From Crossaster papposus (taxonomy: Eukaryota > Echinodermata > Asteroidea > Velatida > Solasteridae): a DNA stretch of 64,000 nt. Shown here in pieces: positions 1 through 64,000 of this stretch. The notes beneath the pieces are model-generated. The model saw only the letters and a list, made by a program, of their open reading frames with translations, did no database searches and had not been told where the DNA came from. Within the stretch, counting starts at the first letter, position 1. Every line of letters begins with the position of its first letter. The DNA lies in contig JBAIAA010000865.1 of NCBI GenBank assembly GCA_037893245.1, positions 124,001 through 188,000 on the forward strand, given 5' to 3'. A program made the translations under genes and the position numbers.

Positions 1-320
1 TTCTACCTCTGCTGTTCCTTCTGAGCAGGCTGAGTGAGGTGTAGATCAGACACGTGGATATACTCTATCTCTGTATTCTAGCTCTGCTGTTCCTTCTGAG
101 CAGGCTGAGTGAGACACGTGGATATACTCTATCTCTGTCTTCTACCTATGCTGCTCCTTCTGGGCAAGCTGAGTGAGGTGTAGATCAGACACGTGGGTAT
201 ACTCTATATCTGTCTTCTACCTCTGCTGTTCCTTCTGAGCAGGCTGAGTGAGACACGTGGATATACTCTATCTCTGTATTCTACCTCTGCTGTTCCTTCT
301 AAGCAGGCTGAGAGAGGTGT
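1..320 (+). repeat. Left-edge monomers outside the first duplication
   Basis: These are ordinary mixed short and long monomers, beginning inside a monomer at the window edge. They carry private changes such as CCTATGCTGCTCC and GGGCAAGC near 145-170. Similarity to the copy 1,752 bp downstream weakens leftward of about 320 because a short monomer here faces a long one there. Nothing but the satellite is present. Confidence 0.85.
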
Positions 321-3300
321 AGATCAGACACGTGGATATACTCTATCTCTGTCTTCTACTTCTGCTGTTCCTTCTGAGCAGGCTGAGTGAGACACGTGGA
401 TATACTCTGTCTCTGTCTTCTACCTCTGCTGTTCCTTCTGAGCAGGCTGATAAGACACGTGGATATACTCTATCTCTGTCTTCTACCTCTGCTGTTCCTT
501 CTGAGCAGGCTGAGTGGGGTGTAGATCAGACACGTGGATATACTCTATCTCTGTCTTCTACCTCTGTTGTTCCTTCTGAGCAGGCTGAGTGAGGTGTAGA
601 TCAGACACGTGGATACACTCTATCTATGTCTTCTACCTCTGCTGTTCCTTCTGAGCAGACTGAGTGAGACACGTGGATATACACTATCTTTGTCTTCTAC
701 CTCTGTTGTTCCTTCTGAGCAGGCTGAGTGAGGTGTAAATCAGACACGTGGATATACTCTATCTCTGTCTTGTACCTCTGCTGTTCCTTCTGAGCAGGTT
801 GAGTGAGACACGTGGATATACTCTATCTCTGTCTTCTACTTCTGCTGTTCCTTATGAACAGGCTGAGTGAGGTGTAGATCAGACACGTGGATACACTCTA
901 TATCTGTCTTCTACCTCTGCTGTTTCTTCTGAGCAGGCTGAGTGAGACACTTGGATATACTCTATCTCTGTCGTCTACCTTTGCTGTTCCTTCTGAGCAG
1001 GCTGAGTGAGGTGTCGATCAGACACGTGGATATACTCTATCTCTGTTTTCTACCTCTGCTGTTCCTTCTGAGCAGGCTGAGTGAGGTGTATATCAGACAC
1101 GTGGATATACTCTATATCTATCTTCTACCTCTGCTGTTCCTTCTGAGCAGGCTGAGTGAGACACGTGGATATACTCTATCTCAGTCTTCTACCTCTGCTG
1201 TTCCTTGTGAGCAGGCTGAGTGAGGTGTAGATCAGACACGTGGATATACTCTATCTCTGTCTTCTACCTCTGCTGTTCCTTCTGAGCAGGCTGAGTGAGG
1301 TGTAGATCAGACACGTGGATATACTCTATCTCTATCTTCTACATCTGCTGTTCCTTCTGAGCAGGCTGAGTGAGACACGTGGATATACTCTATCTCTGTA
1401 TTCTACCTCTGCTGTTCCTTCTGAACAGGCTGAGTGAGACACGTGGATATACTCTATCTCTGTCTTCTACCTCTGCTGTTCCTTATGAGCAGGCTGAGTG
1501 AGGTGTAGATCAGACAAGTGGATATACTTTATCTCTGTCTTCTACCTCTGCTGTTCCTTCTGAGCAGGCTGAGTGAGGTGTAGATCAGACACGTTGATAT
1601 ACTCTATCTATATCTTCTACCTCTGCTTTTCCTTCTGAGCAGGCTGAGTGAGACACGTGGATATACTCTATCTCTGTCTTCCACCTTTGCTGTTCCTTCT
1701 GAGCAGGATTAGTGAGGTGTAATTCAGACACGTGGATATACTCTATCTCTGTCTTCTACCTCTGCTGTTCCTTCTGAGCAGGCTGATAAGACACGTGGAT
1801 ATACTCTATCTCTGTCTTCCACCTCTGCTGTTCCTTTTGAGCAGGCTGAGTGAGGTGTAGATCAGACACGTGGATATACTCTATCTCTGTCTTCTACCTC
1901 TGCTGTTCCTTCTGAGCAGGATGAGTGAGACACGTGGATATACTATATATCTGTCTTCTACCTCTGCTGTTCCTTCTGAGCAGGCTGAGTGAGTTGTAGA
2001 TCAGACACGTGGATATACTCTATCACTGTCTTCTACCTCTGCTGTTCCTTCTGAGCAGGCTGAGTGAGTTGTAGATCAGACACGTGGATATACTCTATCT
2101 CTGTCTTCTACTTCTGCTGTTCCTTCTGAGCAGGCTGAGTGAGACACGAGGATATACTCTGTCTCTGTCTTCTACCTCTGCTGTTCCTTCTGAGCAGGCT
2201 GATAAGACACGTGGATATACTCTATCTCTGTCTTCTACCTCTGCTGTTCCTTCTGAGCAGGCTGAGTGGGGTGTAGATCAGACACGTGGATATACTCTAT
2301 CTCTGTCTTCTACCTCTGTTGTTCCTTCTGAGCAGGCTGAGTGAGGTGTAGATCAGACACGTGGATACACTCTATCTATGTCTTCTACCTCTGCTGTTCC
2401 TTCTGAGCAGACTGAGTGAGACACGTGGATATACACTATCTTTGTCTTCTACCTCTGTTGTTCCTTCTGAGCAGGCTGAGTGAGGTGTAAATCAGACACG
2501 TGGATATACTCTATCTCTGTCTTGTACCTCTGCTGTTCCTTCTGAGCAGGCTGAGTGAGACACGTGGATATACTCTATCTCTGTCTTCTACTTCTGCTGT
2601 TCCTTATGAACAGGCTGAGTGAGGTGTAGATCAGACACGTGGATACACTCTATATCTGTCTTCTACCTCTGCTGTTTCTTCTGAGCAGGCTGAGTGAGAC
2701 ACTTGGATATACTCTATCTCTGTCGTCTACCTTTGCTGTTCCTTCTGAGCAGGCTGAGTGAGGTGTCGATCAGACACGTGGATATACTCTATCTCTGTCT
2801 TCTACCTCTGCTGTTCCTTCTGAGCAGGCTGAGTGAGGTGTATATCAGACACGTGGATATACTCTATATCTATCTTCTACCTCTGCTGTTCCTTCTGAGC
2901 AGGCTGAGTGAGACACGTGGATATACTCTATCTCAGTCTTCTACCTCTGCTGTTCCTTGTGAGCAGGCTGAGTGAGGTGTAGATCAGACACGTGGATATA
3001 CTCTATCTCTGTCTTCTACCTCTGCTGTTCCTTCTGAGCAGGCTGAGTGAGGTGTAGATCAGACACGTGGATATACTCTATCTCTATCTTCTACATCTGC
3101 TGTTCCTTCTGAGCAGGCTGAGTGAGACACGTGGATATACTCTATCTCTGTATTCTACCTCTGCTGTTCCTTCTGAACAAGCTGAGTGAGACACGTGGAT
3201 ATACTCTATCTCTGTCTTCTACCTCTGCTGTTCCTTATGAGCAGGCTGAGTGAGGTGTAGATCAGACAAGTGGATATACTTTATCTCTGTCTTCTACCTC

Positions 3301-3824
3301 TGCTGTTCCTTCTGAGCAGGCTGAGTGAGGTGTAGATCAGACACGTTGATATACTCTATCTATATCTTCTACCTCTGCTTTTCCTTCTGAGCAGGCTGAG
3401 TGAGACACGTGGATATACTCTATCTCTGTCTTCCACCTTTGCTGTTCCTTCTGAGCAGGATTAGTGAGGTGTAATTCAGACACGTGGATATACTCTATCT
3501 CTGTCTTCTACCTCTGCTGTTCCTTCTGAGCAGGCTGATAAGACACGTGGATATACTCTATCTCTGTCTTCCACCTCTGCTGTTCCTTCTGAGCAGGCTG
3601 AGTGAGGTGTAGATCAGACACGTGGATATACTCTATCTCTGTCTTCTACCTCTGCTGTTCCTTCTGAGCAGGATGAGTGAGACACGTGGATATACTATAT
3701 ATCTGTCTTCTACCTCTGCTGTTCCTTCTGAGCAGGCTGAGTGAGTTGTAGATCAGACACGTGGATATACTCTATCTCTGTCTTCTACCTCTGCTGTTCC
3801 TTCTGAGCAGGCTGAGTGAGGTGT
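321..3824 (+). repeat. Tandem duplication of a 1,752-bp block (two copies)
   Basis: Copy 1 is about 321-2072 and copy 2 about 2073-3824. Rare variants recur at exactly 1,752 bp, for example CTTGGATATACTC at 951 and 2703, and CACGTTGATATAC near 1592 and 3344. The block fits 25 monomers: 9 of 64 bp, 14 of 75 bp and 2 of 63 bp. I noticed fewer than ten differences, such as CACGAGG near 2146 against CACGTGG, so identity is near 99.5%. Boundaries are uncertain by about one monomer. Confidence 0.9.
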
Positions 3825-5201
3825 AGATCAGACACGTGGATATACTCTATCTCTGTCTTCTACCTCTGCTGTTCCTTCTGAGCAGGCTGAGTGAGACACG
3901 TGGATATACTCTATATCTGTCTTCTACCTCTGCTGTGCCTTCTGAGCAGGCTGAGTGAGGTGTAGATCAGACACGTGGATATACTCTATATCTGTCTTCT
4001 ACCTCTGCTGTTTCTTCTGAGCAGGTTGAGTGAGACACGTGGATAAACTCTATCTCTGTCTTCTACCTCTGCTGTTCCTTCTGAGCAGGCTGAGTGAGAC
4101 ACGTGAATATACTCTATCTATCTTCTACCTCTGCTGTTCCTTCTGAGCAGGCTGAGTGAGGTGTAGATCAGACACGTGGATATACTCTATATCTGTCTTG
4201 TACCTCTGCTGTTCCTTCTGAGCAGGCTGAGTGAGACACGTGGATATACTCTATCTCTGTCTTCTACCTCTGCTGATCCTTCTGAGCAGGCTGATAAGAC
4301 ACGTGGATATACTCTATCTCTGTCTTCTACCTCTGCTGTTCCTTCTGAGCAGGCTGAGTGGGGTGTAGATCAGACACGTGGATACACTCTATCTATGTCT
4401 TCTACCTCTGCTGTTCCTTCTGAGCAGGCTGAGTGAGACACGTGGATATACTCTATCTCTGTCTTCTACCTCTGCTGTTCCTTCTGAGCAGGCTGAGTGA
4501 GGTGTAGATCAGACACGTGGATATACTCTATCTCTGTCTTCTACCTCTGCTGTTCCTTCTGAGCAGGCTGAGTGAGACACGTGGATATACTCTATATCTG
4601 TCTTCTACCTCTGCTGTGCCTTCTGAGCAGGCTGAGTGAGGTGTAGATCAGACACGTGGATATACTCTATATCTGTCTTCTACCTCTGCTGTTTCTTCTG
4701 AGCAGGTTGAGTGAGACACGTGGATAAACTCTATCTCTGTCTTCTACCTCTGCTGTTCCTTCTGAGCAGGCTGAGTGAGACACGTGAATATACTCTATCT
4801 ATCTTCTACCTCTGCTGTTCCTTCTGAGCAGGTTGAGTGAGGTGTAGATCAGACACGTGGATATACTCTATATCTGTCTTGTACCTCTGCTGTTCCTTCT
4901 GAGCAGGCTGAGTGAGACACGTGGATATACTCTATATCTGTCTTCTACCTCTGCTGTTTCTTATGAACAGGCTGAGTGAGGGGTAGATCAGACACGTGGA
5001 TATACTCTATCTCTGTCTTCTACCTCTGCTGATCCTTCTGAGCAGGCTGATAAGACACGTGGATATACTCTATCTCTGTCTTCTACCTCTGCTGTTCCTT
5101 CTGAGCAGGCTGAGTGGGGTGTAGATCAGACACGTGGATACACTCTATCTATGTATTCTACCTCTGCTGTTCCTTCTGAGCAGGCTGAGTGAGACACGTG
5201 G
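3765..5201 (+). repeat. Tandem duplication of 681 bp, second copy enlarged by one long monomer
   Basis: Copy 1 is about 3765-4445 and copy 2 about 4446-5201. The markers CTGCTGTGCC, CTGCTGTTTCTTCTGAG and CACGTGAATATAC recur at an offset of 681. After about 4.9 kb the offset becomes 756, exactly one extra 75-bp monomer (with CTGTTTCTTATGAACAGG) in copy 2. CTGCTGATCC at 4271 matches 5027, and GGGGTGTAGATC near 4360 matches 5116. The block overlaps the end of the 1,752-bp duplication by about one monomer. Confidence 0.85.
4098..4170 (+). repeat. Example of the 73-bp monomer variant (2-bp deletion)
   Basis: This is a long monomer with CACGTGAATATACTC at its start and CTATCTATCTTCT where others read CTATCTCTGTCTTCT, a net loss of two bases. 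The next GACACG begins 73 bp downstream. Copies recur near 4.79, 7.89, 9.67, 10.97, 12.21, 16.05, 18.80, 19.91, 22.34, 24.06, 26.49 and 28.09 kb and I saw none afterwards. It tags the spread of one ancestral block through the left half. Confidence 0.88.
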
Positions 5202-6240
5202 ATATACTCTATCTCTGTCTTTTACCTCTGCTGTTCCTTCTGAACAGGCTGAGTGAGACACGTGGATATACTCTATCTCTGCTTCTACCTCTGCTGTTCC
5301 TTCTGAGCAAGCTGAGTGAGGTGTAGATCGGACATGTGGATATACTATATATCTGTATTGTACCTCTGCTGTTCCTTCTGAGCAGGCTGAGTGACACACG
5401 TGGATATACTCTATCTCTGTCTTCTACCTCTGCTGTTCCTTCTGAGCAGGCTGAGTGAGGTGTAGATCAGACACGTGGATAAACTCTATCTTTGTCTTCT
5501 ACCTCTGCTGTTCCTTCTGAGCAGGCTGAGTGAGACACGTGGATAAACAATATCTCTGTCTTCTACCTCTGCTGTTCCTTCTGAGCAGGCTGAGTGAGAC
5601 ACGTGGATATACTCTATCTCTGTCTTCTACCTCTGCTGTTCCTTCTGAGCAGGCTGAGTGAGGTGTAGATCAGACACGTGGATATACTCTATCTCTGTCT
5701 CCTATCTCTGCTGTTCCTTCTGAGCAGGCTGAGTGAGACACGTGGATATACTCTATCTCTGTCTTCTACCTCTGCTGCTCCTTCTGAGCAAGCTGAGTGA
5801 GGTGTAGATCAGACACGTGGATATACTCTATCTCTGTCTTCTACCTCTGCTGTTCCTTCTGAGCAGGCTGAGTGAGAGACGTGTATATACTCTATCTCTG
5901 TCTTCTACCTCTGATGTTCCTTTCGAGCAGACTGAGTGAGACATGTGGATATACTCGATCTTTGTCTTCTACCTCTGCTGTTCCTTCTGAGCATGCTGAG
6001 TGACGTGTAGATTAGACACGTGGATATACTCTATATCTGTATTGTACCTCTGCTGTTCCTTCTGAGCAGGCTGAGTGAGACACGTGGATATACTCTATAT
6101 CTGTCTTCTACCTCTGCTGTTCCTTATGAACAGGCTTAGTGAAGTGTAAATCAGACACGTGGATATACTCTATCTCTGTCTTCTACCTCTGCTGTTCCTT
6201 CTGAGCAGGCTGAGTGAGACACGTGGATATACTCTATCTC
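4440..6240 (+). repeat. Source copy of a 1.8-kb segment repeated 3,105 bp downstream
   Basis: This segment matches about 7545-9345 at a constant offset of 3,105 bp. Shared unusual monomers include the 74-bp form with ATCTCTGCTTCT (near 5275 and 8380), ATAAACAATATCTC (near 5545 and 8650), CTCCTATCTCTGC, and GACGTGTAGATTAG. Differences include ACATGTGG near 5333 against ACACGTGG, and a changed monomer at about 5874-5935. The two copies are separated by 6241-7544, so they form a spaced pair. Confidence 0.82.
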
Positions 6241-6420
6241 TGTCTTCTACCTCTGCTGTTCCTTATGAGCAGGCTGAGTGAGGTGTCGATCACACACGTG
6301 GATATACTTTATCTCTGTCTTCTACCTCTGCTATTCATTCTGAGCAGGCTGAGTGAGACACGTGGATATACTCTATCTCTGTCTTCTACCTCTGCTGTTC
6401 CTTCTGAGCAGGCTGAGTGA

Positions 6421-6484
6421 GACACGTGGATATACTCTATCTCTGTCTTCTACCTCTGCTGTTCCTTCTGAACAGGCTGAGTGA
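6421..6484 (+). repeat. Example of the short (64-bp) monomer
   Basis: This monomer runs from GACACGTGG to CTGAGTGA and joins the next GACACG directly. It differs from the commonest form only at GAACAGG, where most copies read GAGCAGG. It is given as a reference for the short type. Because 64 is one more than a multiple of three, each short monomer shifts the reading frame by one, which is why open frames break after a few monomers. Confidence 0.95.
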
Positions 6485-6559
6485 GACACGTGGATATACT
6501 CTATCTCTGTCTTCTACCTCTGCTGTTCCTTCTGAGCAGGCTGAGTGAGGTGTATATCA
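6485..6559 (+). repeat. Example of the long (75-bp) monomer
   Basis: This has the same 64-bp body as the preceding short monomer, followed by the 11-bp linker at 6549-6559, here in its GGTGTATATCA form. With the neighbour at 6421-6484 it makes the 139-bp dimer seen throughout the window. The junction shows 2 bp of microhomology (AG), so the short form could come from the long one by deletion or the reverse; the window does not settle which is ancestral. Linker variants include GGTGTAGATCA, GGTGTCGATCA, GTTGTAGATCA, GTTGTATATCA, GGTGTAAATCA and GGTGTAATTCA. Confidence 0.95.
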
Positions 6560-6698
6560 GACACGTGGATATACTATATATCTGTCTTGTACCTCTGCTG
6601 TTCCTTCTGAGCAGGTTGAGTGAGACACGTGGATATACTCTATCTCTGTCTTCCACCTTTGCTGTTCCTTCTGAGCAGGCTTAGTGAGGTGTAATTCA

Positions 6699-6761
6699 GA
6701 CACGTGGATATACTCTATCTCTGTCTTCTACCTCTGCTGCTCCTTCTGAGCAGGCTGATAA
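6699..6761 (+). repeat. Example of the 63-bp monomer variant (GCTGATAA end)
   Basis: This monomer ends GCTGATAA before GACACG in place of GCTGAGTGA, so it is one base shorter (63 bp). The variant is common from the left edge to about 28.35 kb. I did not see it again until about 56.82, 60.87, 62.69 and 63.39 kb. It is therefore a marker for the left-hand family and for the distal right flank, and is missing from the 4.3-kb HOR domain. Confidence 0.9.
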
Positions 6762-7100
6762 GACACGTGGATATACTCTATCTCTGTCTTCCACCTCTGC
6801 TGTTCCTTTTCAGCAGGCTGAGTGAGGTGTAGATCAGACACGTGGATATACTCTATCTCTGTCTTCTACCTCTGCTGTTCCTTCTGAGCAGGATGAGTGA
6901 GACACGTGGATATACTATATATCTGTCTTCTACCTCTGCTGTTCCTTCTGAGCAGGCTGAGTGAGTTGTAGATCAGACACGTGGATATACCCTATCTCTG
7001 TCTTCTACCTCTGCTGTTCCTTCTGAGCAGGCTGAGTGAGGTGTAGATCAGACACGTGGATATACTCTATCTCTGTCTTCTACCTCTGCTGTTCCTTCTG

Positions 7101-7680
7101 AGCAGGCTGAGTGAGGTGTAGATCAGACACGTTGATATACTCTATCTATATCTTCTACCTCTGCTTTTCCTTCTGAGCAGGCTGAGTGAGACACGTGGAT
7201 ATACTCTATCTCTGTCTTCCACCTTTGCTGTTCCTTCTGAGCAGGATTAGTGAGGTGTAATTCAGACACGTGGATATACTCTATCTCTGTCTTCTACCTC
7301 TGCTGTTCCTTCTGAGCAGGCTGATAAGACACGTGGATATACTCTATCTCTGTCTTCCACATCTGCTGTTCCTTCTGAGCAGGCTGAGTGAGGTGTAGAT
7401 CAGACACGTGGATATACTCTATCTCTGTCTTCTACCTCTGCTGTTCCTTCTGAGCAGGATGAGTGAGACACGTGGATATACTATATATCTGTCTTCTACC
7501 TCTGCTGTTCCTTCTCAGCAGGCTGAGTGAGTTGTAGATCAGACACGTGGATATACTCTATCTCTGTCTTCTACCTCTGCTGTTCCTTCTGAGCAGGCTG
7601 AGTGAGGTGTAGATCAGACACGTGGATATACTCTATCTCTGTCTTCTACCTCTGCTGTTCCTTCTGAGCAGGCTGAGTGA
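7101..7680 (+). repeat. Segment copied from about 3.3-3.9 kb (offset 3,786 bp)
   Basis: CACGTTGATATAC near 7129, GCAGGATTAGTG near 7237, GTAATTCAG, and GAGTTGTAGATC near 7529 match 3,343 and onward at an offset of 3,786 bp. That offset equals 3,105 plus 681, the two neighbouring duplication lengths. This segment therefore continues directly into the 3,105-bp copy that follows, and the two offsets record two successive events. Confidence 0.8.
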
Positions 7681-9460
7681 GACACGTGGATATACTCTAT
7701 ATCTGTCTTCTACCTCTGCTGTGCCTTCTGAGCAGGCTGAGTGAGGTGTAGATCAGACACGTGGATATACTCTATATCTGTCTTCTACCTCTGCTGTTTC
7801 TTCTGAGCAGGTTGAGTGAGACACGTGGATAAACTCTATCTCTGTCTTCTACCTCTGCTGTTCCTTCTGAGCAGGCTGAGTGAGACACGTGAATATACTC
7901 TATCTATCTTCTACCTCTGCTGTTCCTTCTGAGCAGGCTGAGTGAGGTGTAGATCAGACACGTGGATATACTCTATATCTGTCTTGTACCTCTGCTGTTC
8001 CTTCTGAGCAGGCTGAGTGAGACACGTGGATATACTCTATATCTGTCTTCTACCTCTGCTGTTTCTTATGAACAGGCTGAGTGAGGGGTAGATCAGACAC
8101 GTGGATATACTCTATCTCTGTCTTCTACCTCTGCTGATCCTTCTGAGCAGGCTGATAAGACACGTGGATATACTCTATCTCTGTCTTCTACCTCTGCTGT
8201 TCCTTCTGAGCAGGCTGAGTGGGGTGTAGATCAGACACGTGGATACACTCTATCTATGTCTTCTACCTCTGCTGTTCCTTCTGAGCAGGCTGAGTGAGAC
8301 ACGTGGATATACTCTATCTCTGTCTTTTACCTCTGCTGTTCCTTCTGAACAGGCTGAGTGAGACACGTGGATATACTCTATCTCTGCTTCTACCTCTGCT
8401 GTTCCTTCTGAGCAGGCTGAGTGAGGTGTAGATCGGACACGTGGATATACTATATATCTGTATTGTACCTCTGCTGTTCCTTCTGAGCAGGCTGAGTGAC
8501 ACACGTGGATATACTCTATCTCTGTCTTCTACCTCTGCTGTTCCTTCTGAGCAGGCTGAGTGAGGTGTAGATCAGACACGTGGATAAACTCTATCTTTGT
8601 CTTCTACCTCTGCTGTTCCTTCTGAGCAGGCTGAGTGAGACACGTGGATAAACAATATCTCTGTCTTCTACCTCTGCTGTTCCTTCTGAGCAGGCTGAGT
8701 GAGACACGTGGATATACTCTATCTCTGTCTTCTACCTCTGCTGTTCCTTCTGAGCAGGCTGAGTGAGGTGTAGATCAGACACGTGGATATACTCTATCTC
8801 TGTCTCCTATCTCTGCTGTTCCTTCTGAGCAGGCTGAGTGAGACACGTGGATATACTATATCTCTGTCTTCTACCTCTGCTGCTCCTTCTGAGCAAGCTG
8901 AGTGAGGTGTAGATCAGACACGTGGATATACTCTATCTCTGTCTTCTACCTCTGATGTTCCTTCTGAGCAGGCTGAGTGAGACACGTGGATATACTCTAT
9001 CTCTGTCTTCTACCTCTGCTGTTCCTTTTGAGCAGATTGAGTGAGACACGTGGATATACTCGATCTTTGTCTTCTACCTCTGCTGTTCCTTCTGAGCATG
9101 CTGAGTGACGTGTAGATTAGACACGTGGATATACTCTATATCTGTATTGTACCTCTGCTGTTCCTTCTGAGCAGGCTGAGTGAGACACGTGGATATACTC
9201 TATATCTGTCTTCTACCTCTGCTGTTCCTTATGAACAGGCTTAGTGAAGTGTAAATCAGACACGTGGATATACTCTATCTCTGTCTTCTACCTCTGCTGT
9301 TCCTTCTGAGCAGGCTGAGTGAGACACGTGGATATACTCTATCTCTGTCGTCTACCTCTGCTGTTCCTTCTGAGCAGGCTGAGTGAGGTGTCGATCAGAC
9401 ACGTGTATATACTCTATCTCTGTCCTCTACCTCAGCTGTTCCTTCTGAGCAGGCTGAGTG
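7545..9460 (+). repeat. Second copy of the 3,105-bp-offset segment, also the parent of 12,061-13,778
   Basis: It matches about 4440-6240 upstream at 3,105 bp. From 7743 to 9460 it also matches 12,061-13,778 at 4,318 bp. Shared features with the downstream copy include GAGGGGTAGATC near 8084, the 74-bp monomer, ATAAACAATATC, CTCCTATCTCTGC and GAGCAGATTGAG. The match ends at about 9460, where this copy reads CTATATCTG and the other CTATCTCTG. Confidence 0.82.
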
Positions 9461-12060
9461 AGACACGTGGATATACTCTATATCTGTCTTCTACCTCTGC
9501 TGTGCCTTCTGAGCAGGCTGAGTGAGGTGTAGATCAGACACGTGGATATACACTATATCTGTCTTCTACCTCTGCTGTTTCTTCTGAGCAGGTTGAGTGA
9601 GACACGTGGATAAACTCTATCTCTGTCTTCTACCTCTGCTGTTCCTTCTGAGCAGGCTGAGTGAGACACGTGAATATACTCTATCTATCTTCTACCTCTG
9701 CTGTTCCTTCTGAGCAGGCTGAGTGAGGTGTAGATCAGACACGTGGATATACTCTATCTCTGTCTTGTACCTCTGCTGTTCCTTCTGAGCAGGCTGAGTG
9801 AGACACGTGGATATACTCTATATCTGTCTTCTACCTCTGCTGTTTCTTATGAACAGGCTGAGTGAGGTGTAGATCAGACACGTGGATATACTCTAACTCT
9901 GTCTTCTACCTCTGCTGATCCTTCTGAGCAGGCTGATAAGACACGTGGATATACTCTATCTCTGTCTTCTACCTCTGCTGTTCCTTCTGAGCAGGCTGAG
10001 TGGGGTGTAGATCAGACACGTGGATACACTCTATCTATGTCTTCTACCTCTGCTGTTCCTTCTGAGCAGGCTGAGTGAGACACGTGGATATACTCTATCT
10101 CTGTCTTTTACCTCTGCTGTTCCTTCTGAGCAGGCTGAGTGAGGTGTCGATCAGACACGTGTATATACTCTATCTCTGTCCTCTACCTCAGCTGTTCCTT
10201 CTGAGCAGGCTGAGTGAGACACGTGGATATACTCTATCTCTGTCTTCTACCTCTGCTGTTCCTTATGAGCAGGCTGAGTGAGGTGTCGATCACACACGTG
10301 GATATACTTTATCTCTGTCTTCTACCTCTGCTGTTCATTCTGAGCAGGCTGAGTGAGACACGTGGATATACTCTATCTCTGTCTTCTACCTCTGCTGTTC
10401 CTTCTGAGCAGGCTGAGTGAGACACGTGGATATACTCTATCTCTGTCTTCTACCTCTGCTGTTCCTTCTGAACAGGCTGAGTGAGACACGTGGATATACT
10501 CTATCTCTGTCTTCTACCTCTGCTGTTCCTTCTGAGCAGGCTGAGTGAGGTGTATATCAGACACGTGGATATACTATATATCTGTCTTGTACCTCTGCTG
10601 TTCCTTCTGAGCAGGTTGAGTGAGACTCGTGGATATACTCTATCTCTGTCTTCCACCTTTGCTGTTCCTTCTGAGCAGGCTTAGTGAGGTGTAATTCAGA
10701 CACGTGGATATACTCTATCTCTGTCTTCTACCTCTGCTGTTCCTTCTGAGCAGGCTGATAAGACACGTGGATATACTCTATATCTGTCTTCTACCTCTGC
10801 TGTGCCTTCTGAGCAGGCTGAGTGAGGTGTAGATCAGACACGTGGATATACACTATATCTGTCTTCTACCTCTGCTGTTTCTTCTGAGCAGGTTGAGTGA
10901 GACACGTGGATAAACTCTATCTCTGTCTTCTACCTCTGCTGTTCCTTCTGAGCAGGCTGAGTGAGACACGTGAATATACTCTATCTATCTTCTACCTCTG
11001 CTGTTCCTTCTGAGCAGGCTGAGTGAGGTGTAGATCAGACACGTGGATATACTCTATCTCTGTCTTGTACCTCTGCTGTTCCTTCTGAGCAGGCTGAGTG
11101 AGACACGTGGATATACTCTATATCTGTCTTCTACCTCTGCTGTTTCTTATGAACAGGCTGAGTGAGGTGTAGATCAGACACGTGGATATACTCTAACTCT
11201 GTCTTCTACCTCTGCTGATCCTTCTGAGCAGGCTGATAAGACACGTGGATATACTCTATCTCTGTCTTCTACCTCTGCTGTTCCTTCTGAGCAGGCTGAG
11301 TGGGGTGTAGATCAGACACGTGGATACACTCTATCTATGTCTTCTACCTCTGCTGTTCCTTCTGAGCAGGCTGAGTGAGACACGTGGATATACTCTATCT
11401 CTGTCGTCTACCTCTGCTGTTCCTTCTGAGCAGGCTGAGTGAGGTGTCGATCAGACACGTGTATATACTCTATCTCTGTCCTCTACCTCAGCTGTTCCTT
11501 CTGAGCAGGCTGAGTGAGACACGTGGATATACTCTATCTCTGTCTTCTACCTCTGCTGTTCCTTATGAGCAGGCTGAGTGAGGTGTCGATCACACACGTG
11601 GATATACTTTATCTCTGTCTTCTACCTCTGCTGTTCATTCTGAGCAGGCTGAGTGAGACACGTGGGTATACTCTATCTCTGTCTTCTACCTCTGCTGTTC
11701 CTTCTGAGCAGGCTGAGTGAGACACGTGGATATACTCTATCTCTGTCTTCTACCTCTGCTGTTCCTTCTGAACAGGCTGAGTGAGACACGTGGATATACT
11801 CTATCTCTGTCTTCTACCTCTGCTGTTCCTTCTGAGCAGGCTGAGTGAGGTGTATATCAGACACGTGGATATACTATATATCTGTCTTGTACCTCTGCTG
11901 TTCCTTCTGAGCAGGTTGAGTGAGACACGTGGATATACTCTATCTCTGTCTTCCACCTTTGCTGTTCCTTCTGAGCAGGCTTAGTGAGGTGTAATTCAGA
12001 CACGTGGATATACTCTATCTCTGTCTTCTACCTCTGCTGTTCCTTCTGAGCAGGCTGAGT
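9461..12060 (+). repeat. Tandem duplication of 1,300 bp (two copies)
   Basis: Copy 1 is 9461-10,760 and copy 2 is 10,761-12,060. The offset is constant across CTGCTGTGCC, the CACGTGAATATAC monomer, CTCTAACTCTG, GGGGTGTAGATC, and the CACACACGTGG series. The length fits 19 monomers, 8 of them long, minus 4 bp of known deletions (two 63-bp monomers and one 2-bp deletion). Copies differ at a few sites, for example CTGTCTTTTACC near 10,101 against CTGTCGTCTACC near 11,401. Confidence 0.9.
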
Positions 12061-13778
12061 GAGGTGTAGATCAGACACGTGGAAATACTCTATATCTGTC
12101 TTCTACCTCTGCTGTTTCTTCTGAGCAGGTTGAGTGAGACACGTGGATAAACTCTATCTCTGTCTTCTACCTCTGCTGTTCCTTCTGAGCAGGCTGAGTG
12201 AGACACGTGAATATACTCTATCTATCTTCTACCTCTGCTGTTCCTTCTGAGCAGGCTGAGTGAGGTGTAGATCAGACACGTGGATATACTCTATATCTGT
12301 CTTGTACCTCTGCTGTTCCTTCTGAGCAGGCTGAGTGAGACACGTGGATATACTCTATATCTGTCTTCTACCTCTGCTGTTTCTTATGAACAGGCTGAGT
12401 GAGGGGTAGATCAGACACGTGGATATACTCTATCTCTGTCTTCTACCTCTGCTGATCCTTATGAGCAGGCTGATAAGACACGTGGATATACTCTATCTCT
12501 GTCTTCTACCTCTGCTGTTCCTTCTGAGCAGGCTGAGTGGGGTGTAGATCAGACACGTGGATACACTCTATCTATGTCTTCTACCTCTGCTGTTCCTTCT
12601 GAGCAGGCTGAGTGAGACACGTGGATATACTCTATCTCTGTCTTTTACCTCTGCTGTTCCTTCTGAACAGGCTGAGTGAGACACGTGGATATACTCTATC
12701 TCTGCTTCTACCTCTGCTGTTCCTTCTGAGCAGGCTGAGTGAGGTGTAGATCGGACACGTGGATATACTATATATCTGTATTGTACCTCTGCTGTTCCTT
12801 CTGAGCAGGCTGAGTGACACACGTGGATATACTCTATCTCTGTCTTCTACCTCTGCTGTTCCTTCTGAGCAGGCTGAGTGAGGTGTAGATCAGACACGTG
12901 GATAAACTCTATCTTTGTCTTCTACCTCTGCTGTTCCTTCTGAGCAGTCTGAGTGAGACACGTGGATAAACAATATCTCTGTCTTCTACCTCTGCTGTTC
13001 CTTCTGAGCAGGCTGAGTGAGACACGTGGATATACTCTATCTCTGTCTTCTACCTCTGCTGTTCCTTCTGAGCAGGCTGAGTGAGGTGTAGATCAGACAC
13101 GTGGATATACTCTATCTCTGTCTCCTATCTCTGCTGTTCCTTCTGAGCAGGCTGAGTGAGACACGTGGATATACTATATCTCTGTCTTCTACCTCTGCTG
13201 CTCCTTCTGAGCAAGCTGAGTGAGGTGTAGATCAGACACGTGGATATACTCTATCTCTGTCTTCTACCTCTGCTGTTCCTTCTGAGCAGGCTGAGTGAGA
13301 CACGTGGATATACTCTATCTCTGTCTTCTACCTCTGCTGTTCCTTTTGAGCAGATTGAGTGAGACACGTGGATATACTCGATCTTTGTCTTCTACCTCTG
13401 CTGTTCCTTCTGAGCATGCTGAGTGACGTGTAGATTAGACACGTTGATATACTCTATATCTGTATTGTACCTCTGCTGTTCCTTCTGAGCAGGCTGAGTG
13501 AGACACGTGGATATACTCTATATCTGTCTTCTACCTCTGCTGTTCCTTATGAACAGGCTTAGTGAAGTGTAAATCAGACACGTGGATATACTCTATCTCT
13601 GTCTTCTACCTCTGCTGTTCCTTCTGAGCAGGCTGAGTGAGACACGTGGATATACTCTATCTCTGTCGTCTACCTCTGCTGTTCCTTCTGAGCAGGCTGA
13701 GTGAGGTGTCGATCAGACACGTGTATATACTCTATCTCTGTCCTCTACCTCAGCTGTTCCTTCTGAGCAGGCTGAGTG
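12061..13778 (+). repeat. Copy of 7,743-9,460 (offset 4,318 bp)
   Basis: It starts exactly where the 1,300-bp duplication ends, so the junction at about 12,060 is a recombination boundary. The order of variant monomers follows the parent, including the 74-bp monomer near 12,710 and ATAAACAATATC near 12,970. Private changes include GGAAATACTC near 12,082 and GCAGTCTGAG near 12,945. A further copy lies at about 27,966-29,740. Confidence 0.85.
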
Positions 13779-15552
13779 AAACACGTGGATATACTCTATC
13801 TCTGTCTTCTACCTCTGCTGTTCCTTATGAGCAGGCTGAGTGAGGTGTCGATCACACACGTGGATATACTTTATCTCTGTCTTCTACCTCTGCTATTCAT
13901 TCTGAGCAGGCTGAGTGAGACACGTGGATATACTCTATCTCTGTCTTCTACCTCTGCTGTTCCTTCTGAGCAGGCTGAGTGAGACACGTGGATATACTCT
14001 ATCTCTGTCTTCTACCTCTGCTGTTCCTTCTGAACAGGCTGAGTGAGACACGTGGATATACTCTATCTCTGTCTTCTACCTCTGCTGTTCCTTCTGAGCA
14101 GGCTAAGTGAGGTGTATATCAGACACGTGGATATACTATATATCTGTCTTGTACCTCTGCTGTTCCTTCTGAGCAGGTTGAGTGAGACACGTGGATATAC
14201 TCTATCTCTGTCTTCCACCTTTGCTGTTCCTTCTGAGCAGGCTTAGTGAGGTGTAATTCAGACACGTGGATATACTCTATCTCTGTCTTCTACCTCTGCT
14301 GTTCCTTCTGAGCAGGCTGATAAGACACGTGGATATACTCTATCTCTGTCTTCCACCTCTGCTGTTCCTTTTGAGCAGGCTGAGTGAGGTGTAGATCAGA
14401 CACGTGGATATACTCTATCTCTGTCTTCTACCTCTGCTGTTCCTTCTGAGCAGGCTGAGTGAGACACGTGGATATACTCTATCTCTGTCTTCTACCTCTG
14501 CTGTTCCTTTTGAGCAGATTGAGTGAGACACGTGGATATACTCGATCTTTGTCTTCTACCTCTGCTGTTCCTTCTGAGCATGCTGAGTGACGTGTAGATT
14601 AGACACGTTGATATACTCTATATCTGTATTGTACCTCTGCTGTTCCTTCTGAGCAGGCTGAGTGAGACACGTGGATATACTCTATATCTGTCTTCTACCT
14701 CTGCTGTTCCTTATGAACAGGCTTAGTGAAGTGTAAATCAGACACGTGGATATACTCTATCTCTGTCTTCTACCTCTGCTGTTCCTTCTGAGCAGGCTGA
14801 GTGAGACACGTGGATATACCCTATCTCTGTCGTCTACCTCTGCTGTTCCTTCTGAGCAGGCTGAGTGAGGTGTCGATCAGACACGTGTATATACTCTATC
14901 TCTGTCCTCTACCTCAGCTGTTCCTTCTGAGCAGGCTGAGTGAAACACGTGGATATACTCTATCTCTGTCTTCTACCTCTGCTGTTCCTTATGAGCAGGC
15001 TGAGTGAGGTGTCGATCACACACGTGGATATACTTTATCTCTGTCTTCTACCTCTGCTATTCATTCTGAGCAGGCTGAGTGAGACACGTGGATATACTCT
15101 ATCTCTGTCTTCTACCTCTGCTGTTCCTTCTGAGCAGGCTGAGTGAGACACGTGGATATACTCTATCTCTGTCTTCTACCTCTGCTGTTCCTTCTGAACA
15201 GGCTGAGTGAGACACGTGGATATACTCTATCTCTGTCTTCTACCTCTGCTGTTCCTTCTGAGCAGGCTGAGTGAGGTGTATATCAGACACGTGGATATAC
15301 TATATATCTGTCTTGTACCTCTGCTGTTCCTTCTGAGCAGGTTGAGTGAGACACGTGGATATACTCTATCTCTGTCTTCCACCTTTGCTGTTCCTTCTGA
15401 GCAGGCTTAGTGAGGTGTAATTCAGACACGTGGATATACTCTATCTCTGTCTTCTACCTCTGCTGTTCCTTCTGAGCAGGCTGATAAGACACGTGGATAT
15501 ACTCTATCTCTGTCTTCCACCTCTGCTGTTCCTTTTGAGCAGGCTGAGTGAG
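13225..15552 (+). repeat. Tandem duplication of 1,164 bp (two copies)
   Basis: Copy 1 is about 13,225-14,388 and copy 2 about 14,389-15,552. GAGCAGATTGAG, CACGTTGATATAC, GAGTGAAACACG and TTCATTCTGAG all recur at exactly 1,164 bp. The length equals 17 monomers with 7 linkers, minus the one base of the single 63-bp monomer inside. Copy 2 has ATATACCCTATC near 14,816, absent from copy 1. Confidence 0.9.
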
Positions 15553-16514
15553 GTGTAGATCAGACACGTGGATATACTCTATCTCTGTCTTCTACCTCTG
15601 CTGTTCCTTCTGAGCAGGATGAGTGAGACACGTGGATATACTATATATCTGTCTTCTACCTCTGCTGTTCCTTCTGAGCAGGCTGAGTGAGTTGTAGATC
15701 AGACACGTGGATATACTCTATCTCTGTCTTCTACCTCTGCTGTTCCTTCTGAGCAGGCTGAGTGAGGTGTAGATCAGACACGTGGATATACTCTATCTCT
15801 GTCTTCTACCTCTGCTGTTCCTTCTGAGCAGGCTGAGTGAGACACGTGGATATACTCTATATCTGTCTTCTACCTCTGCTGTGCCTTCTGAACAGGCTGA
15901 GTGAGGTGTAGATCAGACACGTGGATATACACTATATCTGTCTTCTACCTCTGCTGTTTCTTCTGAGCAGGTTGAGTGAGACACGTGGATAAACTCTATC
16001 TCTGTCTTCTACCTCTGCTGTTCCTTCTGAGCAGGCTGAGTGAGACACGTGAATATACTCTATCTATCTTCTACCTCTGCTGTTCCTTCTGAGCAGGCTG
16101 AGTGAGGTGTAGATCAGACACGTGGATATACTCTATCTCTGTCTTGTACCTCTGCTGTTCCTTCTGAGCAGGCTGAGTGAGACACGTGGATATACTCTAT
16201 ATCTGTCTTCTACCTCTGCTGTTTCTTATGAACAGGCTGAGTGAGGTGTAGATCAGACACGTGGATATACTCTAACTCTGTCTTCTACCTCTGCTGATCC
16301 TTCTGAGCAGGCTGATAAGACACGTGGATATACTCTATCTCTGTCTTCTACCTCTGCTGTTCCTTATGAGCAGGCTGAGTGGGGTGTAGATCAGACACGT
16401 GGATACACTCTATCTATGTCTTCTACCTCTGCTGTTCCTTCTGAGCAGGCTGAGTGAGACACGTGGATATACTCTATCTCTGTCTTTTACCTCTGCTGTT
16501 CCTTCTGAACAGGC
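15553..16514 (+). repeat. Spacer segment of left-family monomers
   Basis: It carries, in order, GAGCAGGATGAG, GAGTTGTAGATC, CTGCTGTGCC, CTGTTTCTTCTGAG, the 73-bp monomer near 16,050, CTCTAACTCTG, a 63-bp monomer and GGGGTGTAGATC. The order matches several other left-domain segments. From about 15,900 it also begins the segment copied to about 22,193 at an offset of 6,293 bp. Confidence 0.8.
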
Positions 16515-18586
16515 TGAGTGAGACACGTGGATATACTCTATCTCTGTCGTCTACCTCTGCTGTTCCTTCTGAGCAGGCTGAGTGAGGTGTCGATCAGACA
16601 CGTGTATATACTCTATCTCTGTCCTCTACCTCAGCTGTTCCTTCTGAGCAGGCTGAGTGAGACACGTGGATATACTCTATCTCTGTCTTCTACCTCTGCT
16701 GTTCCTTATGAGCAGGCTGAGTGAGGTGTCGATCACACACGTGGATATACTTTATCTCTGTCTTCTACCTCTGCTGTTCATTCTGAGCAGGCTGAGTGAG
16801 ACACGTGGATATACTCTATCTCTGTCTTCTACCTCTGCTGTTCCTTCTGAGCAGGCTGAGTGAGACACGTGGATATACTCTATCTCTGTCTTCTACCTCT
16901 GCTGTTCCTTCTGAACAGGCTGAGTGAGACACGTGGATATACTCTATCTCTGTCTTCTACCTCTGCTGTTCCTTCTGAGCAGGCTGAGTGAGGTGTATAT
17001 CAGACACGTGGATATACTATATATCTGTCTTGTACCTCTGCTGTTCCTTCTGAGCAGGTTGAGTGAGACACGTGGATATACTCTATCTCTGTCTTCCACC
17101 TTTGCTGTTCCTTCTGAGCAGGCTTAGTGAGGTGTAATTCAGACACGTGGATATACTCTATCTCTGTCTTCTACCTCTGCTGTTCCTTCTGAGCAGGCTG
17201 ATAAGACACGTGGATATACTCTATCTCTGTCTTCCACCTCTGCTGTTCCTTTTGAGCAGGCTGAGTGAGGTGTAGATCAGACACGTGGATATACTCTATC
17301 TCTGTCTTCTACCTCTGCTGTTCCTTCTGAGCAGGATGAGTGAGACACGTGGATATACTATATATCTGTCTTCTACCTCTGCTGTTCCTTCTGAGCAGGC
17401 TGAGTGAGTTGTAGATCAGACACGTGGATATACTCTATCTCTGTCTTCTACCTCTGCTGTTCCTTCTGAGCAGGCTGAGTGAGGTGTAGATCAGACACGT
17501 GGATATACTCTATCTCTGTCTTCTACCTCTGCTGTTCCTTCTGAGCAGGCTGAGTGAGACACGTGGATATACTCTATCTCTGTCGTCTACCTCTGCTGTT
17601 CCTTCTGAGCAGGCTGAGTGAGGTGTCGATCAGACACGTGTATATACTCTATCTCTGTCCTCTACCTCAGCTGTTCCTTCTGAGCAGGCTGAGTGAGACA
17701 CGTGGATATACTCTATCTCTGTCTTCTACCTCTGCTGTTCCTTATGAGCAGGCTGAGTGAGGTGTCGATCACACACGTGGATATACTTTATCTCTGTCTT
17801 CTACCTCTGCTGTTCATTCTGAGCAGGCTGAGTGAGACACGTGGATATACTCTATCTCTGTCTTCTACCTCTGCTGTTCCTTCTGAGCAGGCTGAGTGAG
17901 ACACGTGGATATACTCTATTTCTGTCTTCTACCTCTGCTGTTCCTTCTGAACAGGCTGAGTGAGACACGTGGATATACTCTATCTCTGTCTTCTACCTCT
18001 GCTGTTCCTTCTGAGCAGGCTGAGTGAGGTGTATATCAGACACGTGGATATACTATATATCTGTCTTGTACCTCTGCTGTTCCTTCTGAGCAGGTTGAGT
18101 GAGACACGTGGATATACTCTATCTCTGTCTTCCACCTTTGCTGTTCCTTCTGAGCAGGCTTAGTGAGGTGTAATTCAGACACGTGGATATACTCTATCTC
18201 TGTCTTCTACCTCTGCTGTTCCTTCTGAGCAGGCTGATAAGACACGTGGATATACTCTATCTCTGTCTTCCACCTCTGCTGTTCATTTTGAGCAGGATGA
18301 GTGAGGTGTAGATCAGACACGTGGATATACTCTATCTCTGTCTTCTACCTCTGCTGTTCCTTCTGAGCAGGATGAGTGAGACACGTGGATATACTATATA
18401 TCTGTCTTCTACCTCTGCTGTTCCTTCTGAGCAGGCTGAGTGAGTTGTAGATCAGACACGTGGATATACTCTATCTCTGTCTTCTACCTCTGCTGTTCCT
18501 TCTGAGCAGGCTGAGTGAGGTGTAGATCAGACACGTGGATATACTCTATCTCTGTCTTCTACCTCTGCTGTTCCTTCTGAGCAGGC
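16515..18586 (+). repeat. Tandem duplication of 1,036 bp (two copies)
   Basis: Copy 1 is about 16,515-17,550 and copy 2 about 17,551-18,586. Markers CTGTCGTCTACC, CACGTGTATATAC, CACACACGTGG and TTCCACCTTTGC recur at 1,036 bp. The length is 15 monomers with 7 linkers, minus one base for the 63-bp monomer. Copy 2 has private changes near 18,285-18,300 (TTCATTTTGAGCAGGATG). Confidence 0.9.
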
Positions 18587-18599
18587 TGAGTGAGACACG

Positions 18600-20815
18600 T
18601 GGATATACTCTATATCTGTCTTCTACCTCTGCTGTGCCTTCTGAGCAGGCTGAGTGAGGTGTAGATCAGACACGTGGATATACTCTATATCTGTCTTCTA
18701 CCTCTGCTGTTTCTTCTGAGCAGGTTGAGTGAGACACGTGGATAAACTCTATCTCTGTCTTCTACCTCTGCTGTTCCTTCTGAGCAGGCCGAGTGAGACA
18801 CGTGAATATACTCTATCTATCTTCTACCTCTGCTGTTCCTTCTGAGCAGGCTGAGTGAGGTGTAGATCAGACACGTGGATATACTCTATCTCTGTCTTGT
18901 ACCTCTGCTGTTCCTTCTGAGCAGGCTGAGTGAGACACGTGGATATACTCTATATCTGTCTTCTACCTCTGCTGTTTCTTATGAACAGGCTGAGTGAGGT
19001 GTAGATCAGACACGTGGATATACTCTATCTCTGTCTTCTACCTCTGCTGATCCTTCTGAGCAGGCTGATAAGACACGTGGATATACTCTATCTCTGTCTT
19101 CTACCGCTGCTGTTCCTTCTGAGCAGGCTGAGTGGGGTGTAGATCAGACACGTGGATACACTATATCTATGTCTTCTACCTCTGCTGTTCCTTCTGAGCA
19201 GGCTGAGTGAGACACGTGGATATACTCTATCTCTGTCTTTTACCTCTGCTGTTCCTTCTGAACAGGCTGAGTGAGACACGTGGATATACTCTATCTCTGC
19301 TTCTACCTCTGCTGTTCCTTCTGAGCAGGCTGAGTGAGGTGTAGATCGGACACGTGGATATACTATATATCTGTATTGTACCTCTGCTGTTCCTTCTGAG
19401 CAGGCTGAGTGAGACACGTGGATATACTCTATCTCTGTCTTTTACCTCTGCTGTTCCTTCTGAACAGGCTGAGTGACACACGTGGATATACTCTATCTCT
19501 GTCTTCTACCTCTGCTGTTCCTTCTGAGCAGGCTGAGTGAGGTGTAGATCAGACACGTGGATAAACTCTATCTTTGTCTTCTACCTCTGCTGTTCCTTCT
19601 GAGCAGGCTGAGTGAGGTGTAGATCAGACACGTGGATATACTCTATCTCTGTCTTCTACCTCTGCTGCTCCTTCTGAGCAGGCTGAGTGAGGTGTATATC
19701 AGACACGCGGATATACTCTATATCTGTCTTCTACCTCTGCTGTGCCTTCTGAGCAGGCTGAGTGAGGTGTAGATCAGACACGTGGATATACTCTATATCT
19801 GTCTTCTACCTCTGCTGTTTCTTCTGAGCAGGTTGAGTGAGACACGTGGATAAACTCTATCTCTGTCTTCTACCTCTGCTGTTCCTTCTGAGCAGGCCGA
19901 GTGAGACACGTGAATATACTCTATCTATCTTCTACCTCTGCTGTTCCTTCTGAGCAGGCTGAGTGAGGTGTAGATCAGACACGTGGATATACTCTATCTC
20001 TGTCTTGTACCTCTGCTGTTCCTTCTGAGCAGGCTGAGTGAGACACGTGGATATACTCTATATCTGTCTTCTACCTCTGCTGTTTCTTATGAACAGGCTG
20101 AGTGAGGTGTAGATCAGACACGTGGATATACTCTATCTCTGTCTTCTACCTCTGCTGATCCTTCTGAGCAGGCTGATAAGACACGTGGATATACTCTATC
20201 TCTGTCTTCTACCGCTGCTGTTCCTTCTGAGCAGGCTGAGTGGGGTGTAGATCAGACACGTGGATACACTATATCTATGTCTTCTACCTCTGCTGTTCCT
20301 TCTGAGCAGGCTGAGTGAGACACGTGGATATACTCTATCTCTGTCTTTTACCTCTGCTGTTCCTTCTGAACAGGCTGAGTGAGACACGTGGATATACTCT
20401 ATCTCTGCTTCTACCTCTGCTGTTCCTTCTGAGCAGGCTGAGTGAGGTGTAGATCGGACACGTGGATATACTATATATCTGTATTGTACCTCTGCTGTTC
20501 CTTCTGAGCAGGCTGAGTGAGACACGTGGATATACTCTATCTCTGTCTTTTACCTCTGCTGTTCCTTCTGAACAGGCTGAGTGACACACGTGGATATACT
20601 CTATCTCTGTCTTCTACCTCTGCTGTTCCTTCTGAGCAGGCTGAGTGAGGTGTAGATCAGACACGTGGATAAACTATATCTTTGTCTTCTACCTCTGCTG
20701 TTCCTTCTGAGCAGGCTGAGTGAGGTGTAGATCAGACACGTGGATATACTCTATCTCTGTCTTCTACCTCTGCTGCTCCTTCTGAGCAGGCTGAGTGAGG
20801 TGTATATCAGACACG
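18600..20815 (+). repeat. Tandem duplication of 1,108 bp (two copies)
   Basis: Copy 1 is about 18,600-19,707 and copy 2 about 19,708-20,815. Private variants shared at 1,108 bp include GCAGGCCGAGTG, CTACCGCTGCTG, ACTATATCTATGTC and the 74-bp monomer. The length equals 16 monomers with 8 linkers, minus 4 bp of recognised deletions. A 109-codon open frame on the minus strand occurs in both copies; it is a frame accident of the 74- and 75-bp monomers and has no independent support as a gene. Confidence 0.9.
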
Positions 20816-22192
20816 CGGATATACTCTATCTCTGTCTTCTACCTCTGCTGTTCCTTCTGAGCAGGCTGAGTGAGACACGTGGATAAACAATATCTCTGTC
20901 TTCTACCTCTGCTGTTCCTTCTGAGCAGGCTGAGTGAGACACGTGGATATACTCTATCTCTGTCTTCTACCTCTGCTGTTCCTTCTGAGCAGGCTGAGTG
21001 AGGTGTAGATCAGACACGTGGATATACTCTATCTCTGTCTTCTACCTCTGCTGTTCCTTCTGAGCAGGCTGAGTGAGTTGTAGATCAGACACGTGGATAT
21101 ACTCTATCTCTGTCTTCTACCTCTGCTGTTCCTTCTGAGCAGGCTGAGTGAGGTGTAGATCAGACACGTGGATATACTCTATCTCTGTCTTCTACCTCTG
21201 CTGTTCCTTCTGAGCAGGCTGAGCGAGGTGTAGATCAGACACGTGGATATACTCTATCTCTGTCTTCTACCTCTGCTGTTCCTTCTGAGCAGGATGAGTG
21301 AGACACGTGGATATACTATATATCTGTCTTCTACCTCTGCTGTTCCTTCTGAGCAGGCTGAGTGAGTTGTAGATCAGACACGTGGATATACTCTATCTCT
21401 GTCTTCTACCTCTGCTGTTCCTTCTGAGCAGGCTGAGTGAGGTGTAGATCAGACACGTGGATATACTCTATCTCTGTCTTCTACCTCTGCTGTTCCTTCT
21501 GAGCAGGCTGAGTGAGACACGTGGATATACTCTATATCTGTCTTCTACCTCTGCTGTGCCTTCTGAGCAGGCTGAGTGAGGTGTAGATCAGACACGTGGA
21601 TATACTCTATATCTGTCTTCTACCTCTGCTGTTTCTTCTGAGCAGGTTGAGTGAGACACGTGGATAAACTCTATCTCTGTCTTCTACCTCTGCTGTTCCT
21701 TCTGAGCAGGCTGAGTGAGGTGTAGATCAGACACGTGGATATACTCTATCTCTGTCTTGTACCTCTGCTGTTCCTTCTGAGCAGGCTGAGTGAGACACGT
21801 GGATATACTCTATATCTGTCTTCTACCTCTGCTGTTTCTTATGAACAGGCTGAGTGAGGTGTAGATCAGACACGTGGATATACTCTATCTCTGTCTTCTA
21901 CCTCTGCTGATCCTTCTGAGCAGGCTGATAAGACACGTGGATATACTCTATCTCTGTCTTCTACCGCTGCTGTTCCTTCTGAGCAGGCTGAGTGGGGTGT
22001 AGATCAGACACGTGGATACACTATATCTATGTCTTCTACCTCTGCTGTTCCTTCTGAGCAGGCTGAGTGAGACACGTGGATATACTCTATCTCTGTCTTT
22101 TACCTCTGCTGTTCCTTCTGAACAGGCTGAGTGAGACACGTGGATATACTCTATCTCTGCTTCTACCTCTGCTGTTCCTTCTGAGCAGGCTG
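20816..22192 (+). repeat. Mosaic of left-family monomers
   Basis: No single offset covers this stretch. Parts resemble 5.5-5.7 kb (ATAAACAATATC) and 18.3-18.8 kb (GAGCAGGATGAG, GAGTTGTAGATC, CTGCTGTGCC). The end, about 21,880-22,180, resembles 20,130-20,430 with CTACCGCTGCTG. Several consecutive long monomers occur near 21,000-21,300. It reads as a junction region between larger duplications, with no non-satellite sequence. Confidence 0.75.
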
Positions 22193-23843
22193 AGTGAGGT
22201 GTAGATCAGACACGTGGATATACTCTATATCTGTCTTCTACCTCTGCTGTTTCTTCTGAGCAGGTTGAGTGAGACACGTGGATAAACTCTATCTCTGTCT
22301 TCTACCTCTGCTGTTCCTTCTGAGCAGGCTGAGTGAGACACGTGAATATACTCTATCTATCTTCTACCTCTGCTGTTCCTTCTGAGCAGGCTGAGTGAGG
22401 TGTAGATCAGACACGTGGATATACTCTATCTCTGTCTTGTACCTCTGCTGTTCCTTCTGAGCAGGCTGAGTGAGACACGTGGATATACTCTATATCTGTC
22501 TTCTACCTCTGCTGTTTCTTATGAACAGGCTGAGTGAGGTGTAGATCAGACACGTGGATATACTCTAACTCTGTCTTCTACCTCTGCTGATCCTTCTGAG
22601 CAGGCTGATAAGACACGTGGATATACTCTATCTCTGTCTTCTACCTCTGCTGTTCCTTATGAGCAGGCTGAGTGGGGTGTAGATCAGACACGTGGATACA
22701 CTCTATCTATGTCTTCTACCTCTGCTGTTCCTTCTGAGCAGGCTGAGTGAGACACGTGGATATACTCTATCTCTGTCTTTTACCTCTGCTGTTCCTTCTG
22801 AACAGGCTGAGTGAGACACGTGGATATACTCTATCTCTGTCGTCTACCTCTGCTGTTCCTTCTGAGCAGGCTGAGTGAGGTGTCGATCAGACACGTGTAT
22901 ATACTCTATCTCTGTCCTCTACCTCAGCTGTTCCTTCTGAGCAGGCTGAGTGAGACACGTGGATATACTCTATCTCTGTCTTCTACCTCTGCTGTTCCTT
23001 ATGAGCAGGCTGAGTGAGGTGTCGATCACACACGTGGATATACTTTATCTCTGTCTTCTACTTCTGCTGTTCATTCTGAGCAGGCTGAGTGAGACACGTG
23101 GATATACTCTATCTCTGTCTTCTACCTCTGCTGTTCTTTCTGAGCAGGCTGAGTGAGACACGTGGATATACTCTATCTCTGTCTTCTACCTCTGCTGTTC
23201 CTTCTGAACAGGCTGAGTGAGACACGTGGATATACTCTATCTCTGTCTTCTACCTCTGCTGTTCCTTCTGAGCAGGCTGAGTGAGGTGTATATCAGACAC
23301 GTGGATATACTATATATCTGTCTTGTACCTCTGCTGTTCCTTCTGAGCAGGTTAAGTGAGACACGTGGATATACTCTATCTCTGTCTTCCACCTTTGCTG
23401 TTCCTTCTGAGCAGGCTTAGTGAGGTGTAATTCAGACACGTGGATATACTCTATCTCTGTCTTCTACCTCTGCTGTTCCTTCTGAGCAGGCTGATAAGAC
23501 ACGTGGATATACTCTATCTCTGTCTTCCACCTCTGCTGTTCCTTTTGAGCAGGCTGAGTGAGGTGTAGATCAGACACGTGGATATACTCTATCTCTGTCT
23601 TCTACCTCTGCTGTTCCTTCTGAGCAGGATGAGTGAGACACGTGGATATACTATATATCTGTCTTCTACCTCTGCTGTTCCTTCTGAGCAGGCTGAGTGA
23701 GTTGTAGATCAGACACGTGGATATACTCTATCTCTGTCTTCTACCTCTGCTGTTCCTTCTGAGCAGGCTGAGTGAGGTGTAGATCAGACACGTGGATATA
23801 CTCTATCTCTGTCTTCTACCTCTGCTGTTCCTTCTGAGCAGGC
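22193..23843 (+). repeat. Copy of 15,900-17,550 (offset 6,293 bp)
   Basis: The match begins within the first bases of a linker and runs through CTCTAACTCTG, GAGTGGGGTGTAG, CTGTCGTCTACC and the CACACACGTGG cassette. It ends where the source enters the second copy of its 1,036-bp duplication. Only one of the two tandem copies is represented here, so either the long-range copy was made before the 1,036-bp duplication or the copy boundary fell between them. Confidence 0.8.
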
Positions 23844-26800
23844 TGAGTGAGACACGTGGATATACTCTATATCTGTCTTCTACCTCTGCTGTGCCTTCTG
23901 AGCAGGCTGAGTGAGGTGTAGATCAGACACGTGGATATACTCTATATCTGTCTTCTACCTCTGCTGTTTCTTCTGAGCAGGTTGAGTGAGACACGTGGAT
24001 AAACTCTATCTCTGTCTTCTACCTCTGCTGTTCCTTCTGAGCAGGCTGAGTGAGACACGTGAATATACTCTATCTATCTTCTACCTCTGCTGTTCCTTCT
24101 GAGCAGGCTGAGTGAGGTGTAGATCAGACACGTGGATATACTCTATCTCTGTCTTGTACCTCTGCTGTTCCTTCTGAGCAGGCTGAGTGAGACACGTGGA
24201 TATACTCTATATCTGTCTTCTACCTCTGCTGTTTCTTATGAACAGGCTGAGTGAGGTGTAGATCAGACACGTGGATATACTCTATCTCTGTCTTATACCT
24301 CTGCTGATCCTTCTGAGCAGGCTGATAAGACACGTGGATATACTCTATCTCTGTCTTCTACCGCTGCTGTTCCTTCTGAGCAGGCTGAGTGGGGTGTAGA
24401 TCAGACACGTGGATACACTATATCTATGTCTTCTACCTCTGCTGTTCCTTCTGAGCAGGCTGAGTGAGACACGTGGATATACTCTATCTCTGTCTTTTAC
24501 CTCTGCTGTTCCTTCTGAACAGGCTGAGTGAGACACGTGGATATACTCTATCTCTGCTTCTACCTCTGCTGTTCCTTCTGAGCAGGCTGAGTGAGGTGTA
24601 GATCGGACACGTGGATATACTATATATCTGTATTGTACCTCTGCTGTTCCTTCTGAGCAGGCTGAGTGAGACACGTGGATATACTCTATCTCTGTCTTTT
24701 ACCTCTGCTGTTCCTTCTGAACGAGCTGAGTGACACACGTGGATATACTCTATCTCTGTCTTCTACCTCTGCTGTTCCTTCTGAGCAGGCTGAGTGAGGT
24801 GTAGATCAGACACGTGGATATACTCTATCTCTGTCTTCTACCTCTGCTGCTCCTTCTGAGCAGGCTGAGTGAGGTGTATATCAGACACGCGGATATACTC
24901 TATCTCTGTCTTCTACCTCTGCTGTTCCTTCTGAGCAGGCTGAGTGAGACACGTGGATAAACAATATCTCTGTCTTCTACCTCTGCTGTTCCTTCTGAGC
25001 AGGCTGAGTGAGACACGTGGATATACTCTATCTCTGTCTTCTACCTCTGCTGTTCCTTCTGAGCAGGCTGAGTGAGGTGTAGATCAGACACGTGGATATA
25101 CTCTATATCTGTCTCCTATCTCTGCTGTTCCTTCTGAGCAGGCTGAGTGAGACACGTGGATATACTCTATTTCTGTCTTCTACCTCTGCTGCTCCTTCTG
25201 AGCAAGCTGAGTGAGGTGTAGATCAGACACGTGGATATACTCTATCTCTGTCTTCTACCTCTGCTGTTCCTTCTGAGCAGGCTGAGTGAGTTGTAGATCA
25301 GACACGTGGATATACTCTATCTCTGTCTTCTACCTCTGCTGTTCCTTCTGAGCAGGCTGAGTGAGGTGTAGATCAGACACGTGGATATACTCTATCTCTG
25401 TCTTCTACCTCTGCTGTTCCTTCTGAGCAGGCTGAGTGAGGTGTATATCAGACACGTGGATATACTCTATCTCTGTCTTCTACCTCTGCTGTGCCTTCTG
25501 AGCAGGCTGAGTGAGGTGTAGATCAGACACGTGGATATACTCTATCTCTGTCTTCTACCTCTGCTGTTCCTTCTGAGCAGGCTGAGTGAGACACGTGGAT
25601 ATACTCTATCTCTGTCTTCTACCTCTGCTGTTCCTTCTGAACAGGCTGAGTGAGACACGTGGATATACTCTATCTCTGTCTTCTACCTCTGCTGTTCCTT
25701 CTGAGCAGGCTGAGTGAGGTGTATATCAGACACGTGGATATACTATATATCTGTCTTGTACCTCTGCTGTTCCTTCTGAGCAGGTTAAGTGTGACACGTG
25801 GATATACTCTATCTCTGTCTTCCACCTTTGCTGTTCCTTCTGAGCAGGCTTAGTGAGGTGTAATTCAGACACGTGGATATACTCTATCTCTGTCTTCTAC
25901 CTCTGCTGTTCCTTCTGAGCAGGCTGATAAGACACGTGGATATACTCTATCTCTGTCTTCCACCTCTGCTGTTCCTTTTGAGCAGGCTGAGTGAGGTGTA
26001 GATCAGACACGTGGATATACTCTATCTCTGTCTTCTACCTCTGCTGTTCCTTCTGAGCAGGATGAGTGAGACACGTGGATATACTATATATCTGTCTTCT
26101 ACCTCTGCTGTTCCTTCTGAGCAGGCTGAGTGAGTTGTAGATCAGACACGTGGATATACTCTATCTCTGTCTTCTACCTCTGCTGTTCCTTCTGAGCAGG
26201 CTGAGTGAGGTGTAGATCAGACACGTGGATATACTCTATCTCTGTCTTCTACCTCTGCTGTTCCTTCTGAGCAGGCTGAGTGAGACACGTGGATATACTC
26301 TATATCTGTCTTCTACCTCTGCTGTGCCTTCTGAGCAGGCTGAGTGAGGTGTAGATCAGACACGTGGATATACTCTATATCTGTCTTCTACCTCTGCTGT
26401 TTCTTCTGAGCAGGTTGAGTGAGACACGTGGATAAACTCTATCTCTGTCTTCTACCTCTGCTGTTCCTTCTGAGCAGGCTGAGTGAGACACGTGAATATA
26501 CTCTATCTATCTTCTACCTCTGCTGTTCCTTCTGAGCAGGCTGAGTGAGGTGTAGATCAGACACGTGGATATACTCTATCTCTGTCTTGTACCTCTGCTG
26601 TTCCTTCTGAGCAGGCTGAGTGAGACACGTGGATATACTCTATATCTGTCTTCTACCTCTGCTGTTTCTTATGAACAGGCTGAGTGAGGTGTAGATCAGA
26701 CACGTGGATATACTCTATCTCTGTCTTATACCTCTGCTGATCCTTCTGAGCAGGCTGATAAGACACGTGGATATACTCTATCTCTGTCTTCTACCGCTGC

Positions 26801-27965
26801 TGTTCCTTCTGAGCAGGCTGAGTGGGGTGTAGATCAGACACGTGGATACACTATATCTATGTCTTCTACCTCTGCTGTTCCTTCTGAGCAGGCTGAGTGA
26901 GACACGTGGATATACTCTATCTCTGTCTTTTACCTCTGCTGTTCCTTCTGAACAGGCTGAGTGAGACACGTGGATATACTCTATCTCTGCTTCTACCTCT
27001 GCTGTTCCTTCTGAGCAGGCTGAGTGAGGTGTAGATCGGACACGTGGATATACTATATATCTGTATTGTACCTCTGCTGTTCCTTCTGAGCAGGCTGAGT
27101 GAGACACGTGGATATACTCTATCTCTGTCTTTTACCTCTGCTGTTCCTTCTGAACAGGCTGAGTGACACACGTGGATATACTCTATCTCTGTCTTCTACC
27201 TCTGCTGTTCCTTCTGAGCAGGCTGAGTGAGGTGTAGATCAGACACGTGGATATACTCTATCTCTGTCTTCTACCTCTGCTGCTCCTTCTGAGCAGGCTG
27301 AGTGAGGTGTATATCAGACACGCGGATATACTCTATCTCTGTCTTCTACCTCTGCTGTTCCTTCTGAGCAGGCTGAGTGAGACACGTGGATAAACAATAT
27401 CTCTGTCTTCTACCTCTGCTGTTCCTTCTGAGCAGGCTGAGTGAGACACGTGGATATACTCTATCTCTGTCTTCTACCTCTGCTGTTCCTTCTGAGCAGG
27501 CTGAGTGAGGTGTAGATCAGACACGTGGATATACTCTATATCTGTCTCCTATCTCTGCTGTTCCTTCTGAGCAGGCTGAGTGAGACACGTGGATATACTC
27601 TATCTCTGTCTTCTACCTCTGCTGATCCTTCTGAGCAAGCTGAGTGAGGTGTAGATCAGACACGTGGATATACTCTATCTCTGTCTTCTACCTCTGCTGT
27701 TCCTTCTGAGCAGGCTGAGTGAGTTGTAGATCAGACACGTGGATATACTCTATCTCTGTCTTCTACCTCTGCTGTTCCTTCTGAGCAGGCTGAGTGAGGT
27801 GTAGATCAGACACGTGGATATACTCTATCTCTGTCTTCTACCTCTGCTGTTCCTTCTGAGCAGGCTGAGTGAGGTGTATATCAGACACGTGGATATACTC
27901 TATCTCTGTCTTCTACCTCTGCTGTGCCTTCTGAGCAGGCTGAGTGAGGTGTAGATCAGACACGT
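23100..27965 (+). repeat. Tandem duplication of 2,433 bp (two copies)
   Basis: Copy 1 is about 23,100-25,532 and copy 2 about 25,533-27,965. Shared private changes include GCAGGTTAAGTG, CTGTCTTATACC, CTACCGCTGCTG and ACACGCGGATATAC. The length equals 35 monomers with 18 linkers, minus 5 bp of known deletions. Differences include GAACGAGC near 24,720 and CTATTTCTG near 25,170 in copy 1, and GTGTGACACG near 25,790 and CTGCTGATCC near 27,624 in copy 2. Confidence 0.9.
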
Positions 27966-30180
27966 GGATATACTCTATATCTGTCTTCTACCTCTGCTGT
28001 TTCTTCTGAGCAGGTTGAGTGAGACACGTGGATAAACTCTATCTCTGTCTTCTACCTCTGCTGTTCCTTCTGAGCAGGCTGAGTGAGACACGTGAATATA
28101 CTCTATCTATCTTCTACCTCTGCTGTTCCTTCTGAGCAGGCTGAGTGAGGTGTAGATCAGACACGTGGATATACTCTATCTCTGTCTTGTACCTCTGCTG
28201 TTCCTTCTGAGCAGGCTGAGTGAGACACGTGGATATACTCTATATCTGTCTTCTACCTCTGCTGTTTCTTATGAACAGGCTGAGTGAGGTGTAGATCAGA
28301 CACGTGGATATACTCTATCTCTGTCTTCTACCTCTGCTGATCCTTCTGAGCAGGCTGATAAGACACGTGGATATACTCTATCTCTGTCTTCTACCTCTGC
28401 TGTTCCTTCTGAGCAGGCTGAGTGGGGTGTAGATCAGACACGTGGATACACTCTATCTATGTCTTCTACCTCTGCTGTTCCTTCTGAGCAGGCTGAGTGA
28501 GACACGTGGATATACTCTATCTCTGTCTTTTACCTCTGATGTTCCTTCTGAACAGGCTGAGTGAGACACGTGGATATACTCTATCTCTGCTTCTACCTCT
28601 GCTGTTCCTTCTGAGCAGGCTGAGTGAGGTGTAGATCGGACACGTGGATATACTATATATCTGTATTGTACCTCTGCTGTTCCTTCTGAGCAGGCTGAGT
28701 GACACACGTGGATATACTCTATCTCTGTCTTCTACCTCTGCTGTTCCTTCTGAGCAGGCTGAGTGAGGTGTAGATCAGACACGTGGATAAACTCTATCTT
28801 TGTCTTCTACCTCTGCTGTTCCTTCTGAGCAGGCTGAGTGAGGTGTAGATCAGACACGTGGATATACTCTATCTCTGTCTTCTACCTCTGCTGCTCCTTC
28901 TGAGCAGGCTGAGTGAGACACGTGGATAAACAATATCTCTGTCTTCTACCTCTGCTGTTCCTTCTGAGCAGGCTGAGTGAGACACGTGGATATACTCTAT
29001 CTCTGTCTTCTACCTCTGCTGTTCCTTCTGAGCAGGCTGAGTGAGGTGTAGATCAGACACGTGGATATACTCTATATCTGTCTCCTATCTCTGCTGTTCC
29101 TTCTGAGCAGGCTGAGTGAGACACGTGGATATACTTTATCTCTGTCTTCTACCTCTGCTGCTCCTTCTGAGCAAGCTGAGTGAGGTGTAGATCAGACACG
29201 TGGATATACTCTATCTCTGTCTTCTACCTCTGCTGTTCCTTCTGAGCAGGCTGAGTGAGACACGTGGATATACTCTATCTTTGTCTTCTACCTCTGCTGT
29301 TCCTTTTGAGCAGACTGAGTGAGACACGTGGATATACTCGATCTTTGTCTTCTACCTCTGCTGTTCCTTCTGAGCATGCTGAGTGACGTGTAGATTAGAC
29401 ACGTGGATATACTCTATATCTGTATTGTACCTCTGCTGTTCCTTCTGAGCAGGCTGAGTGAGACACGTGGATATACTCTATATCTGTCTTATACCTCTGC
29501 TGTTCCTTATGAACAGGCTTAGTGAAGTGTAAATCAGACACGTGGATATACTCTATCTCTGTCTTCTACCTCTGCTGTTCCTTCTGAGCAGGCTGAGTGA
29601 GACACGTGGATATACTCTATCTCTGTCGTCTACCTCTGCTGTTCCTTCTGAGCAGGCTGAGTGAGGTGTCGATCAGACACGTGTATATACTCTATCTCTG
29701 TCCTCTACCTCAGCTGTTCCTTCTGAGCAGGCTGAGTGAGACACGTGGATATACTCTATCTCTGTCTTCTACCTCTGCTGTTCCTTATGAGCAGGCTGAG
29801 TGAGGTGTCGATCACACACGTGGATATACTTTATCTCTGTCTTCTACCTCTGCTGTTCATTCTGAGCAGGCTGAGTGAGACACGTGGATATACTCTATCT
29901 CTGTCTTCTACCTCTGCTGTTCCTTCTGAGCAGGCTGAGTGAGACACGTGGATATACTCTATCTCTGTCTTCTACCTCTGCTGTTCCTTCTGAACAGGCT
30001 GAGTGAGACACGTGGATATACTCTATCTCTGTCTTCTACCTCTGCTGTTCCTTCTGAGCAGGCTGAGTGAGGTGTATATCAGACACGTGGATATACTATA
30101 TATCTGTCTTGTACCTCTGCTGTTCCTTCTGAGCAGGTTGAGTGAGACACGTGGATATACTCTATCTCTGTCTTCTACCT
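27966..30180 (+). repeat. Distal copy of the 12.1-13.8 kb segment plus cassette
   Basis: From 27,966 it follows 12,081 onward at an offset of 15,885. After about 28.9 kb the offset is 15,960, one extra 75-bp monomer. It then runs into the CACACACGTGG cassette at 29,736. It contains the last 73-bp monomer (near 28,092) and the last 63-bp monomer (near 28,348) before a gap of about 28 kb, so it marks the right end of the left family. Confidence 0.82.
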
Positions 30181-30779
30181 CTGCTGTTCCGTCTGAGCAG
30201 GCTGAGTGAGGTGTAGATCAGACTCGTGGATATACTCTATCTCTGTCTTCTACCTCTGCTGTTCCTTCTGAGCAGACTGAGTGAGACACGTGGATATACT
30301 CTATCTTTGTCTTCTACCTCTGCTGTTCCTTCTGAGCAGGCTGAGTGAGGTGTAAATCAGACACGTGGATATACTCTATCTCTGTCTTGTACCTCTGCTG
30401 TTCCTTCTGAGCAGGCTGAGTGAGACACGTGGATATACTCTATCTCTGTCTTATACCTCTGCTGTTCCTTATGAGCAGGCTGAGTGAGGTGTCGATCACA
30501 CACGTGGATATACTTTATCTCTGTCTTCTACCTCTGCTGTTCATTCTGAGCAGGCTGAGTGAGGTGTAGATCAGACACGTGGATATACTATATATCTGTC
30601 TTGTACCTCTGCTGTTCCTTCTGAGCAGGTTGAGTGAGACACGTGGATATACTCTATCTCTGTCTTCTACCTCTAATGTTCCTTCTGAGCAGGCTGAGTG
30701 AGGTGTAGATCATACACGTGGATATACTCTACCTCTGTCTTCTACCTCTGCTGTTCCTTCTGAGCAGACTGAGTGAGAC
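30181..30779 (+). repeat. Transition into the right-hand HOR family
   Basis: New diagnostic variants start here: GTTCCGTCTGAG near 30,187, GACTCGTGG near 30,222, CTCTTATACCTC near 30,450 and CCTCTAATGTTCC near 30,670. The stretch is a partial, rearranged version of the 4.3-kb HOR, matching 31.0-31.6 kb at offsets of 845 then 920 bp (75 bp apart). Confidence 0.78.
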
Positions 30780-33700
30780 ACGTGGATATACTCTATCTTT
30801 GTCTTCTACCTCTGCTGTTCCGTCTGAGCAGGCTGAGTGAGGTGTAGATCAGACTCGTGGATATACTCTATCTCTGTCTTCTACCTCTGCTGTTCCTTCT
30901 GAGCAGACTGAGTGAGACACGTGGATATACTCTATCTTTGTCTTCTACCTCTGCTCTTTCTTATGAACAGGCTGAGTGAGGTGTAGATCAGACACGTGGA
31001 TATACTCTATCTCTGTCTTCTACCTCTGCTGTTCCGTCTGAGCAGGCTGAGTGAGGTGTAGATCAGACTCGTGGAAATACTCTATCTCTGTCTTCTACCT
31101 CTGCTGTTCCTTCTGAGCAGACTGAGTGAGACACGTGGATATACTCTATCTTTGTCTTCTACCTCTGCTGTTCCTTCCGAGCAGGCTGAGTGAGGTGTAA
31201 ATCAGACACGTGGATATACTCTATCTCTGTCTTGTACCTCTGCTGTTCCTTCTGAGCAGGCTGAGTGAGACACGTGGATATACTCTATCTCTGTCTTCTA
31301 CTTCTGCTGTTCCTTATGAACAGGCTGAGTGAGGTGTAGATCGGACACGTGGATATACTCTATATCTGTCTTATACCTCTGCTGTTCCTTATGAGCAGGC
31401 TGAGTGAGGTGTCGATCACACACGTGGATATACTTTATCTCTGTCTTCTACCTCTGCTGTTCATTCTGAGCAGGCTGAGTGAGGTGTAGATCAGACACGT
31501 GGATATACTATATATCTGTCTTGTACCTCTGCTGTTCCTTCTGAGCAGGTTGAGTGAGACACGTGGATATACTCTATCTCTGTCTTCTACCTCTAATGTT
31601 CCTTCTGAGCAGGCTGAGTGAGGTGTAGATCATACACGTGGATATACCATATCTTTGTCTTCTACCTCTGCTGTTCCTTCTGAGCAGGCTGAGTGAGGTG
31701 TAGATCAGACACGTGGATATACTCTATCTCTGTCTTCGACCTCTGCTGCTCCTTCTGAGCAGGCTGAGTGAGGTGTATATCAGACACGCGGATATACTCT
31801 ATCTCTGTCTTCTACATCTGCTGTTCCTTCTGAGCAGACTGAGTGAGACACGTGGATATACTCTATCTTTGTCTTCTACCTCTGCTGTTCCTTCTGAGCA
31901 GGCTGAGTGAGGTGTAAATCAGACACGTGGATATACTCTATCTCTGTCTTGTACCTCTGCTGTTCCTTCTGAGCAGGCTGAGTGAGACACGTGGATCAAC
32001 ACTATCTCTGTCTTCTACCTCTGCTGTTCCTTCTGAGCAGGCTGAGTGAGGTGTAAATCAGACACGTGGATATACTCTATCTCTGTCTTGTACCTCTGCT
32101 GTTCCTTCTGAGCAGGCTGAGTGAGACACGTGGATATACTCCATCTCTGTCTTCTACTTCTGCTGTTCCTTATGAACAGGCTGAGTGAGGTGTAGATCAG
32201 ACACGTGGATATACTCTATATCTGTCCTCTACCTCAGCTGTTCCTTCTGAGCAGGCTGAGTGAGACACGTGGATATACTCTATCTCTGTCTTCTACCTCT
32301 GCTGCTCCTTATGAGCAGGCTGAGTGAGGTGTAGATCACACACGTGCATATACTCTATCTCTGTCGTCTACCTCTGCTGTTCCTTCTGAGCAGGCTGAGT
32401 GAGACGCGTGGATATACTCTATCTCTGTCTTCTACCTCTGCTGTTCCTTCTAAGCAGGCTGAGAGAGGTGTAGATCAGACACGTGGATATACTCTATCTC
32501 TGTCTTCTACTTCTGCTGTTCCCTCTGAGCAGGCTGAGTGAGACACGTGGATATACTCTGTCTCTGTCTTCTACCTCTGCTGTTCCTTTTGAGCAGACTG
32601 AGTGAGACACGTGGATATACTCGATCTTTGTCTTCTACCTCTGCTGTTCCTTCTGAGCATGCTGAGTGACGTGTAGATTAGACACGGGGATATACTCTAT
32701 ATCTGTATTGTACCTCTGCTGTTCCTTCTGAGCAGGCTGAGTGAGACACGTGGATATACTCTATATCTGTCTTCTACCTCTGCTGTTCCTTATGAACAGG
32801 CTTAGTGAAGTGTAAATCAGACACGTGGATATACTCTATCTCTGTCTTCTACCTCTGCTGTTCCTTCTGAGCAGGCTGAGTGAGACACGTGGATATACTC
32901 TATCTCTGTCGTCTACCTCTGCTGTTCCTTCTGAGCAGGCTGAGTGAGGTGTCGATCAGACACGTGTATATACTCTATCTCTGTCCTCTACCTCAGCTGT
33001 TCCTTCTGAGCAGGCTGAGTGAGACACGTGGATATACTCTATCTCTGTCTTCTACCTCTGCTGTTCCTTATGAGCAGGCTGAGTGAGGTGTCGATCACAC
33101 ACGTGGATATACTTTATCTCTGTCTTCTACCTCTGCTGTTCATTCTGAGCAGGCTGGGTGAGACACGTGGATATACTCTATCTCTGTCTTCTACCTCTGC
33201 TGTTCCTTCTGAGCAGGCTGAGTGAGACACGTGGATATACTCTATCTCTGTCTTCTACCTCTGCTGTTCCTTCTGAACAGGCTGAGTGAGACACGTGGAT
33301 ATACTCTATCTCTGTCTTCTACCTCTGCTGTTCCTTGTGAGCAGGCTGAGTGAGGTGTATATCAGACACGTGGATATACTATATATCTGTCTTGTACCTC
33401 TGCTGTTCCTTCTGAGCAGGTTGAGTGAGACACGTGGATATACTCTATCTCTGTCTTCTACCTCTAATGTTCCTTCTGAGCAGGCTGAGTGAGGTGTAGA
33501 TCAGACACGTGGATATACTCTATCTTTGTCTTCTACCTCTGCTGTTCCTTCTGAGCAGGCTGAGTGAGGTGTAGATCAGACACGTGGATATACTCTATCT
33601 CTGGCTTCGACCTCTGCTGCTCCTTCTGAGCAGGCTGAGTGAGTTGTATATCAATCACGCGGATATACTCTATCTCTGTCTTCTACCTCTGCTGTTCCTT

Positions 33701-35110
33701 CTGAGCAGGCTGAGTGAGACACGTGGATATACTCTATCTCTGTCTTCTACCTCTGCTGTTCCTTCAGAGCAGGCTGAGTGAGGTGTAGATCAGACACGTG
33801 GATATACTCTATCTCTGTCTTCTACCTCTGCTGTTCCTTTTGAGCAGACTGAGTGAGACACGTGGATATACTCGATCTTTGTCTTCTACCTCTGCTGTTC
33901 CTTCTGAGCATGCTGAGTGACGTGTAGATTAGACACGGGGATATACTCTATATCTGTATTGTACCTCTGCTGTTCCTTCTGAGCAGGCTGAGTGAGACAC
34001 GTGGATATACTCTATATCTGTCTTCTACCTCTGCTGTTCCTTATGAACAGGCTTAGTGAAGTGTAAATCAGACACGTGGATATACTCTATCTCTGTCTTC
34101 TACCTCTGCTGTTCCTTCTGAGCAGGCTGAGTGAGACACGTGGATATACTCTATCTCTGTCGTCTACCTCTGCTGTTCCTTCTGAGCAGGCTGAGTGAGG
34201 TGTCGATCAGACACGTGTATATACTCTATCTCTGTCCTCTACCTCAGCTGTTCCTTCTGAGCAGGCTGAGTGAGACACGTGGATATACTCTATCTCTGTC
34301 TTCTACCTCTGCTGTTCCTTATGAGCAGGCTGAGTGAGGTGTCGATCACACACGTGGATATACTTTATCTCTGTCTTCTACCTCTGCTGTTCATTCTGAG
34401 CAGGCTGGGTGAGACACGTGGATATACTCTATCTCTGTCTTCTACCTCTGCTGTTCCTTCTGAGCAGGCTGAGTGAGACACGTGGATATACTCTATCTCT
34501 GTCTTCTACCTCTGCTGTTCCTTCTGAACAGGCTGAGTGAGACACGTGGATATACTCTATCTCTGTCTTCTACCTCTGCTGTTCCTTGTGAGCAGGCTGA
34601 GTGAGGTGTATATCAGACACGTGGATATACTATATATCTGTCTTGTACCTCTGCTGTTCCTTCTGAGCAGGTTGAGTGAGACACGTGGATATACTCTATC
34701 TCTGTCTTCTACCTCTAATGTTCCTTCTGAGCAGGCTGAGTGAGGTGTAGATCAGACACGTGGATATACTCTATCTTTGTCTTCTACCTCTGCTGTTCCT
34801 TCTGAGCAGGCTGAGTGAGGTGTAGATCAGACACGTGGATATACTCTATCTCTGGCTTCGACCTCTGCTGCTCCTTCTGAGCAGGCTGAGTGAGTTGTAT
34901 ATCAGACACGCGGATATACTCTATCTCTGTCTTCTACCTCTGCTGTTCCTTCTGAGCAGGCTGAGTGAGACACGTGGATATACTCTATCTCTGTCTTCTA
35001 CCTCTGCTGTTCCTTCAGAGCAGGCTGAGTGAGGTGTAGATCAGACACGTGGATATACTCTATCTTTGTCTTCTACCTCTGCTGTTCCTTCTGAGCAGGC
35101 TGAGTGAGAC
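30780..35110 (+). repeat. 4.3-kb HOR, copy 1 (4,331 bp)
   Basis: The length equals 62 monomers (29 short, 33 long) with no net small indel. It consists of about 1,765 bp of singly represented monomers, then two 1,251-bp subunits (about 32,545-33,795 and 33,796-35,046), then one short monomer. Marker order: GTTCCGTCTGAG, CTCTTTCTTATGAAC, CTCTTATACC, CCTCTAATGTTCC, ATCAACACTATC, CACGTGCATATAC, GACGCGTGG, GACACGGGG, CTGGCTTCGACC. Variants such as ATATACCATATC near 31,643 separate it from the next copies. Confidence 0.93.
32545..35046 (+). repeat. Internal 1,251-bp doublet of HOR copy 1
   Basis: The two subunits are offset by 1,251 bp, exactly nine 139-bp dimers. Both carry GACACGGGG, GCTGGGTGAGACACG, CCTTGTGAGCAGG and CTGGCTTCGACC. 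They are distinguished by a linker: TATATCAATCACGCGG near 33,650 in the first and TATATCAGACACGCGG near 34,900 in the second. The same difference is kept in the other HOR copies, so the doublet arose before the 4.3-kb unit was multiplied. Confidence 0.9.
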
Positions 35111-38100
35111 ACGTGGATATACTCTATCTTTGTCTTCTACCTCTGCTGTTCCGTCTGAGCAGGCTGAGTGAGGTGTAGATCAGACTCGTGGATATACTCT
35201 ATCTCTGTCTTCTACCTCTGCTGTTCCTTCTGAGCAGACTGAGTGAGACACGTGGATATACTCTATCTTTGTCTTCTACCTCTGCTCTTTCTTATGAACA
35301 GGCTGAGTGAGGTGTAGATCAGACACGTGGATATACTCTATCTCTGTCTTCTACCTCTGCTGTTCCGTCTGAGCAGGCTGAGTGAGGTGTAGATCAGACT
35401 CGTGGAAATACTCTATCTCTGTCTTCTACCTCTGCTGTTCCTTCTGAGCAGACTGAGTGAGACACGTGGATATACTCTATCTTTGTCTTCTACCTCTGCT
35501 GTTCCTTCCGAGCAGGCTGAGTGAGGTGTAAATCAGACACGTGGATATACTCTATCTCTGTCTTGTACCTCTGCTGTTCCTTCTGAGCAGGCTGAGTGAG
35601 ACACGTGGATATACTCTATCTCTGTCTTCTACTTCTGCTGTTCCTTATGAACAGGCTGAGTGAGGTGTAGATCGGACACGTGGATATACTCTATATCTGT
35701 CTTATACCTCTGCTGTTCCTTATGAGCAGGCTGAGTGAGGTGTCGATCACACACGTGGATATACTTTATCTCTGTCTTCTACCTCTGCTGTTCATTCTGA
35801 GCAGGCTGAGTGAGGTGTAGATCAGACACGTGGATATACTATATATCTGTCTTGTACCTCTGCTGTTCCTTCTGAGCAGGTTGAGTGAGACACGTGGATA
35901 TACTCTATCTCTGTCTTCTACCTCTAATGTTCCTTCTGAGCAGGCTGAGTGAGGTGTAGATCATACACGTGGATATACTATATCTTTGTCTTCTACCTCT
36001 GCTGTTCCTTCTGAGCAGGCTGAGTGAGGTGTAGATCAGACACGTGGATATACTCTATCTCTGTCTTCGACCTCTGCTGCTCCTTCTGAGCAGGCTGAGT
36101 GAGGTGTATATCAGACACGCGGATATACTCTATCTCTGTCTTCTACATCTGCTGTTCCTTCTGAGCAGACTGAGTGAGACACGTGGATATACTCTATCTT
36201 TGTCTTCTACCTCTGCTGTTCCTTCTGAGCAGGCTGAGTGAGGTGTAAATCAGACACGTGGATATACTCTATCTCTGTCTTGTACCTCTGCTGTTCCTTC
36301 TGAGCAGGCTGAGTGAGACACGTGGATCAACACTATCTCTGTCTTCTACCTCTGCTGTTCCTTCTGAGCAGGCTGAGTGAGGTGTAAATCAGACACGTGG
36401 ATATACTCTATCTCTGTCTTGTACCTCTGCTGTTCCTTCTGAGCAGGCTGAGTGAGACACGTGGATATACTCCATCTCTGTCTTCTACTTCTGCTGTTCC
36501 TTATGAACAGGCTGAGTGAGGTGTAGATCAGACACGTGGATATACTCTATATCTGTCCTCTACCTCAGCTGTTCCTTCTGAGCAGGCTGAGTGAGACACG
36601 TGGATATACTCTATCTCTGTCTTCTACCTCTGCTGCTCCTTATGAGCAGGCTGAGTGAGGTGTAGATCACACACGTGCATATACTCTATCTCTGTCGTCT
36701 ACCTCTGCTGTTCCTTCTGAGCAGGCTGAGTGAGACGCGTGGATATACTCTATCTCTGTCTTCTACCTCTGCTGTTCCTTCTAAGCAGGCTGAGAGAGGT
36801 GTAGATCAGACACGTGGATATACTCTATCTCTGTCTTCTACTTCTGCTGTTCCCTCTGAGCAGGCTGAGTGAGACACGTGGATATACTCTGTCTCTGTCT
36901 TCTACCTCTGCTGTTCCTTTTGAGCAGACTGAGTGAGACACGTGGATATACTCGATCTTTGTCTTCTACCTCTGCTGTTCCTTCTGAGCATGCTGAGTGA
37001 CGTGTAGATTAGACACGGGGATATACTCTATATCTGTATTGTACCTCTGCTGTTCCTTCTGAGCAGGCTGAGTGAGACACGTGGATATACTCTATATCTG
37101 TCTTCTACCTCTGCTGTTCCTTATGAACAGGCTTAGTGAAGTGTAAATCAGACACGTGGATATACTCTATCTCTGTCTTCTACCTCTGCTGTTCCTTCTG
37201 AGCAGGCTGAGTGAGACACGTGGATATACTCTATCTCTGTCGTCTACCTCTGCTGTTCCTTCTGAGCAGGCTGAGTGAGGTGTCGATCAGACACGTGTAT
37301 ATACTCTATCTCTGTCCTCTACCTCAGCTGTTCCTTCTGAGCAGGCTGAGTGAGACACGTGGATATACTCTATCTCTGTCTTCTACCTCTGCTGTTCCTT
37401 CTGAGCAGGCTGAGTGAGACACGTGGATATACTCTATCTCTGTCTTCTACCTCTGCTGTTCCTTCTGAACAGGCTGAGTGAGACACGTGGATATACTCTA
37501 TCTCTGTCTTCTACCTCTGCTGTTCCTTGTGAGCAGGCTGAGTGAGGTGTATATCAGACACGTGGATATACTATATATCTGTCTTGTACCTCTGCTGTTC
37601 CTTCTGAGCAGGTTGAGTGAGACACGTGGATATACTCTATCTCTGTCTTCTACCTCTAATGTTCCTTCTGAGCAGGCTGAGTGAGGTGTAGATCAGACAC
37701 GTGGATATACTCTATCTTTGTCTTCTACCTCTGCTGTTCCTTCTGAGCAGGCTGAGTGAGGTGTAGATCAGACACGTGGATATACTCTATCTCTGGCTTC
37801 GACCTCTGCTGCTCCTTCTGAGCAGGCTGAGTGAGTTGTATATCAATCACGCGGATATACTCTATCTCTGTCTTCTACCTCTGCTGTTCCTTCTGAGCAG
37901 GCTGAGTGAGACACGTGGATATACTCTATCTCTGTCTTCTACCTCTGCTGTTCCTTCAGAGCAGGCTGAGTGAGGTGTAGATCAGACACGTGGATATACT
38001 CTATCTCTGTCTTCTACCTCTGCTGTTCCTTTTGAGCAGACTGAGTGAGACACGTGGATATACTCGATCTTTGTCTTCTACCTCTGCTGTTCCTTCTGAG

Positions 38101-39302
38101 CATGCTGAGTGACGTGTAGATTAGACACGGGGATATACTCTATATCTGTATTGTACCTCTGCTGTTCCTTCTGAGCAGGCTGAGTGAGACACGTGGATAT
38201 ACTCTATATCTGTCTTCTACCTCTGCTGTTCCTTATGAACAGGCTTAGTGAAGTGTAAATCAGACACGTGGATATACTCTATCTCTGTCTTCTACCTCTG
38301 CTGTTCCTTCTGAGCAGGCTGAGTGAGACACGTGGATATACTCTATCTCTGTCGTCTACCTCTGCTGTTCCTTCTGAGCAGGCTGAGTGAGGTGTCGATC
38401 AGACACGTGTATATACTCTATCTCTGTCCTCTACCTCAGCTGTTCCTTCTGAGCAGGCTGAGTGAGACACGTGGATATACTCTATCTCTGTCTTCTACCT
38501 CTGCTGTTCCTTATGAGCAGGCTGAGTGAGGTGTCGATCACACACGTGGATATACTTTATCTCTGTCTTCTACCTCTGCTGTTCATTCTGAGCAGGCTGG
38601 GTGAGACACGTGGATATACTCTATCTCTGTCTTCTACCTCTGCTGTTCCTTCTGAGCAGGCTGAGTGAGACACGTGGATATACTCTATCTCTGTCTTCTA
38701 CCTCTGCTGTTCCTTCTGAACAGGCTGAGTGAGACACGTGGATATACTCTATCTCTGTCTTCTACCTCTGCTGTTCCTTGTGAGCAGGCTGAGTGAGGTG
38801 TATATCAGACACGTGGATATACTATATATCTGTCTTGTACCTCTGCTGTTCCTTCTGAGCAGGTTGAGTGAGACACGTGGATATACTCTATCTCTGTCTT
38901 CTACCTCTAATGTTCCTTCTGAGCAGGCTGAGTGAGGTGTAGATCAGACACGTGGATATACTCTATCTTTGTCTTCTACCTCTGCTGTTCCTTCTGAGCA
39001 GGCTGAGTGAGGTGTAGATCAGACACGTGGATATACTCTATCTCTGGCTTCGACCTCTGCTGCTCCTTCTGAGCAGGCTGAGTGAGTTGTATATCAGACA
39101 CGCGGATATACTCTATCTCTGTCTTCTACCTCTGCTGTTCCTTCTGAGCAGGCTGAGTGAGACACGTGGATATACTCTATCTCTGTCTTCTACCTCTGCT
39201 GTTCCTTCAGAGCAGGCTGAGTGAGGTGTAGATCAGACACGTGGATATACTCTATCTTTGTCTTCTACCTCTGCTGTTCCTTCTGAGCAGGCTGAGTGAG
39301 AC
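35111..39302 (+). repeat. 4.3-kb HOR, copy 2 (4,192 bp, lacks one dimer)
   Basis: It follows copy 1 at an offset of 4,331 up to about 37.36 kb and at 4,192 afterwards. The missing 139 bp is one long plus one short monomer, those carrying TTATGAGC, CACACACGTGG and TTCATTCTGAG in the first subunit. Its first subunit is therefore 1,112 bp. Outside that loss I noticed almost no differences from copies 1 and 3. Confidence 0.93.
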
Positions 39303-42300
39303 ACGTGGATATACTCTATCTTTGTCTTCTACCTCTGCTGTTCCGTCTGAGCAGGCTGAGTGAGGTGTAGATCAGACTCGTGGATATACTCTATCTCTGT
39401 CTTCTACCTCTGCTGTTCCTTCTGAGCAGACTGAGTGAGACACGTGGATATACTCTATCTTTGTCTTCTACCTCTGCTCTTTCTTATGAACAGGCTGAGT
39501 GAGGTGTAGATCAGACACGTGGATATACTCTATCTCTGTCTTCTACCTCTGCTGTTCCGTCTGAGCAGGCTGAGTGAGGTGTAGATCAGACTCGTGGAAA
39601 TACTCTATCTCTGTCTTCTACCTCTGCTGTTCCTTCTGAGCAGACTGAGTGAGACACGTGGATATACTCTATCTTTGTCTTCTACCTCTGCTGTTCCTTC
39701 CGAGCAGGCTGAGTGAGGTGTAAATCAGACACGTGGATATACTCTATCTCTGTCTTGTACCTCTGCTGTTCCTTCTGAGCAGGCTGAGTGAGACACGTGG
39801 ATATACTCTATCTCTGTCTTCTACTTCTGCTGTTCCTTATGAACAGGCTGAGTGAGGTGTAGATCGGACACGTGGATATACTCTATATCTGTCTTATACC
39901 TCTGCTGTTCCTTATGAGCAGGCTGAGTGAGGTGTCGATCACACACGTGGATATACTTTATCTCTGTCTTCTACCTCTGCTGTTCATTCTGAGCAGGCTG
40001 AGTGAGGTGTAGATCAGACACGTGGATATACTATATATCTGTCTTGTACCTCTGCTGTTCCTTCTGAGCAGGTTGAGTGAGACACGTGGATATACTCTAT
40101 CTCTGTCTTCTACCTCTAATGTTCCTTCTGAGCAGGCTGAGTGAGGTGTAGATCATACACGTGGATATACTATATCTTTGTCTTCTACCTCTGCTGTTCC
40201 TTCTGAGCAGGCTGAGTGAGGTGTAGATCAGACACGTGGATATACTCTATCTCTGTCTTCGACCTCTGCTGCTCCTTCTGAGCAGGCTGAGTGAGGTGTA
40301 TATCAGACACGCGGATATACTCTATCTCTGTCTTCTACATCTGCTGTTCCTTCTGAGCAGACTGAGTGAGACACGTGGATATACTCTATCTTTGTCTTCT
40401 ACCTCTGCTGTTCCTTCTGAGCAGGCTGAGTGAGGTGTAAATCAGACACGTGGATATACTCTATCTCTGTCTTGTACCTCTGCTGTTCCTTCTGAGCAGG
40501 CTGAGTGAGACACGTGGATCAACACTATCTCTGTCTTCTACCTCTGCTGTTCCTTCTGAGCAGGCTGAGTGAGGTGTAAATCAGACACGTGGATATACTC
40601 TATCTCTGTCTTGTACCTCTGCTGTTCCTTCTGAGCAGGCTGAGTGAGACACGTGGATATACTCCATCTCTGTCTTCTACTTCTGCTGTTCCTTATGAAC
40701 AGGCTGAGTGAGGTGTAGATCAGACACGTGGATATACTCTATATCTGTCCTCTACCTCAGCTGTTCCTTCTGAGCAGGCTGAGTGAGACACGTGGATATA
40801 CTCTATCTCTGTCTTCTACCTCTGCTGCTCCTTATGAGCAGGCTGAGTGAGGTGTAGATCACACACGTGCATATACTCTATCTCTGTCGTCTACCTCTGC
40901 TGTTCCTTCTGAGCAGGCTGAGTGAGACGCGTGGATATACTCTATCTCTGTCTTCTACCTCTGCTGTTCCTTCTAAGCAGGCTGAGAGAGGTGTAGATCA
41001 GACACGTGGATATACTCTATCTCTGTCTTCTACTTCTGCTGTTCCCTCTGAGCAGGCTGAGTGAGACACGTGGATATACTCTGTCTCTGTCTTCTACCTC
41101 TGCTGTTCCTTTTGAGCAGACTGAGTGAGACACGTGGATATACTCGATCTTTGTCTTCTACCTCTGCTGTTCCTTCTGAGCATGCTGAGTGACGTGTAGA
41201 TTAGACACGGGGATATACTCTATATCTGTATTGTACCTCTGCTGTTCCTTCTGAGCAGGCTGAGTGAGACACGTGGATATACTCTATATCTGTCTTCTAC
41301 CTCTGCTGTTCCTTATGAACAGGCTTAGTGAAGTGTAAATCAGACACGTGGATATACTCTATCTCTGTCTTCTACCTCTGCTGTTCCTTCTGAGCAGGCT
41401 GAGTGAGACACGTGGATATACTCTATCTCTGTCGTCTACCTCTGCTGTTCCTTCTGAGCAGGCTGAGTGAGGTGTCGATCAGACACGTGTATATACTCTA
41501 TCTCTGTCCTCTACCTCAGCTGTTCCTTCTGAGCAGGCTGAGTGAGACACGTGGATATACTCTATCTCTGTCTTCTACCTCTGCTGTTCCTTATGAGCAG
41601 GCTGAGTGAGGTGTCGATCACACACGTGGATATACTTTATCTCTGTCTTCTACCTCTGCTGTTCATTCTGAGCAGGCTGGGTGAGACACGTGGATATACT
41701 CTATCTCTGTCTTCTACCTCTGCTGTTCCTTCTGAGCAGGCTGAGTGAGACACGTGGATATACTCTATCTCTGTCTTCTACCTCTGCTGTTCCTTCTGAA
41801 CAGGCTGAGTGAGACACGTGGATATACTCTATCTCTGTCTTCTACCTCTGCTGTTCCTTGTGAGCAGGCTGAGTGAGGTGTATATCAGACACGTGGATAT
41901 ACTATATATCTGTCTTGTACCTCTGCTGTTCCTTCTGAGCAGGTTGAGTGAGACACGTGGATATACTCTATCTCTGTCTTCTACCTCTAATGTTCCTTCT
42001 GAGCAGGCTGAGTGAGGTGTAGATCAGACACGTGGATATACTCTATCTTTGTCTTCTACCTCTGCTGTTCCTTCTGAGCAGGCTGAGTGAGGTGTAGATC
42101 AGACACGTGGATATACTCTATCTCTGGCTTCGACCTCTGCTGCTCCTTCTGAGCAGGCTGAGTGAGTTGTATATCAATCACGCGGATATACTCTATCTCT
42201 GTCTTCTACCTCTGCTGTTCCTTCTGAGCAGGCTGAGTGAGACACGTGGATATACTCTATCTCTGTCTTCTACCTCTGCTGTTCCTTCAGAGCAGGCTGA

Positions 42301-43633
42301 GTGAGGTGTAGATCAGACACGTGGATATACTCTATCTCTGTCTTCTACCTCTGCTGTTCCTTTTGAGCAGACTGAGTGAGACACGTGGATATACTCGATC
42401 TTTGTCTTCTACCTCTGCTGTTCCTTCTGAGCATGCTGAGTGACGTGTAGATTAGACACGGGGATATACTCTATATCTGTATTGTACCTCTGCTGTTCCT
42501 TCTGAGCAGGCTGAGTGAGACACGTGGATATACTCTATATCTGTCTTCTACCTCTGCTGTTCCTTATGAACAGGCTTAGTGAAGTGTAAATCAGACACGT
42601 GGATATACTCTATCTCTGTCTTCTACCTCTGCTGTTCCTTCTGAGCAGGCTGAGTGAGACACGTGGATATACTCTATCTCTGTCGTCTACCTCTGCTGTT
42701 CCTTCTGAGCAGGCTGAGTGAGGTGTCGATCAGACACGTGTATATACTCTATCTCTGTCCTCTACCTCAGCTGTTCCTTCTGAGCAGGCTGAGTGAGACA
42801 CGTGGATATACTCTATCTCTGTCTTCTACCTCTGCTGTTCCTTATGAGCAGGCTGAGTGAGGTGTCGATCACACACGTGGATATACTTTATCTCTGTCTT
42901 CTACCTCTGCTGTTCATTCTGAGCAGGCTGGGTGAGACACGTGGATATACTCTATCTCTGTCTTCTACCTCTGCTGTTCCTTCTGAGCAGGCTGAGTGAG
43001 ACACGTGGATATACTCTATCTCTGTCTTCTACCTCTGCTGTTCCTTCTGAACAGGCTGAGTGAGACACGTGGATATACTCTATCTCTGTCTTCTACCTCT
43101 GCTGTTCCTTGTGAGCAGGCTGAGTGAGGTGTATATCAGACACGTGGATATACTATATATCTGTCTTGTACCTCTGCTGTTCCTTCTGAGCAGGTTGAGT
43201 GAGACACGTGGATATACTCTATCTCTGTCTTCTACCTCTAATGTTCCTTCTGAGCAGGCTGAGTGAGGTGTAGATCAGACACGTGGATATACTCTATCTT
43301 TGTCTTCTACCTCTGCTGTTCCTTCTGAGCAGGCTGAGTGAGGTGTAGATCAGACACGTGGATATACTCTATCTCTGGCTTCGACCTCTGCTGCTCCTTC
43401 TGAGCAGGCTGAGTGAGTTGTATATCAGACACGCGGATATACTCTATCTCTGTCTTCTACCTCTGCTGTTCCTTCTGAGCAGGCTGAGTGAGACACGTGG
43501 ATATACTCTATCTCTGTCTTCTACCTCTGCTGTTCCTTCAGAGCAGGCTGAGTGAGGTGTAGATCAGACACGTGGATATACTCTATCTCTGTCTTCTACC
43601 TCTGCTGTTCCTTCTGAGCAGGCTGAGTGAGAC
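39303..43633 (+). repeat. 4.3-kb HOR, copy 3 (4,331 bp)
   Basis: It matches copy 1 at full length, with the dimer missing from copy 2 present. It reads ATATACTATATC near 40,166 like copy 2, where copy 1 has a C. It ends where a new monomer with CTTTCAGCTCTG begins at about 43,650. Three such similar copies imply very recent amplification or homogenisation. Confidence 0.92.
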
Positions 43634-45000
43634 ACGTGGATATACTCTATCTCTGTCTTTCAGCTCTGCTGTTCCTTCTGAGCAGGCTGAGTGAGGTGTC
43701 GATCAGACACGTGTATATACTCTATCTCTGTCCTCTACCTCAGCTGTTCCTTCTGAGCAGGCTGAGTGAGACACGTGGATATACTCTATCTCTGTCGTCT
43801 ACCTCTGCTGTTCCTTCTGAGCAGGCTGAGTGAGGTGTCGATCAGACACGTGTATATACTCTATCTCTGTCCTCTACCTCAGCTGTTCCTTCTGAGCAGG
43901 CTGAGTGAGACACGTGGATATACTCTATCTCTGTCTTCTACCTCTGCTGTTCCTTATGAGCAGGCTGAGTGAGGTGTCGATCACACACGTGGATATACTT
44001 TATCTCTGTCTTGTACCTCTGCTGTTCCTTCTGAGCAGGTTGAGTGAGACACGTGGATATACTCTATCTCTGTCTTCTACCTCTAATGTTCCTTCTGAGC
44101 AGGCTGAGTGAGGTGTAGATCAGACACGTGGATATACTCTATCTTTGTCTTCTACCTCTGCTGTTCCTTCTGAACAGGCTGAGTGAGACACGTGGATATA
44201 CTCTATCTCTTTCTTCTACCTCTGCTGTTCCTTCTGAGCAGGCTGAGTGAGGTGTATATCAGACACGTGGATATACTATATATCTGTCTTGTACCTCTGC
44301 TGTTCCTTCTGAGCAGGTTGAGTGAGACACGTGGATATACTCTATCTCTGTCTTCTACCTCTAATGTTCCTTCTGAGCAGGCTGAGTGAGGTGTAGATCA
44401 GACACGTGGATATACTCTATCTTTGTCTTCTACCTCTGCTGTTCCTTCTAAGCAGGCTGAGTGAGGTGTAGATCAGACACGTGGATATACTCTATCTCTG
44501 TCTTCGACCTCTGCTGCTCCTTCTGAGCAGGCTGAGTGAGTTGTATATCAGACACGCGGATATACTCTATCTCTGTCTTCTACCTCTGCTGTTCCTTCTG
44601 AGCAGGCTGAGTGAGACACGTGGATATACTCTATCTCTGTCTTCTACCTCTGCTGTTCCTTCAGAGCAGGCTGAGTGAGGTGTAGATCAGACACGTGGAT
44701 ATACTCTATCTCTGTCTTCTACCTCTGCTGTTCCTTCTGAGCAGGCTGAGTGAGACACGTGGATATACTCTATCTCTGTCTTCTACCTCTGCTGCTCCTT
44801 CTGAGCAAGCTGAGTGAGGTGTAGATCAGACACGTGGATATACTCTATCTTTGTCTTCTACCTCTGCTGTTCCTTCTGAGCAGGCTGAGTGAGGTGTAGA
44901 TCAGACACGTGGATATACTCTATCTCTGTCTTCGACCTCTGCTGCTCCTTCTGAGCAGGCTGAGTGAGTTGTATATCAGACACGCGGATATACTCTATCT
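43358..45000 (+). repeat. Source of a segment repeated near 49.6-51.1 kb (offset 6,288 then 6,149 bp)
   Basis: From 43,358 through the dimers at 43,627-43,905 the offset to the copy is 6,288 bp, equal to 90 monomers with 48 linkers. After about 44.1 kb it drops to 6,149, again exactly one 139-bp dimer less. The shared CTCTTTCTTCTACC near 44,210 and 50,355 is a useful marker. The last part of HOR copy 3 is included. Confidence 0.82.
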
Positions 45001-46120
45001 CTGTCTTCTACCTCTGCTGTTCCTTCTGAGCAGGCTGAGTGAGACACGTGGATATACTCTATCTCTGTCTTCTACCTCTGCTGTTCCTTCAGAGCAGGCT
45101 GAGTGAGGTGTAGATCAGACACGTGGATATACTCTATCTCTGTCTTCTACCTCTGCTGTTCCTTCTCAGCAGGCTGAGTGAGACACGTGGATATACTCTA
45201 TCTCTGTCTTCTACCTCTGCTGCTCCTTCTGAGCAAGCTGAGTGAGGTGTCGATCACACACGTGGATATACTTTATCTCTGTCTTCTACCTCTGCTGTTC
45301 ATTATGAGCAGGCTTAGTGAAGTGTAAATCAGACACGTGGATATACTCTATCTCTGTCTTCTACCTCTGCTGTTCCTTCTGAGCAGGCTGAGTGAGACAC
45401 GTGGATATACTCTATCTCTGTCTTCTACCTCTGCTGCTCCTTCTGAGCAAGCTGAGTGAGGTGTAGATCAGACACGTGGATATACTCTATCTTTGTCTTC
45501 TACCTCTGCTGTTCCTTCTGAGCAGGCTGAGTGAGGTGTAGATCAGACACGTGGATATACTCTATCTCTGTCTTCGACCTCTGCTGCTCCTTCTGAGCAG
45601 GCTGAGTGAGTTGTATATCAGACACGCGGATATACTCTATCTCTGTCTTCTACCTCTGCTGTTCCTTCTGAGCAGGCTGAGTGAGACACGTGGATATACT
45701 CTATCTCTGTCGTCTACCTCTGCTGTTCCTTCTGAGCAGGCTGAGTGAGGTGTCGATCAGACACGTGTATATACTCTATCTCTGTCCTCTACCTCAGCTG
45801 TTCCTTCTGAGCAGGCTGAGTGAGACACGTGGATATGATCTATCTCTGTCTTCTACCTCTGCTGTTCCTTATGAGCAGGCTGAGTGAGGTGTCGATCACA
45901 CACGTGGATATACTTTATCTCTGTCTTCTACCTCTGCTGTTCATTCTGAGCAGGCTGGGTGAGACACGTGGATATACTTTATCTCTGTCTTCTACCTCTG
46001 CTGCTCCTTCTGAGCAAGCTGAGTGAGGTGTAGATCAGACACGTGGATATACTCTATCTCTGTCTTCTACCTCTGCTGTTCCTTCTGAGCAGGCTGAGTG
46101 AGACACGTGGATATACTCTA
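43634..46120 (+). repeat. Mosaic of HOR fragments with short-period repeats
   Basis: The segment carrying CTGTCTTCGACC and the ACACGCGG linker occurs three times, near 44,481, 44,909 and 45,551 (spacings 428 and 642 bp). Between them are fragments with GAGCAAGCTGAG and TTCATTATGAGCAGGC. The region starts with the CTTTCAGCTCTG monomer and three consecutive 139-bp dimers at 43,627, 43,766 and 43,905. No other sequence is present. Confidence 0.8.
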
Positions 46121-49100
46121 TCTTTGTCTTCTACCTCTGCTGTTCCTTTTGAGCAGACTGAGTGAGACACGTGGATATACTCGATCTTTGTCTTCTACCT
46201 CTGCTGTTCCTTCTGAGCATGCTGAGTGACGTGTAGATTAGACACGTGGATATACTCTATATCTGTATTGTACCTCTGCTGTTCCTTCTGAGCAGGCTGA
46301 GTGAGACACGTGGATATACTCTATATCTGTCTTCTACCTCTGCTGTTCCTTATGAACAGGCTTAGTGAAGTGTAAATCAGACACGTGGATATACTCTATC
46401 TCTGTCTTCAACCTCTGCTGTTCCTTCTGAGCAGGCTGAGTGAGACACGTGGATATACTCTATCTCTGTCGTCTACCTCTGCTGTTCCTTCTGAGCAGGC
46501 TGAGTGAGGTGTCGATCAGACACGTGTATATACTCTATCTCTGTCCTCTACCTCAGCTGTTCCTTCTGAGCAGGCTGAGTGAGACACGTGGATATACTCT
46601 ATCTCTGTCTTCTACCTCTGCTGTTCCTTATGAGCAGGCTGAGTGAGGTGTCGATCACACACGTGGATATACTTTATCTCTGTCTTCTACCTCTGCTCTT
46701 CATTCTGAGCAGGCTGAGTGAGACACGTGGATATACTCTATCTCTGTCTTCTACCTCTGCTGTTCCTTCTGAGCAGGCTGAGTGAGACACGTGGATATAC
46801 TCTATCTCTGTCTTCTACCTCTGCTGTTCCTTCTGAACAGGCTGAGTGAGACACGTGGATATACTCTATCTCTGTCTTCTACCTCTGCTGTTCCTTCTGA
46901 GCAGGCTGAGTGAGGTGTATATCAGACACGTGGATATACTATATATCTGTCTTGTACCTCTGCTGTTCCTTCTGAGCAGGTTGAGTGAGACACGTGGATA
47001 TACTCTATCTCTGTCTTCTACCTCTGCTGTTCCGTCTGAGCAGGCTGAGTGAGGTGTAGATCAGACTCGTGGATATACTCTATCTCTGTCTTCTACCTCT
47101 GCTGTTCCTTCTGAGCAGACTGAGTGAGACACGTGGATATACTCTATCTTTGTCTTCTACCTCTGCTGTTCCTTCTGAGCAGGCTGAGTGAGGTGTAAAT
47201 CAGACACGTGGATATACTCTATCTCTGTCTTGTACCTCTGCTGTTCCTTCTGAGCAGGCTGAGTGAGACACGTGGATATACTCTATCTCTGTCTTCTACT
47301 TCTGCTGTTCCTTATGAACAGGCTGAGTGAGGTGTAGATCGGACACGTGGATATACTCTATATCTGTCTTATACCTCTGCTGTTCCTTATGAGCAGGCTG
47401 AGTGAGGTGTCGATCACACACGTGGATATACTTTATCTCTGTCTTCTACCTCTGCTGTTCATTCTGAGCAGGCTGAGTGAGGTGTAGATCAGACACGTGG
47501 ATATACTATATATCTGTCTTGTACCTCTGCTGTTCCTTCTGAGCAGGTTGAGTGAGACACGTGGATATACTCTATCTCTGTCTTCTACCTCTAATGTTCC
47601 TTCTGATCAGGCTGAGTGAGGTGTAGATCATACACGTGGATATACTATATCTTTGTCTTCTACCTCTGCTGTTCCTTCTGAGCAGGCTGAGTGAGGTGTA
47701 GATCAGACACGTGGATATACTCTATCTCTGTCTTCGACCTCTGCTGCTCCTTCTGAGCAGGCTGAGTGAGGTGTATATCAGACACGCGGATATACTCTAT
47801 CTCTGTCTTCTACATCTGCTGTTCCTTCTGAGCAGACTGAGTGAGACACGTGGATATACTCTATCTTTGTCTTCTACCTCTGCTGTTCCTTCTGAGCAGG
47901 CTGAGTGAGGTGTAAATCAGACACGTGGATATACTCTATATCTGTCCTCTACCTCAGCTGTTCCTTCTGAGCAGGCTGAGTGAGACACGAGGATATACTC
48001 TATCTCTGTCTTGTACCTCTGCTGTTCCTTCTGAGCAGGCTGAGTGAGACACGTGGATCAACACTATCTCTGTCTTCTACCTCTGCTGTTCCTTCTGAGC
48101 AGGCTGAGTGAGGTGTAAATCAGACACGTGGATATACTCTATCTCTGTCTTGTACCTCTGCTGTTCCTTCTGAGCAGGCTGAGTGAGACACGTGGATATA
48201 CTCTATCTCTGTCTTCTACTTCTGCTGTTCCTTATGAACAGGCTGAGTGAGGTGTAGATCAGACACGTGGATATACTCTATATCTGTCCTCTACCTCAGC
48301 TGTTCCTTCTGAGCAGGCTGAGTGAGACACGAGGATATACTCTATCTCTGTCTTCTACCTCTGCTGTTCCTTATGAGCAGGCTGAGTGAGGTGTAGATCA
48401 CACACGTGCATATACTCTATCTCTGTCGTCTACCTCTGCTGTTCCTTCTGAGCAGGCTGAGTGAGACGCGTGGATATACTCTATCTCTGTCTTCTACCTC
48501 TGCTGTTCCTTCTAAGCAGGCTGAGAGAGGTGTAGATCAGACACGTGGATATACTCTATCTCTGTCTTCTACTTCTGCTGTTCCCTCTGAGCAGGCTGAG
48601 TGAGACACGTGGATATACTCTGTCTCTGTCTTCTACCTCTGCTGTTCCTTTTGAGCAGACTGAGTGAGACACGTGGATATACTCGATCTTTGTCTTCTAC
48701 CTCTGCTGTTCCTTCTGAGCATGCTGAGTGACGTGTAGATTAGACACGTGGATATACTCTATATCTGTATTGTACCTCTGCTGTTCCTTCTGAGCAGGCT
48801 GAGTGAGACACGTGGATATACTCTATATCTGTCTTCTACCTCTGCTGTTCCTTATGAACAGGCTTAGTGAAGTGTAAATCAGACACGTGGATATACTCTA
48901 TCTCTGTCTTCTACCTCTGCTGTTCCTTCTGAGCAGGCTGAGTGAGACACGTGGATAAACTCTATCTCTGTCGTCTACCTCTGCTGTTCCTTCTGAGCAG
49001 GCTGAGTGAGGTGTCGATCAGACACGTGTATATACTCTATCTCTGTCCTCTACCTCAGCTGTTCCTTCTGAGCAGGCTGAGTGAGACACGTGGATATACT

Positions 49101-49843
49101 CTATCTCTGTCTTCTACCTCTGCTGTTCCTTATGAGCAGGCTGAGTGAGGTGTCGATCACACACGTGGATATACTTTATCTCTGTCTTCTACCTCTGCTG
49201 TTCATTCTGAGCAGGCTGGGTGAGACACGTGGATATACTCTATCTCTGTCTTCTACCTCTGTTGTTCCTTCTGAGCAGGCTGAGTGAGACACGTGGATAT
49301 ACTCTATCTCTGTCTTCTACCTCTGCTGTTCCTTCTGAACAGGCTGAGTGAGACACGTGGATATACTCTATCTCTGTCTTCTACCTCTGCTGTTCCTTCT
49401 GAGCAGGCTGAGTGAGGTGTATATCAGACACGTGGATATACTATATATCTGTCTTGTACCTCTGCTGTTCCTTCAGAGCAGGTTGAGTGAGACACGTGGA
49501 TATACTCTATCTCTGTCTTCTACCTCTAATGTTCCTTCTGAGCAGGCTGAGTGAGGTGTAGATCAGACACGTGGATATACTCTATCTTTGTCTTCTACCT
49601 CTGCTGTTCCTTCTGAGCAGGCTGAGTGAGGTGTAGATCAGACACGTGGATATACTCTATCTCTGGCTTCGACCTCTGCTGCTCCTTCTGAGCAGGCTGA
49701 GTGAGTTGTATATCAGACACGCGGATATACTCTATCTCTGTCTTCTACCTCTGCTGTTCCTTCTGAGCAGGCTGAGTGAGACACGTGGATATACTCTATC
49801 TCTGTCTTCTACCTCTGCTGTTCCTTCAGAGCAGGCTGAGTGA
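46121..49843 (+). repeat. Fourth, rearranged copy of the HOR
   Basis: The first part (to about 47.1 kb) matches 29.3-30.2 kb at 16,843 bp. The later part matches 31.7-33.8 kb at 15,998 and then 16,062 bp. It carries CACGTGCATATAC near 48,405, GACGCGTGG near 48,466 and one 1.25-kb-type subunit with CTGGCTTCGACC near 49,667. It differs by GACACGTGG where the three-copy set has GACACGGGG, and by CACGAGG near 47,987 and 48,330. Confidence 0.82.
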
Positions 49844-50331
49844 GGTGTAGATCAGACACGTGGATATACTCTATCTCTGTCTTCTACCTCTGCTGTTCCT
49901 TCTGAGCAGGCTGAGTGAGACACGTGGATATACTCTATCTCTGTCTTTCAGCTCTGCTGTTCCTTCTGAGCAGGCTGAGTGAGGTGTCGATCAGACACGT
50001 GTATATACTCTATCTCTGTCCTCTACCTCAGCTGTTCCTTCTGAGCAGGCTGAGTGAGACACGTGGATATACTCTATCTCTGTCGTCTACCTCTGCTGTT
50101 CCTTCTGAGCAGGCTGAGTGAGGTGTCGATCAGACACGTGTATATACTCTATCTCTGTCCTCTACCTCAGCTGTTCCTTCTGAGCAGGCTGAGTGAGACA
50201 CGTGGATATACTCTATCTCTGTCTTCTACCTCTGCTGTTCCTTATGAGCAGGCTGAGTGAGGTGTCGATCACACACGTGGATATACTTTATCTCTGTCTT
50301 GTACCTCTGCTGTTCCTTCTGAGCAGGTTGA
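49844..50331 (+). repeat. Three CTTTCAG/GTCGTC dimers (copy of 43.6-44.1 kb)
   Basis: Dimers starting at 49,915, 50,054 and 50,193 are spaced by exactly 139 bp and match 43,627, 43,766 and 43,905. They are the clearest place to see the short/long dimer alternation. They join directly to the 1,187-bp repeats that follow. Confidence 0.85.
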
Positions 50332-52705
50332 GTGAGACACGTGGATATACTCTATCTCTTTCTTCTACCTCTGCTGTTCCTTCTGAGCAGGCTGAGTGAG
50401 GTGTATATCAGACACGTGGATATACTATATATCTGTCTTGTACCTCTGCTGTTCCTTCTGAGCAGGTTGAGTGAGACACGTGGATATACTCTATCTCTGT
50501 CTTCTACCTCTAATGTTCCTTCTGAGCAGGCTGAGTGAGGTGTAGATCAGACACGTGGATATACTCTATCTTTGTCTTCTACCTCTGCTGTTCCTTCTGA
50601 GCAGGCTGAGTGAGGTGTAGATCAGACACGTGGATATACTCTATCTCTGTCTTCGACCTCTGCTGCTCCTTCTGAGCAGGCTGAGTGAGTTGTATATCAG
50701 ACACGCGGATATACTCTATCTCTGTCTTCTACCTCTGCTGTTCCTTCTGAGCAGGCTGAGTGAGACACGTGGATATACTCTATCTATGTCTTCTACCTCT
50801 GCTGTTCCTTCAGAGCAGGCTGAGTGAGGTGTAGATCAGACACGTGGATATACTCTATCTCTGTCTTCTACCTCTGCTGTTCCTTCTGAGCAGGCTGAGT
50901 GAGACACGTGGATATACTCTATCTCTGTCTTCTACCTCTGCTGCTCCTTCTGAGCAAGCTGAGTGAGGTGTCGATCACACACGTGGATATACTTTATCTC
51001 TGTCTTCTACCTCTGCTGTTCATTATGAGCAGGCTTAGTGAAGTGTAAATCAGACACGTGGATATACTCTATCTCTGTCTTCTACCTCTGCTGTTCCTTC
51101 TGAGCAGGCTGAGTGAGACACGTGGATATACTCTATCTCTGTCGTCTACCTCTGCTGTTCCTTCTGAGCAGGCTGAGTGAGGTGTCGATCAGACACGTGT
51201 ATATACTCTATCTCTGTACTCTACCTCAGCTGTTCCTTCGGAGCAGGCTGAGTGAGACACGTGGATATACTCTATCTCTGTCTTCTACCTCTGCTGTTCC
51301 TTATGAGCAGGCTGAGTGAGGTGTCGATCACACACGTGGATATACTTTATCTCTGTCTTCTACCTCTGCTGTTCATTCTGAGCAGGCTGGGTGAGACACG
51401 TGGATATACTCTATTTCTGTCTTCTACCTCTGCTGTTCCTTCTGAGCAGGCTGAGTGAGACACGTGGATATACTCTATCTCTGTCTTCTACCTCTGCTGT
51501 TCCTTCTGAACAGGCTGAGTGAGACACGTGGATATACTCTATCTCTGTCTTCTACCTCTGCTGTTCCTTCTGAGCAGGCTGAGTGAGGTGTATATCAGAC
51601 ACGTGGATATACTATATATCTGTCTTGTACCTCTGCTGTTCCTTCTGAGCAGGTTGAGTGAGACACGTGGATATACTCTATCTCTGTCTTCTACCTCTAA
51701 TGTTCCTTCTGAGCAGGCTGAGTGAGGTGTAGATCAGACACGTGGATATACTCTATCTTTGTCTTCTACCTCTGCTGTTCCTTCTGAGCAGGCTGAGTGA
51801 GGTGTAGATCAGACACGTGGATATACTCTATCTCTGTCTTCGACCTCTGCTGCTCCTTCTGAGCAGGCTGAGTGAGTTGTATATCAGACACGCGGATATA
51901 CTCTATCTCTGTCTTCTACCTCTGCTGTTCCTTCTGAGCAGGCTGAGTGAGACACGTGGATATACTCTATCTCTGTCTTCTACCTCTGCTGTTCCTTCAG
52001 AGCAGGCTGAGTGAGGTGTAGATCAGACACGTGGATATACTCTATCTCTGTCTTCTACTTCTGCTGTTCCTTCTGAGCAGGCTGAGTGAGACACGTGGAT
52101 ATACTCTATCTCTGTCTTCTACCTCTGCTGCTCCTTCTGAGCAAGCTGAGTGAGGTGTCGATCACACACGTGGATATACTTTATCTCTGTCTTCTACCTC
52201 TGCTGTTCATTATGAGCAGGCTTAGTGAAGTGTAAATCAGACACGTGGATATACTCTATCTCTGTCTTCTACCTCTGCTGTTCCTTCTGAGCAGGCTGAG
52301 TGAGACACGTGGATATACTCTATCTCTGTCGTCTACCTCTGCTGTTCCTTCTGAGCAGGCTGAGTGAGGTGTCGATCAGACACGTGTATATACTCTATCT
52401 CTGTCCTCTACCTCAGCTGTTCCTTCGGAGCAGGCTGAGTGAGACACGTGGATATACTCTATCTCTGTCTTCTACCTCTGCTGTTCCTTATGAGCAGGCT
52501 GAGTGAGGTGTCGATCACACACGTGGATATACTTTATCTCTGTCTTCTACCTCTGCTGTTCATTCTGAGCAGGCTGGGTGAGACACGTGGATATACTCTA
52601 TTTCTGTCTTCTACCTCTGCTGTTCCTTCTGAGCAGGCTGAGTGAGACACGTGGATATACTCTATCTCTGTCTTCTACCTCTGCTGTTCCTTCTGAACAG
52701 GCTGA
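50332..52705 (+). repeat. 1,187-bp HOR, two tandem copies
   Basis: Copies are about 50,332-51,518 and 51,519-52,705. The length is 17 monomers, 8 short and 9 long. Shared markers are CCTTCGGAGCAGG, GAGCAAGCTGAG and TTCATTATGAGCAGGC. The first copy has private changes CTATCTATGTC near 50,784 and CTGTACTCTACC near 51,215. Confidence 0.88.
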
Positions 52706-55700
52706 GTGAGACACGTGGATATACTCTATCTCTGTCTTCTACCTCTGCTGTTCCTTCTGAGCAGGCTGAGTGAGGTGTATATCAGACACGTGGATATACT
52801 ATATATCTGTCTTGTACCTCTGCTGTTCCTTCTGAGCAGGTTGAGTGAGACACGTGGATATACTCTATCTCTGTCTTCTACCTCTAATGTTCCTTCTGAG
52901 CAGGCTGAGTGAGGTGTAGATCAGACACGTGGATATACTCTATCTTTGTCTTCTACCTCTGCTGTTCCTTCTGAGCAGGCTGAGTGAGGTGTAGATCAGA
53001 CACGTGGATATACTCTATCTCTGGCTTCGACCTCTGCTGCTCCTTCTGAGCAGGCTGAGTGAGTTGTATATCAGACACGCGGATATACTCTATCTCTGTC
53101 TTCTACCTCTGCTGTTCCTTCTGAGCAGGCTGAGTGAGACACGTGGATATACTCTATCTCTGTCTTCTACCTCTGCTGTTCCTTCAGAGCAGGCTGAGTG
53201 AGGTGTAGATCAGACACGTGGATATACTGTATCTCTGTCTTCTACCTCTGCTGTTCCTTCTGAGCAGGCTGAGTGAGACACGTGGATATACTCTATCTCT
53301 GTCTTTCAGCTCTGCTGTTCCTTCTGAGCAGGCTGAGTGAGGTGTCGATCAGACACGTGTATATACTCTATCTCTGTCCTCTACCTCAGCTGTTCCTTCT
53401 GAGCAGGCTGAGTGAGACACGTGGATATACTCTATCTCTGTTGTCTACCTCTGCTGTTCCTTCTGAGCAGGCTGAGTGAGGTGTCGATCAGACACGTGTA
53501 TATACTCTATCTCTGTCCTCTACCTCAGCTGTTCCTTCTGAGCAGGCTGAGTGAGACACGTGGATATACTCTATCTCTGTCTTCTACCTCTGCTGTTCCT
53601 TATGAGCAGGCTGAGTGAGGTGTCGATCACACACGTGGATATACTTTATCTCTGTCTTCTACCTCTGCTGTTCATTCTGAGCAGGCTGGGTGAGACACGT
53701 GGATATACTCTATTTCTGTCTTCTACCTCTGCTGTTCCATCTGAGCAGGCTGAGTGAGACACGTGGATATACTCTATCTCTGTCTTCTACCTCTGCTGTT
53801 CCTTCTGAACAGGCTGAGTGAGACACGTGGATATACTCTATCTCTGTCTTCTACCTCTGCTGTTCCTTCTGAGCAGGCTGAGTGAGGTGTATATCAGACA
53901 CGTGGATATACTATATATCTGTCTTGTACCTCTGCTGTTCCTTCTGAGCAGGTTGAGTGAGACACGTGGATATACTCTATCTCTGTCTTCTACCTCTAAT
54001 GTTCCTTCTGAGCAGGCTGAGTGAGGTGTAGATCAGACACGTGGATATACTCTATCTTTGTCTTCTACCTCTGCTGTTCCTTCTGAGCAGGCTGAGTGAG
54101 GTGTAGATCAGACACGTGGATATACTCTATCTCTGGCTTCGACCTCTGCTGCTCCTTCTGAGCAGGCTGAGTGAGTTGTATATCAGACACGCGGATATAC
54201 TCTATCTCTGTCTTCTACCTCTGCTGTTCCTTCTGAGCAGGCTGAGTGAGACACGTGGATATACTCTATCTCTGTCTTCTACCTCTGCTGTTCCTTTAGA
54301 GCAGGCTGAGTGAGGTGTAGATCAGACACGTGGATATACTCTATCTCTGTCTTCTACCTCTGCTGTTCCTTCTGAGCAGGCTGAGTGAGACACGTGGATA
54401 TACTCTATCTCTGTCTTTCAGCTCTGCTGTTCCTTCTGAGCAGGCTGAGTGAGGTGTCGATCAGACACGTGTATATACTCTATCTCTGTCCTCTACCTCA
54501 GCTGTTCCTTCTGAGCAGGCTGAGTGAGACACGTGGATATACTCTATCTCTGTCGTCTACCTCTGCTGTTCCTTCTGAGCAGGCTGAGTGAGGTGTCGAT
54601 CAGACACGTGTATATACTCTATCTCTGTCCTCTACCTCAGCTGTTCCTTCTGAGCAGGCTGAGTGAGACACGTGGATATACTCTATCTCTGTCTTCTACC
54701 TCTGCTGTTCCTTATGAGCAGGCTGAGTGAGGTGTCGATCACACACGTGGATATACTTTATCTCTGTCTTCTACCTCTGCTGTTCATTCTGAGCAGGCTG
54801 GGTGAGACACGTGGATATACTCTATTTCTGTCTTCTACCTCTGCTGTTCCATCTGAGCAGGCTGAGTGAGACACGTGGATATACTCTATCTCTGTCTTCT
54901 ACCTCTGCTGTTCCTTCTGAACAGGCTGAGTGAGACACGTGGATATACTCTATCTCTGTCTTCTACCTCTGCTGTTCCTTCTGAGCAGGCTGAGTGAGGT
55001 GTATATCAGACACGTGGATATACTATATATCTGTCTTGTACCTCTGCTGTTCCTTCTGAGCAGGTTGAGTGAGACACGTGGATATACTCTATCTCTGTCT
55101 TCTACCTCTAATGTTCCTTCTGAGCAGGCTGAGTGAGGTGTAGATCAGACACGTGGATATACTCTATCTTTGTCTTCTACCTCTGCTGTTCCTTCTGAGC
55201 AGGCTGAGTGAGGTGTAGATCAGACACGTGGATATACTCTATCTCTGGCTTCGACCTCTGCTGCTCCTTCTGAGCAGGCTGAGTGAGTTGTATATCAGAC
55301 ACGCGGATATACTCTATCTCTGTCTTCTACCTCTGCTGTTCCTTCTGAGCAGGCTGAGTGAGACACGTGGATATACTCTATCTCTGTCTTCTACCTCTGC
55401 TGTTCCTTCAGAGCAGGCTGAGTGAGGTGTAGATCAGACACGTGGATATACTCTATCTCTGTCTTCTACCTCTGCTGTTCCTTCTGAGCAGGCTGAGTGA
55501 GACACGTGGATATACTCTATCTCTGTCTTTCAGCTCTGCTGTTCCTTCTGAGCAGGCTGAGTGAGGTGTCGATCAGACACGTGTATATACTCTATCTCTG
55601 TCCTCTACCTCAGCTGTTCCTTCTGAGCAGGCTGAGTGAGACACGTGGATATACTCTATCTCTGTCGTCTACCTCTGCTGTTCCTTCTGAGCAGGCTGAG

Positions 55701-56605
55701 TGAGGTGTCGATCAGACACGTGTATATACTCTATCTCTGTCCTCTACCTCAGCTGTTCCTTCTGAGCAGGCTGAGTGAGACACGTGGATATACTCTACCT
55801 CTGTCTTCTACCTCTGCTGTTCCTTATGAGCAGGTTGAGTGAGGTGTCGATCACACACGTGGATATACTTTATCTCTGTCTTCTACCTCTGCTGTTCATT
55901 CTGAGCAGGCTGAGTGAGACACGTGGATATACTCTATCTCTGTCTTCTACCTCTGCTGTTCCTTCTGAGCAGGCTGAGTGAGACACGTGGATATACTCTA
56001 TCTCTGTCTTCTACCTCTGCTGTTCCTTCTGAACAGGCTGAGTGAGACACGTGGATATACTCTATCTCTGTCTTCTACCTCTGCTGTTCCTTCTGAGCAG
56101 GCTGAGTGAGGTGTATATCAGACACGTGGATATACTATATATCTGTCTTGTACCTCTGCTGTTCCTTCTGAGCAGGTTGAGTGAGACACGTGGATATACT
56201 CTATCTCTGTCTTCTACCTCTAATGTTCCTTCTGAGCAGGCTGAGTGAGGTGTAGATCAGACACGTGGATATACTCTATCTTTGTCTTCTACCTCTGCTG
56301 TTCCTTCTGAGCAGGCTGAGTGAGGTGTATATCAGACACGTGGATATACTCTATCTCTGTCTTCGACCTCTGCTGCTCCTTCTGAGCATGCTGAGTGAGT
56401 TGTATATCAGACACGCGGATATACTCTATCTCTGTCTTCTACCTCTGCTGTTCCTTCTGAGCAGGCTGAGTGAGACACGTGGATTTACTCTATCTATGTC
56501 TTCTACCTCTGCTGTTCCTTCAGAGCAGGCTGAGTGAGGTGTAGATCAGACACGTGGATATACTCTATCTCTGTCTTCTACCTCTGCTGTTCCTTCTGAG
56601 CAGGC
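52706..56605 (+). repeat. 1,112-bp HOR, three tandem copies and a partial fourth
   Basis: Copies are 52,706-53,817, 53,818-54,929 and 54,930-56,041, with a partial one to about 56,605. Each is eight 139-bp dimers (8 short, 8 long). Each full copy has the CTTTCAGCTCTG monomer (ending 53,309, 54,421 and 55,533) and CTGGCTTCGACC. The unit is one 75-bp monomer shorter than the preceding 1,187-bp HOR. Confidence 0.9.
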
Positions 56606-58574
56606 TAGTGAGACACGTGGATATACTCTATCTCTGTCTTCTACCTCTGCTGCTGCTTCTGAGCAAGCTGAGTGAGGTGTCGATCACACACGTGGATATA
56701 CTTTATCTCTGTCTTCTACCTCTGCTGTTCATTATGAGCAGGCTGAGTGAGGTGTAGATCAGACACGTGGATATACTCTATCTCTATCTTCTACCTCTGC
56801 TTTTCCTTCTGAGCAGGCTGATAAGACACGTGGATATACTCTATCTCTGTCTTCTACCTCTGCTGTTCCTTCTGAGCAGGCTGAGTGAGGTGTAGATCAG
56901 ACAAGTGGATATACTCTTTATCTGTCTTCTACCTCTGCTGTTCCTTCTGAGCAGGCTGAGTGAGACACGTGGATATACTCTATCTCTGTCTTCTACCTCT
57001 AATGTTCCTTCTGAGCAGGCTGAGTGAGTTGTATATCAGACACGCGGATATACTCTATCTCTGTCTTCTACCTCTGCTGTTCCTTCTGAGCAGGCTGAGT
57101 GAGACACGTGGATATACTCTATCTCTGTCTTCTACCTCTGCTGTTCCTTCAGAGCAGGCTGAGTGAGGTGTAGATCAGACACGTGGATATACTCTATCTC
57201 TGTCTTCTACCTCTGCTGTTCCTTCTGAGCAGGCTGAGTGAGACACGTGGATATACTCTATCTCTGTCTTTCAGCTCTGCTGTTCCTTCTGAGCAGGCTG
57301 AGTGAGGTGTCGATCAGACACGTGTATATACTCTATCTCTGTCCTCTACCTCAGCTGTTCCTTCTGAGCAGGCTGAGTGAGACACGTGGATATACTCTAT
57401 CTCTGTCGTCTACCTCTGCTGTTCCTTCTGAGCAGGCTGAGTGAGGTGTCGATCAGACACGTGTATATACTCTATCTCTGTCCTCTACCTCAGCTGTTCC
57501 TTCTGAGCAGGCTGAGTGAGACACGTGGATATACTCTATCTCTGTCTTCTACCTCTGCTGTTCCTTATGAGCAGGCTGAGTGAGGTGTCGATCACACACG
57601 TGGATATACTTTATCTCTGTCTTGTACCTCTGCTGTTCCTTCTGAGCAGGTTGAGTGAGACACGTGGATATACTCTATCTCTGTCTTCTACCTCTAATGT
57701 TCCTTCTGAGCAGGCTGAGTGAGGTGTAGATCAGACACGTGGATATACTCTATCTTTGTCTTCTACCTCTGCTGTTCCTTCTGAACAGGCTGAGTGAGAC
57801 ACGTGGATATACTCTATCTCTTTCTTCTACCTCTGCTGTTCCTTCTGAGCAGGCTGAGTGAGGTGTATATCAGACACGTGGATATACTATATATCTGTCT
57901 TGTACCTCTGCTGTTCCTTCTGAGCAGGTTGAGTGAGACACGTGGATATACTCTATCTCTGTCTTCTACCTCTAATGTTCCTTCTGAGCAGGCTGAGTGA
58001 GGTGTAGATCAGACACGTGGATATACTCTATCTTTGTCTTCTACCTCTGCTGTTCCTTCTGAGCAGGCTGAGTGAGGTGTAGATCAGACACGTGGATATA
58101 CTCTATCTCTGTCTTCGACCTCTGCTGCTCCTTCTGAGCAGGCTGAGTGAGTTGTATATCAGACACGCGGATATACTCTATCTCTGTCTTCTACCTCTGC
58201 TGTTCCTTCTGAGCAGGCTGAGTGAGACACGTGGATATACTCTATCTCTGTCTTCTACCTCTGCTGTTCCTTCAGAGCAGGCTGAGTGAGGTGTAGATCA
58301 GACACGTGGATATACTCTATCTCTGTCTTCTACCTCTGCTGTTCCTTCTGAGCAGGCTGAGTGAGACACGTGGATATACTCTATCTCTGTCTTCTACCTC
58401 TGCTGCTCCTTCTGAGCAAGCTGAGTGAGGTGTCGATCACACACGTGGATATACTTTATCTCTGTCTTATACCTCTGCTGTTCATTATGAGCAGGCTTAG
58501 TGAAGTGTAAATCAGACACGTGGATATACTCTATCTCTGTCTTCTACCTCTGCTGTTCCTTCTGAGCAGGCTGA
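54524..58574 (+). repeat. 4,050-bp duplication, copy 1
   Basis: This matches 58,575 onward at 4,051 and then 4,050 bp; the one-base step is a deletion near 59,131. It includes CTCTACCTCTGTC near 55,795, GAGCATGCTGAGTGAG near 56,385, the one-base deletion CAGGCTAGTG near 56,605, CTGCTGCTTCTGAGC near 56,650, and a 63-bp monomer near 56,820. Near 57.0 kb it lacks 150 bp (two long monomers) that are present in copy 2. Confidence 0.85.
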
Positions 58575-61500
58575 GTGAGACACGTGGATATACTCTATCT
58601 CTGTCGTCTACCTCTGCTGTTCCTTCTGAGCAGGCTGAGTGAGGTGTCGATCAGACACGTGTATATACTCTATCTCTGTCCTCTACCTCAGCTGTTCCTT
58701 CTGAGCAGGCTGAGTGAGACACGTGGATATACTCTATCTCTGTCTTCTACCTCTGCTGTTCCTTATGAGCAGGCTGAGTGAGGTGTCGATCACACACGTG
58801 GATATACTTTATCTCTGTCTTCTACCTCTGCTGTTCATTCTGAGCAGGCTGGGTGAGACACGTGGATATACTCTATTTCTGTCTTCTACCTCTGCTGTTC
58901 CTTCTGAGCAGGCTGAGTGAGACACGTGGATATACTCTATCTCTGTCTTCTACCTCTGCTGTTCCTTCTGAACAGGCTGAGTGAGACACGTGGATATACT
59001 CTATCTCTGTCTTCTACCTCTGCTGTTCCTTCTGAGCAGGCTGAGTGAGGTGTATATCAGACACGTGGATATACTATATATCTGTCTTGTACCTCTGCTG
59101 TTCCTTCTGAGCAGGTTGAGTGAGACACGTGGTATACTCTATCTCTGTCTTCTACCTCTAATGTTCCTTCTGAGCAGGCTGAGTGAGGTGTAGATCAGAC
59201 ACGTGGATATACTCTATCTTTGTCTTCTACCTCTGCTGTTCCTTCTGAGCAGGCTGAGTGAGGTGTAGATCAGACACGTGGATATACTCTATCTCTGGCT
59301 TCGACCTCTGCTGCTCCTTCTGAGCAGGCTGAGTGAGTTGTATATCAGACACGCGGATATACTCTATCTCTGTCTTCTACCTCTGCTGTTCCTTCTGAGC
59401 AGGCTGAGTGAGACACGTGGATATACTCTATCTCTGTCTTCTACCTCTGCTGTTCCTTCAGAGCAGGCTGAGTGAGGTGTAGATCAGACACGTGGATATA
59501 CTCTATCTCTGTCTTCTACCTCTGCTGTTCCTTCTGAGCAGGCTGAGTGAGACACGTGGATATACTCTATCTCTGTCTTTCAGCTCTGCTGTTCCTTCTG
59601 AGCAGGCTGAGTGAGGTGTCGATCAGACACGTGTATATACTCTATATCTGTCCTCTACCTCAGCTGTTCCTTCTGAGCAGGCTGAGTGAGACACGTGGAT
59701 ATACTCTATCTCTGTCGTCTACCTCTGCTGTTCCTTCTGAGCAGGCTGAGTGAGGTGTCGATCAGACACGTGTATATACTCTATCTCTGTCCTCTACATC
59801 AGCTGTTCCTTCTGAGCAGGCTGAGTGAGACACGTGGATATACTCTACCTCTGTCTTCTACCTCTGCTGTTCCTTATGAGCAGGTTGAGTGAGGTGTCGA
59901 TCACACACGTGGATATACTTTATCTCTGTCTTCTACCTCTGCTGTTCATTCTGAGCAGGCTGAGTGAGACACGTGGATATACTCTATCTCTGTCTTCTAC
60001 CTCTGCTGTTCCTTCTGAGCAGGCTGAGTAAGACACGTGGATATACTCTATCTCTGTCTTCTACCTCTGCTGTTCCTTCTGAACAGGCTGAGTGAGACAC
60101 GTGGATATACTCTATCTCTGTCTTCTACCTCTGCTGTTCCTTCTGAGCAGGCTGAGTGAGGTGTATATCAGACACGTGGATATACTATATATCTGTCTTG
60201 TACCTCTGCTGTTCCTTCTGAGCAGGTTGAGTGAGACACGTGGATATACTCTATCTCTGTCTTCTACCTCTAATGTTCCTTCTGAGCAGGCTGAGTGAGG
60301 TGTAGATCAGACACGTGGATATACTCTATCTTTGTCTTCTACCTCTGCTGTTCCTTCTGAGCAGGCTGAGTGAGGTGTATATCAGACACGTGGATATACT
60401 CTATCTCTGTCTTCGACCTCTACTGCTCCTTCTGAGCATGCTGAGTGAGTTGTATATCAGACACGCGGATATACTCTATCTCTGTCTTCTACCTCTGCTG
60501 TTCCTTCTGAGCAGGCTTAGTGAGACACGTGGATATACTCTATCTATGTCTTCTACCTCTGCTGTTCCTTCAGAGCAGGCTGAGTGAGGTGTAGATCAGA
60601 CACGTGGATATACTCTATCTCTGTCTTCTACCTCTGCTGTTCCTTCTGAGCAGGCTAGTGAGACACGTGGATATACTCTATCTCTGTCTTCTACCTCTGC
60701 TGCTGCTTCTGAGCAAGCTGAGTGAGGTGTCGATCACACACGTGGATATACTTTATCTCTGTCTTCTACCTCTGCTGTTCATTATGAGCAGGCTGAGTGA
60801 GGTGTAGATCAGACACGTGGATATACTCTATCTCTATCTTCTACCTCTGCTTTTCCTTCTGAGCAGGCTGATAAGACACGTGGATATACTCTATCTCTGT
60901 CTTCTACCTCTGCTGTTCCTTCTGAGCAGGCTGAGTGAGGTGTAGATCAGACACGTGGATATACTCTTTATCTGTCTTCTACCTCTGCTGTTCCTTCTGA
61001 GCAGGCTGAGTGAGACACGTGGATATACTCTATCTCTGTCTTCTACCTCTAATGTTCCTTCTGAGCAGGCTGAGTGAGGTGTAGATCAGACACGTGGATA
61101 TACTCTATCTTTGTCTTCTACCTCTGCTGTTCCTTCTGAGCAGGCTTAGTGAGGTGTAGATCAGACACGTGGATATACTCTATCTCTGGCTTCGACCTCT
61201 GCTGCTCCTTCTGAGCAGGCTGAGTGAGTTGTATATCAGACACGCGGATATACTCTATCTCTGTCTTCTACCTCTGCTGTTCCTTCTGAGCAGGCTGAGT
61301 GAGACACGTGGATATACTCTATCTCTGTCTTCTACCTCTGCTGTTCCTTCAGAGCAGGCTGAGTGAGGTGTAGATCAGACACGTGGATATACTCTATCTC
61401 TGTCTTCTACCTCTGCTGTTCCTTCTGAGCAGGCTGAGTGAGACACGTGGATATACTATATCTCTGTCTTTCAGCTCTGCTGTTCCTTCTGAGCAGGCTG

Positions 61501-61940
61501 AGTGAGGTGTCGATCAGACACGTGTATATACTCTATCTCTGTCCTCTACCTCAGCTGTTCCTTCTGAGCAGGCTGAGTGAGACACGTGGATATACTCTAT
61601 CTCTGTCGTCTACCTCTGCTGTTCCTTCTGAGCAGGCTGAGTGAGGTGTCGATCAGACACGTGTATATACTCTATCTCTGTCCTCTACCTCAGCTGTTCC
61701 TTCTGAGCAGGCTGAGTGAGACACGTGGATATACTCTATCTCTGTCTTCTACCTCTGCTGTTCCTTATGAGCAGGCTGAGTGAGGTGTCGATCACACACG
61801 TGGATATACTTTATCTCTGTCTTCTACCTCTGCTGTTCATTCTGAGCAGGCTGAGTGAGACACGTGGATATACTCTATCTCTGTCTTCTACCTCTGCTGT
61901 TCCTTCTGAGCAGGCTGAGTGAGACACGTGGATATACTCT
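58575..61940 (+). repeat. 4,050-bp duplication, copy 2
   Basis: It follows copy 1 up to about 61.0 kb, then continues at an offset of 4,200 bp (150 bp more) to about 61.85 kb. The CAGGCTAGTG deletion recurs near 60,655. Private changes include CTCTACATCAGC near 59,794, CCTCTACTGCTCC near 60,419 and ATATACTATATC near 61,457. The one-base deletion near 59,131 (CACGTGGTATAC) lies in this copy only. Confidence 0.85.
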
Positions 61941-64000
61941 ATCTCTGTCTTCTACCTCTGCTTTTCCTTCTGAACAGGCTGAGTGAGACACGTGGATATA
62001 CTCTATCTCTGTCTTCTACCTCTGCTGTTCCTTCTGAGCAGGCTGAGTGAGGTGTATATCAGACACGTGGATATACTATATATCTGTCTTGTACCTCTGC
62101 TGTTCCTTCTGAGCAGGTTGAGTGAGACACGTGGATATACTCTATCTCTGTCTTCTACCTCTAATGTTCCTTCTGAGCAGGCTGAGTGAGGTGTAGATCA
62201 GACACGTGGATATACTCTATCTTTGTCTTCTACCTCTGCTGTTCCTTCTGAGCAGGCTGAGTGAGGTGTATATCAGACACGTGGATATACTCTATCTCTG
62301 TCTTCTACCTCTGCTGTTCCTTCTGAGCAGGCTGAGTGAGACACGTGGATATACTCTATCTCTGTCTTCTACCTCTGCTGTTCCTTCAGAGCAGGCTGAG
62401 TGAGGTGTAGATCAGACACGTGGATATACTCTATCTCTGTCTTCTACCTCTGCTGTTCCTTCTGAGCAGGCTGAGTGAGACACGTGGATATACTCTATCT
62501 CTGTCTTCTACCTCTGCTGCTCCTTCTGAGCAAGCTGAGTGAGGTGTCGATCACACACGTGGATATACTTTATCTCTGTCTTCTACCTCTGCTGTTCATT
62601 ATGAGCAGGCTGAGTGAGGTGTAGATCAGACACGTGGATATACTCTATCTCTATCTTCTACCTCTGCTTTTCCTTCTGAGCAGGCTGATAAGACACGTGG
62701 ATATACTCTATCTCTGTCTTCTACCTCTGCTGTTCCTTCTGAGCAGGCTGAGTGAGGTGTAGATCAGACACGTGGATATACTCTTTATCTGTCTTCTACC
62801 TCTGCTGTTCCTTCTGAGCAGGCTGAGTGAGACACGTGGATATACTCTATATCTGTATTCTACCTCTGCTCTTTCTTATGAACAGGCTGAGTGAGGTGTA
62901 GATCAGACACGTGGATATACTCTATCTCTGTCTTCTACCTCTGCTGTTCCTTCTGAGCAGGCTGAGTGAGGTGTAGATCAGACTCTTGGATATACTCTAT
63001 CTCTGTCTTCTACCTCTGCTGTTCCTTCTGAGCAGACTGAGTGAGACACGTGGATATACTCTATATTTGTCTTCTACCTCTGCTGTTCCTTCTGAGCAGG
63101 CTGAGTGAGACACGTGGATATACTCTATCTCTGTCTTCTACTTCTGCTGTTCCTTATGAACAGGCTGAGTGAGGTGTAGATCAGACACGTGGATATACTC
63201 TATATCTGTCTTATACCTCTGCTGTTCCTTATGAGCAGGCTGAGTGAGGTGTCGATCACACACGTGGATATACTTTATCTCTGTCTTCTACCTCTGCTGT
63301 TCATTCTGAGCAGGCTGAGTGAGGTGTAGATCAGACACGTGGATATACTCTATCTCTATCTTCTACCTCTGCTTTTCCTTCTGAGCAGGCTGATAAGACA
63401 CGTGGATATACTCTATCTCTGTCTTCTACCTCTGCTGTTCCTTCTGAGCAGGCTGAGTGAGACACTTGGATATACTCTATCTTTGTCTTCTACCTCTGCT
63501 GTTCCTTCTGAGCAGGCTGAGTGAGGTGTCGATCAGACACGTGGATATACTATATCTCTGTCTTCTACCTCTGCTGTTCCTTCTGAGCAGGCTGAGTGAG
63601 GTGTAGATCAGACACGTGGATATACTCTATCTCTATCTTCTACATCTGCTGTTCCTTCTGAGCAAGCTGAGTGAGACACGTGGATATACTCTATCTCTGT
63701 ATTCTACCTCTGCTGTTCATTGTGAGCAGGCTGAGTGAGGTGTAGATCAGACACGTGGATATACTCTCTCTCTGTCTTCTACCTCTGCTGTTCCTTCTGA
63801 GCAGGCTGAGTGAGACACGTGGATATACTCTATCTCTGTCTTCTACCTCTGCTGTTCCTTCTGAACAGGCTGAGTGAGACACGTGGATATACTCTATCTC
63901 TGTCTTCTACCTCTGCTGTTCCTTCTGAGCAGGCTGAGTGAGGTGTAGATCAGACACGTGGATATACTATATCTCTGTATTGTACCTCTGCTGTTCCTTC
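61941..64000 (+). repeat. Distal mixed tail of the array
   Basis: Monomers here mix right-family variants (CCTCTAATGTTCC, CTCTTATACC) with left-family ones: 63-bp monomers near 62,690 and 63,390, CTCTTTCTTATGAAC near 62,870, and from about 63,600 CTTCTACATCTGC followed by CTGTATTCTACC, the order also seen near 1,335-1,410 and 3,087-3,160. Private changes such as CTCTCTCTGTC near 63,763 are more frequent. The array continues past the window edge. Confidence 0.8.

What the first reader, a model, noticed from the sequence alone, without database searches (positions are those of the whole stretch)
1..64000. A 64-kb satellite with a two-length monomer (64 and 75 bp) that I do not recognise
The entire window is one array with no interruption. 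The unit exists in two lengths that differ by a clean 11-bp linker, and these alternate imperfectly as a 139-bp dimer. I know of no named satellite with this monomer, but I cannot search, so 'undescribed' is inference.
Basis: partly seen in the sequence, partly recalled or inferred. Interest (0 to 1): 0.7.

Follow-up and report, generated by a model that had tools for sequence, protein, structure and literature searches.

The report
Sea-star satellite DNA, two unit lengths
The window lies inside a very long stretch of simple repeated DNA in what is very probably a sea-star genome, built from one short unit in a shorter and a longer form; it looks like the repeat DNA often found around centromeres and is probably an undescribed but ordinary example of it.

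Summary
All 64 kb is one head-to-tail array on one strand: 456 short units (63-64 bp), 462 long units (73-75 bp) and one 138-bp interval that holds two units. The main lengths differ by an 11-bp linker and alternate more than chance (77% of neighbours against 50% in shuffles). The window sits in a 1.72-Mb contig that held satellite in all 43 stretches read, both ends included. A second contig (1.89 Mb) looks like the other haplotype. The source is very probably a sea star by its mitochondrion. Short and long units have the same 64-bp consensus core but carry partly different variants. This fits one young monomer family, split by a small indel, then amplified as a dimer and in blocks of 1 to 4 kb, one pair identical over 4.2 kb. 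No motif or hairpin stands out. It is a new sequence of a well-known kind; novelty was checked only against open papers and prokaryote, virus and plasmid collections, not Dfam or Repbase. A centromeric role is plausible but untested.

The parts
1..64000 (+). Uninterrupted satellite array, mean unit about 69.5 bp, all units on one strand
49..112 (+). Example of a short unit (64 bp)
113..187 (+). Example of a long unit (75 bp = a 64-bp core plus an 11-bp linker at its end)
391..453 (+). Example of the 63-bp variant of the short unit, ending CTGATAA before the next GACACG
1..28000 (+). Domain with lower dimer regularity (identity at lag 139 is 0.55-0.70 per 2 kb) and most of the 63-, 73- and 74-bp units; boundary approximate
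30000..58000 (+). Domain with more regular 139-bp dimers (identity at lag 139 is 0.73-0.81 per 2 kb); boundary approximate
33158..37364 (+). Block of 4,207 bp repeated at lag 4192 with 0 mismatches (second copy about 37350-41556): a very recent tandem block duplication
30600..35126 (+). Block of about 4.5 kb repeated at lag 8523 with 99.76% identity
52283..55441 (+). Stretch that matches itself at lag 1112 (16 units) with 99.46% identity
59060..59197 (+). The one 138-bp interval: two units, the anchor of the second damaged by a small deletion

Best explanation
This is ordinary non-coding satellite DNA, very probably of a sea star: one young monomer family in which an 11-bp linker is present or absent. 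A monomer gained or, more likely, lost the linker by a small slip between short direct repeats, and a long-short pair of 139 bp then became the favoured unit of amplification. Unequal exchange and tandem duplication of blocks of about 1 to 4 kb keep copying groups of dimers. That explains the near-identical blocks, the mixture of LS, LL and SS neighbours, and two contigs that look like haplotypes differing by kilobases. The block most likely forms (peri)centromeric heterochromatin. Shown here: anatomy, size, alternation and near-identical blocks. Inferred: the two contigs as haplotypes, deletion as the direction, exchange as the mechanism. Inferred without a test: the chromosomal place and any role.
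For: Unit structure and alternation. Alternation above the random expectation in 22 of 22 stretches of the contig, the window included (69-bp units were counted as a third class, which raises the value in L010-L013). Short and long share one 64-bp consensus, and distinct cores differ by 5.39 (short-short), 5.06 (long-long) and 5.32 (short-long) bases per 64. Yet several frequent variants sit almost wholly in one class: C30G in 42 distinct short and 2 long cores, G56A in 47 and 1, T42C in 2 and 32; a tree needs 38 class changes among 180 cores against 51-65 in 30 shuffles. That is what a recent dimer exchanged mostly in register would show. Block copies: 4,207 bp with 0 mismatches, four others at 99.5-99.8%; 46.8% of 8-unit stretches have another copy with at most 1 difference in the window. 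Second contig: the first 600 bases of the window match C142 at 100%, while the best places of three C142 probes lie 5.4 and 3.6 kb short of, and 0.6 kb beyond, the collinear place. As far as sampled, the array fills the 1.7-Mb contig, with a strand switch.
Against: No flank outside the array was seen, so the chromosomal place is unknown; both contigs begin and end inside satellite. The direction of the indel is not settled: 63-bp units are nearer to short (11 of 23 distinct cores) than to long (2; 10 ties), so they do not serve as a second independent deletion of the linker. Classes are not cleanly separate: 39 cores occur in both, making up 536 of 1755 short and 494 of 1759 long units, and some frequent variants (C21A, G52A) occur in both. 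The core tree is weak (64 sites, FastTree, no support values read). The C142 placements have near ties: 2 against 5 mismatches, 1 against 3, and 21 against 22. Such blocks can be misassembled. The genome-wide count of the satellite was never obtained, because that search did not complete.
Confidence: 0.8

Rival explanations
1. The alternation of 64- and 75-bp units is selected, for example because it spaces a bound protein or nucleosomes; the 11-bp step is close to one helical turn, so short and long units keep nearly the same rotational phase.
For: Alternation exceeds the random expectation in 22 of 22 stretches spread over 660 kb. The common lengths 63-64 and 73-75 lie near 6 and 7 turns of 10.5 bp, while the 69-bp form (6.6 turns) is rare: 38 of 3750 intervals, found only in the four stretches read between 20 and 90 kb. 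The turn arithmetic is mine.
Against: The one motif I checked is not set apart: the CACGTG positions are 0.949-0.992 consensus among distinct units, like much of the rest. Hairpins fold no better than shuffles (z from +0.21 to -1.30 in 7 folds). Amplification alone explains alternation.
Confidence: 0.1
2. Two old monomer types (A and B) in a classical diverged dimer, as in alpha satellite.
For: Long and short alternate and TRF scores the 139-bp period higher; some variants are class-restricted.
Against: The consensus cores are identical over 64 bp, and between-class differences (5.32) are hardly above within-class ones (5.39, 5.06); LL and SS neighbours are common (110 and 105 of 918).
Confidence: 0.05
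3. An assembly artefact: a short real array inflated or folded back by the assembler.
For: The strand switch at about 611.7 kb and exact 4.2-kb duplications are typical places for errors.
Against: The other contig has the start of the inverted island with the same geometry (C865:482822-483477, C142:485573-486228) and is also reversed by 620 kb. The sequence after the main switch is not a mirror of that before it: four 1-kb stretches beyond the switch differ at 162 to 420 of 1000 positions from the mirror place, and a 10-kb stretch shares 0.04-0.26 of 75-mers with the 20 plus-strand sources, against up to 0.72 between two plus-strand stretches.
Confidence: 0.05
4. The array is real satellite but lies outside centromeres, for example subtelomeric or on an accessory chromosome.
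For: Nothing seen excludes it; no flank was found.
Against: Only the general association of megabase single-family arrays with centromeres (Melters et al. 2013, passages read).
Confidence: 0.35

Closest known systems
Dimeric and higher-order candidate centromere satellites (Melters et al. 2013, PMC4053949, passages read)
   Same: Large tandem array, indel-bearing variants, dimer as the better repeat unit, longer repeating blocks.
   Different: There the A and B monomers clustered apart; here the cores share one consensus and the classes are only partly separated.
Switchgrass centromere repeat with truncated units in the higher-order repeat (same paper)
   Same: Normal and shortened versions of one monomer combined into a longer repeating unit.
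   Different: There the shortened units were about a third to a half of the normal length and ended blocks of four to six; here the step is 11 bp and alternates nearly one to one.
Alpha satellite of primates (recalled, and passages)
   Same: Head-to-tail array, higher-order blocks of near-identical copies, homogenised by exchange.
   Different: 171-bp monomers; I know of no such 64/75 alternation there (recalled). I did not compare sequences or look for a CENP-B box.

Membership tests
Satellite DNA | Long head-to-tail array of similar non-coding units | tested here: met
   920 anchors on one strand in 64 kb; contig holds satellite at both ends and in 43 of 43 stretches read; no tRNA or Rfam match in the window. 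Protein coding in the window was not searched for.
Satellite DNA | Concerted evolution: copies within the array much alike, with local near-identical blocks | tested here: met
   96.6-96.7% to consensus; 4,207-bp identical block. No second species was available for the between-species half of the definition.
Higher-order repeat of alpha-satellite type (diverged A/B monomers) | Monomers in the dimer cluster apart by position | tested here: inconclusive
   Same consensus core and similar diversity between and within classes, but class-restricted variants and fewer class changes than shuffles
Higher-order repeat of alpha-satellite type (diverged A/B monomers) | One fixed multi-unit period repeated through the array | tested here: not met
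   In the window, many lags (1112, 1251, 1752, 2433, 4192, 4331 bp and more) rather than one
Centromeric satellite | Carries CENP-A chromatin or lies at the primary constriction | not testable with these tools
   Needs ChIP or FISH; no flanking unique DNA was seen
A catalogued satellite (Dfam or Repbase) | Sequence match to a library entry | not testable with these tools
   Libraries not held; paper text search for six sequence words gave 0 papers
Asteroidea as the source | Echinoderm mitochondrial code and asteroid gene arrangement | tested here: met
   AAA read as N restores conserved residues of COX1; ND1, ND2 and ND6 (recognised by eye) and 16S (Rfam) lie on the strand opposite to COX1, as printed for Acanthaster (PMC1382216, passages). 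No sequence comparison with a named sea star was made.

The most novel reading that the evidence does not exclude
The array is a sea-star centromere whose alternating 64/75-bp spacing is kept by selection because it preserves rotational phase (a step of about one helical turn) for centromeric nucleosomes or a bound protein, so that length variants are filtered by helical phase while the sequence drifts.
Probability: 0.07. Interest if true: 0.6.

Novelty: new member of a known kind. Interest (0 to 1): 0.27.

Why it matters
In the paper listings I saw, none was about a named satellite of a sea star. A megabase array caught early in the change from monomer to dimer, with what look like two haplotypes and recent blocks, is a fair natural test of how higher-order repeats start. 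As a single finding it is ordinary genome biology.

Tried and rejected
Conserved binding motif (the CACGTG palindrome): not more conserved than much of the rest among distinct units. CpG decay: the one CpG of the core is about average, so no sign of strong methylation decay. Hairpin formed by the linker: z-scores from +0.21 to -1.30. The 63-bp unit as an independent deletion of the linker: it is nearer to the short class. Fold-back assembly: not supported (in one search only about 3.4 kb of the true mirror place had been read, so one search is the better test). Naming the species: the published Zoroaster cf. ophiactis assembly (longest contig 898.5 kb) does not fit. The published Astropecten irregularis (475.80 Mb, mitochondrion 16.34 kb) and Marthasterias glacialis (521 Mb) assemblies are about half the size, so size alone does not exclude a two-haplotype assembly of either (passages of each). 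No species is claimed. Homologues in virus, prokaryote and plasmid collections: none, as expected for an animal satellite. The satellite-finder paper PMC10153287 lists M. glacialis among its data sets, but the terms 139, 75-bp and 64-bp do not occur in its text (passages). Genome-wide abundance of the satellite, and a search of the whole genome for the strand-switch joint: not obtained.

Rows dropped or kept: a looser anchor gave 9 minus-strand intervals that I take as chance (5 in L009, 4 in the window); they stay in the total of 3750 but are of about 1 to 2.4 kb and enter no 63- to 75-bp class. The S/L comparison used only units of exactly 64 or 75 bp (1755 and 1759 of 3750 intervals). The tree used 90 short and 90 long cores sampled from 183 and 192 that occur at least twice and in one class only; leaving out the cores shared by both classes favours separation. 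The paper searches showed at most 20 rows each: 20 of 26, 20 of 2,292 (49), 1 of 1 (50), 7 of 7 (55), 20 of 99 (71), 7 of 7 (72), 20 of 20 (83).
Full report
OBSERVATION. The window is one satellite array without interruption. TRF reports period 139 over 1-64000 and period 75 over 48-63942. An anchor allowing 6 substitutions in 22 bases occurs 920 times on the + strand and 0 times on the other. The 919 intervals are 456 short, 462 long and one of 138 bp made of two units. The short consensus is 64 bp and the long one is the same 64 bp followed by 11 more. Composition is flat throughout (GC 0.460-0.480 in 32 windows of 2 kb). There is no tRNA and no Rfam match in the window.

ALTERNATION. Neighbours differ in length in 0.766 of cases; 1000 shuffles gave a mean of 0.501 and a maximum of 0.550. 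Block duplication could inflate this, so I counted each distinct 6-unit word once: 697 of 914 words, mean 0.758. Across the contig the value exceeds the random expectation in 22 of 22 stretches, the window included. It is lowest in L009, L010, L011 and L024 (0.55-0.63). In L010 to L013 the 69-bp units were counted as a third class, which raises the value.

SURROUNDINGS. The window is C865:124001-188000 of a 1.02-Gb assembly in 1841 contigs. I read 43 stretches of C865, 225.5 kb of 1,723.9 kb besides the window. All 43 hold the satellite, among them the first 10 kb and the last 1 kb; two of them also hold part of an inserted element. In the stretches read, units run on + up to about 611.7 kb, apart from an inverted island at about 483.4-487.9 kb, and on - from there to the end. 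By eye the two switch points I could read show overlaps of 3 and 4 bases. The inserted element is a non-LTR retrotransposon of about 3.7 kb at about 228.9-232.7 kb, with reverse transcriptase and endonuclease domains. The main switch is not a fold-back of the assembly: four 1-kb stretches beyond it differ from the mirror place at 162 to 420 of 1000 positions.

SECOND CONTIG. C142 (1,890,877 bp) is satellite in 13 of 13 stretches read, both ends included; of these, L066 to L068 were judged by their match to the window. The first 600 bases of the window match C142:111159-111758 at 100%, and the inverted island begins with the same geometry in both contigs. Three 800-base C142 probes fall best, without gaps, on window positions 7404 (2 mismatches; next best 5), 27208 (1; next best 3) and 49464 (21; next best 22). 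A strictly collinear copy would give about 12843, 30843 and 48843. The third placement is poor and may be a mosaic. I read this as two haplotypes of one array that have gained and lost blocks of kilobases. That the assembly holds both haplotypes is inference; two different chromosomes are not excluded.

SOURCE. Contig C1841 (16,330 bp) is a mitochondrion. Its COX1 has 13 TGA codons inside, and reading AAA as N restores conserved stretches such as FSTNHKDIGTLY (the conserved form is recalled). ND1, ND2 and ND6, which I recognised by eye among the frames, and the 16S gene lie on the strand opposite to COX1. This is the arrangement printed for Acanthaster, which is said to follow Asterina (PMC1382216, passages). 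PMC7947835 (passages) says that asteroids differ from echinoids and holothuroids by the ND1/16S interchange, while ophiuroids and crinoids vary more. So the source is very probably a sea star; the species is not claimed.

UNITS. Among units of exactly 64 or 75 bp in the window and 20 ten-kb stretches (1755 and 1759 of 3750 intervals), the distinct 64-bp cores differ by 5.39 (short-short, 401 cores), 5.06 (long-long, 423 cores) and 5.32 (short-long) bases. Thirty-nine cores occur in both classes and make up 536 of the short and 494 of the long units. The nearest core is of the same class in 0.71 of cases against 0.49 in shuffles. Some frequent variants are nearly confined to one class and others, such as C21A, occur in both. 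A tree of 180 cores needs 38 class changes, against 51-65 in 30 shuffles. So the two lengths are one family, recently split and partly separate. A 63-bp form (119 units, 114 ending TAA) is nearer to the short class in 11 of 23 distinct cores, to the long in 2, with 10 ties. A 69-bp form with 5 extra bases occurs 38 times, only in the four stretches read between 20 and 90 kb.

BLOCKS. Near-identical blocks recur in the window at many lags, the commonest between 1.1 and 4.3 kb. The clearest is 4,207 bp repeated at lag 4192 with no mismatch. Of 8-unit stretches in the window, 76% have another copy with at most 5 differences and 47% with at most 1. There is no single fixed higher-order period. The left 28 kb is less regular than the stretch from 30 to 58 kb.

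MECHANISM. The best reading is a young satellite. A short indel between small direct repeats made a second length, a long-short dimer was amplified, and unequal exchange and block duplication keep spreading groups of dimers. The indel direction is not shown; deletion is favoured only because the linker in the long unit is bounded by AG on both sides, a common setting for a slip (by eye). The place on the chromosome and any role are not shown. Size, purity and inversions suit (peri)centromeric heterochromatin.

WHAT SPEAKS AGAINST MORE. The motif I checked is not set apart by conservation and no hairpin beats shuffles clearly. Selection on spacing is therefore a speculation, resting on the near-helical-turn step and the rarity of the 69-bp form.

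NOVELTY. Searches of 5.39 million open papers for six sequence words and for unit lengths gave 0 papers. Searches for sea-star or echinoderm satellites were seen as listings of at most 20 rows each, and no listed title or abstract start describes it. Dfam, Repbase and animal genomes were out of reach. Melters et al. 2013 (PMC4053949, passages) report indel-bearing variants, dimers and blocks with truncated units in candidate centromere satellites. I file it as a new member of a known kind.

Noticed in passing
L055 and L017 (C865, about 228.9-232.7 kb): A non-LTR retrotransposon inserted in the satellite, minus strand, with a long open frame (924 aa including read-in from satellite) holding endonuclease and reverse transcriptase domains. 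By eye it looks cut short at its 5' end, has a possible 5-base target duplication and carries a short internal tandem repeat near its 3' end.
   Followed up: partly
L049, L051, L052 (contig C8, 5.3 Mb): The assembly holds a 5.3-Mb contig with COX1-family genes in open frames without internal stops, probably a bacterium living with the animal or a contaminant.
   Followed up: no
L023 about 483.4-487.9 kb and L065 about 611.7 kb of C865: Strand switches inside the array; the first has the same geometry in the second contig, and by eye the two joints read show 3- to 4-base overlaps.
   Followed up: partly
L010-L013 (C865, stretches between 20 and 90 kb): A local 69-bp unit form with 5 extra bases, found only in these four of the stretches examined.
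   Followed up: partly
units of L009-L028 and the window: C to A changes are frequent at several C positions of the unit (such as positions 17, 21 and 48), often more than C to T.
   Followed up: no
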